64,000 nucleotides of DNA from Planctomycetaceae bacterium (GTDB lineage Bacteria > Planctomycetota > Planctomycetia > Planctomycetales > Planctomycetaceae). Each line of letters starts with the position of its first letter. The stretch's first letter is position 1. Where the stretch lies: assembly GCA_024742875.1 (NCBI GenBank), contig JANSXP010000022.1:1-64000 (forward strand), given 5' to 3'. The notes below the pieces were generated by a model, which was given only the letters and a program-made list of their open reading frames with translations, was not told the origin of the DNA and did not search any database. Positions 1 to 64,000 of this stretch are shown here, piece by piece. The position numbers were made by a program, and so were the translations under genes.

Positions 1-3000
1 CCTGCACGGTGGCAAACACCTGACCGGGAGTGCTCGTCACGTTGCGGAGCTTCCAGATGGATTTGTCGTGGAAGTTCTCCGCCGCCAGAGCAAACGCGTC
101 AGTCTCAGAACGATTGGGGCCCAGATACTCAAACGTCTGCCCGGACAGACTGCCTTCTGTCACCTTGACTGTCTGACCGGTGGTCAGTGTCAAGCGATTG
201 TCCGTTGAGACAAAATCGACGTCGGCCGTCCATTTGCTGGTGTCGCCATAATTCTGCGTGGACAGATTGATGCCGTTGACATCACTGAGCGTACTTCCGC
301 TGTAGGTGAAGATTTTGCCGCGATTGGCGCCGGAGATAATCTCCACCCGATCGCCGCTCGACAGAGACACCGGACGACTGCCGCTGCGATAGGTGGCGCG
401 CTGCGGCGACTGGTTGAACCCAATAAAGTTCTTCGCTGTCGACAGACCGATGGCCACACCGGCGGCCGTCTTGGTGCCAACCGCCACAGACACGGAAATG
501 GATCGCACCAGCGCGTCAATTGTGGCGTCGTCATCGGTTGTGACCTTCACATCACCCACACGTCCGCCGCTGGCAGTTGTCGTGATGGTGCTGCCAGTGA
601 TCATCGCATTGTTGCTGCCGGTGATCGTGTTGAAGGCGAACGTCCCGCCGCCGCTCACGGCCACCGACTTACCGGCCGCCACCGCCACACCCACCGATGT
701 CGATGTCACCACCGCGTCGATGCCCGCATTGCGTACAGCCGTCACACGCACGTCACCGGCGACCGTCGCCGGGGTTCCGCTGGTGCCCACATTCTGCAGC
801 AGCGCCTCCGCGTGGGAATCCACTTCATTGCGGCTTTGCGTCAGCCCAATCGCCACACCCGAAGAACTGGCGGTGCCGGCGCCAATGGCGATGCTGCTGG
901 ACTGCACATCGGCCTGCACCGTGGCATCATCACGCACGCCCACCTCCAGATGACCGCCGGTGACGGCCAGCGACGCCGGGCTGGTGATTTTGGCATCCGA
1001 GTCGGTCGCCACTTTGTTCAGGGCGAGCATCCCGCCCACGGTGACCGTGTCACTGCCGCCGGCCGGTGTGACGGAAATGGTGCTGTTGGAGTTGGAGATG
1101 ACCGCATTGATGCGACCTTCTGTTTCGGACTTCACAGAAACGCCGCCCGCCGCACTGATCGCCGCCTGATCAATGATGGCCCGCGAGGTCACCGGCGTCT
1201 TTGTTCCCAGAACTGACCCGGCAATTGTGTCCACCGTATTGAACAGGAAGTTCTGTGCTTCCCAGCCCACCGTGTTGAAGGCCAGCACCACACCGATGCC
1301 GTAGCCATTGCTTTCCACATTGGCGGCGACGGTCGCATCCAGTTTGGCATCATTCTCCGCCTCCGCTCGGACACTGCCGGTGCCGGTCGTAGTCAGCGAA
1401 CCGCCGGTGACCAGCGCATCTGCTGTGGCATTCACCACGTTGGTGGAAATCACGGCATTGAATGCAATCGAGTCGCCTTCTCCTGCCGCACTGCCGCCGC
1501 TGGAGGTCACGGTACTCCGCGTCTGCGCCGTGATTTCTCCGGTCAGGTCAGCGTGGACATATATGTCGCCGGACGCCTGAGCGACAATCTGCGTCATGGT
1601 GGCGTCGACATCGCTGTCCACTTCATTGCGGACAATCAGACCGCCGAAGGCCGCGGAGTCAGAACTAGTCAGATTCAGGCTCAGACCGGGAATCACGGCC
1701 GTGGGATTCAGGGACGACATCGGCAGCCACTTGCTCTGATCGCCGTAGTTCTGAGTGCTCAGATTGAGCGATCCTGTGGTGCCCAGATACTTGTAGATTT
1801 CTTCCGGTGTCGCCTGCAGCTTCTTCCATTTGGACGTGTCGGAGAACGTCTGCTGCTCAAAATCGACGTTCAGCAGATCGGCTGAGCCCACATACTCGAA
1901 CACGTCTCCGACGGCTCCGCCGGAAATGTCGAACTGCAGTTCCACACGCTCGCCGGTGGTCACTTTTTCGGGCGTATCAAACGACGTGTAGTCCACGGCG
2001 TCGATGATCACCAGATCGTCCTGTTTGACGGTTCGCGTGCCGGAACGATCCGAGAAGTCGATGCCATCAGCAGACACCAGCGTATCCAGAATCAGTCCCA
2101 GGCCGCCATCGTTGGTGGTGGAAGACAGAGACTGCAGTCGGCTGTTGGCGACGATGCTGGCGCTGTCGATCGCCTCCACAGTGAGCCCGCCCGCGCCGGC
2201 TGTGGCGTTGCGCGTGCCGGTGGTCGAGACGATCTTCGCATCAGCCCCACTGCTGACCAGATTGGTCGTCAGCGCCAGTCCGATGGCTTTGCCGCTGGCA
2301 TCCACCAGCGCGGACGCCTGAGAGTCCGTCTTATTGCTGATCGTTGCACGAATCGTGGCCGTATTGTCCGCCTGCACGCGAATCGCGTCGGCCGCAGTCA
2401 GCGTGCTGTCCTGCACGGTAGCGCTGGTATCGGCAGGGATCCCCGTTCCCAGCACACTGGAGCCCAGCAGCGCATTGACCGTATTGAACAGCAGATTCTG
2501 CGCCGCGTAGCCAATACTGTTGAACGCCAGCGTGCCCGTGATGGCCGTGTCGCCCGTCGATGCAGACGACAGCGTTTTGGCCGTGATGACAGCCGTATTT
2601 TCGCCCAGCACCTCGATGTCCGAGCCAGTGCCGGTGGTCGTGATCACACTATCCCGCACCAGCGCATCGGCTGTGGACAGAACGTTGTTGGTGGCGATAT
2701 AGCCACCAACGGCCAGTGAGGTGCCTTCGCCAAACGCGCTGCCCCCGGAAGATTCGGTTTCCGCATCCGTGGTGGCACGGATGACGGCGCTCTCCACGGC
2801 CGTGATCGTGACAGATCCGACCACATTCGCTGTTGTGTTTTTGAGCAGCGCGTCCACGTCGGCCGTAACGTCATTGCGCACCACGAGCCCGCCGACAGCG
2901 ATGGAGTCAGAATCCGTGAGGTTCAGCCCCTCAGGAATGACGCGGGTGGCCGAGTCTTCCAGCCAGTAACCGATGTCCGAAAAGTCCACCTCATCCAGCT

Positions 3001-6000
3001 TCAAAGAGGTGCCGTCGGCTCCCAGGAATTTGTAGCGACTGCCCGCGTCACCACCGGCCGTGTGGCCATTGTCCAGCTTGACCGTGTCGCCAAAATTTAC
3101 TGTGCGTGTGCCGTCCGTGCTGACGTGCGTGGGGGGCGTCGGGTCAACCGCCTGCAGGCTGTTTTTCAGTACGCTGGCCCCCCCGTTGTTGGACGTGGTG
3201 GAACTGGCCACCAGTTTCGTGTTGGCCAGAATCTCCGTGTCGTCCACGGCTTTGATCAGCAGCGTACCGCCAATCGTCAGCGTGCCTTCGGTTCCCACGG
3301 TGGGTGTACCCGGCTCCGTGAAGTCAATCGACGCGTCGGCGTCTGTCGCCACCATGTTGCTGGTCAGCAGCAAACTGGCAGCCGCCCCGGAGGCGTTAAA
3401 CAATGCGGACGCCGCTGAATCGGCCACATTGCTGATGGTGGCGTTCAAAGCCGCCTTATTGTCCGCCGTCACCGACACACTGCCATCCGCCGTGACGGTC
3501 GAGTCACGAATGTAGGCCTCGACCTTCGCCGGCTGGGCCGTGCCGATGTTTGTTTGCAGCAGCGTATCAATGGCACCAAACAGAATATTCTGCGACTGGT
3601 AGCCCAGTGTGTTGATCGCCAGCGTGGCGCCCACCGCCGTATCACCGCTGGATACGGACGTGTTGGTGGTGGCGTCAATGCCGGAGCGATTTTCCGCGTA
3701 GACATTCACGTTGCCATCCGCGTCAATCGTGCTGTTGGTGATCGTGGCGGCGGCACTACTGAGCACCAGGTTGGTGGCCACGGTGGTGCCGACACCAATG
3801 GATGTGCCTTCGCCGAACGCGCTTCCACCGGACGAGCTGGTCACGTTTTCCGTCACCGCTCGCAAATCTGCCTGCTCCAGCGCGTTGACCACCACATCGC
3901 CGGCCTGCCCCGTGGTGGTGGTGACGCGTGCCTTGTCGATGTTGGCATCCACACTGCTGATCACGTCGTTGCGGACAATCAGCACGCCCACGCCAATGGA
4001 GTCAGAATCCGTGATGTTGCCAATCTGCGGAATGAAGTCAGCGTTGGTTGTCTGAACGCGTTCCCAGCGGCTGGTGTTTGTGTAGACCTCGGTCCCCAGA
4101 TCCACGTTGGTTGCCGGGGTGCCCACAAAGCGATAGATGTTGCCGCGAATATTGGTGTCTGTGTGATCGCCGGAAATGCGAACTTTGGTGGTGGAACGGC
4201 GGACGACAGGCTGCCAGTTCGCCCGCACAGAATAGTCTTCGGTCGTCAGATTCACGTTTTTGGTGTTGGTGCCCGTGACGCCCACATACTCGAACAACTG
4301 ATCGCTGGCACCGCCGGTGCCGCGTACCAGCACGCGGGTGCCGCGCGACAGCATCTGTTCGCCGTCTCTGGATTCATGCTGGAAGTCGACACCACCGAGA
4401 TCCCGCTCGCCTGACTTGTTCGTGTACTGATACTGGTTGTCGAAGAACTGATTCAGCCAGTCGATGGCCGTGCTCACGCCGCCGTCGTTGGTGGTGGTGG
4501 AGATGGCATCCAGCTGTGATTCGGCATCAATGCCCGCACGGTCCTTTGCTTCCACAGTCACCGTGCCGTCCGCCTGCACGGTGTTGCCGGCAGAGTCCGC
4601 GTCAAAATCCAGATCCGCGTCCGCCTGTGCGTTGACCATATTGCTGGCCAGCACTGTGCCGATCGCCATACCGGTGGCGTTCACCAATGCGGAAGCGGCT
4701 GACTCCGTCTCGTTGGTCAGATCGGCCTTCAGCTGAGCGCTGGATTCGGCCTTCACCGTCACATTACCTTTCGAGCTGATCGTCGTATCATTGACCAGCG
4801 CCTCAGCTTTAGACGGATCGGCCGTACCGATACTGCTGCGAACCAGCGCGTCGATCGTCCGCGTCAGCACGTCCTGCCCCTGATAGCCCAGCGTATTGAA
4901 GGCCAGCGTGACGCCCACCGCCGTGTCACCCGACAGAATGGCGCTTTTGTTCACGGCATTGATGCTGGCCGTGTTCTTTGCCGTCACAGAAACGTTGGCA
5001 TCACCGGCCGCCGTGGAAGTGGTGGTGAGGCTGCTGTCGCTCACCACTGCGCTGGCCCCGCCCTGCACCACGTTGGTGACAATCGACGCGCCCACGGCAA
5101 TGGAGTCTCCCGTTCCAAAGGCAGAACCGCCCGAAGAACTGGCCGTGGCATCGGCATTGGCGTTCAGATTCTGCGTGCCATCCGCAGCAACCGTCAGGTG
5201 GCCCCCCGACGTGATGTCCATATTGGTGACGGTCGCATCAACATCGCCCACCAGATCGTTGCGGGTCACCAAACCACCCACGCCTATGGAGTCAGAGTCA
5301 GTGACATTCAGACCGGTCGGCAGCACGTTGACCGTGTCCAGTTTCTTCCAAAAGCCAAACTGAGAGTAGTCCTCGGTCGTCAGATCGATCGTGGCCCCCG
5401 TGTCCGTGCCCATGTACTGGTAGATCGCTTGGCGTTCGCCTTTGCCGATCGTATGGTCGCTCGCCACACGAACCTTATCGCCAAATTTCACCAGCCGGCT
5501 GCCGGACTTGCTGGAGAACCTGTAATCCTCCATCAGCTTCGCCGCGAAGGTATTCACCAGACTGGCGCCACCGTCGTTGGTGGTGGACGAAACCGCCTTC
5601 AGCGTGGTTTCTGCGGTCAGGGAACTGTCGTCCGTGGCCGACACGGTGACGTCATCGCCGGCGGTCAGCAGCCCCTTGGCGCCGGCGGTATCAGTGATTG
5701 ATGCATCCACGTCGGTCTGCACCATGTTGGAACTGATCGCAGCGCCCACAGCAAGACTCGACGCGTCGACCAGCGCAGACGCCGCACTGGTCGCTTCGTT
5801 GGTCAATATCGCCTTCATCGTGGCCGTGGAACTGGCCGTCACACTCACATCCTGAGCGGCCGCAATGGCGGAATCCGTAATGGTGGCCGACGTTTTGGCG
5901 GGCGCAGCCGTCCCCAGATTCGTGCCAATCAACTGCTCCAGCGTCTTCAGCAAAATGTTGGACTGCGGATAGCCTATCGTGTTGAAGGCCAGTGAAACGG

Positions 6001-8593
6001 CCACACCCGTATCGCCGGAATCGACGAGCGCCTTGTTGGTGGCATCCACGCTCGATGTGTTGCTGGCGGCCACCGTCACATGGCCAGTGCCGCCGCCCGT
6101 TGTCGTCGTGGTGATGGAACTGCCGCTGATCGACGCATCAGCGTTGCTGCGGACCGAATTTGTGGCGATCACACCGCCGGCCGCCAGGGAAGTGCCCGTG
6201 CCGTACGCGCTGCCGCCGGAAGACTCCACGGCGGCATCAGCCGTGGAGTGAATCACGGCGGATTCCGTGGCCGTCACGGTCACCGAACCGGTCGTGTTGC
6301 TGCCATCGTTCAGGTCGGCGTTTTCCAGCTTCGCGACGGCTGACGAATCCACATCGTTGCGCACCAGAATGCCGCCGACGGCGATCGAACTGGAATCCGA
6401 AATGTTGTTGCCCTGCGGAATCAGATCACTGCCATCCACCGGTTTCCAAACGTCAAGGTCGGTGAAGTCTTCCATCGACAGGTCCAGCTCGTTACCGACC
6501 GATCGATCAACTCCCAGATACTCATACACCCTGCCCAGCTGCGGCCCGGAATCAACACGCACCACCTCCCCAAATTTGATCGCCACACTGCCAGCTGACG
6601 AAACATAGTTCGCATCAAAAAGTGTGTTGACACCGCCCTGCAGCAGTCGCACACCCCCATCGTTGGTCACAATAGCTGATGACGTCAGTTTGGTGTTGGC
6701 ATACACAGCCGCACTATCTGTCGCCGTGATACTCAGCGCGCCGGACACAGACGGCTTCAGGGGACTGGCCGTGGCGTAAATGACGTGCGCTTCCGACTCG
6801 GTGTCAATCAGATTTGTCGCCAGCGTTCCCGCCGCGCTGGAACCGCTGGAGCCATACAGCGAATGTGACGTGGAATCGGCCGTGTTGCTCACGGTCGAAT
6901 TCACTCGTGCGGCGGAGTCAGACGACACCGTCAAATCACCGCTGATGGTCAGCCCCACGTCATCCAGCGTAGCTTTGGTTTCCGCCGCTCCCGTGGCCCC
7001 AAACGTGGTCCCCAGCAGGGCCGACATGGCCCCAATCACGGCGTTGCCAGCCGCACCGTCCAGCGCAGACGTCGTTGTGTTGTCGATGCGGTTGAACGCC
7101 AAAGACGCCCCAACTGTGATGCTTTCGGCAGCGATGGCGGCTTCGTGCAGATCGGTTCCGGCTGTCAGCTCGCTCTTGACCGTAGCGGTGGCATCGTCGT
7201 CTGCGGTGATCGTCGCGGCAACGGCCGTGAGGGAGCCACCGTTGAAGTCCGTCAGCACGTCGCCTGACAAATGGTTGGCCGCATAAATGCCCCCCAGGGA
7301 AAGCGTGGTACTGGTGGGCAATGCGCCACTGACCAGCGATTCTCCCTCTGCCAGCGCCGACGCCGCGACCGTTCGCTGTGACGAGATCGTGGTCGACTGA
7401 CCGGTGCCTGTCTGCGAGACGCTCGCCCCGTTGATGACCACGCTGGTGTCGCCACTGATCAGATTCTGCGCAACGGCGGCCGCCAGATCCCCCTGAATGC
7501 TGGTGGGGTTGATGGACGCACGATTACTGGTAGCGGTGGCCGTCAGATTGTTGATGGCCCGAATGGACAGACTGCCGTCCGATTCAATCGTCGCGCCACT
7601 GCTGGTGCCGATGGTGATCGAGGTGTCGCCCGTAATTTTGTTGGTCGCAGCACGGCCTGTGGCGTTGTACGTACTGCTGCGTCGGGCCAGCAGGCCGACC
7701 GTGGTTCCCTCAATCTTTCCCGTATCAGCAACGGCAATCGTGGCACTGTCTGTAAATTCATTGGTTGCCAGGCCCAGCACGGCGCCTTCTGTCGTATTGA
7801 CCGTGCCCTGAGTTTGTGCGGTCAGCGTCACAGTGGTTCCCGAGACATGGCCCGCCACACTGATCGCCGCCACGTTGGTGCCGGTGACCGGGATGTTTGT
7901 CGACGCCGTCCCCGACACGCCCGCGGTCGCCAGGAACGACAGCGCGGCCGTCGAATGCACGCGGACACCGGAGTTCACGCCAATGTTTTCGGCATTGACG
8001 GTCAGGGTTGTCGTGGCCGCCGTGTTTCCCGTAAACGTGACGGAGTCGACTCCTGCACCGCCATCAAAGATGAGCCCCACGCCCAGTTTGCCCGTGTTGA
8101 CTCCCGCTCCATTAAAAGTGGAGATATGGCTCAGATCAATGTGCAGATCGTCTGCGTTTGTCGTGCCCGTGACAGTCACGTCCGTACTGGCATTCACAAC
8201 GGTCGCCAGCACGGCCGAATTCACGCGATTCTTCAACTGCAGAATCACATCGCCGCCGGTCGTCGTGGCGTCGACCTCAAACTGCGTTACCGCCGGGAAA
8301 GAGGCGAGGTTGAATCCCGAGAGCAGAAGTCGCGGTTCGAGCATCTGCGCGGGAATTGCCGTTCCATTCCATCGATCACGCAACCGCTGCATGCGAACGT
8401 GACTGATCCCACTGTGGGACCGGCGGAACATCGCGGTCAATCGATTGACCACGCGTTCGGCCACACTTTGGCGGCTGCGTTTGCGAATGGACAGGTTGGG
8501 GACACGATTCCACAGTCGTCGAAACGGCATTGAGTTGACCCTGGTGCTCGATTGCTCTTCGGTGCGCAACGCGATCGGAAGCGATTTCCCCAT
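1..8593 (-). CDS. Giant LEPR-XLL repetitive surface protein (C-terminus outside window)
   Basis: The minus strand is read as one frame from ATG at 8593 to the window edge, at least 2,864 residues. Frame was checked at the start, near 600 and at 40, and no stop was found. The N-terminus is Arg-rich (about 80 residues) and then has LEPRLLLSG at residues 85-93, the LEPR-XLL motif known from planctomycete cell-surface and matrix proteins. The rest is poor in Cys and rich in Ala, Thr, Ser, Val, Asp and Asn, with short beta-strand-like units such as GSTITTT and ITDSDSIGVGG, as in parallel beta-helix adhesins. Large internal repeats of about 1.1-1.3 kb are listed separately. A later ATG at 8530 (MPFRR) is an alternative start; neither has a clear Shine-Dalgarno. 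Likely an exported giant adhesin or envelope protein; ligand unknown. Long plus-strand ORFs across this region are antisense artefacts of its composition. Confidence 0.85.
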   Translation of the reverse strand, partial: MGKSLPIALRTEEQSSTRVNSMPFRRLWNRVPNLSIRKRSRQSVAERVVNRLTAMFRRSHSGISHVRMQRLRDRWNGTAIPAQMLEPRLLLSGFNLASFPAVTQFEVDATTTGGDVILQLKNRVNSAVLATVVNASTDVTVTGTTNADDLHIDLSHISTFNGAGVNTGKLGVGLIFDGGAGVDSVTFTGNTAATTTLTVNAENIGVNSGVRVHSTAALSFLATAGVSGTASTNIPVTGTNVAAISVAGHVSGTTVTLTAQTQGTVNTTEGAVLGLATNEFTDSATIAVADTGKIEGTTVGLLARRSSTYNATGRAATNKITGDTSITIGTSSGATIESDGSLSIRAINNLTATATSNRASINPTSIQGDLAAAVAQNLISGDTSVVINGASVSQTGTGQSTTISSQRTVAASALAEGESLVSGALPTSTTLSLGGIYAANHLSGDVLTDFNGGSLTAVAATITADDDATATVKSELTAGTDLHEAAIAAESITVGASLAFNRIDNTTTSALDGAAGNAVIGAMSALLGTTFGATGAAETKATLDDVGLTISGDLTVSSDSAARVNSTVSNTADSTSHSLYGSSGSSAAGTLATNLIDTESEAHVIYATASPLKPSVSGALSITATDSAAVYANTKLTSSAIVTNDGGVRLLQGGVNTLFDANYVSSAGSVAIKFGEVVRVDSGPQLGRVYEYLGVDRSVGNELDLSMEDFTDLDVWKPVDGSDLIPQGNNISDSSSIAVGGILVRNDVDSSAVAKLENADLNDGSNTTGSVTVTATESAVIHSTADAAVESSGGSAYGTGTSLAAGGVIATNSVRSNADASISGSSITTTTTGGGTGHVTVAASNTSSVDATNKALVDSGDTGVAVSLAFNTIGYPQSNILLKTLEQLIGTNLGTAAPAKTSATITDSAIAAAQDVSVTASSTATMKAILTNEATSAASALVDASSLAVGAAISSNMVQTDVDASITDTAGAKGLLTAGDDVTVSATDDSSLTAETTLKAVSSTTNDGGASLVNTFAAKLMEDYRFSSKSGSRLVKFGDKVRVASDHTIGKGERQAIYQYMGTDTGATIDLTTEDYSQFGFWKKLDTVNVLPTGLNVTDSDSIGVGGLVTRNDLVGDVDATVTNMDITSGGHLTVAADGTQNLNANADATASSSGGSAFGTGDSIAVGASIVTNVVQGGASAVVSDSSLTTTSTAAGDANVSVTAKNTASINAVNKSAILSGDTAVGVTLAFNTLGYQGQDVLTRTIDALVRSSIGTADPSKAEALVNDTTISSKGNVTVKAESSAQLKADLTNETESAASALVNATGMAIGTVLASNMVNAQADADLDFDADSAGNTVQADGTVTVEAKDRAGIDAESQLDAISTTTNDGGVSTAIDWLNQFFDNQYQYTNKSGERDLGGVDFQHESRDGEQMLSRGTRVLVRGTGGASDQLFEYVGVTGTNTKNVNLTTEDYSVRANWQPVVRRSTTKVRISGDHTDTNIRGNIYRFVGTPATNVDLGTEVYTNTSRWERVQTTNADFIPQIGNITDSDSIGVGVLIVRNDVISSVDANIDKARVTTTTGQAGDVVVNALEQADLRAVTENVTSSSGGSAFGEGTSIGVGTTVATNLVLSSAAATITNSTIDADGNVNVYAENRSGIDATTNTSVSSGDTAVGATLAINTLGYQSQNILFGAIDTLLQTNIGTAQPAKVEAYIRDSTVTADGSVSVTADNKAALNATISNVADSAASALFNASGAAASLLLTSNMVATDADASIDFTEPGTPTVGTEGTLTIGGTLLIKAVDDTEILANTKLVASSTTSNNGGASVLKNSLQAVDPTPPTHVSTDGTRTVNFGDTVKLDNGHTAGGDAGSRYKFLGADGTSLKLDEVDFSDIGYWLEDSATRVIPEGLNLTDSDSIAVGGLVVRNDVTADVDALLKNTTANVVGSVTITAVESAVIRATTDAETESSGGSAFGEGTSLAVGGYIATNNVLSTADALVRDSVITTTGTGSDIEVLGENTAVITAKTLSSASTGDTAITGTLAFNSIGYAAQNLLFNTVNALLGSSVLGTGIPADTSATVQDSTLTAADAIRVQADNTATIRATISNKTDSQASALVDASGKAIGLALTTNLVSSGADAKIVSTTGTRNATAGAGGLTVEAIDSASIVANSRLQSLSSTTNDGGLGLILDTLVSADGIDFSDRSGTRTVKQDDLVIIDAVDYTSFDTPEKVTTGERVELQFDISGGAVGDVFEYVGSADLLNVDFEQQTFSDTSKWKKLQATPEEIYKYLGTTGSLNLSTQNYGDQSKWLPMSSLNPTAVIPGLSLNLTSSDSAAFGGLIVRNEVDSDVDATMTQIVAQASGDIYVHADLTGEITAQTRSTVTSSGGSAAGEGDSIAFNAVISTNVVNATADALVTGGSLTTTGTGSVRAEAENDAKLDATVAANVESNGYGIGVVLAFNTVGWEAQNFLFNTVDTIAGSVLGTKTPVTSRAIIDQAAISAAGGVSVKSETEGRINAVISNSNSTISVTPAGGSDTVTVGGMLALNKVATDSDAKITSPASLAVTGGHLEVGVRDDATVQADVQSSSIAIGAGTASSSGVAIGLTQSRNEVDSHAEALLQNVGTSGTPATVAGDVRVTAVRNAGIDAVVTSTSVGVAVAAGKSVAVSGGGTFAFNTITGSNNAMITGSTITTTASGGRVGDVKVTTDDDATIDALVRSISVSVAVGTKTAAGVAIGLSTAKNFIGFNQSPQRATYRSGSRPVSLSSGDRVEIISGANRGKIFTYSGSTLSDVNGINLSTQNYGDTSKWTADVDFVSTDNRLTLTTGQTVKVTEGSLSGQTFEYLGPNRSETDAFALAAENFHDKSIWKLRNVTSTPGQVFATVQ
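1200..6700 (-). repeat. Long internal protein repeats of the giant surface protein
   Basis: Two landmark boxes recur in the coding frame. Box one, TTNDGG or close variants, lies near 2115, 3183, 4488, 5575 and 6657. Box two, N(T/S)(I/L/V)G(Y/W)xxQ(N/D)xL, lies near 1250, 2500, 3580, 4880 and 5955. Spacing is about 1,070 to 1,300 bp, so roughly five units of 360-430 residues. Within each unit a SSGGSAxGxGxS segment and a DSDSIGVGG-like segment also recur. The units are diverged at DNA level rather than identical. Confidence 0.75.
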
Positions 8594-8965
8594 CGCGAAT
8601 TCTTACCGGATCGATATCGTCAGCAGTCTTTTCCCTGGCTCATCAATCCACTGGGTTTACCTACCTTGCAAGCAGACGGTCCCCGCCGATGCGCATCGAG
8701 GCGGATGGTGGTGTGGTGCCGATTAGAAGGGAGCTGCCGTCTGGGTTCTCGCTGCCGCTGAACGCACTTTTGCCGGCTGCCGACTGCGAGCTTTGTCAGC
8801 GTTCCCGAAAATCCGTCTCAAGTTGTTACACCCGTGAGCACCACTTTCGCACGCCCGGCAAGCTGCGATTCGCCGGGCACTCCGTGACAATGGCCATGCG
8901 CTCAACTAACCTTTTCGCAGATCTGTCCCAAAGTTGGCTGCCTCAACCCGCACAAAGGACCGCCC
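8594..8965. other. Divergent intergenic region with hairpin
   Basis: 372 bp between the giant surface protein (leftward) and the sulfatase fusion (rightward), so it should hold both promoters. I see no convincing -35/-10 pair. A hairpin with arms GCCCGGC (8853-8859) and GCCGGGC (8872-8878) lies about 90 bp before the fusion gene start. No credible small gene. Confidence 0.4.
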
Positions 8966-11900
8966 ATGAACACAGCCCGGACCTGCTGGATGGTCACTGC
9001 CACGCTGTTGTCAGCGATGGCGGCAGCCGCGGAGTCGCGTCCCAATGTCCTGTTTCTGGCCGTCGACGATCTGCGACCAGAACTGGCCTGCTATGGCGCC
9101 GTTCACGTTCACAGCCCTCACATCGACTCGCTGGCTGCGACAGGGCGTCGCTTTGAGGCGGCCTACTGTCAGCAGGCCGTGTGCAATCCTTCGCGCACCA
9201 GCCTGATGACGGGGCTGCGCCCCGACACCACCGGGGTGGTCGGCAATCACGCCCACTTTCGTGCGCAGCTGCCTGATGTCGTCACACTGCCCCAGTACTT
9301 CCGGCAGCACGGATATCAGGCGGCCGCCATCGGCAAGATTTATCACGGCGTGTTTCCCGAGGGCGCCAGCCGCACCAAATGGGACACGATGGGCGATCCG
9401 CCGAGCTGGTCGGTGCCCGCGGTGCGTTTCGGCCCCCGCTACTACTACACCGAATCCGGCATAGCGGCCGCCCGCCAACAGTTTCAGCGGATGTACGCCC
9501 CGCCGGATCCGGCTCCCGACGACTGGACAAAAAAGCTCGTCTTCGGCCCAGCCACCGAAGCGCCGGATGTCGCGGACAACGTGCTGTACGATGGTCAGGT
9601 AGCCGACGCTGCGATCGCCTTTCTGCGGCAGCACACCCAACAAAGCGGCGGACAGCACAAACCGCTTTTTCTGGCCGTTGGATTCATCAAGCCGCATTCA
9701 CCCTATGTCGCGCCGCAGAAATACTTTGATCTGTATCAGGAAATGCCACTGCCGGCGATCGACGCCCTCCCACAAGGCGCTCCCGCTTTCGCGGGCCACA
9801 ATTCGGGAGAATTGAGACGGTACACGGACCAGCCCGCAGAAGGCCCGATCTCCCCGGCCGCACAGCGGCGCGTTCGTCAGGCGTATTATGCGTGCGTGAG
9901 CTACATAGACGCTCAGGCGGGCCGCGTCCTGACTGCGCTGGAGGAAACGGGCCTGGCAGACAACACGATTGTCGTTTTGCTGGGCGATCACGGCTATCAC
10001 CTGGGCGAACAGGGGCTGTGGGGCAAGACCACGAATTTCGAGCTCGACACCCGCGTGCCGCTGATTGTGCGGGCACCGGACATGCCGGCCCCCGGCAAGT
10101 CGACGGCATCACTAGTCGAACTGCTCGACGTCTATCCCACACTGGCCGACCTGGCCGGACTGCCGGCGCCCGCACAAGTCGAAGGGGTCAGCTTTGTGCC
10201 CGTGCTGCAGGATCCGAATCACCCCGGCAAAACGGCGGCGGTGAGCCAATACCCGCGTGGGCAGCGGATGGGCTATTCACTGCGCACGTCCACTCACCGC
10301 CTCACTCAGTGGGTGGATCAAAAGACGGGCCAGCGTTCAGCCACGGAACTTTATCACTATGCGGCGGCAATTGATGGCGCGACAGCCCGCACCGAAACCA
10401 TCAATCTGGCGGCGTCGCGTCCCGCCTTAGTGGCGCAGCTCTCTCGACAGCTCACCCCGTTTATCAAACCGCCGCCGCCCGAAGCCGGCACTCCTAATGA
10501 CCAAACGGCTCCGGACGAAACGCCCGGCGATGGCCCGCACGAAGGATTTGAGTCAGCCAACCCGGGTTCATTTCAAAGACTGTCCACATCACTGGGCGAG
10601 TGGAGCACAGACGAGGGAAGGACGGTGATCGACAACCGACACGCCGCGACAGGACGACAGAGTCTGCAGTTGACCGGCGGAAAAAAGACCATCGTACGAC
10701 TGAGGCTGAATGACGGTCTCGACACCAGCGGTGACCTGCACTTCGCCGCCGAGCGGTGGACGCGCCGCGCCCCCTTCTCATTTCAGATTGAAAAGCTGTC
10801 GGACGGGACGTGGACAAACGTCTTTGATGGCAGCCAGGTCCGCGTGGGACGCCCATTTCTGTCACGAGTCCGCGTGCCGCTCAGAGATGATGACATTACG
10901 CAGTTGCGGTGGACGGTGACCAGTCCTCCAGGCACGGGCGTGCTCATCGATGACTTATGTCTGGTTCCCGCTGGCGCAGACGACGCGCCAGCCATCACCC
11001 ACGCGAGGCCAGCGCCGCCACCAGTTGCAGCGAGAGCGGAGGCCGTCGGCTCCGCTTTTGTTATGGCACCAGCGGAAGACAAAACGCCTCCAGCCCGGCT
11101 GCTGATGCCGCCAGTGTTCTCTGACCATATGGTCCTGCAGGCTAACGTCGACGTGCCGGTCTGGGGCAAATGTGTGCCCCACGCCCCGGTTCACGTGCAA
11201 CTGGGCAGCACCAGCCAGACCACACGGGCCGATGCTCACGGAGACTGGCGGCTGAGACTCCCTCCGTTGCCGATCAACCCCCAGGGACAGCCACTGACCA
11301 TCACATCCGGCAGCCAGAAGCTGGTCATTCGCGATGTCTTGCTGGGCGAAGTCTGGCTGTGCGCCGGTCAGTCCAACATGGAATGGCGGCTGCAACAATC
11401 GGCCGATGCCCAATTTGCTCTCCGCGACGCAGACGATCACCTGCTGCGTTTACTACATCTGAAAGGCGGCGCTCGTGGCAGCTCCGGACGATACACGACC
11501 GCTCACATCGCGCGGCTCACTCCGTCAGCATTCTTCGCCGGTCAGTGGCAGCTGTCCTCGCCCACAGTCGCGGCTGACTTCTCAGCGGTTGCCTGGTACT
11601 TCGGTCAGCATCTGCGCCAGCGACGCGACGTCCCCATCGGCCTGATCTGCCCGGCACTGGGTGGGACGCCGACCGAAGCGTGGATTTCTCAGGAAGCGCT
11701 GCAGGCAGATCCTGAGCTGACCGGACTGGTCGCCGGCAACTGGCTGGACAATCCTCGACTGGGCGAATTCTGTCGCAGCCGCGGGCGAGCCAACCTGGCG
11801 GGCGCCCTGCAGGCCGGCACACCGCTCCCCGGCGACCAGCACGGCCCCAACCACAGTTTCAAACCCGGCTTTGTCTGGAACGCTCTGGAAGACACGCGGC

Positions 11901-14020
11901 CGTTCCGTGTGCGGGGCGTGATCTGGTATCAGGGCGAATCGAATGCCGAATCACCACGGCGCGTCCGCGAACATGGTCGCCTGCTACCGCTGCTCATCCA
12001 GCAGTGGCGTGACGCTCAGCAGTGCCCGGACCTGCCGTTTCTTCATGTGCAGCTGCCCGCCCTGGACCGTCCCGAGTGGCCGTGGATGCGCGATGATCAG
12101 CGACGGATCACAGAGCGAACCGAAAACGTGGGGATGGTCGTCACGATCGATACGGGCCACCGCACCAACGTGCATCCGACGGCCAAACGCCCTATCGGAC
12201 TGCGACTGGCCGAACTGGCGATCGGCATGACCGAGCCCGCCAGAGCGGCTGATGTTTTTCAAAGCCCAGCGGTCACATCCCACGCCAAAGACCGCGGACA
12301 GTTGACGGTGACGTTTGCGCATTGCGGCGCCGGTCTGCGGACAACAGACGGTGGCGCGCCACGACACTTCGAAGTCTGCGGCAAAGATGGTCGCTTCCAT
12401 CCGGCCACCGCACAAATCGTCTCAGCCAACAGCGTCCAGCTCACCTGTCAAAGTGTTTCTGAGCCACAACACGTACGTTACGCCTGGCAGCCCTGGCCGG
12501 AACCCGCTGTGAATCTGATCAACAGTGGTCAGCTGCCTGCATCGCCGTTTACCACAGAAACAGAAAGCACGTCGCTGGCGCGGCGGCTCTCCGCCCGACA
12601 CACAGACGCTCGTTTGCCACGGCCACCCAACATTCTTTTTCTGGTGTCCGAAGACAACAGTGAGCATCTGGGTTGCTACGGCGAATCACGCGTCCACACA
12701 CCGCATCTGGATCAGCTGGCGGCCGAGGGCGTGCGTTACACGCGGGCGTACGTGCCGTATTCGGTCTGCAGCCCGTCTCGCGCCGCCTTCCTGACGGGGC
12801 TGTACCCTCGACAAACGGGCCACATCGGCCTGGCCACCCACCGCTTCGCCATGGCGGTCGATTACCCCACGCTGCCAGCATTGCTGCACGAAGCTGGCTA
12901 CTACACCGGTTTTCTGGGCAAGACACACATCAACCCGGAACACCTGGTCGAAGATCACATCGACCATCGAGCCATTCGCGGGGCCAATTTTTCCAAAACA
13001 ACAAGCATCACAGAATACGCCCGCGAAGCAGCCAGAGTATTCCGAACGGCTCAGCAGCGGGACCAACCGTTCCTGCTGATCGTCAACTTCGCTGATGCCC
13101 ACAGAAAGTTTGTCGCCCGCTCCCGCGCCGGCTTTCCCTCGCAGCAGCTGAGTGATCCTGTACGTCCGTTTGCCTGGATCGGCTCTGACACGCCCCACCT
13201 GCGGGAAGAGATCCGCGACTACTTCAACTGCATGAATCGCCTCGACGAAGGCATCGGCCTGGTACTGAATGAACTGCGAAATGCGGGCCAGCTGGACAAC
13301 ACCCTCATCGTCTACATCAGTGATCACGGCGCCGACTTTCCCCGCGGCAAGGGCAGCGTGTACGAGCACGGCGTCCGCATTCCCATGATTGTGCGTCACC
13401 CGTCACAGTTTCTCACGGGAGACGTGGAAGAGGGCTTCGTGACCACGCTGGACCTGTTGCCCACAATGCTGAAAACTGCGGGACTGCCGGTGCCCGACTG
13501 GCTGCCGGGACGGCCTCTGCAGGATGTCGCCGCTCGCACGGCCCCACTCCAGCCATACGTCCACACGTTCACCACCGGCTCATCACCGAACCTGCTGTAC
13601 GTGCAGTTCGGCATTCGCGACGAACGCTACAAACTGATCCGCAATCCCGCACGCACCGTCAATCGCCTGGCGGCGTCCCGATATGTCAACAGCCGCATCC
13701 CCCCCGAGCAACAGCAACACAATTTTCTGCACCCGGCGGAACTGGAGCTCTACGATCTGCAGTCCGATCCGCACGAATGGCACAATCTGGCGGAAAGCCC
13801 ACAGCACAGAGCCATGCGAGATCGTCTGCTTCAGGCAATGCGGGCCTTTCAGCACCGCATTGGTGACCCGTTTGTCAGCGAAGATAATCTGAACACCTTC
13901 CTGCAGGAACAAACGGACCACCAGGCTCGCGACTATCGGCGAGCCGACTTTCACTGGCCCCATCGGAAGATGTTCGAACTGGCCGACCCACGTCGTGGGG
14001 ACAGTCAGAAGACGCCGTAG
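8966..14020 (+). CDS. Sulfatase - sialate O-acetylesterase - sulfatase fusion, exported
   Basis: 1,684 residues in one frame. Residues 1-22 form a signal peptide. Domain 1 (about 24-500) is an iduronate-2-sulfatase-like arylsulfatase: metal ligands D34/D35, formylglycine site C73 in CNPSR, and a D341-H342 metal-site motif. Residues about 540-670 form a jelly-roll-like segment after a Pro-rich linker. Domain 2 (about 710-1210) is a sialate O-acetylesterase/SGNH-type esterase with FSDHMVLQ, the nucleophile motif GQSNMEW (S803) and a C-terminal VHP His (H1070). Domain 3 (about 1217-1680) is a heparan N-sulfatase-like enzyme with SEDNSEHLGCYGE, a second formylglycine site C1268 in CSPSR and a SDHGAD motif. 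It probably desulfates and deacetylates a complex, perhaps algal, polysaccharide. These enzymes are normally separate proteins. The start has AAGGA upstream. Its 3' end overlaps the convergent gene by 16 nt. Confidence 0.9.
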   Translation: MNTARTCWMVTATLLSAMAAAAESRPNVLFLAVDDLRPELACYGAVHVHSPHIDSLAATGRRFEAAYCQQAVCNPSRTSLMTGLRPDTTGVVGNHAHFRAQLPDVVTLPQYFRQHGYQAAAIGKIYHGVFPEGASRTKWDTMGDPPSWSVPAVRFGPRYYYTESGIAAARQQFQRMYAPPDPAPDDWTKKLVFGPATEAPDVADNVLYDGQVADAAIAFLRQHTQQSGGQHKPLFLAVGFIKPHSPYVAPQKYFDLYQEMPLPAIDALPQGAPAFAGHNSGELRRYTDQPAEGPISPAAQRRVRQAYYACVSYIDAQAGRVLTALEETGLADNTIVVLLGDHGYHLGEQGLWGKTTNFELDTRVPLIVRAPDMPAPGKSTASLVELLDVYPTLADLAGLPAPAQVEGVSFVPVLQDPNHPGKTAAVSQYPRGQRMGYSLRTSTHRLTQWVDQKTGQRSATELYHYAAAIDGATARTETINLAASRPALVAQLSRQLTPFIKPPPPEAGTPNDQTAPDETPGDGPHEGFESANPGSFQRLSTSLGEWSTDEGRTVIDNRHAATGRQSLQLTGGKKTIVRLRLNDGLDTSGDLHFAAERWTRRAPFSFQIEKLSDGTWTNVFDGSQVRVGRPFLSRVRVPLRDDDITQLRWTVTSPPGTGVLIDDLCLVPAGADDAPAITHARPAPPPVAARAEAVGSAFVMAPAEDKTPPARLLMPPVFSDHMVLQANVDVPVWGKCVPHAPVHVQLGSTSQTTRADAHGDWRLRLPPLPINPQGQPLTITSGSQKLVIRDVLLGEVWLCAGQSNMEWRLQQSADAQFALRDADDHLLRLLHLKGGARGSSGRYTTAHIARLTPSAFFAGQWQLSSPTVAADFSAVAWYFGQHLRQRRDVPIGLICPALGGTPTEAWISQEALQADPELTGLVAGNWLDNPRLGEFCRSRGRANLAGALQAGTPLPGDQHGPNHSFKPGFVWNALEDTRPFRVRGVIWYQGESNAESPRRVREHGRLLPLLIQQWRDAQQCPDLPFLHVQLPALDRPEWPWMRDDQRRITERTENVGMVVTIDTGHRTNVHPTAKRPIGLRLAELAIGMTEPARAADVFQSPAVTSHAKDRGQLTVTFAHCGAGLRTTDGGAPRHFEVCGKDGRFHPATAQIVSANSVQLTCQSVSEPQHVRYAWQPWPEPAVNLINSGQLPASPFTTETESTSLARRLSARHTDARLPRPPNILFLVSEDNSEHLGCYGESRVHTPHLDQLAAEGVRYTRAYVPYSVCSPSRAAFLTGLYPRQTGHIGLATHRFAMAVDYPTLPALLHEAGYYTGFLGKTHINPEHLVEDHIDHRAIRGANFSKTTSITEYAREAARVFRTAQQRDQPFLLIVNFADAHRKFVARSRAGFPSQQLSDPVRPFAWIGSDTPHLREEIRDYFNCMNRLDEGIGLVLNELRNAGQLDNTLIVYISDHGADFPRGKGSVYEHGVRIPMIVRHPSQFLTGDVEEGFVTTLDLLPTMLKTAGLPVPDWLPGRPLQDVAARTAPLQPYVHTFTTGSSPNLLYVQFGIRDERYKLIRNPARTVNRLAASRYVNSRIPPEQQQHNFLHPAELELYDLQSDPHEWHNLAESPQHRAMRDRLLQAMRAFQHRIGDPFVSEDNLNTFLQEQTDHQARDYRRADFHWPHRKMFELADPRRGDSQKTP

Positions 14021-14889
14021 ATGCCGGACTTCACAAACTCCACGCGTCCGTTCCGGATTCGATAATCCACGCCGACGTCGTACAGCAAATGATCCAGCTC
14101 GCCCTGATGCTGCCGGACGAAGCCCACAAACTCCGACGGGTACTGCTGCCATTCCAGAAAGAACAGCAGTTGCCTCACATTCACTTCGGAATAATACACC
14201 GTGTTGGTCGTGCGTTTGTTAGCCAGACAAATCGTGCGGCACGTCCGCAACTCTTCCCGCAGCACCAAAGCGGCCAGGTCATCCGCATCATGCAGAAAGG
14301 CCGCACAGCGCACCTTTTCCTCGATCGCATCCCCGTCTGCGGCATCAAAGAAGAAATAGAAGTTCTCCATTTCGGCCGCATCCGGCTCCCGCGTGAAGCC
14401 ATAACTGATGCCACTGGAAACCGAACTGCCCGGATTGCCCACATACACGTGCACGCGGTCGATGCGGCCACCCGCTGCCGCCACCGAGGCATTCAGATCA
14501 AATGAAAACATGAAGTAGGGCACGTGGGGTCCGGCTGTGGTGGGCAACTGAATGTCACCGCCGCAGCTCGCATTGACGCGTTCAATCGACAGCGCCCGTT
14601 CCTGCCGGCGGTAATCGTACAAATAGACTTCCAGATCCCACCGACCGTCGGCCTGCTTGATGCCATACACACTGCGAAAATCGCCCAGCCCGGCCTGAAT
14701 GCTGCGGACCGTCTCCCGCAGCCATTCGGATTCGGGCATCTGCGTGATGGCATAAAACAGCAAACTGCTGGGCCGCAGCTTACCGGCACCGGGCGCGACC
14801 GGTTCGTAAGACCAGTAGCAATAGTTAAAGTACGGATCCTCAGGACGCATGCGTTCCTGCAGAAAGTCGGGTTCCCGTCCCGCCGTCAT
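14005..14889 (-). CDS. Unknown cluster protein A (possible ABBA-fold-like enzyme)
   Basis: 294 residues from ATG at 14889; the frame stays open further upstream, and an ATG at 14937 would overlap the divergent neighbour's start. I do not recognise the family. Visible features are an aromatic N-terminus (FNYCYWSYEP), alternating strand-like segments including MFSFDLNAS, RIDRVHVYVGNPG, ENFYFFFD and VYYSEVNV, and a C-terminal VGVDYRIRNGRVEF. The order of these elements resembles the divergently transcribed neighbour at 14936, so I infer distant homology. Length and basic/aromatic residues on predicted strands would fit an ABBA prenyltransferase fold, but that is a guess. It sits at the edge of the halogenase/radical SAM cluster and overlaps the sulfatase fusion by 16 nt, tail to tail. 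Confidence 0.7.
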   Translation of the reverse strand: MTAGREPDFLQERMRPEDPYFNYCYWSYEPVAPGAGKLRPSSLLFYAITQMPESEWLRETVRSIQAGLGDFRSVYGIKQADGRWDLEVYLYDYRRQERALSIERVNASCGGDIQLPTTAGPHVPYFMFSFDLNASVAAAGGRIDRVHVYVGNPGSSVSSGISYGFTREPDAAEMENFYFFFDAADGDAIEEKVRCAAFLHDADDLAALVLREELRTCRTICLANKRTTNTVYYSEVNVRQLLFFLEWQQYPSEFVGFVRQHQGELDHLLYDVGVDYRIRNGRVEFVKSGIYGVF

Positions 14890-14935
14890 GCTGTGTTGCT
14901 CCCGTCGTCCCTGCGTGCTGTCCCTGTGTGCTGTC

Positions 14936-15790
14936 ATGAGTGCCGAAAGTTTTGCGTCCTGTTTTGCCACGTGTGGCTGGTCTGTGCTGCAGACCTGGCT
15001 GACCGATCGCGAACTGCCTTTCCTGTTTGAACGCTCACTTCGCCTCGCGGCCGGCACCGTCGAAACGCGTCGCGGTCTGCTGTCGGTTCCTGCCTCCGTT
15101 TTGCGGCAGCACAACGTGCCCGCCGCAGAAGTGTTGCAGATCTGCCGGGCCATGAGCAGCCCGGAATCGCACCGCTCGTCCATCGCCCGCTTTTTGCCAT
15201 CGGCCGGCTGCATACACTTCGGCTTTGAAGCGACTCACACGGTTAGAATCGGCAAGTGCTATCTGGAACTGCCGTCCTCCACCGCCAGCCAGCTCGTTTT
15301 TCTCGGTTTCAAATGGTCGCTGGACGACGACCGCCTCGCGGTGGTGAGTCGCTACCGCGCCCTGCCCATCTCCGATCAGCCCGGGCTGAAGACACAACTG
15401 CTGCAGCAGATTCCGTCGACCGGTCGCGTCGCCGCCGCAGAGCTGATCGACACGTGCGTTCCCGCCAGCCTGACGACGCAGCAACTGGGCGAACTGCGAC
15501 TGCTGGAGGTCAGCGAAGAAGGCAGCCCCCGCCGCTCGCTGGATCTGAACGTCTACGAGCGGCAACTCACACTTCGCGATATCGCAGAGCCGGCGACGGT
15601 CTTCGCCACCGGATTCGAAGAAGCCCTGGCCACCGAAGCAGCCGAAATGACCAACCGCCGACTGACAGACTGGCTGACGCAACATGCAGACAGCCAACTG
15701 GGTCATATCTCGCTGGGCACCGATCGCCAGGAGAAGCCGTTCCTGACGCTGTATCACGCCGCCGACGTGAGCGACACCGAGCAGAGGTAG
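14936..15790 (+). CDS. Unknown cluster protein B (possible ABBA-fold-like enzyme)
   Basis: 284 residues from ATG at 14936; in-frame upstream codons back to 14849 overlap protein A's coding region and look non-coding. No family recognised. Strand-like segments CIHFGFEATHTVRIGKCYL, FLGFKWSLDDD, RRSLDLNVYERQL and GHISLGTDRQ...FLTLYH occur in the same order as matching elements of protein A, suggesting two diverged members of one family. The pattern faintly recalls cyanobactin-type or DMATS/CloQ prenyltransferases (FGFD-like strand followed by an R/K-containing strand). If real, an indole or peptide prenyltransferase next to a tryptophan halogenase would make sense. It converges on the O-methyltransferase with a 30-bp gap. 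Confidence 0.7.
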   Translation: MSAESFASCFATCGWSVLQTWLTDRELPFLFERSLRLAAGTVETRRGLLSVPASVLRQHNVPAAEVLQICRAMSSPESHRSSIARFLPSAGCIHFGFEATHTVRIGKCYLELPSSTASQLVFLGFKWSLDDDRLAVVSRYRALPISDQPGLKTQLLQQIPSTGRVAAAELIDTCVPASLTTQQLGELRLLEVSEEGSPRRSLDLNVYERQLTLRDIAEPATVFATGFEEALATEAAEMTNRRLTDWLTQHADSQLGHISLGTDRQEKPFLTLYHAADVSDTEQR

Positions 15791-15820
15791 TGGCCCGTCC
15801 GAAACGTGGGCCAAAGCCCG

Positions 15821-16831
15821 TCAGTCCCGCCGGGCTGTGGCCAGCAGGAAGGGCACTTCCAGTTCAATCGTCTGCACATCAATCTCCACGAAGCCAGCCT
15901 GTTGCAGCAGGTCGCGATAGTCGTCTGCCGTGCGATACGAGCGGAAAAACAGAAACACGGGCAGCAGACCGTAGGACGTGGCATATTGTGAAAAGTCCCA
16001 GACCTGTCGCTCAAAGATCAGAATGCTTCCTCCGGGCAGCAGCGATTCATAGGTCCTGCGGAGCAGGTGGGCGGCGTGCTCATCGGGCCAGTCATGCAGC
16101 ACAGATTTCCAGGTTACCAGGTCCACAGCCGGAAAGTCGTCCTGCAGCATGTTACCCGGCTGAAAACTCACACGTGCCTGCTCAGCGGTGCCCTGCAAAT
16201 GACGCTGCCCCACGGCACATACCGCCGGCAGATCGAGCACCATCGCCTGCAGCCTGTCCGCCCGACGACAGACCTGCAGAGCGAATTCCCCGCTGTTGCC
16301 GCCCACGTCCAGCATTTGTCTGTGCTGGTCAAAAGCATAGTGCTCCGCACACACGGGCGCCTCGTATCGCGTCAGCATGGTGGTCAGTTCCATCCATCGC
16401 GATGCCTGCAGGCAGCTCGCTGGTGTGACCTGAGTGCAGTTGCCGTAATCGAACAGATCAAACAGAACCGAATGCGCCATAAAGTCTTCTGCGCTGCGGA
16501 GCAGATGATCCATGCCACCAAAGTAGTCCGCCGCCAGCATTTGCGCGAACTTCAGTTTGGTCTGCAGCAGATCCCGATATCGCAATGCCTGGCGAAATTC
16601 GTCCGAGAGCTCCGCTCGTCTATCAGCCAGTGTCACCACATTCGCAGCGGTCAGCATCTGCAGCAGAAAGCGGGCCCCCGATTCGTCCATGCGTTCGCTG
16701 ACGCAATCGGCCGCATCAAGCGGACCTGCCAGCAGCCGATCAATCAGTCCGTAATCAAACGCCGCATGGAGAGCGCGACTGAGCATCGCGTCCTGAACGA
16801 AGTTTTCAATCTGCAGATAGTCGCGACTCAT
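15821..16831 (-). CDS. O-methyltransferase, acetylserotonin/hydroxyindole type
   Basis: 336 residues. The N-terminal third is an all-helical dimerisation-like domain. The Rossmann part starts with MLDVGGNSGEFALQV (SAM motif I), followed by VLDLPAVC and the family hallmark WKSVLHDWPDE, where the His is the usual catalytic base, and LLPGGSILIFE. This is the small-molecule O-methyltransferase family (Methyltransf_2 type), which methylates phenol or hydroxyl groups of natural products. It is the last gene of the nine-gene minus-strand run, 36 bp after the degenerate halogenase. A tailoring O-methylation, or C-methylation in some family members, is the likely role; substrate unknown. Confidence 0.88.
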   Translation of the reverse strand: MSRDYLQIENFVQDAMLSRALHAAFDYGLIDRLLAGPLDAADCVSERMDESGARFLLQMLTAANVVTLADRRAELSDEFRQALRYRDLLQTKLKFAQMLAADYFGGMDHLLRSAEDFMAHSVLFDLFDYGNCTQVTPASCLQASRWMELTTMLTRYEAPVCAEHYAFDQHRQMLDVGGNSGEFALQVCRRADRLQAMVLDLPAVCAVGQRHLQGTAEQARVSFQPGNMLQDDFPAVDLVTWKSVLHDWPDEHAAHLLRRTYESLLPGGSILIFERQVWDFSQYATSYGLLPVFLFFRSYRTADDYRDLLQQAGFVEIDVQTIELEVPFLLATARRD

Positions 16832-16867
16832 GATGCGTCGTCTCAGGTTTTGCCCAGCGGGCAGGCA

Positions 16868-18364
16868 TCAGCCCGCCTGGCTTTCGGGAAACGGACGGCT
16901 GTGAATCCAGTCCAGCATTTCCTCGTGCAGCGGCAGGTCTGCCACCAGCGCTTCGTTGTGCTTCACCAGTTCACGCAGCAGGCGTCCGGTTTCTGCGGGC
17001 GGCAGCGTGGCCGTGGATAGCTGGGGACGCTGCGGCAATCGACCGGCCGCAGCCAGCAGCGACTGATACTGCCAGGCGGGCGGCGTTTGCGGATCACGCG
17101 GCGAAATCAGGCCCGCCTGATCGTAAACGGCCAGCAGACCGTCATCACCAGTTCGTTCGCTGAGCCACTGCCCCCACGCTGACGGTCGCTGGGCGGCCAG
17201 CCGCCAGTGGACCTGGCAGAATTCGTCATTCTGCTGCAGCATCTGCTGTGTTCGCTGGCAGAATTCCGTCCGAGTGGCTCGCCCCACCCGGCGATTGGGA
17301 AACAGACTCACCAGACGTTCGATGGCCGCATGATGCAAATGCATGGCCGTGCCGGAAAATGTCTCCAGCCGATCCGTCACCGCACCCACCGTGACCACGT
17401 TGTCCCGCCAGTCAATGCCGGCAGGCCGACCACAGCCCTCGATCTGCACCTGGGCCATCTCATCCGTCTGGCTCGCCACGCTGCTGCGAATGACGTGGCG
17501 CAGCTGCTGTTGGGCCGCCTCGTCTGTGGTCAGCGCCGCGGGATAGATCAGGCGATACTCTGTCTGATCAGCCAGTGGCGTGACGGTGACCCACCCACTT
17601 TCGGTGGCCACGCAGCGGGTGAACACGGGCACCTGCCGAACTCCGGGCTGCCGTACCGTCATGACACGCTGTTCGGTGTCTTCGCTTTCCCCCGGCCGCA
17701 GATCGACAAAGAAATCGCCCGGGACGGCCTGGCCACTTTGAAGTTTGACCTGCGCGATGCCTCCGCGTCCATTGGGAAAGACACGATCAATGGGCCCCTC
17801 TACCGCTTCCACACCATTGGCCATCGCCAGCTGTCGCAGCCAGTCCCGCAATCCCGACAGGTCACCGTGGTAGCCGTACTCACCAGAATCCTGAAAGGCC
17901 GATTCCCCACCGAACGCCTGTGGGCATTTGCGGGCCAGCGAGGCCGTCCAGTGGGCCGAATAGCTGTGCAGTGGTCGCAGCAGGCGACCGGCTTTGCGTT
18001 CTGACAGCCACACGTCAAACAATTCCTGCCCCAGCAGGCGGTGAGGGAACTGACCGATCGGCTGCCAAAAATCGCGACCTTCGTGCGCCCAGTCAGAAAA
18101 CTGCGATGCCAGGCAATACGTCCCCTGACAGGCCCGCAGCATGTCGTGCTCGTCCACGCCCAGATTCTTTAGAAAGCGACCAAACGCAGGCGTTGTCGTA
18201 AACGCGCGTGACGGGGCCGACTGCCCGCCAGGACAAACCGTGATGCGAATCCCCAGCGGACCGAAGCGACTGAGCAGCATCGACGAGGCGATCCAGGCAA
18301 ACACGTCATTGCCCAGCAGGACCACGCGTTTGGGCAACCGCAGTGTTGGTCGGTATTCATCCAT
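16868..18364 (-). CDS. Degenerate tryptophan-halogenase-like protein
   Basis: 498 residues. It aligns by eye with the complete halogenase at 23465-24991 over its length: ACQGTYCLASQFSDW matches ACDATWKLGIQFSDW, and the C-terminal NEALVADLPLHEE matches NRAALRDLPMHEE. Key features are eroded. The FAD motif GGGTAGW is replaced by LLGNDVFAW, GEATIP is absent, the catalytic Lys (K75 in the intact paralogue) is Cys (C84), and WxWxIP reads GWVTVTP. The reading frame is intact and the protein full length, so this looks like a retained non-halogenating paralogue rather than a decayed pseudogene. It could be a partner subunit, a substrate-binding protein, or a flavin enzyme with new chemistry. It lies 53 bp after the kinase gene and 36 bp before the O-methyltransferase. 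Confidence 0.82.
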   Translation of the reverse strand: MDEYRPTLRLPKRVVLLGNDVFAWIASSMLLSRFGPLGIRITVCPGGQSAPSRAFTTTPAFGRFLKNLGVDEHDMLRACQGTYCLASQFSDWAHEGRDFWQPIGQFPHRLLGQELFDVWLSERKAGRLLRPLHSYSAHWTASLARKCPQAFGGESAFQDSGEYGYHGDLSGLRDWLRQLAMANGVEAVEGPIDRVFPNGRGGIAQVKLQSGQAVPGDFFVDLRPGESEDTEQRVMTVRQPGVRQVPVFTRCVATESGWVTVTPLADQTEYRLIYPAALTTDEAAQQQLRHVIRSSVASQTDEMAQVQIEGCGRPAGIDWRDNVVTVGAVTDRLETFSGTAMHLHHAAIERLVSLFPNRRVGRATRTEFCQRTQQMLQQNDEFCQVHWRLAAQRPSAWGQWLSERTGDDGLLAVYDQAGLISPRDPQTPPAWQYQSLLAAAGRLPQRPQLSTATLPPAETGRLLRELVKHNEALVADLPLHEEMLDWIHSRPFPESQAG

Positions 18365-18417
18365 GATTCATTTTCCCTTTCCCCGCGGCCGACCATTCGG
18401 CGCGGCGCTCATGTTCT

Positions 18418-18978
18418 TCAGGCCGCCTGCGGCAGCAGGTGACGCATCTGTTGCAGCACTTTTGCCACCGATGGCTCCGCGTTGATTCGTTCATCCGACT
18501 GACCGCCAATCACGGACTTCTGCCAGGTGAACATCGGCCGCGTGACGTTCAGCCAGGCATCGCAGAAGTCGGCCATCCACTGCAGAGCTGCCACTGCGTC
18601 CTGCGGTTCACCGGCGGCAAACTGGCGACACAACTGGCCCGCCTTCCGGACAAACGCGATATCAAACGGCACGTCCAGCCAGAGTTGCAGGTCAATCAGG
18701 GGCCGCAACTGGCCGTGCTGTCGGCCAAAGTGCGTTTCCAGCAGCACCAGTTCGCTGTTGGCGGTGGCCCGCTCCACGGCCTCCACCAGCAGCGTGAAGT
18801 CAAACTGCTGCACGTCACCTCCCTGCTGCCACCAGGTGGCCACGTCCTGTGCCGAACGCGAGAACGCCGGATTGAATTCGTCCTCGCACAGCACCGCGCA
18901 GGAAAACTGCTGGCTCAGCGCCTGTGCGATGGTCGACTTGCCGCTGCCCATAGTGCCGGTAATGGCAATCACGCTCAT
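18418..18978 (-). CDS. P-loop small-molecule kinase
   Basis: 186 residues. The Walker A motif GTMGSGKST is at residues 8-16, followed by CEDEFNPAFS, where the acidic pair is placed as in uridine/nicotinamide-riboside-type and other NMP-like kinases, and by VLLETHFG, a Walker B-like strand. Its first codon overlaps the stop of the methyltransferase at 18975 in a 4-nt ATGA, implying translational coupling. A kinase in a tailoring cluster could phosphorylate a pathway intermediate, a precursor alcohol such as a prenyl alcohol, or a sugar; none of these is shown by the sequence. The family placement (uridine-kinase-like AAA/P-loop) is moderate. Confidence 0.8.
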   Translation of the reverse strand: MSVIAITGTMGSGKSTIAQALSQQFSCAVLCEDEFNPAFSRSAQDVATWWQQGGDVQQFDFTLLVEAVERATANSELVLLETHFGRQHGQLRPLIDLQLWLDVPFDIAFVRKAGQLCRQFAAGEPQDAVAALQWMADFCDAWLNVTRPMFTWQKSVIGGQSDERINAEPSVAKVLQQMRHLLPQAA

Positions 18979-19808
18979 GCCGCCCCCTTCACTGCGGTAA
19001 CATATTCATAGCGCAGATAGTCTCGCTGCTGCAGCCACTGGAGCATTCGTACAGAGCGTGTGGCCGCATCTGCGTCACTGACGTTCGATGTTTCCAACTG
19101 GCTGGGCGCGACAAACTGGTAGCTGGGCAGGGTTGCCTGTGTGGCGTCGGTGAGCTCAATCTGCGTCCAGTTGTCATCGCGCAGCAGATCAGCCGCCGTC
19201 CCATCCTCGCACCACGGATCAGGCCACGGACCATAGCCATCCTGCAGGACCGCGGCGATGGCGAACCCCGGCAGGCTGGGCTCAGCGGTCAACACAAAAT
19301 CAGACACCACGAGTCGCCCCCCGGTCACCAGACATCGCCGCGCTTCTGCGAGAAAGCGTTTGCGGGACGAAAAGTGAAACATGGCCTCCACGCAAAACAG
19401 CACGTCAAACGAAGCGTCGTCAAACGGCAGGTCACAGGCATCAGCCTCCTGCCAGCGAAACGTATTGCCGTGCTGACTTCGCAGCTCCTGACAGATTTCC
19501 AGCTGCTGCCAGTCGATATTCACGCCCGTCAGGACGCCGCCTCTCAACTGCTGATCGACCTGCTCCAGCAGACCACCAAAACCGCAGCCCACATCCAGAA
19601 TCCGCCGCTTGTCGACCAGTTCAGCCCGTGCGATCATCTGATCGGTCAGCCGCCGCTGAGCCGCGGCAAACTGGTCGGCTGAAACGCCGGTCCCGTTTTC
19701 CGGCGGCTGATCCCAGTGTCCCAAATGCGCAGCACGCGAACACTGCCCCGCACGGAATGCCTCGATCAGTCGCTCAAAGTAAGCCGGTCCGCTGTGCGTG
19801 ATACTCAT
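18975..19808 (-). CDS. Class I SAM-dependent methyltransferase
   Basis: 277 residues from ATG at 19808, chosen because it lies 2 bp after the stop of the upstream oxygenase; the frame extends upstream without a stop. Motif I is RILDVGCGFGG, followed by LTGVNID, ACDLPFDDASFDVLFCVEAM and GGRLVVSDF, a Methyltransf_11/sterol-or-tocopherol-methyltransferase-like layout. The product acts on a small molecule in the cytosol, substrate unknown. It is coupled to the kinase by a 4-nt overlap and is the second methyltransferase of the cluster. Its central GYGPWPDPW loop and Trp/Asp-rich segment are not features I can assign. Confidence 0.88.
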   Translation of the reverse strand: MSITHSGPAYFERLIEAFRAGQCSRAAHLGHWDQPPENGTGVSADQFAAAQRRLTDQMIARAELVDKRRILDVGCGFGGLLEQVDQQLRGGVLTGVNIDWQQLEICQELRSQHGNTFRWQEADACDLPFDDASFDVLFCVEAMFHFSSRKRFLAEARRCLVTGGRLVVSDFVLTAEPSLPGFAIAAVLQDGYGPWPDPWCEDGTAADLLRDDNWTQIELTDATQATLPSYQFVAPSQLETSNVSDADAATRSVRMLQWLQQRDYLRYEYVTAVKGAA

Positions 19809-19810
19809 GG

Positions 19811-20671
19811 CTATCCCCAGCAGTAAACGGCGTCGCGATCGACGGCTTTGGCCATGAAGCTGCACGCCACCCACCGCGTCGTGGGACCTTCCACAGGCGT
19901 GACGCGATGCAGATAGCGACCGGAATCCACAATCACCAGATCACCGGCGGCCAGCGTCACCCTGGCCGAAGACAGAGATTCCAATTCCACTTTCCCGGCC
20001 CATGCGCCCGTGTCTTCGTGCGAAGCCGCGTGCTCGACGCAGTGGTCGTACACCTGCAGGTCACCGCCGGACTCAGGTGGGCCGATCATGAGCACGGCCG
20101 AATACATGCGATCTTCCACCAGTGTTTGCAGATGCTCGTACGAGTTCCGCACGGATTGCTCGTTGTCGCAGTGCGGAGGAATGTAGCCGCCTTCGGCATG
20201 GCCTCGCAGCGTGGTCATCATGTAATCCCACTCAGGCTCCGGGCCGGGCGCCGGCAGATACGGACGACCTTCATCCAGGTCACTGAGCACAGCCAGTAAG
20301 CGGCGACGCAGCGACTGCTCTCCCGGCAACAGCTGCTCCAGATGATCGTGGAACTCGGCCGCCTGGTGAAAATACGTCAGCGGATCTGTGCCCACCAGAT
20401 TCAGGTTGCGACCATAAAACCAGGAGCGAAACTTCTCCGGGAAGGTGGTCTTCAAAAACGGCGGGTCGTGGGCTTCCAGGCGCGCGGTAGCCGTCGCCAT
20501 CGTTGCCGCATCGTACAGGCCACGTACCACGACAGCCGTCAGACGCCGCTCCCGCAATCGCGTGACGGCATCCGGGAACTGGGCCCGCCGCTCATCGCCG
20601 AATTCCGCCACACGGAAAAACGGAGTGGGCGCACCCAGCAACCGCTCGGTTGGTGATTCTGCAAGACTCAT
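19811..20671 (-). CDS. 2-oxoglutarate/Fe(II)-dependent oxygenase
   Basis: 286 residues from ATG at 20671, where ATGA overlaps the stop of the B12 radical SAM gene. The 2-His-1-carboxylate triad is visible: H167 and D169 in PPHCDNE and H255 in RYLHRVTPVEGPTTRW, with R266 a candidate 2-oxoglutarate-binding residue. Surrounding strands (GDLVIVDSG and WVACSFM) fit the double-stranded beta-helix. It probably hydroxylates or otherwise oxidises the cluster product, perhaps at an unactivated carbon. The upstream in-frame extension to 20782 lies inside the neighbouring gene and is unlikely to be used. Confidence 0.85.
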   Translation of the reverse strand: MSLAESPTERLLGAPTPFFRVAEFGDERRAQFPDAVTRLRERRLTAVVVRGLYDAATMATATARLEAHDPPFLKTTFPEKFRSWFYGRNLNLVGTDPLTYFHQAAEFHDHLEQLLPGEQSLRRRLLAVLSDLDEGRPYLPAPGPEPEWDYMMTTLRGHAEGGYIPPHCDNEQSVRNSYEHLQTLVEDRMYSAVLMIGPPESGGDLQVYDHCVEHAASHEDTGAWAGKVELESLSSARVTLAAGDLVIVDSGRYLHRVTPVEGPTTRWVACSFMAKAVDRDAVYCWG

Positions 20672-22020
20672 GCGGCCGACCTCCGTGGCAGAATGGCAGG
20701 ATCCTGCGGCGCTGAGAACACCCAGAAGTATTCTCCGATCGATCCGCGGTGCACCTGCGTCTGCTGGCTGAGAAATTCGCATTCGCGGGCGATGTCATCC
20801 GCCGACCAGCCCAGACACGATTCAATTTTCAACGTGACCGGATCATATTTCAGCTGATGCTCGGCGGGAGATCGCACCATCAGTGCGGACGGCAGCACAC
20901 AGCAGTGGTACACCCGCAGCGCGCAGGGAAACGAGCGGGCCCGTTCAAAGCTGGCACGAAACTGCTCGGGAGAATCGCCGGGTAGTCCCATAATGATTTC
21001 GATGGCCACCCGCGCGACCTCAGTCAGCTGCTGCACGTTGTGGATGAACCGCTGTTCCTCGTAGTTGCGTTCCACGTGAGCCAGCACATCGTTGTCGAAG
21101 GACTGCAGGCCAATGCCGACCAGCGGGCTGCCAACCCGACTGAGAAATTCGATATGTTCGTCCTGGATTTTGGCCGGATAGACTTCCGAGATCAGTTTGC
21201 GATCTTCGAAGAACTGAGTCTGTTGAGCGGCCAGGCTCAGCTGCTCAAACGCCCGACTGTTGAGATTCAGACCCGCATCCACCAGCAGGGCTCCGGTCAC
21301 GTCCAGCTGTGCCATGGCGTCAAACTCCGCAGCCAGATGATCGGCCGTGCGGACGCGTTTGGGGGACGCCATCGTGCCCCATTCGCAGAACGAGCACGTG
21401 TACGGACAGCCGCGATACGTCTGCAGCACACCAAGTCCCCCCGAAGGAACCAGCCCCATCACATAGGGCGAGGGCAGTTCATTCAGATCAGCCAGAGGGC
21501 GTTTCTTCGTTTCGTGCCACGCACTGCCATCCCAGATGGCCACACCACGAATGGTGCCCAGCACCTGGGCCGAACGATCTTCGTGCGTGAGAATGTCGAG
21601 AAACGTGCGTTCGCCCTCACCGACAATCAGCACGTCGGTCACATCTCTGAGCGAATGAAACGGTGTCTGATCGAACATCGCCGGATGGGCGGACGGGCCA
21701 CCAAACACCAGCAGACGCGAATCGTCCTCAAGCGCCATCCGCACGGCCACCTCGGCAAACAGCGGGAAGGACCACAGGTAAGCACTGAAACCCACGACAT
21801 CCGGATCAACGTCCAGCAGCGCGTCGTACAGTTCCTCAGCCGAGGCATCGTGCAGATCGAAGACAACAACCTCCAGTCCCTCCAGTTCCGACGCTCTCAG
21901 CGTCGCCTCGACCATCCGCAGTCCGTGGTTGGAGATAAACTCGGGCATTGCGGGGTCCGGCTCGGGGTACATGGCCACGAGCGCAATGCGTCTGCCCCGC
22001 CGTTTGCTCACCGGCGTCAT
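20668..22020 (-). CDS. B12-binding-type radical SAM enzyme, copy 2
   Basis: 450 residues from ATG at 22020 (MTPVSKRRG). The N-terminal 180 residues form a cobalamin-binding-like Rossmann domain (ALVAMYPEPD, VVGFSAYLW, LVFGGPSAHP and VGEGE). The radical SAM core follows, with RGCPYTCSFCEWG carrying the CxxxCxxC cluster motif, then DAGLNLNSRAF, YPAKIQDEHIEFLS, GLQSFDNDV and IIMGLPGDS. It is a clear paralogue of the next upstream gene. Class B radical SAM enzymes usually methylate unactivated carbons or catalyse ring and rearrangement chemistry; which applies here is unknown. The C-terminal region (SCLGWSADD) is shared with the paralogue. Coupled by ATGA to the oxygenase. Confidence 0.88.
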   Translation of the reverse strand: MTPVSKRRGRRIALVAMYPEPDPAMPEFISNHGLRMVEATLRASELEGLEVVVFDLHDASAEELYDALLDVDPDVVGFSAYLWSFPLFAEVAVRMALEDDSRLLVFGGPSAHPAMFDQTPFHSLRDVTDVLIVGEGERTFLDILTHEDRSAQVLGTIRGVAIWDGSAWHETKKRPLADLNELPSPYVMGLVPSGGLGVLQTYRGCPYTCSFCEWGTMASPKRVRTADHLAAEFDAMAQLDVTGALLVDAGLNLNSRAFEQLSLAAQQTQFFEDRKLISEVYPAKIQDEHIEFLSRVGSPLVGIGLQSFDNDVLAHVERNYEEQRFIHNVQQLTEVARVAIEIIMGLPGDSPEQFRASFERARSFPCALRVYHCCVLPSALMVRSPAEHQLKYDPVTLKIESCLGWSADDIARECEFLSQQTQVHRGSIGEYFWVFSAPQDPAILPRRSAA

Positions 22021-22042
22021 CAGCGTCTGACTGTCACAGCGG

Positions 22043-23455
22043 TCAGGCACTTTTGCGGACTCCCGGCGTGAAGTGTCGCTGCGAGAGCGTGGGCGTCCGG
22101 GTACGCTGTGCGGCCGGTGGAAAGGACCACCAGAAGTCTCCCGCAGTGCCGCCACAGGCCTGCGTCTCGCGTGTCAGCACGGCCCGCATGTCCAGCAGAT
22201 CGTCTTCGCTCCAGCCCACACACGACTGCATCGAAAGCGTGTGCGGATCGTACTTCATTTCCCACTCCGGCAGCCCGCGGGTCATGAGGGCATCGGGGAG
22301 AACCAGCGTGTGATACACGCGGACGGTCACCGGCAGTGTGAGCGCGTAACTGAGCGTCTCAATGAATCCGTCCCATGTGTCCGTCGGCAGACCAAAGATG
22401 ATTTGCACTTCGATATTGGCGGCCACCGTGGACAGTTTTTCAATCGCCGGTCCAAAGTTCTCCCGACCATAGGGACGCTGCAGTCGCTTCAGCAGTTCCG
22501 GATTAAAGGACTGCAGTCCCACACCCAGATAGGACGGACCGCATTGCGACAAAAACTCAATATGCTCGTCTTTGATTTTGGAAGGATAGATCTCACACCA
22601 CAGCTGGCTGTCCTTCAGAAAGCCCACATTCTTTTCGGCATTGGCCAGATTGCGAAACGCGGCGGCGTTGAGGTTGAGCCCCGCGTCGACATTAAACACG
22701 GCCGGACATTCGTGCGCCTGAAGGGCCTCCAGCTCGCGGGTCAGATACTCTTCAGAAAAGCACCCTTTGCTGATGTCTTTGGCGCCCCACTCACAGAAAG
22801 TGCACGACATTGGACATCCGCGAAACGACTCCAGATAGCCCACCGCCTGATAACTCATCAGGCCCATTTGATAGGGGGAGGCAATGTCGTCCAGATTCAT
22901 CGGTGGCGGCCGAAAGCCTGTATTCTTCCAGCCCAGCGGTGTGGGCAGGTCCAGCCCCGGCACTTCAGACAGCGCATCAAACGAGCTCTGCGTGGCCGGC
23001 TTGCTGCCCATGGCCAGAATGATGTCACAGAACGTCTCTTCCCCTTCCCGCGTGACCACCGCATCCACGTAATCAATGGCGTTGCGGTAGGGGGCCAGAT
23101 CCATCACGGGCGGCCGGGCTGACGGTCCGCCAAAGACAATGGTGCACTCCGGCGACCGCTGCCTGATGCGACGCGCCACTTCAATCAGGCACTGCATCGA
23201 CCACACAAACAGCGAAAAACCGACAACCTGCGGATCGAAAGCCAGCAGGTCCTCCACGTAACCTTCGACGTCGGCTTCTTCCAGGTCAAACAGCCGCACT
23301 TCCGTGCCCTGCAGCTGGGGATGGGCCACCACAGCCGCCAGCACGCGATGCACGCCGTAAGATGGCAGTTCGGCGCCGTCGTGCTCATGACTGTCCACGG
23401 CAGGTGTCAGGCACGCGAGCGCGACTCGGGTAATTTTTCGAGGGGAAGTTGTCAT
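22043..23455 (-). CDS. B12-binding-type radical SAM enzyme, copy 1
   Basis: 470 residues. The N-terminal Rossmann domain (VALACLTPAVD, VVGFSLFVWSM, VFGGPSARP and TREGEETF) resembles cobalamin-binding domains of class B radical SAM proteins. The core has RGCPMSCTFCEWG (CxxxCxxC), DAGLNLNAAAF, YPSKIKDEHIEFLS, GLQSFNPELL and IIFGLPTDTWD. Together with copy 2 it shares an unusual CEWG extension of the cluster motif, a SPYxMGL motif before the core and a C-terminal SCVGWSEDD. It lies 9 bp after the halogenase and 22 bp before copy 2. Acting on the same scaffold at two sites, or as a heterodimer, is an inference. Confidence 0.88.
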   Translation of the reverse strand: MTTSPRKITRVALACLTPAVDSHEHDGAELPSYGVHRVLAAVVAHPQLQGTEVRLFDLEEADVEGYVEDLLAFDPQVVGFSLFVWSMQCLIEVARRIRQRSPECTIVFGGPSARPPVMDLAPYRNAIDYVDAVVTREGEETFCDIILAMGSKPATQSSFDALSEVPGLDLPTPLGWKNTGFRPPPMNLDDIASPYQMGLMSYQAVGYLESFRGCPMSCTFCEWGAKDISKGCFSEEYLTRELEALQAHECPAVFNVDAGLNLNAAAFRNLANAEKNVGFLKDSQLWCEIYPSKIKDEHIEFLSQCGPSYLGVGLQSFNPELLKRLQRPYGRENFGPAIEKLSTVAANIEVQIIFGLPTDTWDGFIETLSYALTLPVTVRVYHTLVLPDALMTRGLPEWEMKYDPHTLSMQSCVGWSEDDLLDMRAVLTRETQACGGTAGDFWWSFPPAAQRTRTPTLSQRHFTPGVRKSA

Positions 23456-23464
23456 CGCTGTTCC

Positions 23465-24991
23465 TTACGACGCCTTCGCAAACGCGGTGGGATGCACGTG
23501 TCGCAGCGACTCTTCGTGCATGGGCAGATCACGCAGCGCCGCTCGGTTTTGCTCGATGATGGCTGTAAGAATCTGCTCCAGTTGTTTGCCTTCCGCGCCC
23601 AGAGCAGCCGCGGGCGGCCTGGAAGGCAGTCGGCCACTGCCAGCGAGCAGATGAAAATAGCTGGTCTCACCAAAGGCATCCGGTGACAGCAGGGGCAGTT
23701 CGCCAACTTCCTCGTACAACTTCAGGCGATGTCGCAGCGGGTCAGACAGTGACGCCTCCCGCGCGGCCGTCCAGAAGCCGGTGGGATCGTTTTCTGCCGT
23801 GCGATCGTTCAGATGGTAATGCAGCTGAACGAAGTCGCGAACTTCATCAAAGACAACTGTCATCGCCTGGTTATACGCCGTCTGCAGCACACGCTCGCTC
23901 GGTTCAGCGGGAAACAGCTGCAGGAATTTTTCGATGCCAACCTGCGTCAGATGCAGACCGCTCGATTCCAGCGGCTCGGCAAACCCGGCTGCCAGCCCCA
24001 GCGACAAAACATTGCCCACCCAGAAATTTGCTCGCCGGCCTGTTTGCAGCGACATCACGCGGGGCTCCAGCGTGGCGATCATGTCCTGCGGAAGACCGGC
24101 AAACTGCAACAGTTCATTTGTCGCGTCTTCTGCGGACTGAAACTGAGTGGAGAACACATAACCCAGTCCGCGACGTGTGATCAGGGGAATGTCCCAGCAC
24201 CAGCCGGCCGACAGGGCAGTGGCCCTGGTGTGAACGGGCACGATGGCCGCAGGCGGCAAACGCAGCACCACCGCCGCATCGCACAACAGTTCGTTGCCCC
24301 AGGACTGCCAAACACTGTCCGGATGATCCTGCAGTACGGGCTCGAAGCCCGAACAGTCGATGAAAAAGTCGGCCGACAGCAAAGAGCCATCAGACAGTCT
24401 CACGTGCTGCACACAGCCGTCATCAGCGCGAACTGCGTGTTGCACCCGCTGAGCGATGTGCTGGCAGCCGGCCTGCATCGCATGCTGCTGCAGCCAGCCG
24501 GCCAGTCCTTCGGCATTGAGGTGATACGCGTAGGATCCCGTCGCTGCGATGGGCGACAAACGGGAGCGACCATGCGGCGCTTTGCCGGCCAGCGCAGCCG
24601 ACCAGTGCAGCGAATGACCGTGGTAGGGACGCAGACGTTTTTCACTGCGGGACAGCTGTGCCAGCCAGAACGGGAACAGATCGCGGCCGTCAATTTGTGC
24701 TCCACAAACGCCGAACGGATGCCAGATGTCTTTGCCGGCTTTCCAGTCGCTGAACTGAATTCCCAGCTTCCAGGTCGCATCGCACGCCTGCATGAAGCCG
24801 GCTTCGTCACCGCCCAGCATCCGCACCAGTCTCAGGATGGAGGGAATCGTGGCTTCGCCCACGCCCACCCCGCCGCTTTCGTCATCGACGATGGTGATCT
24901 GACACTGCTGCGCTCCGGTAGCACGACTGAGCATCGCGGCCGCCATCCAGCCGGCCGTCCCACCGCCGATAATGGCAATGTGTCGTGTCAT
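23465..24991 (-). CDS. Flavin-dependent tryptophan-halogenase-type enzyme
   Basis: 508 residues from ATG at 24991, eight codons inside the longest frame and placed so that the FAD motif starts at residue 8 as usual. All hallmarks are present: GGGTAGW for FAD, GVGEATIP, catalytic Lys K75 in TWKLGIQF, the WCWDIP form of the WxWxIP motif that prevents monooxygenation, and PLESSGLHL with the conserved Glu. Such enzymes make HOCl or HOBr from reduced flavin and O2 and halogenate an indole, pyrrole or phenol. A partner flavin reductase is not encoded nearby and is probably supplied in trans. Regioselectivity and substrate (free Trp versus a peptide or late intermediate) cannot be read here. Confidence 0.92.
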   Translation of the reverse strand: MTRHIAIIGGGTAGWMAAAMLSRATGAQQCQITIVDDESGGVGVGEATIPSILRLVRMLGGDEAGFMQACDATWKLGIQFSDWKAGKDIWHPFGVCGAQIDGRDLFPFWLAQLSRSEKRLRPYHGHSLHWSAALAGKAPHGRSRLSPIAATGSYAYHLNAEGLAGWLQQHAMQAGCQHIAQRVQHAVRADDGCVQHVRLSDGSLLSADFFIDCSGFEPVLQDHPDSVWQSWGNELLCDAAVVLRLPPAAIVPVHTRATALSAGWCWDIPLITRRGLGYVFSTQFQSAEDATNELLQFAGLPQDMIATLEPRVMSLQTGRRANFWVGNVLSLGLAAGFAEPLESSGLHLTQVGIEKFLQLFPAEPSERVLQTAYNQAMTVVFDEVRDFVQLHYHLNDRTAENDPTGFWTAAREASLSDPLRHRLKLYEEVGELPLLSPDAFGETSYFHLLAGSGRLPSRPPAAALGAEGKQLEQILTAIIEQNRAALRDLPMHEESLRHVHPTAFAKAS

Positions 24992-25034
24992 TGCTTCTGT
25001 GGATGTTCGCGGCATTCTGCGGCGACCTTCTTTC

Positions 25035-25973
25035 TTAAGCCACGCGGGGCATGGGGATCAACTGATCTTCATGCCACCCATAGTGATTGACGTACGCCGT
25101 GTTCAGGCCCAGACACTGCAGCGAGCCGCAGACATCGCGGTACTCACACTGCTTGAAGCCGTTGCGATTGAATTCCTCCCAGAAACGGGGGTCGATCCGC
25201 AGCTCCGGCTGATCGTTGTGCAGGGCGTCCTGACAGTCGGCCATCAGACAGTGAGGGAAGTTTTTCACCTCGACATGCCGGCCCAGCGCCCGCGCGTCGC
25301 GAATGGCCTGTAGCAAAAAGGGACGCACGGCCAGATGAGAGACCAGCAGCTCCGGCTGCCCCTCTTCCTCCATCGGCCAGTAGTTCCAGAAGTCCATCTG
25401 CACCAGTCGCGAAAGCGGCTGCAGCAGCGACACCACGTCCGGCAGCATCTGATAGCTCAAGCGCGTGACGACCGTGTTGGTCATCAATCGCACGCTGTCA
25501 AACTGATCAAGGTTGTGCAGTCCGGCGAGCGTTTTTTCAAACGAGCCGGGCACTTCGGTGATCAGATCGTGCTGCTGTGCGGTGGCCGCCGTGACACTCA
25601 CAAAGTACTCATCGATCCCGGCGTCCACCAGTTCGCGACAGTAGCTTTCACTGGCCAGTCGCATCGCGTGCGTTTGAATGCGGACATGCTCAAAGCCGCT
25701 GTCCCGGGCGCGGCGGGCCATGTTCGGCAGGTCTTTGCGCAGTGTGACTTCCGCGCCGGTGAGGATCAGCCCCTTCCACTTGCCGTGCTCCGCATTCTCC
25801 GCCAGCAGCGCCTCAAATTCTGTGTCGTCCGCCGGCTTCAGCCAGTGCATGCTGTCCAGAATCATGCAATGCTGACACGCCAGGTTGCACCGAAAGTGCA
25901 CCGTCATCTCGACGTAATCAGAATGCAGAAACGGCCCTGAGATGGTGATCTCCCCCGGAAAACATGGGGTCAC
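25035..25973 (-). CDS. Radical SAM enzyme with SPASM/Twitch-like C-terminus
   Basis: 312 residues. CxxxCxxC is CNLACQHC (C29, C33, C36), followed by LILTGAEVTL (the GGE-like SAM-binding strand). The C-terminus carries more Cys in FPHCLMADC and QCEYRDVCGSLQCLGL followed by AYVNHYG, the spacing of an auxiliary Fe-S (SPASM/Twitch) domain. Enzymes of this type modify peptides (thioether, C-C or epimerisation) or small molecules. It is the first gene of the nine-gene run, so the cluster promoter should lie just upstream of 25973. A peptide substrate is possible, which would make the cluster RiPP-like, but no leader-binding RRE domain or precursor was found. Confidence 0.87.
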   Translation of the reverse strand: MTPCFPGEITISGPFLHSDYVEMTVHFRCNLACQHCMILDSMHWLKPADDTEFEALLAENAEHGKWKGLILTGAEVTLRKDLPNMARRARDSGFEHVRIQTHAMRLASESYCRELVDAGIDEYFVSVTAATAQQHDLITEVPGSFEKTLAGLHNLDQFDSVRLMTNTVVTRLSYQMLPDVVSLLQPLSRLVQMDFWNYWPMEEEGQPELLVSHLAVRPFLLQAIRDARALGRHVEVKNFPHCLMADCQDALHNDQPELRIDPRFWEEFNRNGFKQCEYRDVCGSLQCLGLNTAYVNHYGWHEDQLIPMPRVA

Positions 25974-26291
25974 GCCGCCGTATCCAGCCTCGGCACCGTC
26001 CCCCCGGGTTTCTATCGACCAGAAACTCTGCCGCTTTCAACGCTTATGGGGGTAATCCGGTCTGTGCCGGACGTCTGGCCGTCGAAGGCTCTGCAGACGA
26101 GCCGCACCCGCCCCTTCAGGCACTTTCTGCCGGTCCGCCGCCAATTCGCCGCCCCATCGACCTGGCCCGGACGCGAAGTCCGACTCCCTGCGTCCACTGG
26201 GATGCAGACTCGCCCCCCCGGAGGTATCCTCGGCACCACCCCGGTGTGCGGCGGCCGGGCTCTCCTTCCCGCCCCCTTGCGGCCCCACTCG
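25974..26291. other. Divergent intergenic region, presumed cluster promoter
   Basis: 318 bp between the first cluster gene (leftward) and a zinc-ribbon membrane protein (rightward). It is GC-rich with C-runs and shows no clear -35/-10 pair. Two overlapping minus-strand frames of 75 and 83 codons exist here but have coding-unlike, Arg/Gly-rich translations. This is the place where a short precursor peptide gene would be expected if the cluster is RiPP-like; I see none that convinces. Confidence 0.4.
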
Positions 26292-26918
26292 ATGCTCGTT
26301 GAATGCCAGAACCCGGAATGCTCGTTTCAGGTCGATGACTCACTGGCTCATTGCCCCCGCTGCGGCGTGGACGTGCCGCCCTGGCGCCCTGACGTGACGG
26401 TGCCCGAAGCTGCGGCCCCGCCCAATGCTGGATTCGGCCAGGCACCTCTGATCGTTGTGATTTCCGTGTCGATTCTGGGAGGCATGCCGTTTCTGTTTCT
26501 GGGCATGCTCTCGTGGTTGTGCTGGAGTCTTGCCGGCACGGTGAAAACACAGGCAAAGACAGCGCCGCACGTGAGAGCGGCCGTCGGCCTGTTTGGCGGC
26601 GTCACACTCGCAGCAGCTATGGGACTGTGGTTGATAGCCGAGCAGACAAACATGCTTGTCTGGATCGAAATGCTGCTTGTGCTGATCGCCCTGCTGTGGC
26701 TGCTGTTTCGTCCTGGCTTGATCATTGCCATTGCCACAACCGCCTGGTTCGCCTTCCAAATTGTTGGCTTCGTGCAGCAATCCCAGGGCGCCCCAGCCAG
26801 CCCCGAAGACCAGCGGAATGCCCTGGCCTTCATTTCCTTCCGTCTGCTCGGGATGTACATGCTGTGGTACGGCATGCCCAAACGAATTCGTGCGGACTGG
26901 CGCTGGCGCGTCATTTGA
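26292..26918 (+). CDS. Zinc-ribbon membrane protein
   Basis: 208 residues from ATG at 26292; the frame is open upstream to 26046 but that stretch has no protein-like character. The N-terminus MLVECQNPECSF...HCPRCG is a CxxxxC...CxxC zinc ribbon, followed by a Pro-rich linker and four to five hydrophobic helices (starting near LIVVISVSILGGMPFLFL). This zinc-ribbon-plus-TM layout is common among planctomycete membrane proteins of unknown role. It ends 19 bp before the cupredoxin-like gene, so the two are probably co-transcribed. Confidence 0.8.
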   Translation: MLVECQNPECSFQVDDSLAHCPRCGVDVPPWRPDVTVPEAAAPPNAGFGQAPLIVVISVSILGGMPFLFLGMLSWLCWSLAGTVKTQAKTAPHVRAAVGLFGGVTLAAAMGLWLIAEQTNMLVWIEMLLVLIALLWLLFRPGLIIAIATTAWFAFQIVGFVQQSQGAPASPEDQRNALAFISFRLLGMYMLWYGMPKRIRADWRWRVI

Positions 26919-26937
26919 GCCACACCGGAGAACGACG

Positions 26938-27729
26938 ATGTCAATTTGCCTGTTGATGCTGATCGTGAGCCTCGATGATTCTCCTGTCAGTGCCTCCGAG
27001 TGGGGGTCCGTCACCGGACAGTTTGTACTCGAGGGCACCGTCCCCCCGCGACAATTGCTGCATCGCCGGGGCGCCGATGTGAAAGACGCGGAATGCTGCT
27101 CAAAAGAGAGTCTTTACCACGAAGACCTGGTCGTGGATGCCAAAACACGGGGGATCGCCAACGTGTTTGTGTACCTGTATCGAGCGCCTCGCAGAGTTCA
27201 TCCCGACCAGATCGACACAGAGGCCGTCGCGCGGCTGAAGATCAAAGGCTGTCGCTACGAGCCCCATGCGATGGTGGTCCAGGCCGGCCAATCGCTGGAG
27301 TTTTCTTCCCAGGATTCCGCACTCCACAATCCGCATCCCTTCCCCCTGCGAAACCAGGCATCCGGTATCCTGCTGGGAACGCAACCGGCAGTCCGTCAGC
27401 CGGGCATCGGGACTATGTGGCCGACAAGCGTCCGCGAACCGCTGCCCATCCCGATCAAGTGCGACATTCATCCCTGGATGATGAGCTATGTGCTGATCAC
27501 CGATCATCCTTATGCCGTCGTCACCGACGCTCAGGGCCGATTCACGATCGAAAACCTGCCTGTTGGCGAGCACGAGTTTCGCGTGTGGCACGAGCGCACG
27601 GGATACCTTGATCGCAAGTGGAATGTCACCGTCAAACCCGGCGACAACCGACTGCCAGCCCGCGGCTTTCCGCGCGCCGTGTTTGCGCCGTCCACGTCGG
27701 AAGAAAAAGACAAAAAAGCGGCACCTTGA
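26938..27729 (+). CDS. Exported cupredoxin-like protein with Ca2+/Cna-B-type tail domain
   Basis: 263 residues. The start is supported by GGAG 7 nt upstream. An N-terminal signal peptide (MSICLLMLIVSLDDSPVSAS) is followed by a plastocyanin-like domain: VVQAGQSLEFSSQDSALHNPH supplies a candidate first copper His and CDIHPWMMSYVL the Cys, His and Met ligands. The last 70 residues (VTDAQGRFTIENLPVG and WHERTGY) form a carboxypeptidase-regulatory-like beta-sandwich. Exported proteins of this build are frequent in planctomycetes and are linked to periplasmic electron transfer or copper binding. Role here unproven. Confidence 0.82.
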   Translation: MSICLLMLIVSLDDSPVSASEWGSVTGQFVLEGTVPPRQLLHRRGADVKDAECCSKESLYHEDLVVDAKTRGIANVFVYLYRAPRRVHPDQIDTEAVARLKIKGCRYEPHAMVVQAGQSLEFSSQDSALHNPHPFPLRNQASGILLGTQPAVRQPGIGTMWPTSVREPLPIPIKCDIHPWMMSYVLITDHPYAVVTDAQGRFTIENLPVGEHEFRVWHERTGYLDRKWNVTVKPGDNRLPARGFPRAVFAPSTSEEKDKKAAP

Positions 27730-27890
27730 CGCCGGGTCTGGCCACCACGTATCCCGTCGCGTCCCGACTAATCACTCCCGCCGCTCATCGGCCAGCTCAC
27801 AGTTCCCATGGTCCATGATCGGGTCTGGCGTCCGGTCAGTTCCATCGTCGTTGCGCAACTGGAACGTTATCCGCCGGGAGACCGTTCCAC

Positions 27891-28202
27891 TCAAAGCCCA
27901 GGCCAAACGCGATTGATGAGGTCGTAGCACAGGGTGCCAATCCCCACCAATGTCAGCAGGAACCCCGCAAAGTCTGCGGGCAAAAAAAGGAACTCACTGC
28001 GAGGCCCCTCACCGTCAAATTTGCGGACGGCAAAAAAGGTCGATGTGCCCGCTGCGACGAGTCCGGCTCCTTTCGGCCAGTCGTTGGTCTCATAGTAACC
28101 TGCGCCCAACAGCCAATCCACGCTGAACTGCGTCAGGACAAGTGTGCCCATGACGATCACCGGCGCCAGCCAGCCATTGCGAGTAAATCGTGGCAACAAC
28201 AT
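27891..28202 (-). CDS. Small membrane protein of unknown function
   Basis: 103 residues with three hydrophobic segments (WLAPVIVMGTLVLTQF, GAGLVAAGTSTFFAV and FAGFLLTLVGIGTLCYDLI). No family recognised. Its start codon directly abuts the stop of the sialate O-acetylesterase gene (TAG then ATG), so it is probably translated from the same message. About 160 bp without a gene separate it from the convergent cupredoxin gene. Confidence 0.65.
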   Translation of the reverse strand: MLLPRFTRNGWLAPVIVMGTLVLTQFSVDWLLGAGYYETNDWPKGAGLVAAGTSTFFAVRKFDGEGPRSEFLFLPADFAGFLLTLVGIGTLCYDLINRVWPGL

Positions 28203-30095
28203 CTACCTGCCCGCCGAAGCTGCCTGGAGCAATCGTTGAGCGTCCCCTTTGCGGCGATCTTCGTCCAGTTGACGCAGGGCCTCCTGCTGTTGACGTTTCT
28301 GCCGACCGTCCAGCTTCGCCGGCGTTTCCTCGCCAAACAACAGTGGAGTGGCTTCCAGTGGCCAGTCGTCGCTGCGCTGCGTGGCGAACGGCACGTCGGT
28401 ATTGCGACTGACCTGCAGATTGCCCAGTGGACTGCGGCCCCAGGCATAGCGAAAGTGAACAGGCTGCGGAACCATCGGACTGCTGAGTACCAGACGCCGA
28501 TTGTCGGTTTTGGGGCGTCCACGATCGTCTTTGCCCGTCACAAAGTGCTCGGCGGTGGCCGGGTGAAAGTTGCGGTCTTCTCCGGCAATCGCAAATCCCA
28601 CAATGGGACCGCCGTCATCAACCGCAGCAGCCGCTTCGTCCAGCGTGAGCACCAGTGAGCTGTCAACGACTTCGCTGCTCAGCAGAATCGGTGGTTTCCA
28701 TTTCAAATTCCCCACCCCGTACTGCGTGGCCAGTGCCCAGCGGGCCAGTCGTTCGCCGGCCGGCAGTTTGAGCTGCGGGTGATACCAGCGACGTCGCAGG
28801 TCGTAGCAGCTGGCAAAGCCGATGTTTTTATCTCCGTTTTGATAAAGCTCCAGAAAAGTCTGGTACTGCGCCTCGCGAATGTAGGGCCCGGGATTGGCCA
28901 TCATCTCAGAGTAGTTTTCCAGCGTTTGCTTTTGCCCTTCGGTGCACAAAGAAAGAATGCCAAACGGAAGCTCCGGATCTCCAAACGCGTCCCGCCAGGC
29001 GGCGATCATCTGCGGGAAGACCTGTCGATACATCACCGCGCCCGTACTGCCGTTAAAGCAATTGTTGTAGCCCTGATGAAAGATGGCTCCTTTCACCGCC
29101 ATGCCCCGCAGCGGAGCAATCATGCTGGCGTAGCAATTGCCCGGCCGATTCTGATCCATGGCGGGTCCGGGACGCAGATCCGTGGGCTCCACATCATTGG
29201 GCCCCAGCTTGCGGCCCTCTTTTTCGAACCGCTCAACTTTGCGTTTGAAGTTCTCCACGCGCTGGGCCAGATCCGCCTGCGGATCCCAGGCGTCCACCTT
29301 CTGGTCCCATTCCGTCAGCAGCGCTGTCACTTCCGGCGTGTCGATCTTCCGCAGCACACTGTCCGGCGTCCACGTTTCCACCGTCGTTCCCCCGCGGGAC
29401 GCATCGATCACGCCAATGGGAACCTGCGATGTCATGTGAAGACGACGGGCAAACACATAGCCGATGGCCGACAGCTCCCGCGCGATCTCCGGCGTGCAGA
29501 CATCCCAGTCGCCCTTGCGATAGTGTCGCCCAAACCAGCCACTCCACTCGTGCAGTCGCTGGATGCCCGGTTTTTCGTCCGCGCCGTCGGCGGCAGGGAC
29601 TGTGAGAATTCGCATGTTGGCAAAGTTGGCCGAGACGATTTCCAGTTCGCCGTTTTCTACACGGCTGAGTGGAAACTCCATGTTGCTCTGGCCGCCCAGC
29701 ACCCACACGTCACCGACCAGAATATTGTCCAGCGTCAGGCGGGCGTCTCCCGAGGTCACCGTTAATGCGCGAGGACTTGCACTGGCCGCCATGGAGGGCA
29801 GAACGACTTTCCATGTGCGATCTTCGGCCGCCGTGGTTTCTACGGTCGCATCGGCAAATGACACGACCACTTTTGCGCCAGGCTTCGCCCAGCCCCAGAC
29901 GGGCACACGTTTTTCCCGCTGCAGAACCATGTTTGTCTGAAAGACGTTACTGACACACAGGCCTTCCCCGATGGCCGGCACGTCCACCACGTCTTCTCGC
30001 GGCATTTTCTCTTGCGCAAACGTCACCTGAGACATCGGCGCAAACGACAGCCCAGCCAAACACACCACCTTCAGCAGATTTTTCGCCACGGCCAC
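28203..30095 (-). CDS. Sialate O-acetylesterase-type esterase, exported
   Basis: 630 residues with an N-terminal signal peptide ending near TFAQ. The family start motif SNVFQTNMVLQREKRVPVWGWA is present in shortened view as MVLQRE...PVWGWA, then DNILVGDVWVLGGQSNME with the catalytic Ser in GQSNME, and a C-terminal Asp/His pair in SCYDLRRRWYHPQL. It removes O-acetyl groups from sialic acids or, in planctomycetes, more likely from acetylated polysaccharides. A charged, coiled C-terminal tail (RQKRQQQEALRQLDEDRR) follows the catalytic domain. It is the second enzyme of this class in the window; the other is embedded in the fusion at 8966-14020. Confidence 0.9.
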   Translation of the reverse strand: MAVAKNLLKVVCLAGLSFAPMSQVTFAQEKMPREDVVDVPAIGEGLCVSNVFQTNMVLQREKRVPVWGWAKPGAKVVVSFADATVETTAAEDRTWKVVLPSMAASASPRALTVTSGDARLTLDNILVGDVWVLGGQSNMEFPLSRVENGELEIVSANFANMRILTVPAADGADEKPGIQRLHEWSGWFGRHYRKGDWDVCTPEIARELSAIGYVFARRLHMTSQVPIGVIDASRGGTTVETWTPDSVLRKIDTPEVTALLTEWDQKVDAWDPQADLAQRVENFKRKVERFEKEGRKLGPNDVEPTDLRPGPAMDQNRPGNCYASMIAPLRGMAVKGAIFHQGYNNCFNGSTGAVMYRQVFPQMIAAWRDAFGDPELPFGILSLCTEGQKQTLENYSEMMANPGPYIREAQYQTFLELYQNGDKNIGFASCYDLRRRWYHPQLKLPAGERLARWALATQYGVGNLKWKPPILLSSEVVDSSLVLTLDEAAAAVDDGGPIVGFAIAGEDRNFHPATAEHFVTGKDDRGRPKTDNRRLVLSSPMVPQPVHFRYAWGRSPLGNLQVSRNTDVPFATQRSDDWPLEATPLLFGEETPAKLDGRQKRQQQEALRQLDEDRRKGDAQRLLQAASAGR

Positions 30096-30289
30096 TTCCT
30101 CGGGGAATCAGAACAGAATATTCGTCTTCAGTCAGTTTACCGACGGCGTCTACCGCTGAACAGGAACACGGCTCCGACAGCGCCAGACGCGCTGGCGCGC
30201 CTCAACCGGCGGCAGGGCATGGCTGCAGCGTCCGACACCGGCCTCAGGTGAATGCGTTTGCCTCCGTCCGCATCAGGCGGGACGGTTCG

Positions 30290-31024
30290 TCAGGGGGAAG
30301 GCTTACGGAATCGCAGCAGGTAGTTCTCCCGAAACGCGGCAACACTCACCTCCTTCTCGAAGGTGAAGCCCGCGGTGGCAATTTCTTTGCGGAAGACCTC
30401 TTTGCCCGCGCGAACATGACCCAGAATAAACTCCCGCGAGACGCCCGGGATGCGTTCAAAATCGATGACGATCAGCACGCCTCCCGGCTTCAGCGCGCGA
30501 TGAATGGAGGCCAGCGTCTGCTGAGGGTACTCAAAATGGTGGTAAGTATCGCAGATGAACGCCCGATCCACGGACTCCGGCGGCAGGCAGATGCTGCGTT
30601 CTGTACACAGCACGGTGGTCAGGTTATCGACGCCGCCGGACTGAGCCTGTTCGTTGATGTGCGCGGCAAATTTGGGTGACAGATCCACGGCATAAACCCA
30701 GCCGTCAGGCCCCGTCGCACTGGCAAACAGCCGACTGTAAAAGCCGGTACCAGCGCCCACATCGGCGACGCGCATGCCAGGCTGGATATCGCAGATGTCC
30801 AGCACCCGCTGCCGGGCGGCGAACACTTCCCGGCTCTCCACCTCAAAGCGATCCAGAAACTTCTCGACGTCCATTTCCGGATCGAGAAACGAACGATTGA
30901 TGCCGGGGTTAACGCTCTTTGCGGCCGCCGGAGGCTGGCTTGCCGCAGTCTGATCGGGCGTTTCGTCGGCTGAAACCAGCAACGAGGCCAGACACAGCAG
31001 TCCCGGGGTGAAGCCTGGTGTCAC
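30290..31024 (-). CDS. Exported class I methyltransferase
   Basis: 244 residues. It begins with a signal-peptide-like stretch (MTPGFTPGLLCLASLLVSAD) and an Ala/Pro/Gln linker. The SAM fold follows: MRVADVGAGTGFYSRLFA (motif I), VYAVDLSP, DRAFICDTYHHFEYP and LKPGGVLIVIDF. This matches the family of periplasm-targeted methyltransferases found in planctomycetes and some proteobacteria. SAM is not expected outside the cytoplasm, so either the leader is not cleaved or the protein has lost SAM chemistry; the motifs look intact. Stands alone between the esterase and the alkaline phosphatase, same strand. Confidence 0.82.
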   Translation of the reverse strand: MTPGFTPGLLCLASLLVSADETPDQTAASQPPAAAKSVNPGINRSFLDPEMDVEKFLDRFEVESREVFAARQRVLDICDIQPGMRVADVGAGTGFYSRLFASATGPDGWVYAVDLSPKFAAHINEQAQSGGVDNLTTVLCTERSICLPPESVDRAFICDTYHHFEYPQQTLASIHRALKPGGVLIVIDFERIPGVSREFILGHVRAGKEVFRKEIATAGFTFEKEVSVAAFRENYLLRFRKPSP

Positions 31025-31078
31025 AGATGAACCTTTCCTGTCAAAGTGCAGTTTCGTGAACCGGGGTCTGTCGATCGG

Positions 31079-32854
31079 CTACTGTCCGCCCAGCAGAGCT
31101 TCCGGCGTGGTCAGATGAAAATAGTGACCATGATCGGCCGTGACAATCATCAGCGATTCTTCCCAGTTGCTGTTGGCTTCCACCCACTTGATGATGGCGC
31201 GAACGGCCCCGTCGCCGCTGTTCAAAGCGCCAATGCTGTTATCAATATTGTTGTCATGATTGGCCCAGTCGACGTCGCCCGCTTCGACCATCAGCACAAA
31301 TCCGGCCGCCCGTTCGTCCGCCGAAAGCACGGTGATCGCTGCCTGCGTCATTTGACGGATGGTGGGATTGGCAGCCAGTTCCTCTTTGGTATAACTCTCG
31401 GCCTTCCCGCGACCGGCGACCGGCTGATAGTCACCGTTGGCCGTTTGAAAGGGCAGATGTCCGTTGTAGCGGCCGATGCCGTAAAAACCGAGCAGCCGTT
31501 TTCCCTCCTGCGCGGCGGTCGCCGCCGCTTTGCGAAGACTTCGCCCCGCGTCCTGACCAGTCACGCTGACGTCCGTCACGTATTTGCCGCCGCGGCCCGC
31601 GTCCACTTTCGCCAGATCGCTGTCTGCCAGATACAGATTGCCGGGCTCATAATTGGCCCCCTGCGTGGTTGAGGCGTCCTTCCGCGTGCCAAACCCGCCG
31701 CCAATGACCACATCAAGCCCTGGCAGTGGCGTTGTGGGATGGGCAATCGACGGCAGTCCCAGCATATCGCGGGAAATATCCTGGTAGTCTTTGCGAGTCA
31801 CATTGTGTGCGTAAGCACAGGCGGGCGTGGCGTGACTGACCGGCACCGAGGAGACCACGCCCACTCGAAAGCCGGCCTGCTGCGCCTCATGAAACACGGT
31901 CGACACCGGCTGCCCGGCAGGGTCCACATTGATGGCATTGTTGTACGTCTTGATTCCGGCCGTCATGCTGGTCGCCGACGACGCGGAGTCTGTGTAGGCA
32001 TGTTTGGGAAATCCGTCTGATGGCTTCCCAATCAGGTACCCCATGTCCGGTGCGGTAACCCACGGCGCGTCGCCGCCAGCTGCGGCCGCATAGCCACCGC
32101 GGACAGTGCCACCGGGATTCTCCACCGTCTGATCGTCCACACTGGTCTTTGTGCCATCGTTGTGCGGACTGGTCACCATAAAGCCAAACTGCGTTGTGCC
32201 GCCAGCCGCGTAAGTTTGAAAACGCGTGCCCCTGCCACGGCCCGACGTGTAGGCCACCTTCCCCTGGTTGACGATGGCCGCCGCCTGAGTGGTCTGCCAG
32301 TCCATACCGTCAAACACGACCAGAAACAGATGCCGCCTGCCAGCCGCCAGCGCGGCGCGCTGCAGATCGGCAATGTTGGTCTGATCCAGCCATCGAGCCG
32401 CCTCGTTCACGGTTCCTTCGGGCACATATCCATAAAGCTGACGCACGCCCGGTTCACTGCGATAGACGCTGTTTGCCCCGATGTAGGAAGACAAGTCAAC
32501 ACCGTCACCCGCTCCCAGGGTGCCAAACGTATAAACGGGCACCAGTCGATTCGAGTGGGTGCCCCACTGCGTGTACTTGTCTGGAAGGACGCCCCAGTGT
32601 GCCGCGTCGGACTTTCCGTCCGCGATGGCCTGAGTCTGGAATGCGGCGACGGTGTCCGGCGTATTGTGTGATTCGTCTGCTCGTGATTCCCCGACGGGCA
32701 ATACATTCCTCCGGGATGGTGCGCTGTCAGACGGCACAGCATCAGATTTTGGGGTATCAGATTGCGCAAAGACCGTCCGTGGCGCGACAAAGCCACACAC
32801 CATCGCCGTGGAAACAAACAGAACAGAAAACAGGTACGAGCGAGCAGGCGTCAT
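31079..32854 (-). CDS. Alkaline phosphatase, exported
   Basis: 591 residues from ATG at 32854, which begins a proper signal peptide (MTPARSYLFSVLFVSTAMVC to FAQ). Features of the alkaline phosphatase superfamily: VVFDGMDWQ for the first metal site, YTDSASSATSMTAG with the phosphorylated Ser, VSSVPVSHATPA, EAGDVDWANHDNN and VTADHGHYF for the remaining Zn ligands. It hydrolyses phosphate monoesters in the periplasm, probably for phosphate scavenging. The C-terminus ends soon after the ADHGHY motif, so it is compact at that end. No Pho-box-like site was evident upstream. Confidence 0.9.
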   Translation of the reverse strand: MTPARSYLFSVLFVSTAMVCGFVAPRTVFAQSDTPKSDAVPSDSAPSRRNVLPVGESRADESHNTPDTVAAFQTQAIADGKSDAAHWGVLPDKYTQWGTHSNRLVPVYTFGTLGAGDGVDLSSYIGANSVYRSEPGVRQLYGYVPEGTVNEAARWLDQTNIADLQRAALAAGRRHLFLVVFDGMDWQTTQAAAIVNQGKVAYTSGRGRGTRFQTYAAGGTTQFGFMVTSPHNDGTKTSVDDQTVENPGGTVRGGYAAAAGGDAPWVTAPDMGYLIGKPSDGFPKHAYTDSASSATSMTAGIKTYNNAINVDPAGQPVSTVFHEAQQAGFRVGVVSSVPVSHATPACAYAHNVTRKDYQDISRDMLGLPSIAHPTTPLPGLDVVIGGGFGTRKDASTTQGANYEPGNLYLADSDLAKVDAGRGGKYVTDVSVTGQDAGRSLRKAAATAAQEGKRLLGFYGIGRYNGHLPFQTANGDYQPVAGRGKAESYTKEELAANPTIRQMTQAAITVLSADERAAGFVLMVEAGDVDWANHDNNIDNSIGALNSGDGAVRAIIKWVEANSNWEESLMIVTADHGHYFHLTTPEALLGGQ

Positions 32855-33108
32855 GGCAGGGTCTTTGGAAGATGGCCAGCGGGAGATCGTTCCCCCGGAA
32901 GTGTACAAACACAGGGTCGGTGAAGACCGAACGGCAGTCGGCGATCACCGTTCGAGCAGTCGGAATTGGACGCCACGGTGGCACCCGGGGCAATCCGTCA
33001 ATTCCCGCAAATCACAGAAAGTGCGATCTGCTCAGAATCCGGAATCCGGATCACGCCCATTCCGTTCACGCCCGCCCGGCGGTCTGGTGCAATGACGTGT
33101 CCCGGGGA

Positions 33109-34962
33109 TCACCCGGTCTGTGTCACACCGCGACGCATTGTCTCATCGACCGCACGCGTCAGTTGATCAATCGTGAATGGTTTTTGCAGCACCAAAGGCT
33201 GGTTGTCCTCGGTCTGTTCTTCCGGCACGCCCAGATTGCCAGTCACAAACAGCACGCCGATCTCGGGGAATTCCGTCTGAAGACGCGAAGCCAGCTCTCG
33301 ACCGGACATTTCCGGCATGGCCATATCACTGATAACCAAATCCACATCGGGCAGGTTTGCCAGGCGGAACAGCGCTTCCACGCCGTTTTCCGCTTCGTGC
33401 ACAGTATGGCCATCCAGTTCCAGCATACGGGCGATCGTGGATCGCACCTGTGGCTGATCTTCCACCACCAGAATCTCTGCGGACTCAGCCGTGCTGACCG
33501 ATTCACTGGTCTGGGGAACTTCTTCGGCAGCTTCCACGGCGGGCAGAAAAACAGACATCTGCGTCCCGTCAGCGGCAGACTCGGCAGCGATCACCCCGCC
33601 CAGCTGACGAACAATGCCGTAGCACGTTGACAGCCCCAGCCCGGTGCCCTGCCCGGGCGCTTTGGTGGTGAAGAACGGGTCAAAGATATGCGGCTGCACC
33701 TCATCGGGAATACCGCCGCCGTTATCGATGACGTCCAGAACCACGTATTCTCCAGGCTCACACCCCAGATGCTCCGATTGCATCTGCGACACCTGCTGAT
33801 TACGAATCACAACGGCAATGGCCCCGTCGCTGTCGAGGGCATCGCGAGCATTGACGACCAGGTTCAGCAGAACCTGTTCCATGTGGCCGCGATCCGCCCG
33901 CACAAATTTTTCCGGCGGCTCGGTATTGATGGACAGGCGCACGGTTTCGCCCAGCAGTCGGTCGAGCATCTCCCGCAGATTCCGCACCAGATCCGCCAGC
34001 GACACGGTCTCCAGTTTCACGACCTGCTGCCGGGCGAACGCCAGCAGTTTTTGTGTAAGTCGGGCGGCTCGCTCACTGGTGGCGACAATTTCCCGCAGCG
34101 CCGGGGAAACGGGACTGTGCTCGCCGACCTGCATCAGCGCCAGCTCGGCCGGACCGATGATCGCGGTCAGCAGGTTGTTGAAGTCGTGTGCGACACCGCC
34201 GGCGAGGTGTCCGATCGCCTCAATTTTTTGCGACTGCCGCAGTTGATTTTCCAGCACGTGTCGCTGCGTGACATCGCGGGTAATGGCCAGATGCATCAGC
34301 GGTTCGTCGTGTCCGCGACCGGGCCGAGCCAGAGGCACCGCGATGGTCTCCATCGAACGGCGTGTACCATCCAGAGCGATAATTTCAAAACTCAGTTCGC
34401 CGGCTTCCCCGTGGCAGACCCGGCTGTTGAATTCGATAAAGCGGTCACGATCTTCCGGTGCCATCAGGTCGTAAACGCTCTGGCCAATCACATCGTCGCG
34501 CTCGGTGGCGCCCACCATGGTGAGACCGGCACGATTCATGTCCAGAAGTTCGCCGTCGGCTGCGACAATCTTCACGCACTCCGGCTCAGCTTCGATGATC
34601 GAGTGCAGGTAAACGGACTTCTCTTCGAGATCCCGCGCGGTTCGGTGATGCTCAGTGACGTCGCGTCCGACAGCCACCGTGCGGTTGTCCGCCAGACAAG
34701 TCAGCTGCCAGCTGCTCCAGCGATGCTGATCGGGCTGGAAGCCCTCAAACTGAACCGTCTCGCCAGCGGTAACGAGCTTCTCCAGCAGGTCGGTCAGTCG
34801 CCCGGCACCGTCGTCGTCAAAGAAGCACGTCAGCGGATGCAGGTCCGCAGTGACTCCCAGCAATCGCCGACAGCTGTCGTTGATCCGAATGATCCCTCCG
34901 GTCGTATTGACTTCGCACATCGCATCGGCGGTCTGCGAAAAGAGATATTCGTAATCACCCAT
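33109..34962 (-). CDS. PAS hybrid sensor histidine kinase
   Basis: 617 residues from ATG at 34962; earlier in-frame codons back to 35259 encode Cys/Arg-rich sequence that does not look like protein. Order: PAS (about 1-105), PAS (about 115-240), HisKA with AHDFNN and phospho-acceptor H259, HATPase_c with [10 protein letters not shown] and [11 protein letters not shown], and a C-terminal receiver domain with EILVVEDQ and phospho-acceptor D546 in [10 protein letters not shown]. No transmembrane segment, so it is a soluble sensor. The receiver at the end makes it a hybrid of the type that feeds a phosphotransfer protein or regulates itself. No cognate response regulator is adjacent. Confidence 0.9.
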
Positions 34963-35463
34963 GCGGACTCCCGGCTTAGAGGCAAACGCGGAGGCTAACT
35001 CTCTGAACGTCGCGAAGTAAAGAGACGCGCAGATGGGGTCTTTCCCACCGAAGGTTACCGGTGAGGCGCGTTCCTTGCCACCGCTGCTGGCCTGTGGAAC
35101 AACGACAACGACAATTGAGACGCCTCGACACGCGTCCACCCGACAGCGGTACGAACACTTACCACAACGTTCACTTCCGTCCCGAGGCTTGCCAGCGGCG
35201 TGGCCTGCTGGTGAGTCTTTCGCCCCCCCGGTGCAGACGTCATGCGTTCGCAAACACACCGACTCGTCAGGGTAGCAATCCTCTGCAGGATCGCGAGTTC
35301 CGGTACCAGCGGCATTGCACCCGGATCCCTGACCAGTAGTCTTCTGCGGGGCATTTTCACAACCACCCAGGCCATCGCAGAAGCTGTGAAAATTGCGGCG
35401 TGACCACTTCGTTCACAGAGACCAAGGACATGATCTGTCCCCAACCAACACCAGAATCCCCGT
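34963..35463. other. 501-bp divergent intergenic region
   Basis: Lies between the sensor kinase (leftward) and the WYL regulator (rightward). Apart from the inverted repeat at 35353-35393 I see nothing functional. Several frames of 60-130 codons cross it on both strands but have Arg/Cys/Pro-rich translations and no family resemblance. Confidence 0.4.
35353..35393. promoter_or_regulatory. Inverted repeat, candidate operator of the WYL regulator
   Basis: ATTTTCACA (35353-35361) and TGTGAAAAT (35385-35393) are perfect 9-bp inverted arms with a 23-bp spacer, giving 32 bp centre to centre, close to three helical turns. It lies 70-110 bp before the WYL gene start. Transcription factors with dimeric HTH domains often bind such sites; autoregulation is inferred. 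Confidence 0.45.
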
Positions 35464-36441
35464 ATGCGAATCTCCCCACAACTTGGCCGACAATGGAAAG
35501 TCCTGCGACTGCTCGACTGCTCCCGTGTCGGCTACACGATTAATGAGCTGGTTCGAGAAACAGAAGTTTCAGAAAAGACGGTGCGGCGTGACCTTCAGGT
35601 TCTGCAGACAGAGTTTTCCATCTGCGAAGTGTCGCACGACGGCGTCAAACGCTGGCAGATGCCTCCGCTCGGCAAGCAGCTGGGATTTCAACTGACCGAA
35701 CTGATGGCCATGCATTTGTTTCAGCAGTTTCTGGACCCGCTGGCCGGCACGCCATTCTGGGAAGGCAGCCGCAGTGTCTTTCAGAAGGTGAAGGGAGCAC
35801 TGGGAGACAGCGGAGCTCGTTATCTGCAACAGATGTCAACCGCACTGACGTCCACTTCAGTGGGCGCAGGCGACTATGAAGATCGCGGCGGCGTCATTGA
35901 TCGGCTGCTGCTGAGCATGGAAGAGAACCGCGTCGTCACAGCCGCATATCGCTCCTCACAGCGGCCCACGGCAGAATCCCGCCGCCTTCACCCACTGGGC
36001 ATGGTGCATCATCGCGGCAGCCTTTATCTGATCGCCTGGTCTGTCCATCATGGCGAGGTTCGCAACTTCAAAATCGACCGCATGGAGTCGGCCGATCTGC
36101 AGCAGGAGCAGTTCGAGCCGCCTGAGGCGTTTGACCTGAGCGACTGGCTGAGCAAGTGCTTCGGTGTCTGGCGGACCGGCAGCGAAGACCTGCAAACAAT
36201 CCGCATTCAGTTCACAGCCGAGTGCGCCCGCTATGTCCAGGAATCCACCTGGCATGAATCGCAGCATCTGGAATCTCAGCCGGACGGCAGCCTGATTGCC
36301 ACATTCCACCTCCCGGACACCCAGGAAATCAAACGCTGGATCATGAGTTTTGGGCCTGGTGCCCAAGCGCTGGCACCGGCCGCACTTGTGAATGAAATCC
36401 AGCAGGAGCTGAAGCAGATGCTGGAAGGGTATGGATGCTGA
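35464..36441 (+). CDS. HTH-WYL domain transcriptional regulator
   Basis: 325 residues. An N-terminal winged HTH (about 5-60, with YTINELVRETEVSEKTVRRDL) is followed by a linker, a WYL domain (about 150-215; RRLHPLGMVHHRGSLYLIAW then VRNFKIDRM) and a C-terminal WCX-like domain. WYL domains bind nucleic-acid-type or other ligands and often control defence or DNA-damage loci. The gene is 215 bp upstream of an Mrr-like endonuclease on the same strand, which it may regulate. An inverted repeat lies in its own upstream region. Confidence 0.88.
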   Translation: MRISPQLGRQWKVLRLLDCSRVGYTINELVRETEVSEKTVRRDLQVLQTEFSICEVSHDGVKRWQMPPLGKQLGFQLTELMAMHLFQQFLDPLAGTPFWEGSRSVFQKVKGALGDSGARYLQQMSTALTSTSVGAGDYEDRGGVIDRLLLSMEENRVVTAAYRSSQRPTAESRRLHPLGMVHHRGSLYLIAWSVHHGEVRNFKIDRMESADLQQEQFEPPEAFDLSDWLSKCFGVWRTGSEDLQTIRIQFTAECARYVQESTWHESQHLESQPDGSLIATFHLPDTQEIKRWIMSFGPGAQALAPAALVNEIQQELKQMLEGYGC

Positions 36442-36656
36442 CCACAATGTCTTCTCAAGAATTTGTCTTCCCAAGAGACCGGCGTTCTTTTCTTTGCCGG
36501 CCGGAATGTGGCCCGCTCCTTTTTTGCACCGCAACTCCCGCACTCCGACGGGTTTCAGTGGTTGATGCTGACCCTATTCGAAGAGGGCTTGCTGGAGCTG
36601 CGAATTACTTTCTCTCAGGACCAGTACGCCTCAGATCAAGTTACGAGAATTCCTAA

Positions 36657-37565
36657 ATGCCTATCCCAGACTTCCAAAGTGTAATGTTTCCGTTGTTGAT
36701 GCATGCCTCTGACGGCAATGAACACAGTGTGGCGGCTGCGCGTGACGCCATCGCAGATAAATTCGAATTGACCGAGGCGGAACGTGAAGAACGGCTTCCG
36801 AGTGGTTCCACGAAGACATTCCACAATCGAGTGGCATGGGCGAAGACATATCTCGAAAGAGCGTGTCTCCTGACAATGGTCCGCCGCGGTGTCTTCAAGA
36901 TCAGTGCACGCGGCAAGGAGCTAATTCAGGAATCGCCGGCCAGAATCGACATAGACTTTCTCAAAAGATATCCAGAATTCGCTGCCTTCCGAAAACAATC
37001 CTCTGACGCAGAATCAAAGAGTGATGCGTCAAATTCCCCTACGACCGCCACACCTGAAGACCGCCTGAAAGACGCACATGCAGAGCTGCAGGACGCTCTC
37101 GCCAACGACCTCCTATTGCACATTCGCGAAGCCCATCCCTCATTTTTTGAAAGCCTCGTCGTCGACCTGATGCTCAGAATGGGATACGGCGGGCCCCGTG
37201 ACGAATCCGGATTTGTCACTTCCTATGGAAGTGATGAAGGAATAGACGGAATCATCTATGAAGACGCACTGGGGCTCGACGTCGTGTATCTCCAGGCAAA
37301 ACGCTGGGAGAACACGGTCGGCCGACCGGAAATTCAGAAATTCGTGGGTGCGTTACACGGCAAGCGTGCTCGGAAAGGCGTGTTTCTGACAACGAGTAGT
37401 TTTTCCAGCGAAGCCCTCGAGTATGTGAAGACGATCGACCCAAGAGTGGTTCTAGTGGACGGGACACGCCTCGCTCACCTGATGATCGAAAATGACGTTG
37501 GGGTTAGCACAGCGAAGAACTTTGCTGTCAAAAAAGTCGACTCCGATTATTTCGAGGGGGAATGA
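36657..37565 (+). CDS. mrr: Mrr-type (type IV) restriction endonuclease
   Basis: 302 residues. The N-terminal winged-helix region (Mrr_N, about 1-95) has VAWAKTYLERACLL and GVFKISARGKELI. The C-terminal PD-(D/E)XK nuclease domain has FFESLVVDLMLRMGYGG, DEGIDGIIYED with D197, and YLQAKRW with Q213 and K215, the Mrr version of the catalytic motif. Mrr proteins cut methylated or otherwise modified DNA without a partner methylase. The length matches the family (about 300). No modification gene is nearby. A short upstream ORF pair around 36435-36684 does not look real. Confidence 0.9.
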   Translation: MPIPDFQSVMFPLLMHASDGNEHSVAAARDAIADKFELTEAEREERLPSGSTKTFHNRVAWAKTYLERACLLTMVRRGVFKISARGKELIQESPARIDIDFLKRYPEFAAFRKQSSDAESKSDASNSPTTATPEDRLKDAHAELQDALANDLLLHIREAHPSFFESLVVDLMLRMGYGGPRDESGFVTSYGSDEGIDGIIYEDALGLDVVYLQAKRWENTVGRPEIQKFVGALHGKRARKGVFLTTSSFSSEALEYVKTIDPRVVLVDGTRLAHLMIENDVGVSTAKNFAVKKVDSDYFEGE

Positions 37566-37785
37566 CCACAACAAACGCGTCCAGACATTTCACGAACTAC
37601 CAAACATGCGGGAATCAACCTCAGAGTTCCCAAAGCTCAATCGCCCCTGACCGGGCATCGCTGCTTGGTCGACGAAAAAGCCCGAAGCACCGTCCGTGAT
37701 GCTTCGGGCTCGGCCCGCGGTTCTCTGGACGCGGACATCTTCAGGTTGAGTGTGTGGCGTCATGCCAGACCGCAGTGGACGGCCA

Positions 37786-37880
37786 CGCGCGGTACCACCT
37801 CGCTGATCGCAGCGACCAACGGGAGCGACTCGGCGCAAAAGACCTCCCATTCTCATCGGTCCTCCACGCCAAAGTCCGCC
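37786..37880 (-). repeat. Dispersed repeat, diverged tandem copy
   Basis: Shares with the adjacent copy (offset 109 bp) a near-identical 50-bp block from GCGCGGTACCACC to GACTCGGCGCA, plus a second block around TCATCGGxCCTCCACGCC. It lacks the GC palindrome of the full copy. See also 61836-61930. Confidence 0.75.
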
Positions 37881-37895
37881 GCGACTCACAGCCAA

Positions 37896-38003
37896 GCGCG
37901 GTACCACCTCGCTGATCGCAGCGACCAACGGGAGCGACTCGGCGCAGAGACGCCCCATTTTCATCGGCCCTCCACGCCACCGCCCCCGCCGGGGCCCCCG
38001 GCG
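37896..38003 (-). repeat. Dispersed repeat with GC palindrome abutting a stop codon
   Basis: Read on the minus strand, the element starts immediately after the TAA of the Calx-beta gene (38004-38006). A 17-bp palindrome, CGCCGGGG-G-CCCCGGCG, occupies 37987-38003, followed by a GGGGCGGTGGCGTGG run, a CGATGAAAATGGGG-like stretch and GCGCCGAGTCGCTCC. The first 35 nt including the stop are identical to the element after the unrelated exporter gene at 61833. No T-run, so it is not a standard intrinsic terminator. The rest of 37566-37785 shows nothing else. Confidence 0.8.
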
Positions 38004-41000
38004 TTAGAGGCCGACGTCGGCGAGTTGGGACATGATCTGGTCGATGATGGCTCCTGGGTCGGCGATGGAGTCGGCCTCGAATCCGGTGATGATGGGGGAG
38101 ATGCCATGGGAGGTTCCGGCTGACATGTTGTAGGCATCGTTGCCGGAGCGGCCGTAGGCGTACAGGCGACGACCAACGGCTGTGGTGCCTTCGGTGACCA
38201 TGGTGTCATTGCCGGTGCCTGCGTCGTAGACGACGTCGGTGCCGAAGCTGGTGTCCTGCACGGCAAAGACATCGTTGCCGCCGCGACCGTTGAAGATCGT
38301 GACGCCTGTGACTGTCGTGCTGTTGACGTAGACCGAGTCGTTCCCGCCAAAGGTGTTGACGCGGAACAGGTTGCCGAACTGAGAGTTGGTCACGGCGAAC
38401 GTGTTGTTGCCGGCGTTGGTGGCACGATAGTCGGCAAGAATGCTGACGCTCAGGTCATCGGCCACAAAGTAGTCATCACCGCCAGCAACGATGTACATGC
38501 TGCGGTCAACGTCGACACCCTGGATGACGACGGCGTCACTGCCGGAGGCCAGATTCACATGCAGGTCACCGGGGATGGACGTCCAGCCTTCCACGACAAA
38601 CTGCGAGCCGCCCACGATTGTGGTATCACCAAGCCCCGAGACGGTGATCCAGCCATCGTCGTTGGTATTGATGAGGATGCCGTTGTTGGCCGTGTCGCCG
38701 TTGATGAACAGACTGTTGCCGATCACGCGGACGTTGACGTCGCCGGCACCGGCAAACGTGATGCCGTCACCGCCGCCGGTTCCGCCACCATTACCACCGC
38801 CGTCACCGCCACCCCCACCGGGGCCTCCGCCATCACCGGGACCACCGCCGCCAGGTTCCAGTTCGGTGTTGCCAAAGTTCAGGCCACCGTAGAACTGGCC
38901 TGGCTGCACCTGCAGACGAATCTCAAACGGGTTCTCGGCTTCGGACAGCAGCGTGGGATTGGTGTAGTACTCGGGCGGCAGCTGGGCGAGCAGATCGCCG
39001 GACAGATTGCTGCGGGGACTGCCGTTCCAGGCGAAGAATTCACCGCTGGGGACGATGAAGAACCAGTTGTCGGTGCCCCGCATCCAGCGTTCCTGCAGGC
39101 CGCCCCAGTTTTCGAACAGGTTTTCACCGGTAGTCAGATTGTACTGCTGATCCAGTTCCCATGCCTGAATCTGGGCGGGGCCGCCGGGAGCCGTTTGCCG
39201 CCAGCCGTCCTGCTGCACTTCGCGAACGACGTATTCGGCCGCGTCGACGTTGAGGAACTGATAGACGCCCGTTTCTGTGGCGGGGTCAATCTGGCCGTCT
39301 GCGTTCAGGTCAATGTCGGCGGTCGTGGTGGTGTCAACGACGCTGCCTGACGCGTTCACCAGTTCAACCACCCAGCCGTTGAGCCAGGGTTCGTTGTTGT
39401 CACGCACGCCGTCGGCGTTCAGGTCATTCCATTTACGGCCCTGAATCTGCCCCTGAGCCACCAAACTGACGTTACCGAAATTGGCCGTTGCCGTTTCTCC
39501 GTCGGCCAGCGTGTAGGTGATAATCTCGGCAAATGGGGCGTCGTAAAGCAGCGCGAGGTCTTCGTAGTACTCGGGACTGAGCACTGCGGTTTCGGTTCCC
39601 GTGAGGTTATCCCGGCCACTGCCATCCCATTCCCACAACGTGCCGTCGGGCGTCATGAAGAACCATCCCTGAGGGCTGAGCATCCATTTTTCCTGGCGAC
39701 CGCCCCAGTCGAAGAAATCAAAGACGGTGCTCCGCAGCTCCAGTGTGGTGTCCAGCTCGTAGGCGAGAGCTTCCAGCGGCGTGTCCGGAGACGTTTGCCG
39801 CCAGCCGTCCTGCTGCACTTCAAACACTGTGTAACTGCCGGGGGAGACCGTGAAGCTGTACCAGCCGACTTCTGTCGCCGAATCAATCTGGTTGTCGTTG
39901 TTGAGGTCGCGATCGGCCGTGACCGTGGTGCCGATGTTGACACCGTCTGCGTTGTACAGCTGGATCGTCCAGCCGTTCAGGAAACCTTCGCCGGGATCCA
40001 GCTGTCCGTTGCCATTGGAGTCGTTCCACTTGCGTCCTTCGATGGTGGCGGATTCGCCCTGACCTTCATTGTCTTCGATCACTGAGAAGCCGACCGAGCG
40101 ATCGATGACGGCGCCCACGGAATCAGACAGTCGCAGCTGAATACCTTCGGTGAATTCCGTCTCCACATCATCGATGGTGGGGACGGTGATGGTCTGTGAG
40201 AGCGGACCGTCCGGTGTGAAGGTGAGCGTGCCGCTGGTGGCCTGAAAATCAGCGCCCTCCGTGGCCGATTCCGGTCCGCTGCCCTCTGCCCGGTAATTGA
40301 CAGTGACATTGGTGGAAGGGGCTCCATCCAGCGAAACCGTAAAGATCAGATCTCCTCCTTCGGTGACGGCCACCGCATCACTTACGGAGAAGCTGACATC
40401 GGGCGGCGCGTCGTTGTCGAGAATGCGAGCTTCTGAACGGGCGTTGCCAAGAATGACATCGGGATCGCTGGTGACGATCAGTTCAAAATACTCACTGGGC
40501 TCGAGGATTGTGTCATTGATTGTGGGAATCTGGATGTTGATCGACGACTGCCCGGTGGGAATGGTGACCGTCTCACTGGTGGCGCCCGTGTAGTCCTGCC
40601 CATCCACGGCAACCGTGGTGGGCGAACTGGAGGGACCACCATCCACGGTGGAGTACGTCACGTTGACCGGTCGCGGCGCTGGGTTCGTGAGTGTGACCTG
40701 AAACGAGGCCAGTTCGCCTTCGGTCACGTCAATGTTCTCCACCACGTTGAGCGTGATGGCCGTGTCGTTGTCGGCAATGGTGCCGTTGGCCGTTGAAACC
40801 GCCAGGGTCGCTCCGACGGGGTTGGACAGCGAGACGGAAAAGGACTCATCCAGCTCATCCTGCGGATCGTCAATGGTCGTGATGGAGATCGTCTTCTGCG
40901 TCTCGCCGGGGGCAAAAACGAGCGTCTGTCCGGCGACCGCCTCGTAGTCTTCACCGGCCAGCGCGGGGTTGCTGCCGGTGCCATTGGCTGTGGCGAACTG

Positions 41001-41744
41001 CACCGTAATTTCTTCAGTGGAGACTTCGGACAGCGTCACGGCAAACTCGGACGGCTGCCCTTCCACGACTGATTCAGCGGGTTCAATCGAGATTGTCGGA
41101 GGGGGCGGGGCGTCAAAGTTGAGATTCACCGACTCGGAGCGAAAATCAAACTCGGCCGTCTGGCCAATGACATTGCCCGTCTGATTGACGCTGAAGTTGA
41201 GTTTGGATCCGTCAAAAGAGTTTCGCGCGGTAAAGGTCACAGTGAACAGCGGCAGTGGGTCGGTTTGCGGAGCATTTGGCCAGCCGAAGTTGAGCGCCGG
41301 GTCTGTGTCGGTGTAACTGGCCACCAGCACGGTGTCCGTTTCTGCATCGTTATCATCACCGACAACCGTCGGGTCCGACTCAGGCCGGGTTTCCGTCGGA
41401 GCGATCTGCAGGCCTTCGGTTGTCTGGAAGCTGGTACTGATGTAATTCAGTTCGGTCGCGTCGAAGTGCAGATTGAAGCTGAGAACGTTGGCCTGCAGTT
41501 CGGCCGGCTGATCACTGTCATCGAGTGTCTGGTAGAAGACGGGAACTTCAAATGTCTGGCCGGCGGCAATCGTTTTTTCTGTGGCATCAGAGGCCACCAG
41601 CTGCGCGGCCAGCAGGGTTCGGTTTTCGAGAATTTCCGCGTCATGATGCTGTCGCAGCTGCCGGGCAACGGGGCGGCATGGCCGACCTCGGCGGCGAGGG
41701 TTTTGAATGCAGTTGCGTAGTAACTGTCGAATGGCTTTGCGCAT
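38004..41744 (-). CDS. Exported Calx-beta / SdrD-B repeat matrix protein
   Basis: 1,246 residues from ATG at 41744. An Arg-rich N-terminus is followed by ILENRTLLAAQ, an LEPR-like sorting or signal motif. Then come a cohesin-like domain (VFYQTLDDSDQPAELQ and FNLHFDATELN), three Calx-beta domains (EGQPSEFAVTLSE, TEGELASFQVTL and TEGGDLIFTVSL), two SdrD-B-like domains beginning GRKWNDSNGNGQLDPGEG and GRKWNDLNADGVRDNNEP, each with a D-rich Ca2+ loop and ending QQDGWRQT, a poly-Gly linker and a C-terminal beta-helix-like region (about 1000-1240; GGNDSVYVN and GRGGNDVF repeats). Likely a calcium-stabilised cell-surface or matrix protein. It is paralogous at its N-terminus to the gene immediately upstream. 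Confidence 0.88.
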   Translation of the reverse strand: MRKAIRQLLRNCIQNPRRRGRPCRPVARQLRQHHDAEILENRTLLAAQLVASDATEKTIAAGQTFEVPVFYQTLDDSDQPAELQANVLSFNLHFDATELNYISTSFQTTEGLQIAPTETRPESDPTVVGDDNDAETDTVLVASYTDTDPALNFGWPNAPQTDPLPLFTVTFTARNSFDGSKLNFSVNQTGNVIGQTAEFDFRSESVNLNFDAPPPPTISIEPAESVVEGQPSEFAVTLSEVSTEEITVQFATANGTGSNPALAGEDYEAVAGQTLVFAPGETQKTISITTIDDPQDELDESFSVSLSNPVGATLAVSTANGTIADNDTAITLNVVENIDVTEGELASFQVTLTNPAPRPVNVTYSTVDGGPSSSPTTVAVDGQDYTGATSETVTIPTGQSSINIQIPTINDTILEPSEYFELIVTSDPDVILGNARSEARILDNDAPPDVSFSVSDAVAVTEGGDLIFTVSLDGAPSTNVTVNYRAEGSGPESATEGADFQATSGTLTFTPDGPLSQTITVPTIDDVETEFTEGIQLRLSDSVGAVIDRSVGFSVIEDNEGQGESATIEGRKWNDSNGNGQLDPGEGFLNGWTIQLYNADGVNIGTTVTADRDLNNDNQIDSATEVGWYSFTVSPGSYTVFEVQQDGWRQTSPDTPLEALAYELDTTLELRSTVFDFFDWGGRQEKWMLSPQGWFFMTPDGTLWEWDGSGRDNLTGTETAVLSPEYYEDLALLYDAPFAEIITYTLADGETATANFGNVSLVAQGQIQGRKWNDLNADGVRDNNEPWLNGWVVELVNASGSVVDTTTTADIDLNADGQIDPATETGVYQFLNVDAAEYVVREVQQDGWRQTAPGGPAQIQAWELDQQYNLTTGENLFENWGGLQERWMRGTDNWFFIVPSGEFFAWNGSPRSNLSGDLLAQLPPEYYTNPTLLSEAENPFEIRLQVQPGQFYGGLNFGNTELEPGGGGPGDGGGPGGGGGDGGGNGGGTGGGDGITFAGAGDVNVRVIGNSLFINGDTANNGILINTNDDGWITVSGLGDTTIVGGSQFVVEGWTSIPGDLHVNLASGSDAVVIQGVDVDRSMYIVAGGDDYFVADDLSVSILADYRATNAGNNTFAVTNSQFGNLFRVNTFGGNDSVYVNSTTVTGVTIFNGRGGNDVFAVQDTSFGTDVVYDAGTGNDTMVTEGTTAVGRRLYAYGRSGNDAYNMSAGTSHGISPIITGFEADSIADPGAIIDQIMSQLADVGL

Positions 41745-41881
41745 GCCCGTCTCACTTGTGGAAGGAGGGAACGTAAACTCAGCGCGCACGGCTGTCCTGA
41801 AACCGCACACAGGGAAATCTGTGGGAAGCCTGAAACGAGTGTGAGCGGCGCGGGGGAGTGCGCCGCGAAAGCGAACGCGAA

Positions 41882-44095
41882 TTACAGAGCGTTCAGCCAG
41901 CCTCGATAGTCACCCCACGCATCGTCGAACGATGTGTCGTCGTAGTCGTTGGCGTCGGCAGAAGAGTTGTCGGAGGCACCTTCGCTGGAATCTCCAAACA
42001 ACTGGTTTTGATCATCATCGGGGTCGCCCGCCTGAACACCGGCCTGGTTTCCGCCCTGGCCGCCTGAACTGCGTCCCTGGCCTGCACCACCACCAGCGTC
42101 ATCGCCCTGTCCCTGCCCCGCAGGCGGCGACAGAGCATTGATGCGGTCACGGATTTCCGCGGCCGTCAGCGCACTGGCGCCTTTGGACCGGTCAATCTGG
42201 ACGTTGGTTCCCGCCAGCTTGACCAGATGAATCAGGAACGAGTCGTTGGCGTCAAAGTCGCTGTCACCGTCCACATCTCCGGCGGTCGACAGGGCATCGA
42301 TGGATGTACGAATTTCGGCCGCCGTTTTGGGGCTGGCGCCTTTGGACTGATCAATCTGAGCATTGGTTCCCGCCAGTTTGACCAGGTGAATCAGGAAAGA
42401 GTCGTTGGCGTCAAAGTCATCGTCCCCGTCCACGTCTCCGGTGGCCGAGCTTTCGTTGTCCTGAATGATGCCGACTGCCTGAGGCACGGAAATCGACGCG
42501 TTATTGGCATCCGACAAAGTCACCACGAACGCCTCCGTGGTTTCGGCCGTCGCATCGTCGATGGTGGTGACTGTGAAAGTCTGCTGGGTCTCGCCGACGG
42601 CAAACGTCACCGTCTGATTGGACAGTCCGACAAAGTCGACGCCCTGCGTGGCTCCCGTGGGTCCGGTGCCGTCCGAGGTGGAAACACTGACCGTCACGAC
42701 TTCCGTGGAGGCTTCCGCCAGTGTCACCGTGAAGGTGGACAGGCCACCTTCAGTTACCGTCGCCGCATCGGCGATTGACAGCTCGGGCAGTCCCGAATCG
42801 TTGTCCGAAATGGTGGCTTCGCCGAGTGCCGTGCTGATGCGCGCCTGAGAGGCGGCCACCAGTTCCACGCCAAAGACCTCGTCCGGTTCTGCAAAGGAAT
42901 CATCAATCGTGGAGACGATGATGGCCTTTTGTGTTTCTCCGGGATTGAATGTCAGCGTGCCGTTGGTGGTGGGAAAGTCGCTGCCGTTGGTGGCGCCCAG
43001 CGGACCGTTGCCGTCACGCGTTTCGTAGTCCACCGTAACAATTTCTGCGGATGCCTGATCCAGGCTGACAATGAACGTCGCATTGTCCCCTTCGGGCACT
43101 GTCCCGGCATCGCTGATAATCAGCGCGGGCAGTCCGGCATCGTCATCCAGAATGGTGGCCGAACCGCGTGGCCCCCGAATCGTGGCACCGGTGGCGGATT
43201 GGAGAATCACGCCAAACGTCTCGTCGCCTTCGATGGTAAAATCGTCAATGGTCTGAACGGTGATCGTCTTGCTCAGTTCGCCGGGGGCGAAGGTGAGTGT
43301 CTGATTGGTCAAAGGAGTGAAGTCTTCATTGTTCAAAGCGCCGGAAGGGCCGTTGCCCTCTTCGGTGGAAAATGTCACCGTGATGGTTTCCGACGCCGCG
43401 GCATTCAAAGACACGTTGAAAGTGGCATCGCCCCCTTCCGTGACGGGCGTGGCGTCCGACACAGAAACCGTCGGCCCGGCCGGTGACTGCAGCGTGACCG
43501 GGTTGGACTGAAATTCAAACGTGCCGCTGCCGCCCACCAGATCGGCCGACTCATTGATCGAGAAGTTGATATTGGTTTCCACGAAACCCGCCAGCGCGGT
43601 AAAGCGGGCGATGTACATCACGGTGCCGCCGCTCACAGGCGCGTTGGGCCAGCCAGCCGGCCCGGTGGTGTCCACGTAACTGGCGGTCAGCGCAGTTTCC
43701 GTGGAAGCGTCGTTGTCATCTCCGATGACCAGAGGATCAGATTCCGGACGAGGTGTGGCCGGCGTGGTGACCAGGTCTTCCTGTTCAATTTCCCGCACGG
43801 ACACCAGTGACAGCAGGTCGGCATCAAAATGCAGATTGAAGTTCAGGCGAGTGGCCTGAAGGGCGGCCGGATTGCCCTGATCATCCAGTGTCTGATAGAC
43901 GACAGGAACATCGACCGACTCTCCCTCGGCGACCGTCTTGACTGGCGCGTCCGAGGAGATGATTTGCGCGGCCAGCAGGGCTCGCGTTTCGAGTGCCTCC
44001 AGCTGCACACCGCTGAGCGCCGAGTTTCGTCGACGACGGGAACCACGAACAGAGAAAGAGGAAGGTCGGCCCAACGAGCGAAGTAGTCCTCGCAT
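41882..44095 (-). CDS. Exported Calx-beta protein with cohesin-like and dockerin-like modules
   Basis: 737 residues. The Arg-rich N-terminus ends in LEALETRALLAAQ (LEPR-like). A cohesin-like domain (VVYQTLDDQGNPAALQ and NLHFDADLL) is closely similar to the neighbouring paralogue. Three Calx-beta domains follow, each with a TEGG/PEGD start and ending ATILDDD, ATISDND or IIQDNE. Then two near-identical dockerin-like repeats with DVDGDDDFDANDSFLIHLV and DVDGDSDFDANDSFLIHLV at a 162-bp period; their acidic loops resemble EF-hand calcium sites. The tail is Gly/Gln/Asp-rich. Cohesin and dockerin pairs hold complexes together, so this protein could link to other matrix proteins, including its paralogue. 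Confidence 0.88.
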   Translation of the reverse strand: MRGLLRSLGRPSSFSVRGSRRRRNSALSGVQLEALETRALLAAQIISSDAPVKTVAEGESVDVPVVYQTLDDQGNPAALQATRLNFNLHFDADLLSLVSVREIEQEDLVTTPATPRPESDPLVIGDDNDASTETALTASYVDTTGPAGWPNAPVSGGTVMYIARFTALAGFVETNINFSINESADLVGGSGTFEFQSNPVTLQSPAGPTVSVSDATPVTEGGDATFNVSLNAAASETITVTFSTEEGNGPSGALNNEDFTPLTNQTLTFAPGELSKTITVQTIDDFTIEGDETFGVILQSATGATIRGPRGSATILDDDAGLPALIISDAGTVPEGDNATFIVSLDQASAEIVTVDYETRDGNGPLGATNGSDFPTTNGTLTFNPGETQKAIIVSTIDDSFAEPDEVFGVELVAASQARISTALGEATISDNDSGLPELSIADAATVTEGGLSTFTVTLAEASTEVVTVSVSTSDGTGPTGATQGVDFVGLSNQTVTFAVGETQQTFTVTTIDDATAETTEAFVVTLSDANNASISVPQAVGIIQDNESSATGDVDGDDDFDANDSFLIHLVKLAGTNAQIDQSKGASPKTAAEIRTSIDALSTAGDVDGDSDFDANDSFLIHLVKLAGTNVQIDRSKGASALTAAEIRDRINALSPPAGQGQGDDAGGGAGQGRSSGGQGGNQAGVQAGDPDDDQNQLFGDSSEGASDNSSADANDYDDTSFDDAWGDYRGWLNAL

Positions 44096-44674
44096 AGTGA
44101 AATCCTGTGGGTCAATAGCACGATATCCGTTCTCGCGTTCAGTCAGTCTTATGAAGCGTGACTCGGCATACCAAGTGTGCGGTTAGGTGGTTCTGATACA
44201 GCGTCAGACGTGAATAATCCCTGCGACTAACACCGACATAAGAGAAAAAATGTAGGTGGGCAAAAAGGCAATTGCAACGAGTGATCAGGACATTAGGCAG
44301 TCCACGCAGTTTTCATGGACCTGAGAGTCGTTTGCCTGCGGGGATCCCATCAGCTAACGTCACCAACACAGAGAGGGATTTGACATGGTTTCACCCTCGA
44401 TGAGAGCGTGTGCGCTGCTTTGGGCATTGGGCTGGTGCGTCCCCTTCTCGCGTGTGCCCATCGCGTGCTTACGGCAAAACCGATTTCGCCGCCTCAGTGT
44501 ACGCAATGCCAGCTCTGGCCGAACACATCCTCAACCACTGGGTCCATAATGAGGCGTCGGATGGTCTGTGCTGGCTGAGAGCTAAAAGCGGCCGATGCCG
44601 GCCACAAATCCGCCTGCACCAGAAAACACAGCACGACGGCGTCGGCCGGTTGGTCGACGCGAGGGAGCGTCAGC
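44096..44674. other. 579-bp intergenic region
   Basis: Upstream of the Calx-beta gene (leftward) and the GNAT gene (rightward). A 54-codon frame at 44384 (MVSPSMRACALLWALGW) has a GAGAGGG upstream and a signal-like start but ends quickly and resembles nothing. An A-rich stretch (AGAGAAAAAATG near 44241) is notable against the GC-rich background. No terminator or repeat seen. Confidence 0.35.
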
Positions 44675-45202
44675 ATGCACCGTTGTGGCCCGGAAACTCT
44701 TCGCCTTATTCATCGTGCGTTCGAGCCGAATGACGCGGCCGTGTTTTACCGTCTCAACAGTCACCCCGAGGTGATGCGGTACACGTGCGAAGACATGGTG
44801 ACGTCCGAGGCGGCCGCGCGGCAGGCGATCCTGGACTATCCCGATTTTCGAGAACACGGGTATGGCCGCTGGGCGTGCGTTCTGAAGAGCACCGAACAGA
44901 TCATTGGCTTTTGCGGACTGAAGTATCTGCCAGAGTTTGACAGAGTCGACGTGGGCTATCGATTCTTCCCCGAGTACTGGGGACAGGGCATCGCCACGGA
45001 AGCCTGCCGGGCCAGTGTTGCGTTTGGGTTTTCAGAACTGGATCTGCCGCTGATTCTGGGCTTTGTGAAGGCCGAAAACCGTGCGTCACGGCGCGTGCTG
45101 GAGAAAGCCGGGTTTCGCGACTGCGGCCTCACCAGTGTTGGCGACGTGTGCGCGCATCGCTTTGAGTGTCACCGGCAGCCGCAGGGCGACTCCCATGAGT
45201 GA
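44675..45202 (+). CDS. GNAT-family N-acetyltransferase (RimJ/RimL type)
   Basis: 175 residues. The RimJ/RimL-like layout is clear: ETLRLIHRAFEPNDAAVFYRL at the start, IGFCGLKYLPE, VGYRFFPEYWGQGIATEA containing the acetyl-CoA-binding Q/RxxGxG/A-type loop (GQGIATEA), and ENRASRRVLEKAGFR at the end. It acetylates an amine, perhaps a protein N-terminus or an antibiotic-like amine; substrate unknown. Its stop overlaps the start of the next gene by 8 nt. Confidence 0.88.
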   Translation: MHRCGPETLRLIHRAFEPNDAAVFYRLNSHPEVMRYTCEDMVTSEAAARQAILDYPDFREHGYGRWACVLKSTEQIIGFCGLKYLPEFDRVDVGYRFFPEYWGQGIATEACRASVAFGFSELDLPLILGFVKAENRASRRVLEKAGFRDCGLTSVGDVCAHRFECHRQPQGDSHE

Positions 45203-45575
45203 ACAGCATCAGCGAATCCTCGCGTACTTTGATCAGTTGATTGATCGTGACGACATGACATCTGTGGTGCCGTTTCGAGCGTTTCTGCTGAACATCCTCG
45301 GCAGGCCCGACGTGCAGCGGTGCCACGCGGATGTATCCCTGACCAGTGTGGTGCTGTGCTGGTATCCGCGACGAGACTCCCGACACAAACCGGTGCTGTG
45401 CTGCCGCCCGGCGACCAGTCGTAATATGGTGATCGAATTTCAAATCACGGAATCGCTGAATCCGCTGCGACGGGTCACTCGTTCCACGAACTGCCGCTAT
45501 GACCTGGCGGTTAGAGAATTCGAGATCATGTGGGACCTGTTTCAAAAGACGTTCCCTGCGGACGACTTAACCTGA
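45195..45575 (+). CDS. Conserved-looking protein of unknown function
   Basis: 126 residues from ATG at 45195, overlapping the GNAT gene by 8 nt, which supports both the start and co-expression. The sequence starts MSEQHQRILAYFDQLIDRDD and is soluble, with no signal peptide or TM segment; several Cys and Arg residues (VLCWYPRRDS and VLCCRPATS) stand out. I do not recognise the family. Confidence 0.6.
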   Translation: MSEQHQRILAYFDQLIDRDDMTSVVPFRAFLLNILGRPDVQRCHADVSLTSVVLCWYPRRDSRHKPVLCCRPATSRNMVIEFQITESLNPLRRVTRSTNCRYDLAVREFEIMWDLFQKTFPADDLT

Positions 45576-45652
45576 CGATTGACATCGCCGGCGCCAAACG
45601 ACAATGGTTTACGTGAAAGACTAAGCGTACATCCTACAGCAGCCTGCTCACC

Positions 45653-46474
45653 ATGACGCCTGTTACCGTTTCCACACTGGCCTCTCATACGATGCCCGAC
45701 TTTCTGTCTCCGGTCCTGACCGGCATGGTGGTTGTGGCGGGATCCGTGATGCTGCTGGTGTCTGCCGTGGGCGTGCGCCTGTTTGTGCGGCCGTTTGCCC
45801 GGCGACAGCTCATGGGGATGCTGACCGCCATTCTGACGGGCATGGCGCTGTCCGTTGCGGCCACCTTCATTGCCATTGTGTTCGCGATTGAAGTCGGCGA
45901 GCGGGGCTTTTATCTTTCCGCGGCTGTTGGGCTGTGCATGTGCTGGTTCGTGGGATACCGCGTGGCCCGTTACTACGCCCCGCCGGCTCCGGAGACCATA
46001 AACTCCGCGCAGGCCGGGTCAATTTCATCCCGGCAAGACAACCCGTATGTCGCACCCGGCGTCGCGGGCAAACCGGTCCGCGTCCGGTCGCGACTGCGAG
46101 ACGTCTTCCACCTGCCCGTGGAGCCCACCTGGTACCATCGCGTTTTTCGCAAAGAGCCAGGTGACTTGCCGGCCTGGGTGTGCAACAGTTCCGTGGGCGG
46201 CGTCTGCTTAATCTCCATTGCCCCCATTCTGATACTGGCGGCCGGCATCGGGCTTGCGACCATTATGCTGTTCTTTGCCGAGCCCGTTGCCTGGATCCTG
46301 GTGGCGGCCTCAATGTGGGCAGCCGTCAAACTGGGCACACAGGGCGGACGAACGCGGCACCTGGAACGTCGGTGCCGAGCAAGGATCCGACGCGGTGAGT
46401 GTCTGCGATGCGGTGATAAGCTCGAAACCGGCGAGCCGGGCATTCGCTTCTGCAGCGAATGTCAGATGGCATGA
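45653..46474 (+). CDS. Membrane protein with C-terminal zinc ribbon
   Basis: 273 residues. Three N-terminal hydrophobic segments (GMVVVAGSVMLLVSAVGVRL, GMLTAILTGMALSVAATFIA and LSAAVGLCMCWFVGY) are followed by a cytosolic loop with DNPYVAPGVAGKP (a short motif frequent in planctomycete membrane proteins), two more hydrophobic segments and a C-terminal zinc ribbon CLRCGDKLETGEPGIRFCSEC. No function can be assigned. It stands alone, 77 bp after the preceding gene. Confidence 0.7.
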   Translation: MTPVTVSTLASHTMPDFLSPVLTGMVVVAGSVMLLVSAVGVRLFVRPFARRQLMGMLTAILTGMALSVAATFIAIVFAIEVGERGFYLSAAVGLCMCWFVGYRVARYYAPPAPETINSAQAGSISSRQDNPYVAPGVAGKPVRVRSRLRDVFHLPVEPTWYHRVFRKEPGDLPAWVCNSSVGGVCLISIAPILILAAGIGLATIMLFFAEPVAWILVAASMWAAVKLGTQGGRTRHLERRCRARIRRGECLRCGDKLETGEPGIRFCSECQMA

Positions 46475-46961
46475 AACTTTGCCACCATATGCGCCCACGG
46501 TTTTCGGCGTTTACACTGAATGGTGCACAAACTGTGCAGGCGACTCCCTTACGTGTATTCCCCATGAAATTCCTAGTCGGCAGTATGAAGACGTCGCGGC
46601 CCTGCCTCCAAACAGGAACGTCCGCATTTCACACCTGCGACGTGGTCGACCGGCCCATCGGCGTGCAAGACGGCTGTTCGCCCGAGGCGCAGAATTGCAC
46701 CGTTCTTTGCCGCATTTTCGGGCACCTCGCGGAGGTTCGTGTGCCGGCACACCAGACGCGGTGGACGAATTCCTGGTGGTGGGGATGGTGGACGTTGCAA
46801 CGGCTGGCTCTGGCGAGAGTTTTTCTGCTGAGTTAAGTAACTGTGAAAAAATATGACGCGGGATGAGGTATGGGGAACCCGATTTGCTACCCTCCGCGGC
46901 ATTGCGACCGAGCTGTCATTTCGGCCGCTTCATCATCCTCCCCCACCTCTCAGGCGGAACA
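46475..46961. other. 487-bp intergenic region
   Basis: Precedes the DUF1559 gene. A 125-codon plus-strand frame (46459-46836) and several minus-strand frames cross it; their Cys/Trp/Arg-rich translations and lack of any motif argue against coding. Presumed to hold the DUF1559 promoter; no clear boxes seen. Confidence 0.35.
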
Positions 46962-48059
46962 ATGAAACGCAACATTCGAGGTTTTACGCTGATTGAGCTG
47001 CTCGTGGTGATCGCGATCATCGCCATTCTCATCGCTCTTCTCTTGCCGGCCGTACAGCAGGCTCGCGAGGCAGCCCGACGAACTCAGTGCCGCAACAACA
47101 TGAAGCAGCTGGGAATCGCCGTTCACAACTATCACGACGTCTACAACATGACGCCGCTGATGCGTGTGAACTATCGATTCTTCTCCAGCGTGCAGTCCGG
47201 AGATGGAGGCCAGTTCAGCGTGTTTGCCGCTCTGCTGCCCTACATGGAACAGGCCAACCTGTACAAGCTGATTGACTTCAACCAGCGTGGTTACATTGTA
47301 CAGCGTGGATCGACAGTCCCGACCGACCCACGCCGTGGCGCCAACGTTCCGGCCAGTGAAGTGGTGCTGCCCATGCTGCTGTGCCCTTCTGAAAACGCGC
47401 AGCACAACAAATTCACATCCGCTCCCACCAGCTACGCCGTCAACTTTGGCTGGCCTCGACTGGCGACTGGAGTCAACGGCGAACGTCCGGTCACCAGCAG
47501 TTCGGAATGGGCCAAGCCCAACGGCTTTGCCTCTGTCGCTGTCGGTTTCCGTTCGACCAGTTCACAGGCGCACGGTGCCGGCAATACTGATGCAAAGGTC
47601 CGCTTCCGCGACATCACGGATGGCCTGTCCAACACGGCCGCCTTCTCGGAAGTTCTGTTTGGCCAGCCCAGCACCAACTTCTCTGACAAGCGTCGAGTGA
47701 AATGGTACGACAGCAGCAGCAGCCCCAAAACACTGGGCGAACTGCTGGACCGCTGCAAGCAGCGTGTGGCATCGTTCACACCTGCCAGCCAGTCTGACCG
47801 CACACAGGGCGGCTGGATCAGCGGCTGGCCCGATGCCGGCAACCACTACGTGCACCTGATGACGCCCAACAGCGGCAGCTGCTATTACCACGGCACGTGG
47901 AACTACGGCGGCCAGGCCATCGGCGCCTCCAGCCAGCACACCGGTGGCGTCAACGTACTGCTGGCCGACGGCAGCGTCCACTTCTTCAGCGACTACGTCG
48001 ATTCCGGCGTGTGGTGGGGCGTGGGCTCTCGCGGTGAAGGCGAAGTTGTCGAATTCTAG
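46962..48059 (+). CDS. DUF1559 type II pseudopilin-like protein
   Basis: 365 residues from ATG at 46962; the frame is open 33 codons further upstream, but the prepilin leader fixes the start. [16 protein letters not shown] is a classic type IV prepilin/N-methylation leader cut before F8, followed by the hydrophobic helix [24 protein letters not shown], cut short here to its motif. [15 protein letters not shown] begins the DUF1559 domain, and [14 protein letters not shown] is the near-universal C-terminal H-X9-DG signature of the family. These proteins are massively expanded in planctomycetes and probably secretion- or envelope-associated. A small lipoprotein gene follows behind a terminator. 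Confidence 0.93.
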
Positions 48060-48080
48060 TTCGGCGACAGGTGTCGCAGC

Positions 48081-48138
48081 GGCATGTCGGGCAGATCCGA
48101 CATGCCAGCCGTCTGCCAGCACCACCTCGGTGGCAGAC
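48081..48138 (+). other. Two consecutive hairpins after the DUF1559 gene
   Basis: First: GGCATGTCGG (48081-48090) with CCGACATGCC (48097-48106), a perfect 10-bp stem with a 6-nt loop. Second: GTCTGCCA (48111-48118) with TGGCAGAC (48131-48138). Neither is followed by a T-run, so they more likely stabilise or process the transcript than end it. Confidence 0.6.
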
Positions 48139-48160
48139 AGCATCAATGCAAATCTCAGGT

Positions 48161-48199
48161 CCGATGGTCGTCCACATAGTCCGGCCATCGGGCTTTTTG
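48161..48199 (+). terminator. Intrinsic terminator after the DUF1559 gene
   Basis: CCGATGG (48161-48167) pairs with CCATCGG (48185-48191) and is followed by GCTTTTTG. It lies about 45 bp before the small lipoprotein gene, so it may attenuate rather than fully block expression of that gene. Confidence 0.6.
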
Positions 48200-48244
48200 T
48201 ATTCTCAGAAACAGCCGATCCCATTAGACCTCTGGACCAACAAC

Positions 48245-48499
48245 ATGAAAATCACTCTTCGATCCCTGGCGCTCCTGATGGCTGCCTGCCTGATCATCGG
48301 TTGCGGCGAAAAGAATCTCGGCTCGCCGGATGCTCCCGAGAAGTTCACACAGGAAGTGAAGGATGAGTTCGACGCCCAGATTGAGGAAGTCAACGCAGAC
48401 GACTCGCTGAGCGACAAGGAAAAAGAGAAGCGCATCAAAGACATCGAAGCCGAACGCGCAGACTTCGAAAAGTACAACTCAGGCGACGGTCAGGGATAA
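48245..48499 (+). CDS. Small lipoprotein of unknown function
   Basis: 84 residues. A lipoprotein signal peptide (MKITLRSLALLMAACLIIGC) puts the lipidated Cys at residue 20. The mature part is short, Asp/Glu/Lys-rich and probably helical (LSDKEKEKRIKDIEAER). Small lipoproteins of this kind commonly follow DUF1559 genes in planctomycetes, so the two likely act together at the envelope, though nothing shows how. Confidence 0.75.
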   Translation: MKITLRSLALLMAACLIIGCGEKNLGSPDAPEKFTQEVKDEFDAQIEEVNADDSLSDKEKEKRIKDIEAERADFEKYNSGDGQG

Positions 48500-48553
48500 T
48501 CGACCGCGCTGTTGATTCGCAAGCGGGCCGCAGCGCCGCAGGAAGACTGCCGT

Positions 48554-49249
48554 ATGACAGATCTGCTGTCGACCATCCGAGACAACCTCAAGGCTGTCCA
48601 GGAGCAGATCAGCGCCGCCGCCGGGCGTGCCGGCCGCAGCACCGACGACATCCGGCTGGTGGCCGTCACCAAGTACGCGCAGTGGCCGTGGGTGGAAGCC
48701 CTGCAGCAACTGCACACCGTCTTTGGAGAGAATCGTCCTCAGCAGCTGGCTGAACGGCGTCAGCTGCTGCCGGATGTCCGCTGGCACCTGATCGGCCAGC
48801 TGCAGCGCAATAAAGCGCGGCTCGCCGTTCAAAATGCGGCCCTGATCCACTCTGTCGACTCGGCCAGACTGCTGCAGAGAATCAGTGACGTGGCGGCCGA
48901 CGAGGGTGTCACATCTCCCGTTCTTCTGCAGGTCAATGTCTCCGGCGAAGAATCCAAATCCGGATTCTCACGGTCCGAGCTGGTGGAGGTCTTCGCACAG
49001 CTAAAAGACACACGAGGCGTTGCCATTCGGGGCTTTATGACGATGGCCCCGGCCACCACGGACGAGAGCATTATTCGCGGCTGCTTTTCCGGCCTGCGAG
49101 AGCTGCGCGACCGGCTGCAGCAGGAGCACGGCGTTGAACTGCCGGAATTGTCGATGGGGATGAGCGGCGACTTTCCGATTGCCGTTGAAGAAGGCGCCAC
49201 GCTGATTCGCGTGGGCAGTCGCCTGTACGAAGGACTGCCCCGTGAGTGA
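48554..49249 (+). CDS. yggS: YggS/PLPBP-family pyridoxal-phosphate homeostasis protein
   Basis: 231 residues from ATG at 48554. The alanine-racemase-like N-terminal TIM-barrel fold is evident: RLVAVTKYA with the PLP-binding Lys, GENRPQQLAERR, VRWHLIGQLQRNKAR, LLQVNVSGEESKSGF, and near the end LSMGMSGDFPIAVEEGATLIRVGS, which holds phosphate-binding residues. Family members bind PLP without catalysis and buffer vitamin B6 levels. The usual motif GENYVQE appears here as GENRPQQ. A terminator follows at 49285. Confidence 0.93.
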   Translation: MTDLLSTIRDNLKAVQEQISAAAGRAGRSTDDIRLVAVTKYAQWPWVEALQQLHTVFGENRPQQLAERRQLLPDVRWHLIGQLQRNKARLAVQNAALIHSVDSARLLQRISDVAADEGVTSPVLLQVNVSGEESKSGFSRSELVEVFAQLKDTRGVAIRGFMTMAPATTDESIIRGCFSGLRELRDRLQQEHGVELPELSMGMSGDFPIAVEEGATLIRVGSRLYEGLPRE

Positions 49250-49284
49250 ACTCACATAACGCTGCCTGATTTCGAAACCTCGCC

Positions 49285-49316
49285 AACTCGACGCATTTTC
49301 TGCTTCGAGTTTTTTT
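49285..49316 (+). terminator. Intrinsic terminator after yggS
   Basis: AACTCGA (49285-49291) pairs with TCGAGTT (49305-49311), followed directly by a run of T. The 13-nt loop is long but the position, 36 bp after the stop, is right. Confidence 0.65.
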
Positions 49317-49481
49317 GTGCGCGGCAACGGCCCTGTTTTGCTGCGATGCCGCCAGACGTCCGATTTTCCTGAACCCACTGCAATCCCGGCTCGTTGCCAG
49401 TCTCCAATATTCAGCCGCTGAGCCGAAACGTCCACGACAGCAATATTTCCCCGTAAATTCAACGATTGAAAACTGTGTTTT

Positions 49482-49500
49482 TATTTCAACTGTAGAAATA
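49482..49500. promoter_or_regulatory. Inverted repeat, candidate operator of the HTH regulator
   Basis: TATTTC (49482-49487) and GAAATA (49495-49500) flank AACTGTA, giving a 19-bp imperfect palindrome in an unusually AT-rich stretch, 43 bp before the regulator's start. Fits a dimeric winged-helix operator; autoregulation is inferred. Confidence 0.4.
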
Positions 49501-49543
49501 TGTCCGTAATATTCCAGGAGTCCCATCGACTAGCTGGAAAGTT

Positions 49544-50200
49544 ATGCAGCAGGAATTTCCTCAACGCGAAGCAGTGGTCCTGGTTGCCCAGGCGGAGCAG
49601 TTTGACGCTGTGGCGTCGGGTGTTCGGTTCGAGATGCTCACGTTTCTGATTGCGGCCGGCCCATGTTCCATCGCTGTGCTGGCCGCTCAGATGGACCGTC
49701 GAGCGGATGGGCTGTATCACCATGTCCGCAGGCTGGTGGCTGCCGGGCTCATTCGCGAAGTGGGATTCCGCAAGTCCGGGCGGCAGGTGGAGACCATTTA
49801 CGATTCTGTCGCCGACCATTTTCAGTTTGACGTGGATTTTCAGACAGGCCGGAACGTTGAGCGGATCCTTCAACTGATGAAAGCCACCCTTCGCCGCAGC
49901 GAACGCATCGTCACCGACGCGATCGACGCAGGTGTGGTGAGTTTCGAGGAAGGCAGCCGCAACGCGTTCATCCGCGGAGACACGGCCTGGCTGACCGACA
50001 GAGATCTGCAGAAGGTGATTGGCCATCTGCAGGCCATCATCGACATTTTTGAACGAGGACGACGACAGCGTGAAGGCGATCTGTTTGCCATCACGTTTAA
50101 TCTGTCGCCTCTGGTCCGACGTCGCACGGCGAATGCGGAACCTGAACCTGCTGCCGGCAGGAACAAACCTACTCACTCACGACGAAAGAAAAAGAAATGA
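49544..50200 (+). CDS. ArsR-like winged-helix transcriptional regulator
   Basis: 218 residues. The N-terminal HTH (about 24-90) has SGVRFEMLTFLIAAGPCSIAVLAAQMDRRADGLYHHVRRLVAAGLI, seen here in the order recognition helix then wing, as in ArsR/GntR-like folds. The C-terminal half is helical and probably holds the dimer or effector domain; the tail is Lys-rich (RRKKKK). The stop overlaps the start of the S41 peptidase gene (ATGA), so the two are translationally coupled. The regulator likely controls this pair from the palindrome upstream. Confidence 0.82.
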   Translation: MQQEFPQREAVVLVAQAEQFDAVASGVRFEMLTFLIAAGPCSIAVLAAQMDRRADGLYHHVRRLVAAGLIREVGFRKSGRQVETIYDSVADHFQFDVDFQTGRNVERILQLMKATLRRSERIVTDAIDAGVVSFEEGSRNAFIRGDTAWLTDRDLQKVIGHLQAIIDIFERGRRQREGDLFAITFNLSPLVRRRTANAEPEPAAGRNKPTHSRRKKKK

Positions 50201-51579
50201 ACAACGGAAGTACACACGATCCCAGGCTGCGGCCGGGGTGGTTCGCTGTGCTGGGGCTGACCGTCGCAATTTCGTCCGTCGGCGATGCCAGCGGTCAGAC
50301 GGCGGACCTCGACGCCAAAGCCACAACGGCCACCAAAGCGGATGCTCAGGTCGCGGACAACGTGAACCTGGCGTCGTTCGATAAGGTCTGGGAAATTGTC
50401 CGCGACAATCACTGGGAAGAAGATTTTGGCGGCGTGGACTGGGATCAGGCGCGAAAAGATCTGCGTCCCAAAGTGGCGGCCGCCAAAACGACGGCCGAGG
50501 CCCGCAAAGTCCTGCAGGAACTAATCGGCCGCCTGAAAGTCTCGCATTTTGGCATCATACCCTCGGACGCATACAGCACCATCAATGAAGGCACGGATGC
50601 GGCGACAGGCACCGGCGGAGAAGCGGGCTTCACAGTCCGCCTGCGGAACAATCTGGTGACCATCGCCTCCGTGACCCCCGGCTCGAGCGCTGACAAAGCG
50701 GGCGTGAAGCCGGGCTGGACCATTCATCAGGTGGCCGGCAAAACGCACGATGAACTGCTGGAGTCCGCCACAAAAGCCAGCAGCACAGGCCCCGACCGAC
50801 TCGACACCACCGTGGGACTGCTGGGCGAGCGACTCAATCGCGGGGCTCCCGGCAAGACCAGGACGATCGAATTCAAAGACTACGAAGGCAACATCCAGAG
50901 CATTGATATTGTGATGGAAAAGGCAGACGGCACGATGGCTAAGTTTGGCCATCTGCCAAAGATGCGCGTGGACTATGAAACGCGTCAGCTGCCCGAAGAC
51001 GTGACCTACTTCTCTTTCAATCTGTTCTTTGACCCACCCAACGTCATGCCCGCATTCCGTGCGGCCGTGGAACAGGCGCGTGAGTCCAAGGGTCTGGTGA
51101 TCGACCTGCGCGGCAACCATGGCGGCATTGCCGGAATGACATTCGGCATGGCGTCTGCGTTTGCCACCGAAGCGGGCAAAATGGGCGTGATGAAGATGCG
51201 AACTCAGGAGATGACGTTCCCGCTGTTCCCCCCACTGGAGCCCTACACCGGCCCCGTCGCCGTGCTGATTGACGAATGCTCCATTTCTTCGGCCGAAATC
51301 ATGTCCGGCGGCATGCAGGATAAGCAACTGGCCCGCCTGTTTGGCACCACGACCGCTGGCCTGGCCCTGCCGTCAACAGTTGTGGAACTGCCCAACGGTG
51401 ACCGACTGCAGTATGCCTTCGCCACTTACACCAGTGCGTCCGGCAAAGTTCTGGAGGGCGTCGGCGTCGTCCCCGACGAGCAGATTGCTCCCGGGCAGCA
51501 GCAGTTGAAGGAAAATCCTGATCCGGTTCTGTCCCGAGCCGTTGAGTGGATCACCGAGCAGGACTCCACAAAACCGTAG
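50197..51579 (+). CDS. S41-family carboxy-terminal processing peptidase, exported
   Basis: 460 residues with an N-terminal hydrophobic signal (about 14-34, ending DASGQ). A tricorn/CTP-type N-terminal helical part is followed by a PDZ-like domain (about 140-240; FTVRLRNNLVTIASVTPGSSADKAGVKPGW in overlapping motifs) and the S41 catalytic region: LVIDLRGNHGGIAGM and VLIDECSISSAEIMSGGMQ, where the Ser after the small-residue pair is the probable nucleophile, then FGTTTAGLALP. A Lys at the canonical dyad position is not certain from the sequence. It probably trims periplasmic proteins. Confidence 0.88.
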   Translation: MNNGSTHDPRLRPGWFAVLGLTVAISSVGDASGQTADLDAKATTATKADAQVADNVNLASFDKVWEIVRDNHWEEDFGGVDWDQARKDLRPKVAAAKTTAEARKVLQELIGRLKVSHFGIIPSDAYSTINEGTDAATGTGGEAGFTVRLRNNLVTIASVTPGSSADKAGVKPGWTIHQVAGKTHDELLESATKASSTGPDRLDTTVGLLGERLNRGAPGKTRTIEFKDYEGNIQSIDIVMEKADGTMAKFGHLPKMRVDYETRQLPEDVTYFSFNLFFDPPNVMPAFRAAVEQARESKGLVIDLRGNHGGIAGMTFGMASAFATEAGKMGVMKMRTQEMTFPLFPPLEPYTGPVAVLIDECSISSAEIMSGGMQDKQLARLFGTTTAGLALPSTVVELPNGDRLQYAFATYTSASGKVLEGVGVVPDEQIAPGQQQLKENPDPVLSRAVEWITEQDSTKP

Positions 51580-51735
51580 GATCCGCCGATCACGGTGTCG
51601 CATCGCCCACCCTTCTGTTCATGGGAATGCGGCCTGGTCTGATGAAAAACTGAACAGAGAAACACGCGTCGTGGGCCAAACACGAATTGCTTTTTACTGC
51701 AACGATACGAACTGCAACTTGTTTCAGGAGATACG

Positions 51736-52500
51736 ATGAAATCTTTCCGAACTGTACTGACCTGTGCTCTGGCCGTTGCGGCCACGGGCTCTGCCGCTTT
51801 CGCTCAGGCGACCGCCACACTGCCAAGTGCTCAGGAAGTGCTGGCAAAGTATGTGGAAGTGACGGGCGGCGAAGCCGTGCTCAAGAACCTGAAGTCGCGC
51901 ACTGTCAAAGGCAAAATGATGATCAAGGAAGCCGGCATCGGCGGTACGATCGTCAGCATGGCGGCGGCAGGTGGGAAGTCTTACACCGAAGTCAACATTG
52001 ATGGCATCGGCAAAGAGCTGCAGGGCAGCGATGGCGAAACCTACTGGGCTGTGTCCAACTTTACCGGCACCCGTATTCTGGAAGGTGCAGAGAAGGATCA
52101 GGTTGTCAAAGAGAACGACTTCCTGTCTGACCTGCATCCCGAAAAATACTACGAGTCCATGAAGGTCACCGGCACCGAAAAAGTGGGCGATGACGAATGC
52201 TACAAGGTGGAGAAGAAGAAAAAGGACGGCGACGTCCAGACCGACTTCTACTCTGTCAAAACCGGCCTGCTGGTAAAATCTGTGATGCCCGTCACCACGC
52301 CTGTTGGCAAGCTGGAAATCGTCACAATGGTCAGCGATTACCGCGACGTAAACGGCATGAAGATCAGCTTCAAGAGTGAGCAGAAGCTGCCGAACAACAT
52401 GACACAGTCCATCACGCTGGAGTCTGTTGAAATCAACAAGGACATCAGCGCTGACAAGTTCGCACTGCCGGAGACCATTCAGAAGATGAAGGACAAATAG
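51736..52500 (+). CDS. Exported LolA-like/outer-membrane-lipoprotein-sorting-type protein
   Basis: 254 residues. The start is supported by AGGAG 6 nt upstream. A signal peptide (MKSFRTVLTCALAVAATGSA to FAQ) is followed by QEVLAKYVEVTGGEAVLKNL, the typical N-terminus of this exported beta-rich family (LolA/LolB-like fold). Repeating strands end in VSDYRDVNGMKISFK. The family may carry lipids or lipoproteins, but these planctomycete versions are uncharacterised. A strong terminator follows. The gene at 62819-63541 belongs to the same broad family (VVARYVKAKGGEQRL). Confidence 0.78.
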   Translation: MKSFRTVLTCALAVAATGSAAFAQATATLPSAQEVLAKYVEVTGGEAVLKNLKSRTVKGKMMIKEAGIGGTIVSMAAAGGKSYTEVNIDGIGKELQGSDGETYWAVSNFTGTRILEGAEKDQVVKENDFLSDLHPEKYYESMKVTGTEKVGDDECYKVEKKKKDGDVQTDFYSVKTGLLVKSVMPVTTPVGKLEIVTMVSDYRDVNGMKISFKSEQKLPNNMTQSITLESVEINKDISADKFALPETIQKMKDK

Positions 52501-52534
52501 TCCTTCTGCGGACTATTCGCGGATCATCTGCACG

Positions 52535-52567
52535 AACCTCGACGCTGTGACAGCGTCGAGGTTTTTT
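52535..52567 (+). terminator. Strong intrinsic terminator
   Basis: AACCTCGACGCTG (52535-52547), loop TGA, CAGCGTCGAGGTT (52551-52563): a perfect 13-bp stem with T-run through 52567. It ends the gene at 51736-52500. Confidence 0.93.
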
Positions 52568-52742
52568 GCTGCGCGAAAGCGAATCGAGGCGCGGACGCTA
52601 GGCCATCATCGCCGCTGTCCCGGGACACCGGGCCGTCCGGTTGCACGCGCGGGGACTGATCGTACATGATGCAAAAACTGCGCCCCGCTGATTCCCTCCA
52701 CAGTCTCCCCCTCATTGTTCCCTCCGTGCCCTGGCCCCCAGC

Positions 52743-55394
52743 ATGTCACATCCACTCCCGCTCCTGCCTGCGGCATTTGCCGTTTTTTGCCTCACTTCGT
52801 CTGCTCACGCACAGCGGCATGTCGTTCTGGATGCACCTGTCGGCACCGCGGTAGACCGATCGCTGGACAATCAGCCAGTTCAGCTGCGAAACCCGCAGGA
52901 GGCCAGTTGGACGGCCGACACGGCAGCCGCCTTTATTTACAACCCGGCCACCGGCCGATCCACGGCCAACACATCGGCCCTGCAGCTGGGACCGGAGACT
53001 CACATTGTGGTGCCATATCGCATTGCTCTGCCGGACACTTCGCCCAGGACATCAGACAGCCACGGCCTGACGCTGGAGTGTTTTGTGAAAGCGCAGCAGG
53101 TGCCGACCGGCAACATACGTTTGCTGAGCAAATCCCGCAGTGACGATTCGGCCGCCCAGATGGCGGTCGGTCTGAAGCGACTGCATAACTTCAAGCAATC
53201 CTACTGGGGAGGATTCTGGAATAGTCCACGTGACAACGTCAGCTGGACGGTCGGCCACTACATCACCACCGCCAGACTGCGAAGTGACGATCTCGGCTGG
53301 CATCATCTGGCCATCGTGTACGACCCGGATGCGGCCACAGTCTCTACGTGGCTGGATCACTGGCTGTGTCATACAGAGTCTGTCGCTGCGATCGACTGGG
53401 ACGCCGGCGAAATCATCCTCGGCCAGCACCCCGATGCGCGTGTCCCTCTGACAGGCCTGATCGATGACCTGCGGATCACTCCTGCCGTCCTGTCACCGGC
53501 TGACTTCCTTAGAGCGGTTGATGAGCCGCTGCGAGAGGTCAACTTTCGCTCTCCGGATACCGTGCTGCCAGCCGCGAGCGGCTACATCGATGTCCGCGAA
53601 GGGTTTGGGGCCGTGGGCGACGGGCAGCACGATGACACGGCCGCTTTTGCAAGCGCCTTTCGCAATCTGGCCAACCAGCACGTGGCCCATTTTCGCACGC
53701 TCTACATTCCTCCGGGGGAATACAAAATCTCCAGGCGGCTGCACTGCAACCGATTCATCAATGTGCAGGGCGCCGGGGTGGACCAGACTGTGATTCGGCT
53801 GGTCGATGGAGCGGACGGCTTCGACGATCCAGATAACGCGGAACCCGTGATTCGTGCCAGCAGCACGCGGACAGCACCGGGCACCAACAAACGGGTCAAC
53901 GGCAGCTCGATTGGTCTGTACTTTGCCGACCTGACCATCAACACGGGCAGCCGCAATCCCGGGGCAACGGGCATCGAATACCACAGCAATAATCACGGTT
54001 CGATGGAACGTGTTCGCATTGTCAGTGAAGACAGACTGGGGGCGGTGGCGCTGGATCTGTCCCACAAAACCAATGGTCCGGCATTGATCAGCGACGTTGA
54101 TCTGGTGGGCTTTGACAGGGGCATTCTGATCAAGCATTCCGAATACAGCATGACGCTGGAAAACGTCAGACTGTCAGAGCAGCGACAGGCCGGGATCGTC
54201 AACGAAGGCAACATTCTGGCCATTCGCAAACTGAACAGTCGCAACAGTGTCCCTGCGATCATCAGTGCGGGCCCGGGCAGCATGCTGACTCTGCTGGACA
54301 GTCAACTGACGGGCGGCAACCTCGATGCAACGGCCATCACGTCCGACGGCGCGTTTTATGGTCGACACATTGTCGTTGGCGGCTATGGCACCACACTCCG
54401 CAAGCGTGTTGTCCGCTGGAACGGCTGGAAACAGAAACCGGCCATGGAGTGGGAAGACGGGCCCGTTCTGACGGGCGACATCGACGAATGGTGGGGCGAC
54501 CAGGCCACCACGCCGTTTACCGATTCTGCAACAGGCTCGTTGAAACTTCCCATAGAAGAAACGCCCGCCCCCGTCGCTCTGCAGCCACACCAATGGGCTG
54601 TCGCAAGCGACTACCAGCACCTTGTTGATGATGGCGACTGGACAGCGGCCCTGCAGGCGGCCATTGACTGCGGACTGCCCGGGCTGGTGCTGCCCAATGG
54701 CCGCTACCAGGTGACCGGCACGCTCAAAGCACGCGGCTCACTGCAGCGAATTCACGGCATGAAGGGCACACTGTCGCGTCCGAAAGACAGCACCACGGAT
54801 CGGCCGCTGCTGCAAATCGCCTACGAGTCCTCGGAGCGTGAGCTGGTGATTGAGCACCTGGATATCGCAGGCCGTCTGCATCATGAATCCCCGGCCACGC
54901 TGTCGCTGCAGCACAGCAATCCAGCCACCTACACCACCGCCGCGGGCGTGGGCAAACTGTTTCTGGAAGGCGTGCAGTCAGACGGCTGGAAGTTTCAGCA
55001 CCCTCAGAGCATTTGGTGCCGACAGTGGAATCCGGAGGCGCACGGCCCTGGCCCTGTGATTGTCAGTCATGGAGCCACCATCTGGAGTCTGGGCTTCAAG
55101 ACAGAATACGAAAGCAGCAAACTGTGGGCCTTTGACGGAGCGAGGACAGAAATTCTGGGCGGCTTCGTTTACCCCGTCAAAAAAGGCATTCCGCAGGATC
55201 GACCCGTGTTTCGCCATGTGGATTCTGACTTCAGTGGCATCTGGGGCATGAGTGTTTATGTGGCCAACCATAAGGTGCAGGTTGAGGACACGCGCGGCGA
55301 CGAGACAGTCCGCACCACGACCGACACGGGCGGCAGCTGGGCAAAAGCCAGATACCGCATGGACCTGTACTCCAATGCGACAGGGAACGACTGA
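52743..55394 (+). CDS. Exported LamG plus pectate-lyase-like beta-helix protein
   Basis: 883 residues with a signal peptide (MSHPLPLLPAAFAVFC to AHAQ). Residues about 70-250 form a LamG/concanavalin-like domain (LTLECFVKAQQ, GWHHLAIVYDPDAATV and LTGLIDDLRI). From about 275 a pectate-lyase-superfamily right-handed beta-helix starts with FGAVGDGQHDDTAAFASAF, continuing with FRTLYIPPGEYKISRRL and IQGAG-like VQGAGVDQTVIRL. A second beta-helix-like entry occurs near 610-680 (DGDWTAALQAAIDCGLPGLV and GRYQVTGTL). Probably binds and cleaves a polysaccharide outside the cell. Its stop overlaps the next start by one base (TGATG). Confidence 0.82.
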   Translation: MSHPLPLLPAAFAVFCLTSSAHAQRHVVLDAPVGTAVDRSLDNQPVQLRNPQEASWTADTAAAFIYNPATGRSTANTSALQLGPETHIVVPYRIALPDTSPRTSDSHGLTLECFVKAQQVPTGNIRLLSKSRSDDSAAQMAVGLKRLHNFKQSYWGGFWNSPRDNVSWTVGHYITTARLRSDDLGWHHLAIVYDPDAATVSTWLDHWLCHTESVAAIDWDAGEIILGQHPDARVPLTGLIDDLRITPAVLSPADFLRAVDEPLREVNFRSPDTVLPAASGYIDVREGFGAVGDGQHDDTAAFASAFRNLANQHVAHFRTLYIPPGEYKISRRLHCNRFINVQGAGVDQTVIRLVDGADGFDDPDNAEPVIRASSTRTAPGTNKRVNGSSIGLYFADLTINTGSRNPGATGIEYHSNNHGSMERVRIVSEDRLGAVALDLSHKTNGPALISDVDLVGFDRGILIKHSEYSMTLENVRLSEQRQAGIVNEGNILAIRKLNSRNSVPAIISAGPGSMLTLLDSQLTGGNLDATAITSDGAFYGRHIVVGGYGTTLRKRVVRWNGWKQKPAMEWEDGPVLTGDIDEWWGDQATTPFTDSATGSLKLPIEETPAPVALQPHQWAVASDYQHLVDDGDWTAALQAAIDCGLPGLVLPNGRYQVTGTLKARGSLQRIHGMKGTLSRPKDSTTDRPLLQIAYESSERELVIEHLDIAGRLHHESPATLSLQHSNPATYTTAAGVGKLFLEGVQSDGWKFQHPQSIWCRQWNPEAHGPGPVIVSHGATIWSLGFKTEYESSKLWAFDGARTEILGGFVYPVKKGIPQDRPVFRHVDSDFSGIWGMSVYVANHKVQVEDTRGDETVRTTTDTGGSWAKARYRMDLYSNATGND

Positions 55395-55732
55395 TGACAT
55401 CTGTTCCGCAGACGATTCTGTGGCTCGATGACGAACGCGATCCGCGGCTGCCCAGGTGGCAGACACATCTGCCGGATGAAGCGGCGGACGTCGTCTGGGT
55501 CCAGACCTTCGAGCAGTTTGTCACGCACATCGAGACAAACGGACTTCCGGCTGCCGTCTGCTTTGACCACGACCTGGGGCAGCCCCAAAGCGGCCTGGAC
55601 GCGGCCAAATGGCTGACGCAGTATTGCCTGAAGCACGGGCGATCGCTGCCTTGATGGAGTGTGCACAGCGCCAATCCCATCGGACGCAAAAATATCGAGT
55701 CGCTGCTGCAAACGTTCGAACGACTGATATGA
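55394..55732 (+). pseudogene. Cyclic-phosphate processing receiver-domain (cREC) protein with in-frame TGA
   Basis: The first 86 codons encode ILWLDDERDPR, FEQFVTHIETNGLP and VCFDHDLG, the acidic and strand features of the small cREC family. An in-frame TGA occurs at 55652-55654. The same frame then continues with 25 codons, WSVHSANPIGRKNIESLLQ and on to a TGA at 55730, which matches the C-terminal signature (VHSANPxGxxNI) expected of this family. So the full 112-codon gene is interrupted by one nonsense codon directly before the signature. It may be a recent pseudogene, a sequencing error, or be read through. Overlaps the upstream gene by one base. Confidence 0.75.
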
Positions 55733-55764
55733 GCAGCACGGATGCCGGCGGCCCCGCTGGCCAG

Positions 55765-56484
55765 TCAGCCTCCCGGATTCTCAACGTCGTCGATTGGATG
55801 ACCAGTCTCATCGAGCCAGCCCTGCAGTCCCGCCAGGAACTCCGCAGGAGCGTGCTCGATCACAAACACACCGGCGGACGTCTGCCTCGCCACCAGACTC
55901 CTCCGCGGCTGTTTTGGCGGAAACGCGCGTTTCTGCAGCCACATCAGCAGGATGATCGCCACGACAAACAGCAAGCCATTCAGCGATTCCGGAAATGGCG
56001 TATCGATCCCTTCCACCACGGTCCAGATGAGCAAGGCGAGGCCAATCGCCGGAGCGTATCGCAACACATCCCGGAAGAACCGTTTGCTTTTCAAAGCGCG
56101 CCCCCGACGTGAGTACGCAATCGTCAGCCGAGTTGTGGGAATGAACCAGGCCACCACAACATCAGACAGCAGCACGACGGAGCAGAACAGCAGGACGAAT
56201 ACAGAAAGAGGAAGTTCGTCAGGCATCAGAAAGACGCCGCCAGAGAGCAGGACGACCGGTATCCAGAGTAAACCGCGTACCGATCCGGGCCAGCAGTGCA
56301 GTCGCAGACGATCTGTATTGCGACGTTCTCTGACTGACGTGCGATCTCCGGTCAACCAGCAGATGTGCGACAAATCGACCTGTCTGCCGCACAGCAGCAG
56401 ATCCCCTTCGACACGGACGGTCGACAGATCATCGTCCACGTTGTGCGGCTGAGCCGGTGCAGTGAAGGGATTGTCCTGGGACAT
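55765..56484 (-). CDS. Membrane protein of unknown function
   Basis: 239 residues from ATG at 56484, where MSQDNPFTAPAQP resembles the DNPY/F..P N-termini of many planctomycete membrane proteins; the 42 upstream codons look non-coding. Four hydrophobic segments follow (GLLWIPVVLLSGGVFLM, VFVLLFCSVVLLSDVVVAWF, APAIGLALLIWTVVEG and LNGLLFVVAIILLMWL). The C-terminal 60 residues are soluble. Family not recognised. Convergent with the cREC gene, 32 bp apart. Confidence 0.7.
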   Translation of the reverse strand: MSQDNPFTAPAQPHNVDDDLSTVRVEGDLLLCGRQVDLSHICWLTGDRTSVRERRNTDRLRLHCWPGSVRGLLWIPVVLLSGGVFLMPDELPLSVFVLLFCSVVLLSDVVVAWFIPTTRLTIAYSRRGRALKSKRFFRDVLRYAPAIGLALLIWTVVEGIDTPFPESLNGLLFVVAIILLMWLQKRAFPPKQPRRSLVARQTSAGVFVIEHAPAEFLAGLQGWLDETGHPIDDVENPGG

Positions 56485-56613
56485 TGGTTCTGGCCTGTCG
56501 GTGCCGCACCATTTGCAAACGCTGATCGCACCAGCGCTTCGCGAGCGGCGTAATCGTCTCAGGTCCCCGGGACGATCGCCAGTGGACATTACGCAGCAAC
56601 GTCCCGACACACA

Positions 56614-56642
56614 GATCAGCCGCTGGGCGCTAGCCCCCGGTT
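56614..56642 (+). repeat. GCTAGC-centred dispersed repeat, copy 1
   Basis: ATCAGCCGCTGGGCGCTAGC then CCCCGGTTA. An inverted, slightly diverged copy is at 56773-56802. Intergenic repeats with a CAGCCG...GCTAGC...CCGGTT layout are familiar from planctomycete genomes. Confidence 0.7.
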
Positions 56643-56696
56643 ATGCGACATGGTCGAGCGGCCTGACTGTTCCCCGCCGGTTGTGCGACATGGTCG
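56637..56696 (+). repeat. Direct repeat, 20-bp unit at 40-bp period
   Basis: CCGGTTATGCGACATGGTCG (56637-56656) and CCGGTTGTGCGACATGGTCG (56677-56696) differ at one base. The first copy overlaps the end of the GCTAGC repeat. Confidence 0.75.
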
Positions 56697-56772
56697 TTCA
56701 ACCTCGTTGATACCCGCACGCTGCCAAAATTTTGCGGAACCGGGAACGCGAACCAATCAGGCGTGCACACGA

Positions 56773-56802
56773 AAACCGGCGGCTAGCTCCCGGCGGCTGA
56801 TT
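56773..56802 (-). repeat. GCTAGC-centred dispersed repeat, inverted copy 2
   Basis: Read on the minus strand: AATCAGCCGCCGGGAGCTAG then CCGCCGGTTT, aligning with copy 1 at 22 or more of about 28 positions. The two copies face each other across 130 bp and could form a long hairpin in RNA. Confidence 0.65.
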
Positions 56803-56824
56803 CGCCTTGTTCCAAAACCCTGCC

Positions 56825-57316
56825 TCACTCTGACGCCAAAGGTTCGAAGCGTTGTTCGGCACGGTTCTTTCTGACGTTGCCCGCATCGAAGGCCCGCCCG
56901 TTCATCGCCAGATACACGCCAGGGGGCTTGGACTGCAGAACGCCCACCGCGCAGCCAATGTTGAAGACAGCGTCGGTCACCCGAAAGCGGGCAGGGATCA
57001 TCGATCCAGTCAGCACGATCACCTTGTCGGGAATGCCCATGAGGGCCTCGGCCGTGTTGGCCATGGTGTCCGTGCCGTGCGTGATGAGGATGTGGCGAGC
57101 AGGATCGGCCGCCACGCGTTCGCGGACGAGTTGCCGATCTTCGTCCGTCATCTCCAGGCTGTCTTTACGCATCAAAGACTCGATGTCGTAATCGAAAGCC
57201 ACAATGGCATCGTCAAACACGATTTTGATCTGCGGTTCGCCCACGGTGAAGTCGCTGCGGGCATCGAAATACACCTTGTCGATGGTGCCACCACAGGAGT
57301 AGATACGAATCTGCAT
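56825..57316 (-). CDS. Short asparaginase-domain protein
   Basis: 163 residues from ATG at 57316. The N-terminal half-asparaginase motifs are present: IYSCGGTIDKVYFD with the first catalytic Thr, ITHGTDTMANTA with the second Thr-Asp pair, and VLTGSMIPA. The usual enzyme is about 330 residues; here the C-terminal half is absent and the protein ends cleanly. Short stand-alone versions exist in planctomycetes and other bacteria. It may be active as an oligomer or act on another substrate. The upstream frame to 57526 overlaps the neighbouring gene and is unlikely. Confidence 0.82.
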   Translation of the reverse strand: MQIRIYSCGGTIDKVYFDARSDFTVGEPQIKIVFDDAIVAFDYDIESLMRKDSLEMTDEDRQLVRERVAADPARHILITHGTDTMANTAEALMGIPDKVIVLTGSMIPARFRVTDAVFNIGCAVGVLQSKPPGVYLAMNGRAFDAGNVRKNRAEQRFEPLASE

Positions 57317-57434
57317 GAGCGGACGCCGGACACGGTGAAACGGGGGGACTGCATCGGACAGCCATCGTGCTGACAGCTGGCCCGGAAAGCGACGGAAGAT
57401 ACCGCTCAGCGGCGTCCAGGTGAACCAGCTGAGC

Positions 57435-58388
57435 CTACTTTCCGCCGAAAACCAGCTCCAGTTCCTGCTCTTCGCGGAGTCGGCGGGATTTGATCTTGAT
57501 GGTGTCTTTGATCTGGCTGGCCGCACCAGGAATCAGCACCACCAGTTGAACGCGGTTGCCACGCACTTTGACCACTTCCCCGCCCGAAATGGGCCGCAGT
57601 TTATTGTCTTCGTCTGTATAAAATGACGTCGATTTGAACTGCGGCCGCTTGTCCAGCGGAATGCGACGCTGGAAGGTATCTGTGCCGCGCACATCGCCGG
57701 ACAGGTCGCTCAGGCGATAGCGTTCCAGACCTTCGGGAAGCCGCACTTCGATGATGATGCGATAGGACTCTCGCGGCTGGGGGCGAGCGGGCGACGTCCA
57801 CGCCGTGAAACTGCCTTTCGTGACGGCCAGGCCCGCCTCAGGCAGTCGGAACAGAAAACTGGCCTGCGTGGCCACGTCTTCCACATCTTCCGTGCCGCCA
57901 ATCGCAGACAGATCGTCCAGGTTGTTGGTTTCGAGGATGCCGTTGTCCACGGCCTTGAGGCTGTTACTGATCTGGCTGAGTTTGGACGGCTGCTCGACCT
58001 CTTCCAGCAGCATCGTGGGAAGTTCTTCAAACGGGTTCTCGTCCTGCACTTCCTGATCGTCCAGCCGAGCCCTGATCGCGACAACCGTCTGATCCTGATC
58101 GAGCAGATGATGGCCGAACAGAACAAACAGACCGGCCGCCATCACATAGCCCACAATATGCAGCCCCAGCGACATGTAATAACCAACGGCCGCAGAACTG
58201 GTCAGCACGTCACGAGCCGTGGGGGCTTCGTCGTCGTCAGCGAAGCTGTTGCCCGCGCCGCTCACGGCCGGAGCCGGGGACGGAACGACGGTCGTTGCCA
58301 GAGCCGCGGGGTCGCGTCGGCGCGTAAAGTCTGCAAACTCCGGTACCGGAGTCGGGACGATCGCTGCGTTGGGAAGATCCGTTGACAT
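57435..58388 (-). CDS. Single-TM protein of unknown function
   Basis: 317 residues from ATG at 58388 (MSTDLPNAAI). A low-complexity Pro/Ala N-terminus is followed by one long hydrophobic segment (SLGLHIVGYVMAAGLFVLFG) and a periplasmic domain with acidic patches (LDDQEVQDENPFEELPTML) and strand-rich C-terminus (VVKVRGNRVQLVVLIPGAA and RREEQELELVF-like end). I do not recognise the family. It lies 118 bp upstream of the asparaginase gene and may be co-transcribed with it. Confidence 0.75.
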   Translation of the reverse strand: MSTDLPNAAIVPTPVPEFADFTRRRDPAALATTVVPSPAPAVSGAGNSFADDDEAPTARDVLTSSAAVGYYMSLGLHIVGYVMAAGLFVLFGHHLLDQDQTVVAIRARLDDQEVQDENPFEELPTMLLEEVEQPSKLSQISNSLKAVDNGILETNNLDDLSAIGGTEDVEDVATQASFLFRLPEAGLAVTKGSFTAWTSPARPQPRESYRIIIEVRLPEGLERYRLSDLSGDVRGTDTFQRRIPLDKRPQFKSTSFYTDEDNKLRPISGGEVVKVRGNRVQLVVLIPGAASQIKDTIKIKSRRLREEQELELVFGGK

Positions 58389-58931
58389 AAACAACCGCTT
58401 GGCCAATTCGGCAGGTGACAGTCTCAGGTGTCTCTCATGATAGTCTTTCCACTACCAATAAGTCGACAACCCGTTCCTGATCGCGTGCCCGGAAAGCGGG
58501 TTTCGCTGCAAAATCGATGGTTTTGGCGGCGAATTCGCGCGTTTGGCGTGGTCGGGCTCACGACAACGGGATTCAAACGAGACGGCCACAGGCATTCGAG
58601 AATGACTTCACCGAGTCGCCCGGCTCCGGCCCACCGTTCCTGCTTGAGTGTCAAACTCATCCAAAACCACCTCAATTGTGCATTTTCAGCAATCCGAATG
58701 GTCGCTTCTACTAAACCCAAGTGTTGCGCAACCACACAAAACACAGTGCCCAACAGGTATGTAACGTGACGAATTCTTAAGATACGGATAGGATTCTGCC
58801 GCTTCGTGTTTTGAGCGAATCTGTGCTGGTGGAACAAAAAATGGCGTTTCGCAGGGTGCTGCCGGACATTCGGCGGATCGCCACAGAATCGCCCATTTTG
58901 GAGCCAACCCGCAAGGCACAAGCATCCGTCG
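58389..58931. other. 543-bp divergent intergenic region
   Basis: Between the single-TM protein (leftward) and the RND exporter (rightward). A 10-bp perfect palindrome GTTGCGCAAC lies at 58723-58732, and an AT-richer stretch with TTCTTAAGATACGGAT near 58775 could hold a promoter. Long antisense frames here look non-coding. Confidence 0.4.
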
Positions 58932-61835
58932 ATGGGCATGATCCGTTCCGTCCAGCGGGCATTGCCCTGTCCGGCGTCACCCCACAAAGACCTGTTTGAA
59001 GAGCCGTCTGTGAGCAATTTCAGGAAGATCCCTTTCCTGCAGCGGAAAGATCGCTGGGGCCATGGCATGTCGCTGTGGGTCTGCGCCCTGGTGGTGCTCA
59101 TTCTGCCCGTGATGCTGAATTCCCTCCGCGATATCGTGATGCACAACGATGTCGCCGGCTGGCTGCCCCGCAAAGATCCGCAGGCACGCATCCTGTCCTG
59201 GTATCAGGGCATGTTCCCGTCTGAAGAACGCATCCTCGTTTCGTGGGACGGCGCCTCCATCACCGACCCGCGATTCCGCCAGCTGGAGCAGGAACTGGAG
59301 GGTGTCGCCTCCGCAGACGGCCAGATCGAAGGCGGCTCCCCCCTGGTCAAGTCCGTCACACTGCCCACCGAAGTGCTGACCCGCATGATCGGCAGCGACA
59401 TCCCCTTCGAGACCGCACTCGATCAACTGGATGGCGTGCTCATCGGACAGGGCCCTCTCAAAATCCGGCTTTCCGACGCTGGCCGCTCTCGCGGTGAGTT
59501 CATGGAAAAGGAAATTCTGCGGCTGCTCAACGATGAGCTCAGCCTCCAGGCCACCTTCACAGAATCTGACCTGCCGCTGCCCTCCGGCGACGGCATTCCC
59601 CTGGAAGAAGTACACGCCTGGGAAGTTCACGACGCTCTGCAAACCTACGTTCAGGATCAGCCGCTGTACCACCTGCAGGTGGAATGGCCCAACATGCATC
59701 GCGATCCGGACGCACTGGCCAACATCGTCACCCAACTCAAGCAGATCGAGGCACAGGGGTCCGGCAGCAACACGGCCGGGCGCACGTGCATTGAAGACTG
59801 CTTCTGCACGCCGGGCGCACTGGCTGCCGTCTCGGTTTCCCTGTCGGATGCCGGAGAAGCCGACAAGCAGGCCGCCGTGCACACCATCCGGAATGCCGTC
59901 ACCGCCATCGGCATCGCACCGGAAATCATCCGCATGGGCGGACGTCCGGTCGTCACAGTCGCCCTCAACGAATCTGTTGGCGCGGCCGCATGGAACAACG
60001 AAGGATCCAGCTGGGACCTGCCCAACCGCTCGCCCATTTTCTTCTCGGCGATCGTCACCGTCCTGTTCTCCTTCATCATGCTCCGCAGCTTCCGACTGGC
60101 CATTCTCGTGCAGTTCGTGGCCTTCCTGACCGTGATTTTCGCCCTGGCCATTGTGCCACTGACTGGCGGCTCCATGAACATGGTGCTGGTCGTCATGCCC
60201 ACACTACTGGCCGTGCTCACTGTCTCCGCCGCCATCCATGTCTCCAACTATTGGAAGCACTCCGGTGAGTCCGATCCCTCTGCCTCCGTCTTTTCCGCCA
60301 CACGCACTGCGTGGCTGCCCTGCGTGCTGGCCAGCGGCACCACGGCCATCGGCATGGCATCCCTGGTCGCCAGCAACCTTGTCCCCGTTCGCAACTTTGG
60401 CATCTACGCTGCTGTCGGCTGCCTCATCTCCTTCCTTGTCGTCCTGTACGTTCTGCCATCCCTGATGCTCTACTGGCCCAAGTCGCCACCGCGATCCGAG
60501 CATCTGGACACCAGTCACTGGCGTCGACTGGGCATCTGGATCGCCCGCAAACGCCACCTTGTATGCGGCGCCTGCTTTGTGCTCACCGCTGCTGCCGGCT
60601 GGGGACTGTGGCAGTTCCAGACAGAAACCAAAGTCATTCGCTACTTCCCACACGGCTCCCGCGTCGTGCAGGACTACACCTTCCTGGAAGACAAACTCTC
60701 GGGCGTCATTTCCATCGACACCATCGTCAAGTTTGATACCGTCGCGCAGGAAGAGCTGCCCTTTGTCGAACGCGCTCGCATGGTCAAAACCCTGCAGGAT
60801 GAAATGCGGCAACACCCGGAAGTCAGCGGGGTCCTGAGCCTTGCTTCCTTCCTCGACCTGCGGGAAATCGACATGGAAGGATTGTCCTTCGCCCAGCGCA
60901 AACGCAAGCAGATGGCACAGCGATCATGGGCCCGCAAGATCCACGAGAAAATCCGCAACCCTCAGGACTACCCCGACAACGGCGTCGCCAGCATGATGGC
61001 CCTGCCGGACTACGCCACCGACTGGATGGAACCCGGCGACGAACTGCTCAATCACGAGGGCGATGAAGTTTGGCGCATCACCGCACAGACATCCGCCCTG
61101 TCCGACGTTGATCTGGAAGTTCTCATCGGAGACATGAACCGCATCGCGAGTTCCCACCTCTCACTCGTCGGCAGCCCCGACACCGGCCACGTAGTCACGG
61201 GCCTCATCCCCGTCTTCCTCCGCACACAGGAAGCGGTCCTTCAAAGTCTCATCGTCAGCTTTGGCCTGGCCTTCGTCATCATCGCCGTCGTCATGATGTT
61301 TGTGCTTCGCAGCCCCCTGGCCGGGGCCTTCACCATGCTGCCCAACCTCATGCCCGTCTTCGTCGTCTTCGGCCTGCTCTCCTGGGCCAATCTCAAAGTC
61401 GACATCGGCACCATGATCACCGCGTCGGTCGCCCTGGGCATCGCAGTCGACGGCACTCTGCACCTGCTCACCTGGTTTAAAGAACTCACCGCCCGCGGAC
61501 TCTCCGTCGAAGAAGCCGTCGGTCAGTCACTCGAACACTGCGGTCCCGCCATGTGGCAAACCAGCGCCGCCATCGGTCTGGGAATGCTGGCCCTGCTCCC
61601 CGCCGAACTGCTCCTGGTCAGTCGTTTCGGCTGGATGATGGCCGCCCTCATCTTCGCCGCACTCGTGGCTGACATCATCTTCCTGCCCGCGTTACTGGGC
61701 GGATTCCTGGGACGCCTCATTCGCAATGCCGTCTACGTCCCCACCGTCGAAGACGACGACAATCCCCCCACCGTCAGCCTCACCGAAGAACTCGAATCCC
61801 GCCGCAAAAACGCGCGCCTCAAAGACGTCTCCTAA
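58932..61835 (+). CDS. RND/MMPL-family exporter
   Basis: 967 residues. The layout is that of RND/MMPL transporters: TM1 near 46-68, a large periplasmic loop (about 70-375), six TM helices (from SPIFFSAIVTVLFSFIMLR to LYVLPSLMLYW), TM7 near 540, a second loop, and a final six-helix bundle ending near 935 (FAALVADIIFLPALLGGFLG). VLVVMPTLLAVLTVSAAIHV and MITASVALGIAVDGTLHLL include the proton-relay-type acidic and Ser/Thr positions in TM4 and TM10. MMPL proteins move lipids or hopanoids. GTG at 59010 (SNFRKIPF) is an alternative start. The stop is followed at once by a dispersed repeat. Confidence 0.88.
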   Translation: MGMIRSVQRALPCPASPHKDLFEEPSVSNFRKIPFLQRKDRWGHGMSLWVCALVVLILPVMLNSLRDIVMHNDVAGWLPRKDPQARILSWYQGMFPSEERILVSWDGASITDPRFRQLEQELEGVASADGQIEGGSPLVKSVTLPTEVLTRMIGSDIPFETALDQLDGVLIGQGPLKIRLSDAGRSRGEFMEKEILRLLNDELSLQATFTESDLPLPSGDGIPLEEVHAWEVHDALQTYVQDQPLYHLQVEWPNMHRDPDALANIVTQLKQIEAQGSGSNTAGRTCIEDCFCTPGALAAVSVSLSDAGEADKQAAVHTIRNAVTAIGIAPEIIRMGGRPVVTVALNESVGAAAWNNEGSSWDLPNRSPIFFSAIVTVLFSFIMLRSFRLAILVQFVAFLTVIFALAIVPLTGGSMNMVLVVMPTLLAVLTVSAAIHVSNYWKHSGESDPSASVFSATRTAWLPCVLASGTTAIGMASLVASNLVPVRNFGIYAAVGCLISFLVVLYVLPSLMLYWPKSPPRSEHLDTSHWRRLGIWIARKRHLVCGACFVLTAAAGWGLWQFQTETKVIRYFPHGSRVVQDYTFLEDKLSGVISIDTIVKFDTVAQEELPFVERARMVKTLQDEMRQHPEVSGVLSLASFLDLREIDMEGLSFAQRKRKQMAQRSWARKIHEKIRNPQDYPDNGVASMMALPDYATDWMEPGDELLNHEGDEVWRITAQTSALSDVDLEVLIGDMNRIASSHLSLVGSPDTGHVVTGLIPVFLRTQEAVLQSLIVSFGLAFVIIAVVMMFVLRSPLAGAFTMLPNLMPVFVVFGLLSWANLKVDIGTMITASVALGIAVDGTLHLLTWFKELTARGLSVEEAVGQSLEHCGPAMWQTSAAIGLGMLALLPAELLLVSRFGWMMAALIFAALVADIIFLPALLGGFLGRLIRNAVYVPTVEDDDNPPTVSLTEELESRRKNARLKDVS

Positions 61836-61930
61836 CGCCGGGGGCCCCGGCGGGGGCGGTGGCGTGGCGGGATCGATGGACATGGGACGTCGCTGCGCCG
61901 AGTCGCTCCGCGTTGCTTCGCTGTCGACAT
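61836..61930 (+). repeat. Dispersed repeat with GC palindrome abutting a stop codon
   Basis: Begins with the CGCCGGGG-G-CCCCGGCG palindrome (61836-61852) right after TAA (61833-61835), then GGGGCGGTGGCGTGG, ATGGACATGGGACGTC and GCGCCGAGTCGCTCC. It is the same element as 37896-38003 in the other orientation. The rest of 61931-62069 shows only short GC-rich sequence. Confidence 0.8.
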
Positions 61931-62069
61931 TGACGTGGCTCCGCGCGTAACCGCCAAGCCCTTCCCTTGCAGGCCGGAGTGAGCGCAGCGAACCTCTGGG
62001 ATGAGCCCCAGGAGTTATCCGGGTAGACCAGACGCCCGGCCGCCTCAAGCCAAAAGCGGAGGGTTTTGA

Positions 62070-62822
62070 TCATGGCAGAGACAGACCGAGCGTTTCAAAC
62101 GCGGTGGTCACATCAAACCAAACCTCTGAGCCGTCGCTGCATTCCAACCGATCGAAGTGCCGCCCATCCTGATTGACAAGTGCCTGCTGCTGCATGCGTT
62201 TTTCCAGATGGGCCAGCACGTCGTATTCGTCGGACGTCCGCGACACCTGCCACGGGCTGTCCTGTGTGCCGTTGCCGGTCGCCAGCAGTCCCGTCAGGCA
62301 GGCCTCGGCGGCTTTGCGTTCGGCGGCAGCTGAGTCTTCGTCTTTGAGTTCTTCGTAAGAGTACGCCAGCATCTGATGCGCGCTGGGACTCAGCAGCAGG
62401 TTCGGCATGGCGGACGTCAGTTTTTCCACGGCAGCCGCGTGCCGGCCTGCTGTGATCAGATCATTGGCCAGCGACATCTCATCGGAATACGGATCATACG
62501 CTCCTGAGTTGACGATCCCCTCCCGCACAGCCAGCCACGAAGCACGATCAGGCGATTTGACGAATGCTTCAAATAACGACTCCAGCCCGGCTCCAGCGAC
62601 TGGCTGACCGGCCGTCGCTGCCGCTGGCGGCCTATTGCTCTCCGGTGCGGCGCTCGGCGTGACGGATGCTCCACGCTCTGCATTTGCAGTGTCTTCATCG
62701 CCGGAGGCCACCTCAGCTGGTGTCACCTGACCAGATGCGGTAACCGGGTTTTCCGTCTCCGGTGGCTCGTCCGACGCGGAACACCCGATCGCCAGCAGCA
62801 GTACCCATTTCACGCGTTTCAT
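62070..62822 (-). CDS. Lipoprotein with DUF4919-like C-terminal domain
   Basis: 250 residues. The lipobox is LLLAIGCS with Cys14. A long Pro/Ala/Glu/Ser linker (about 20-75) leads to a helical, TPR-like domain: VREGIVNSGAYDPYSDEMSL, AAAVEKLTSAMPNLLLSPSA and HQMLAYSYEELKDED. The C-terminus has DGRHFDRLECSDGSEVWFDVT, a beta-rich tail seen in DUF4919-type proteins. Function unknown; envelope location is likely. Start overlaps the stop of the upstream gene by 4 nt (ATGA). Confidence 0.78.
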   Translation of the reverse strand: MKRVKWVLLLAIGCSASDEPPETENPVTASGQVTPAEVASGDEDTANAERGASVTPSAAPESNRPPAAATAGQPVAGAGLESLFEAFVKSPDRASWLAVREGIVNSGAYDPYSDEMSLANDLITAGRHAAAVEKLTSAMPNLLLSPSAHQMLAYSYEELKDEDSAAAERKAAEACLTGLLATGNGTQDSPWQVSRTSDEYDVLAHLEKRMQQQALVNQDGRHFDRLECSDGSEVWFDVTTAFETLGLSLP

Positions 62823-63541
62823 GGCTTACTTTTCTGACCTTCTCTCGGTTTGGGAGCAGCAAACGCACTGTCCGGCACGTCCACGTTCTTTTCCGCCTGC
62901 CTGATGATGTATTCCGTCCGATGATTGCGAATGCTGGTCACCCGTTTGAAGGGCACCAGCACGCCGGCGATGGGGCGATAGTCGGAGATCGTACTGATCG
63001 CCTCTGTTCCGTCAGCCGCCGTCACTATCTCTCGAACAAACAGCCTGGATTCCACGTCAAAGTACCGCCGGACGGGCCTTCCCTTTTCGGGTGTAAAATG
63101 GACCTCCCAGGCAGCGCGCCCATCGACTTCAGCACGCCCTTTGCACTCAATTACAGGAAAGTGATCTTTCCATTCGAGTGATTCATGCAGCGTCGAATGG
63201 TGACGCAGATATTCGGCTTTCTCCTCACCGTCCAGTTGTCGGCTTCGAAGGTCCGGTCCGGTATACCACACCGTCCGACCGTCGGTGCCATGGGCCAGCT
63301 GACTGCCGTCCGGCAGTGTGTGTGTGGTGCGATGCCGCCCTTTGGTCTGCAGAATTTCAGAGTCTGTTGTCTTTTCCCCATCCACACGAATTTCCAGCTG
63401 CAGGCGATACGAAGTGGTCTCCCGCAGGCGTTGCTCTCCCCCCTTGGCCTTCACATAGCGGGCCACGACCTCCGGGCCTGTGGGAGTTTCGTCCTCCGGG
63501 GCCTGCACCAGCAACATCAGCAAAAGATGGATACTGACCAT
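62819..63541 (-). CDS. Exported LolA-like protein
   Basis: 240 residues. A short hydrophobic leader (MVSIHLLLMLLVQAP) precedes VVARYVKAKGGEQRLRETTSYRLQ, the start of the LolA/outer-membrane-lipoprotein-sorting-like fold also seen at 51736-52500. Strand repeats and ISDYRPIAGVLVPFKRV near the end match that relative's SDYRDVNGMKISFK region. It is coupled by ATGA to a lipoprotein gene, suggesting a joint envelope role. The next upstream gene ends 16 bp away. Confidence 0.78.
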   Translation of the reverse strand: MVSIHLLLMLLVQAPEDETPTGPEVVARYVKAKGGEQRLRETTSYRLQLEIRVDGEKTTDSEILQTKGRHRTTHTLPDGSQLAHGTDGRTVWYTGPDLRSRQLDGEEKAEYLRHHSTLHESLEWKDHFPVIECKGRAEVDGRAAWEVHFTPEKGRPVRRYFDVESRLFVREIVTAADGTEAISTISDYRPIAGVLVPFKRVTSIRNHRTEYIIRQAEKNVDVPDSAFAAPKPREGQKSKP

Positions 63542-63557
63542 AAGATCCTCCTCTTTC

Positions 63558-64000
63558 TTAGTGTAAGGGAGCAGTGAAAAACTCTCGCCCCGCCTTCACT
63601 CCAGCGGCAGTATCCCAGCCCGGGACCACTTTCGCCAACTGATCCTCTGTCAGTGCCAAGTCGGCATCAACCAGCGCCTGCAGATCATCATCAGAGGGCG
63701 GCACGCCATTCAGGCCGGGAGCTTCCTGTGCATGCTCACGCAGTTGATCCACATTGCTCACACTGCAGCAGTCCAACAGCCCCACCTGATCAAAGCCATC
63801 ACACGCCTCATAGTTGGCCCGTTGCCACCGCTGCCCATCCCAGCCGTAGACAAAGCCAATCCACTCACCCAGTGGCAGCGGATCCAGATAATCGCTCCAC
63901 CATGCAGGGGCCCCCGCCAGCAGATCGGTTTCCGGCTCCTGCAGATATCTGGCGGCATCGCGAAAATAAGTCTCGGTGTACTCGTGATCGTGACCAATCA
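63558..64000 (-). CDS. Unknown protein, 5' end outside window
   Basis: 146 residues plus stop are visible, in one open frame to the window edge (GHDHEYTETYFRDAARYLQ is among the first visible residues). The sequence is Trp/Asp-rich (WWSDYLDPLPLGEWIGFVYG and DGQRWQRANYEACDGFDQVG in parts) and ends TAAGVKAGREFFTAPLH. A GTG at 63785 could be mistaken for a start, but coding character continues upstream. I do not recognise the family. It is the first gene of a three-gene minus-strand operon with the LolA-like protein and lipoprotein. Confidence 0.75.
   Translation of the reverse strand, partial: IGHDHEYTETYFRDAARYLQEPETDLLAGAPAWWSDYLDPLPLGEWIGFVYGWDGQRWQRANYEACDGFDQVGLLDCCSVSNVDQLREHAQEAPGLNGVPPSDDDLQALVDADLALTEDQLAKVVPGWDTAAGVKAGREFFTAPLH

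Follow-up and report, generated by a model that had tools for sequence, protein, structure and literature searches.

The window, meaning the whole analysed stretch of 64,000 nucleotides, carries a minus-strand row of nine consecutive genes running from 25973 down to 15821, a divergent gene pair beside it, and a giant open reading frame (ORF) at the contig start. Their products can be listed as follows:

2-8593, minus strand: giant repeat protein, 2,864 aa or longer, its ORF running off the contig start; candidate substrate
14005-14889, minus strand: g402, tentative PT-barrel (AmbP3/FamD1-like) protein (low-confidence AF2 model and Foldseek)
14936-15790, plus strand: p313, protein with a predicted aromatic-prenyltransferase (PT-barrel) fold (AF2 model and Foldseek)
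15821-16831, minus strand: OMT, O-methyltransferase (Methyltransf_2, Pfam 1e-27)
16868-18364, minus strand: hal2, degenerate flavin halogenase (Trp_halogenase, Pfam 9e-48)
18418-18978, minus strand: kin, P-loop kinase-like protein (AAA_18, 5.8e-7)
18975-19808, minus strand: MT1, class I SAM methyltransferase (Methyltransf_11, 2.6e-21)
19811-20671, minus strand: WelO5-family Fe/2OG enzyme (PF22814, 6e-61)
20668-22020, minus strand: B12b, cobalamin-binding radical SAM enzyme (B12-binding and Radical_SAM, Pfam)
22043-23455, minus strand: B12a, cobalamin-binding radical SAM enzyme (B12-binding and Radical_SAM, Pfam)
23465-25015, minus strand: hal1, intact flavin-dependent halogenase (Trp_halogenase, 5.9e-125)
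25035-25973, minus strand: rSAM, radical SAM enzyme (radical SAM Pfam, 4.8e-15)

With starts refined (those of g402 and p313 from homologues), the intergenic gaps of the row are 19, 9, 22, -4, 2, -4, 53 and 36 nt, which bears out the short gaps and 4-nt overlaps reported in a preliminary description of this DNA; the enzyme classes named there match the Pfam results. The divergent pair exists (spacing 46 bp), but its members are not the sequence relatives they had been taken for, as hhalign found no relation between g402 and p313 (probability 0.2%). Nor are the methyltransferases a clear duplicated class, since OMT and MT1 fall in different Pfam families; B12a and B12b are around 35-38% identical. 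In agreement with the preliminary description, Pfam/NCBIfam scans of the eleven cluster proteins reported no NRPS, PKS or terpene-synthase domain, and the literature search found no characterised pathway with this gene set among the matches listed. The giant ORF at 2-8593, separated from gene g402 by one ORF (8966-14020), lies outside the region first described (14005-25973), and may belong to the same story.

Predicted activities and their small-molecule precedents

A PLES-type Glu is a motif of flavin-dependent halogenases. GxGxxG, WxWxIP and a Lys are also given as such in the passages available of PMC8407142. The Lys, WxWxIP and PLES are retained in all eight hal1 copies examined (the count leaves out the G405 copy, which contains a stop, and the partial G500 copy), and GxGxxG in seven of them, the eighth (G404) beginning at a contig edge with this region absent; by its motifs, hal1 is a flavin-dependent halogenase. 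On the other hand, hal2 has lost GxGxxG and the PLES Glu in 8/8 copies examined, keeping the catalytic Lys in two and a WxWxIP-like motif in three, and as it fails the same motif test it is classed as a conserved pseudo-halogenase. The solved structures nearest to hal1 are 6y1w, 9luq and 6frl, and 6FRL is BrvH, associated with “indolic substrates” in the passages available (PMC8407142). hal1 resembles BrvH-type halogenases in having 6FRL among its three nearest solved relatives and in its motifs, and differs from them in being paired with a conserved inactive paralogue.

CxxxCxxC and a C-terminal CX5CX4C are present in 10/10 copies of rSAM, which probably carries one twitch/SPASM-like cluster. 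B12a and B12b keep CxxxCxxC (7/7 copies each) and have the domains and motif expected of B12-radical SAM methylases, so that C-methyl transfer is predicted; non-methylating members of this group exist (OxsB-like). The WelO5-type enzyme contains HCD in 7/7 copies examined, its Asp aligning with WelO5 Gly166 (a label taken from a G166D entry in the literature passages available). HxD at the iron of a WelO5 homologue predicts an oxygenase of the hydroxylase type, and a third halogenase, requiring HxG/A, was ruled out. Walker A is found in 9/9 copies of kin. The combination of a kinase with B12 enzymes was the reason for considering an AdeV/OxsB-like nucleotide pathway, in support of which nothing was seen.

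The AF2 model of p313 (pLDDT 86.8, pTM 0.85) confidently places it in the aromatic-prenyltransferase (PT-barrel) fold: the best 50 of 453 Foldseek matches are all aromatic, indole, amino-acid or peptide prenyltransferases, the best one with E 8.3e-7 and prob 1.00, and prenyl transfer is predicted from the fold only. For g402, the model is of low confidence (pLDDT 59.6), and the top eight matches are aromatic prenyltransferases, one alone below 1e-3 (7.8e-4); it is tentatively a PT-barrel protein, and both proteins may share this fold. Neither family (the fold of g402 being tentative) is recognised by any Pfam or NCBIfam model, and no convincing match to these models was found for g402.

The best fold matches of g402, namely FamD1, AmbP3 and AmbP1, are enzymes of hapalindole pathways, and TokK and CysS are the nearest solved relatives of B12b; together with the kinship of hal1 to BrvH, they argue for a small-molecule pathway. 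In it, hal1 would halogenate an aromatic primary metabolite (Trp, Tyr or an indole), the PT-fold pair would prenylate it, B12a/B12b and the WelO5-type enzyme would respectively attach C-methyl and hydroxyl groups, and with O/N-methylation as a further step the product would be a free prenylated halogenated alkaloid. To our knowledge, small-molecule precedents exist for every enzyme class of the cluster, and we have counted this in favour of such a pathway. However, no scaffold-forming or prenyl-diphosphate gene was found among the cluster proteins scanned, and the association of part of the set with giant genes in two phyla (see below) would be left unexplained; we regard an alkaloid product as a serious possibility, but one that rather probably does not apply.

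Polytheonamide-type RiPP tool kits comprise a radical SAM enzyme, two B12 methylases, a methyltransferase and a 2OG oxygenase. The cluster has the same complement (one radical SAM, two B12 radical SAM, methyltransferase, 2OG oxygenase), with halogenases, the PT-fold pair and a kinase in addition, and no precursor peptide was found. A RiPP pathway with an unlinked precursor would be consistent with the top NCBIfam score of rSAM, on the peptide-maturase model HxsC4, and with the score of B12a on the RiPP C-methyltransferase model TIGR03975. Nonetheless, these scores all fall well short of the curated thresholds, haem and MoaA enzymes are among the next matches of rSAM, and KedN5, PhpK and HpnR give higher scores for B12a. 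Furthermore, no precursor-like small ORF is common to the clustered loci (18 stretches of related loci), the strong small-ORF matches lying between the near-identical G493/G500 flanks or within the giant gene of G307 and genome G402; a precursor in the cluster was rejected, and we consider a RiPP quite unlikely.

The hapalindole/ambiguine/welwitindolinone clusters, as far as the passages available describe them (PMC4236562), also combine PT-barrel prenyltransferases and methyltransferases; a WelO5-family 2OG enzyme is a further shared feature. Their core includes the isonitrile synthases I1-I3 and a GPP synthase (PMC4236562), absent in the Pfam/NCBIfam scans of the eleven cluster proteins; Trp-biosynthesis and prenyl-diphosphate genes are likewise lacking among the proteins scanned, and the WelO5 homologue differs in its HxD.

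Co-inheritance and association with giant genes

The eleven genes occur in the same order in four genomes, and a fifth (G493, 99% complete) retains all of them scattered over seven contigs, that is, co-retention without linkage. The single scan of genome contigs used a query from a close relative, and the co-occurrence p-values take no account of how closely the genomes are related. Conservation in other genomes places the gene set beyond chance, and it is inherited as a unit; the grouping made in the preliminary description would fall if the genes did not co-occur, and co-occurrence holds in the absence of linkage too. Most of the genes in G493 and G487 adjoin unrelated ones; these neighbours were considered as hidden scaffold enzymes and discarded, those scanned being DUF1501, LpxI, MoeA, GFO/IDH, DUF3472, SecA-like and others. 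In gene trees, G000 groups with G492 in several families despite belonging to different genera, which suggests transfer; B12a, hal1 and hal2 disagree on this grouping. Of the cassette, G398, G400 and G498 hold a p313-like gene only. A p313-like locus was also seen in G476, on a 4.1-kb contig.

The term “biosynthetic cluster” used at first stands as regards a conserved gene set; an ordinary small-molecule cluster is doubtful, as the core genes (rSAM, g402, p313, kin and OMT) travel with giant secreted repeat proteins. The window giant bears an N-terminal LEPR-XLL-like motif, MLEPRLLLSG, and eight Tyr/Trp modules (YxYxG...DYxDxxxW). It is homologous to a 10,603-residue LEPR-XLL protein of Pontibrevibacter, and matches the G307 giant directly beside g402 (61% over 2,785 aa) and that of genome G402 (59%). 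The G307 gene, of about 12,000 codons, starts 24 bp past g402, and that of genome G402 starts 328 bp past gene g402. In G398, G400 and G498 the p313-like gene lies downstream of a giant, with SapC in between in G400 and G498; the G498 giant is open at the contig start and broken in frame near its 3' end, and those of G398 and G400 (about 10,000 aa) show 34-37% to part of the Pontibrevibacter protein. The large ORFs beside p313-like genes in G398/G400, considered as NRPS/PKS, are RTX/LEPR giants. SapC, halogenases and TonB are known to be associated; this link was not found in the literature searched. Both G493 and G500 have a SecA-like gene that shares 4 nt with kin, and a giant gene divergent to this SecA-like gene, whose product shows 42.5% to a Pontibrevibacter plasmid SecA-like protein; the giant next to SecA-kin-hal2 contains no module and gave no BLAST match to that of the window.

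The module, searched with a regex written after reading the G307 protein, is present in 4-8 copies in 7/10 cassette-linked giants (the seven are homologous and span three lineages) and in 0 copies in 5/5 giants of export loci that lack cassette genes; these five are not homologous to the window giant, so the absence may reflect family rather than the lack of the cassette. Trp inside modules amounts to 8/13 in the window giant, and to 8/23, 4/56 and 7/52 in other giants. The LEPR model NF012209 is above cut-off near the N-terminus of the Pontibrevibacter and G400 giants and was not reported for those of the window, G307, genome G402 and G493; by regex, the first three of these carry LEPRLLL / LEQRMxL and the G493 giant LETRSLL. 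As a control, 20 regions of 20 kb, spaced in the G307 genome, were inspected, and two had an ORF of at least 1,500 aa, one of them repeat-rich; other giants are present nearby in this genome.

In a collection of 72,556 plasmid records, g402 (E<=1e-3), p313 (E<=1e-3), rSAM (E<=1e-20) and, for the window giant, a 751-aa fragment (E<=1e-6) each matched exactly one record, the same in all cases: NZ_CP049813.1, an alphaproteobacterial (Pontibrevibacter) plasmid with cassette homologues around two giant secreted proteins. Homologues of kin (27-32%) and OMT (29-32%) are directly upstream of the 10,603-aa LEPR-XLL gene, and that of p313 is last in the gene row downstream of it, export genes (SecA-like, HlyD, M50) being present with the giant. 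The g402-rSAM homologues (rSAM 49-54%) lie downstream of the second giant, an autotransporter with no BLAST match to the window giant and no module. None of hal1, hal2, B12a/b, the WelO5-type enzyme or MT1 was found on the approximately three quarters of the plasmid read, so the link with giants for half of the cluster rests on planctomycetes only. Across the whole collection, B12b and WelO5-type queries gave no match to this plasmid, and the hal1 query matched 81 other records (15 of the 81 listed).

A possible maturation cassette for a giant secreted protein

We favour, at somewhat less than even confidence, a cassette that matures, after translation, a giant LEPR-XLL-type repeat protein destined for secretion. 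The data establish a conserved, co-inherited set, its folds and motifs, and the proximity of the core to giant genes in planctomycetes and in one alphaproteobacterium; we infer the giant as substrate, the sequence in which the steps occur, and all of the reactions. Before the giant is exported, or while this takes place, the core would act on its polypeptide or on a group that it carries; in the planctomycete family, halogen, C-methyl, hydroxyl and methyl groups would come from hal1, B12a/B12b, the WelO5-type enzyme, MT1 and the non-catalytic hal2. As target we favour the repeated module YxYxG...(D/E)Y(S/T)xxxW.

Alphaproteobacterial LEPR-XLL export loci comprise varying subsets of a giant, DUF3467, HlyD, M50/PqqD, SapC, a SecA-like protein and an RND adaptor. 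Our loci share with them the giant secreted repeat protein, the SecA-like gene (G493/G500) and SapC by p313-like genes (G400, G498). They differ in that five such export loci, drawn from 117 records matched by a SecA-like query, contain nothing homologous to the cassette over the stretches read, their giants being devoid of the module, and in that the window has no match to SecA-like, HlyD or M50 export genes. Accessory SecA2 systems modify, by glycosylation, and export serine-rich-repeat adhesins. They offer an analogy, in that a giant repeat adhesin is modified in the cytosol and served by an accessory SecA, the cassette having instead radical SAM, halogenase, PT-fold and methyltransferase proteins.

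The substrate could otherwise be an outer-membrane protein beside rSAM, or the cassette could make a group for several envelope proteins: a Legionella_OMP-like gene or homologue adjoins rSAM in six genomes, including the dispersed G493, G500 and G487. Since the window and the loci read in G492 and G405 yielded no homologue, and none is annotated beside rSAM on the Pontibrevibacter plasmid, we judge this highly improbable.

If the product were a small molecule, there would still be no matching described cluster found, and the set would stand out by two PT-fold families (one tentative) and a pseudo-halogenase that is conserved. Whichever reading holds, the dispersed yet complete genome illustrates that pathways of this kind can be overlooked when genomes are mined for physical clusters only. 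The maturation reading, taken at its broadest, would amount to a new protein-modification system, an outcome that we hold rather unlikely: Tyr and Trp residues in repeated modules of surface proteins, the largest about 12,000 residues long, would be decorated by a radical SAM enzyme, a halogenase together with its inactive partner, B12 methylases, a hydroxylase and PT-barrel enzymes, the core being able to move between phyla and its genes being dispersed yet co-inherited in some genomes. If the giant is the substrate, orphan BrvH-type halogenases would gain a candidate substrate class, and the poorly understood LEPR-XLL proteins, a term scarce in the literature searched, a modification step; alkaloid- and RiPP-type enzymes would then act on some of the largest bacterial proteins, and a chemically hardened or adhesive surface would result.

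Gene layout and co-inheritance of the cassette

The window covers the first 64 kb of C19, a contig of an 8.18-Mb genome. The arrangement proposed in the preliminary description, nine tightly packed minus-strand genes next to a divergent pair, was borne out by the coordinates, with intergenic gaps of -4 to 53 nt within the row.

Features of the region (window coordinates, strand where assigned)
2-8593, giant ORF running off the contig start (2,864 aa or more), MLEPRLLLSG lying close to the N-terminus
8966-14020, plus, ORF of 1,684 aa between the giant ORF and g402
14005-14889, minus, g402, divergent to p313
14936-15790, plus, p313, divergent to g402, after the nine-gene row
25973 to 15821, minus, nine-gene row: rSAM, hal1, B12a, B12b, WelO5-type gene, MT1, P-loop kinase (kin), hal2, OMT
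25035-25973, minus, rSAM, first gene of the row
ending at 15821, minus, OMT, last gene of the row

The enzyme classes given to the cluster genes are supported by Pfam and NCBIfam, and, in line with the earlier claim, no NRPS, PKS or terpene synthase domain was found in the ten cluster proteins scanned with both libraries; p313 and g402 found no fitting family in them. By eye, the 1,684-aa ORF joins two sulfatase-like parts to an esterase-like part, and no gene occupies its place in genomes G307 and G402.

True orthologues of B12b were found in 2 of the 392 genomes of a phylum sample (two further matches being 26-27% identical), as was g402. In a family sample of 170 genomes, g402 was found in 9, p313 in 13 (including G398, G400, G476 and G498, whose copies are distant), the WelO5-type gene in 9, hal1 and/or hal2 in 10, and rSAM in 10; pairwise comparison of four gene sets gave overlaps of 8 or 9 genomes, with hypergeometric p from 3e-12 to 4e-9, relatedness being ignored. 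The search for B12a covered 13 selected genomes, and those for OMT, kin and MT1 covered 17.

The expected conservation in other planctomycetes was confirmed, all eleven genes keeping an identical order in G000, G307, G402 and G406 (the latter carrying locus L015). In G404, a member of the window's genus with a contig identical to locus L016, eight genes follow that order on a 9.7-kb contig and rSAM lies on a separate one; g402 and p313 were not found in this genome. The full set of G492 has an altered order, on two contigs breaking inside B12b. The genes are also present together where unlinked, so that their co-occurrence in homologous loci holds: in G493 (99% complete) the eleven genes are spread over seven contigs of 34-370 kb (loci L060, L034, L061 and L137-L140), with g402 on C39, p313 on C104, B12a-B12b on C50, the WelO5-type gene on C52, MT1 on C27, kin-hal2-OMT on C112 and rSAM-hal1 on C72. 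Fragments of all eleven genes in G500 are consistent with a G493-like arrangement. Six genes, one contig each, are present in G487 (g402, p313, rSAM, hal1, OMT and kin); at the thresholds applied, this genome gave no match for B12a, B12b, the WelO5-type gene, MT1 or hal2. All that is left in G499 are broken pieces of three genes (g402, p313 and the WelO5-type one); G405 keeps rSAM, hal1 with a stop and a piece of B12a at a contig edge; and none of the cassette genes searched in G401 and G403 was found. From these dispersed sets and remnants (G493, G500 and G487; G499 and G405), we conclude that the cassette genes tend to stay together and to decay together, even when unlinked.

In gene trees, G000 and G492, which belong to different genera, are sisters for rSAM, the WelO5-type gene, kin and p313, suggesting transfer of the cluster; the B12a, hal1 and hal2 trees disagree with this grouping. 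A Legionella_OMP-like outer-membrane protein gene adjoins rSAM in G493, G500, G487, G404, G307 and G402 (loci L139, L142, L146, L149, L019 and L032), including those in which the cluster is scattered; the window gave no homologue.

Predicted activities of the cassette enzymes

Judged by its motifs, hal1 is an intact flavin halogenase: the catalytic Lys, WxWxIP and PLES are present in 8/8 copies examined, and GxGxxG in all 7 reaching that region, the eighth (G404) beginning at a contig edge; this count leaves out the copies of G405 (stop) and G500 (partial). Its closest solved structures are 6y1w, 9luq and 6frl, the last being listed in PMC8407142 as BrvH, with indolic substrates. The second halogenase, already described as degenerate, lacks both GxGxxG and the PLES glutamate in 8/8 copies, which are not independent (G493 and G500 are near-identical); the Lys persists in two of the eight and a WxWxIP-like motif in three, and the copies are retained at 36-48% identity. 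On these motifs, hal2 is classed as a conserved pseudo-enzyme. A WxWxIP-like motif or Lys survives in some copies (G402, G404, G493/G500) and the flavin motif in none of the eight, as if decay had been stepwise from an active halogenase.

The 2OG enzyme can be aligned to WelO5, and its iron-binding motif is HCD in 7/7 copies examined. Since hydroxylases carry a carboxylate at this position and halogenases usually Ala or Gly (PMC8407142), it should oxygenate rather than halogenate. Both B12a and B12b belong to the cobalamin-binding radical SAM proteins; CxxxCxxC is present in 7/7 copies of each, and TokK and CysS are the closest solved relatives of B12b; rSAM carries CxxxCxxC plus a C-terminal CX5CX4C in 10/10 copies.

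The model of p313, built from four homologues, reached a pLDDT of 86.8 and a pTM of 0.85; each of the best 50 among its 453 Foldseek matches is an aromatic, indole, amino-acid or peptide prenyltransferase (first match: E 8.3e-7, probability 1.00, TM about 0.5). For g402, whose model is poor (pLDDT 59.6), the top eight matches, with FamD1 and AmbP3 at their head, are likewise aromatic prenyltransferases, the best (E 7.8e-4) being the sole one below 1e-3. The two had been presented as related proteins, a claim that fails at the sequence level, where no relation between them is detectable.

Giant proteins and the Pontibrevibacter plasmid

Giant repeat proteins lie beside the cassette genes in several genomes. 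The window giant shares 61% identity over 2,785 aa with the one starting 24 bp after g402 in G307, and 59% with that starting 328 bp after g402 in G402. In G398, G400 and G498, p313-like genes lie downstream of giants, with SapC in between in the last two; the G398 and G400 giants reach about 10,000 aa, and the G498 ORF runs off the contig start and is broken near its 3' end. The giant that stands divergent beside SecA-like-kin-hal2 in G493 and G500 is of a different kind and gave no BLAST match to that of the window. As background, 20 spaced regions of 20 kb each were taken from the complete genome G307, and 2 of them contained an ORF of at least 1,500 aa, one of these ORFs being repeat-rich; giants are not rare in this genome, because further large ORFs occur near the cluster (L185, L171). 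Two more large proteins are encoded on the minus strand of the window (38004-41810 and 41882-44095), with the LEPR-XLL-like N-terminal motifs LENRTLLA and LETRALLA.

In tblastn searches of 72,556 plasmid records, g402, p313 (both at 1e-3) and rSAM (1e-20) each matched a single record, the same in all cases: NZ_CP049813.1, a plasmid of the alphaproteobacterium Pontibrevibacter nitratireducens. B12b matched two other records at 28% and not this one, the WelO5-type enzyme matched no plasmid record, and the plasmid was not among the best 15 of the 81 records matched by hal1. On the plasmid, homologues of g402 (36-38%) and rSAM (49-54%) come after a 3,926-aa autotransporter-like protein, and those of kin (27-32%) and OMT (29-32%) are upstream of a 10,603-aa LEPR-XLL protein. 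Behind the latter come DUF3467, an RND-type adaptor, an M50/PqqD protein, a SecA-like ATPase and a second adaptor, with the p313 homologue (26-30%) last. All five cassette homologues have their counterparts among the six genes kept in G487. The window giant is itself homologous to the LEPR-XLL protein (best piece 33% over 695 aa, E 6e-60), a 751-aa piece of it matched NZ_CP049813.1 alone among the 72,556 plasmids, and the G398 and G400 giants share 34-37% identity with the end of the Pontibrevibacter one.

As a candidate target of the cassette, a Tyr/Trp module was defined after reading the G307 protein, as the expression [YF]x[YF]xG-x(5-40)-[DEQ][YFNV][YFSTNG]-x(2-5)-W. It occurs 8 times in the window giant (8 of 13 Trp), 8 in the N-part of G307 (8 of 23 Trp), 8 in G402, 7 in G400 (7 of 52 Trp), 5 each in G398 and G498, and 4 in the Pontibrevibacter LEPR-XLL protein (4 of 56 Trp), with averages of 0.04 or less in shuffled sequences. 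It is thus carried by 7/10 cassette-linked giants, the three without it being the Pontibrevibacter autotransporter and those of G493 and G500; it is also absent from four other large proteins and from 5/5 giants, three of them partial, of alphaproteobacterial export loci lacking a detected cassette homologue (Pseudosulfitobacter, Alisedimentitalea, Methylosinus, Mesorhizobium and Rhodobacteraceae M382). The module count of the protein at 38004-41810 is 0. The seven module-bearing giants, from three lineages, are homologous to one another and the five export-locus giants are not homologous to that of the window, so the match between module and cassette is a correlation of protein families and not of independent events.

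Proposed maturation of a giant protein and the small-molecule alternative

Known systems resemble parts of this arrangement. Accessory SecA2 systems glycosylate adhesins, and are like the export side by analogy. Alphaproteobacterial giant-protein loci also resemble the export side; those on plasmids (L206-L212) carry varying subsets of giant, DUF3467, HlyD-type, M50/PqqD, SapC, SecA-like and adaptor genes. Hapalindole-type clusters combine PT-barrel enzymes with isonitrile, Trp and isoprenoid genes (PMC4236562), whereas none of the latter was seen among the proteins of the window cluster. The earlier statement that no characterised pathway with this set is known agrees with literature searches by combinations, in which none of the papers listed describes it; the words "prenyl", "indole" and "radical SAM" do not occur in the main text of a review on planctomycete metabolites from 2025 (PMC12078418).

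We tentatively predict that the cassette serves the maturation of a giant surface protein, a reading rated somewhat above the small-molecule pathway of the preliminary description, itself a less probable though serious candidate. In giant-protein maturation, the giant would be synthesised in the cytosol, with modification of its aromatic modules preceding export. rSAM would open the chemistry on the polypeptide, hal1 would halogenate Trp or Tyr, and the PT-fold pair (p313 and g402) would prenylate, or at least bind, the aromatic modules; methylation could be carried out by OMT and MT1, with carbon-bound methyls from B12a and B12b, and hydroxylation by the 2OG enzyme. For hal2, a part in guiding hal1 or in substrate presentation is possible. 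Because G487 retains a reduced set, two layers are suggested: a core (rSAM, hal1, the PT-fold pair, the kinase and OMT) and a later one (the B12 pair, the 2OG enzyme, MT1 and hal2). The underlying observation is sound: the gene set is real and co-inherited, and a complete but scattered set, as in G493, would escape clustering-based mining.
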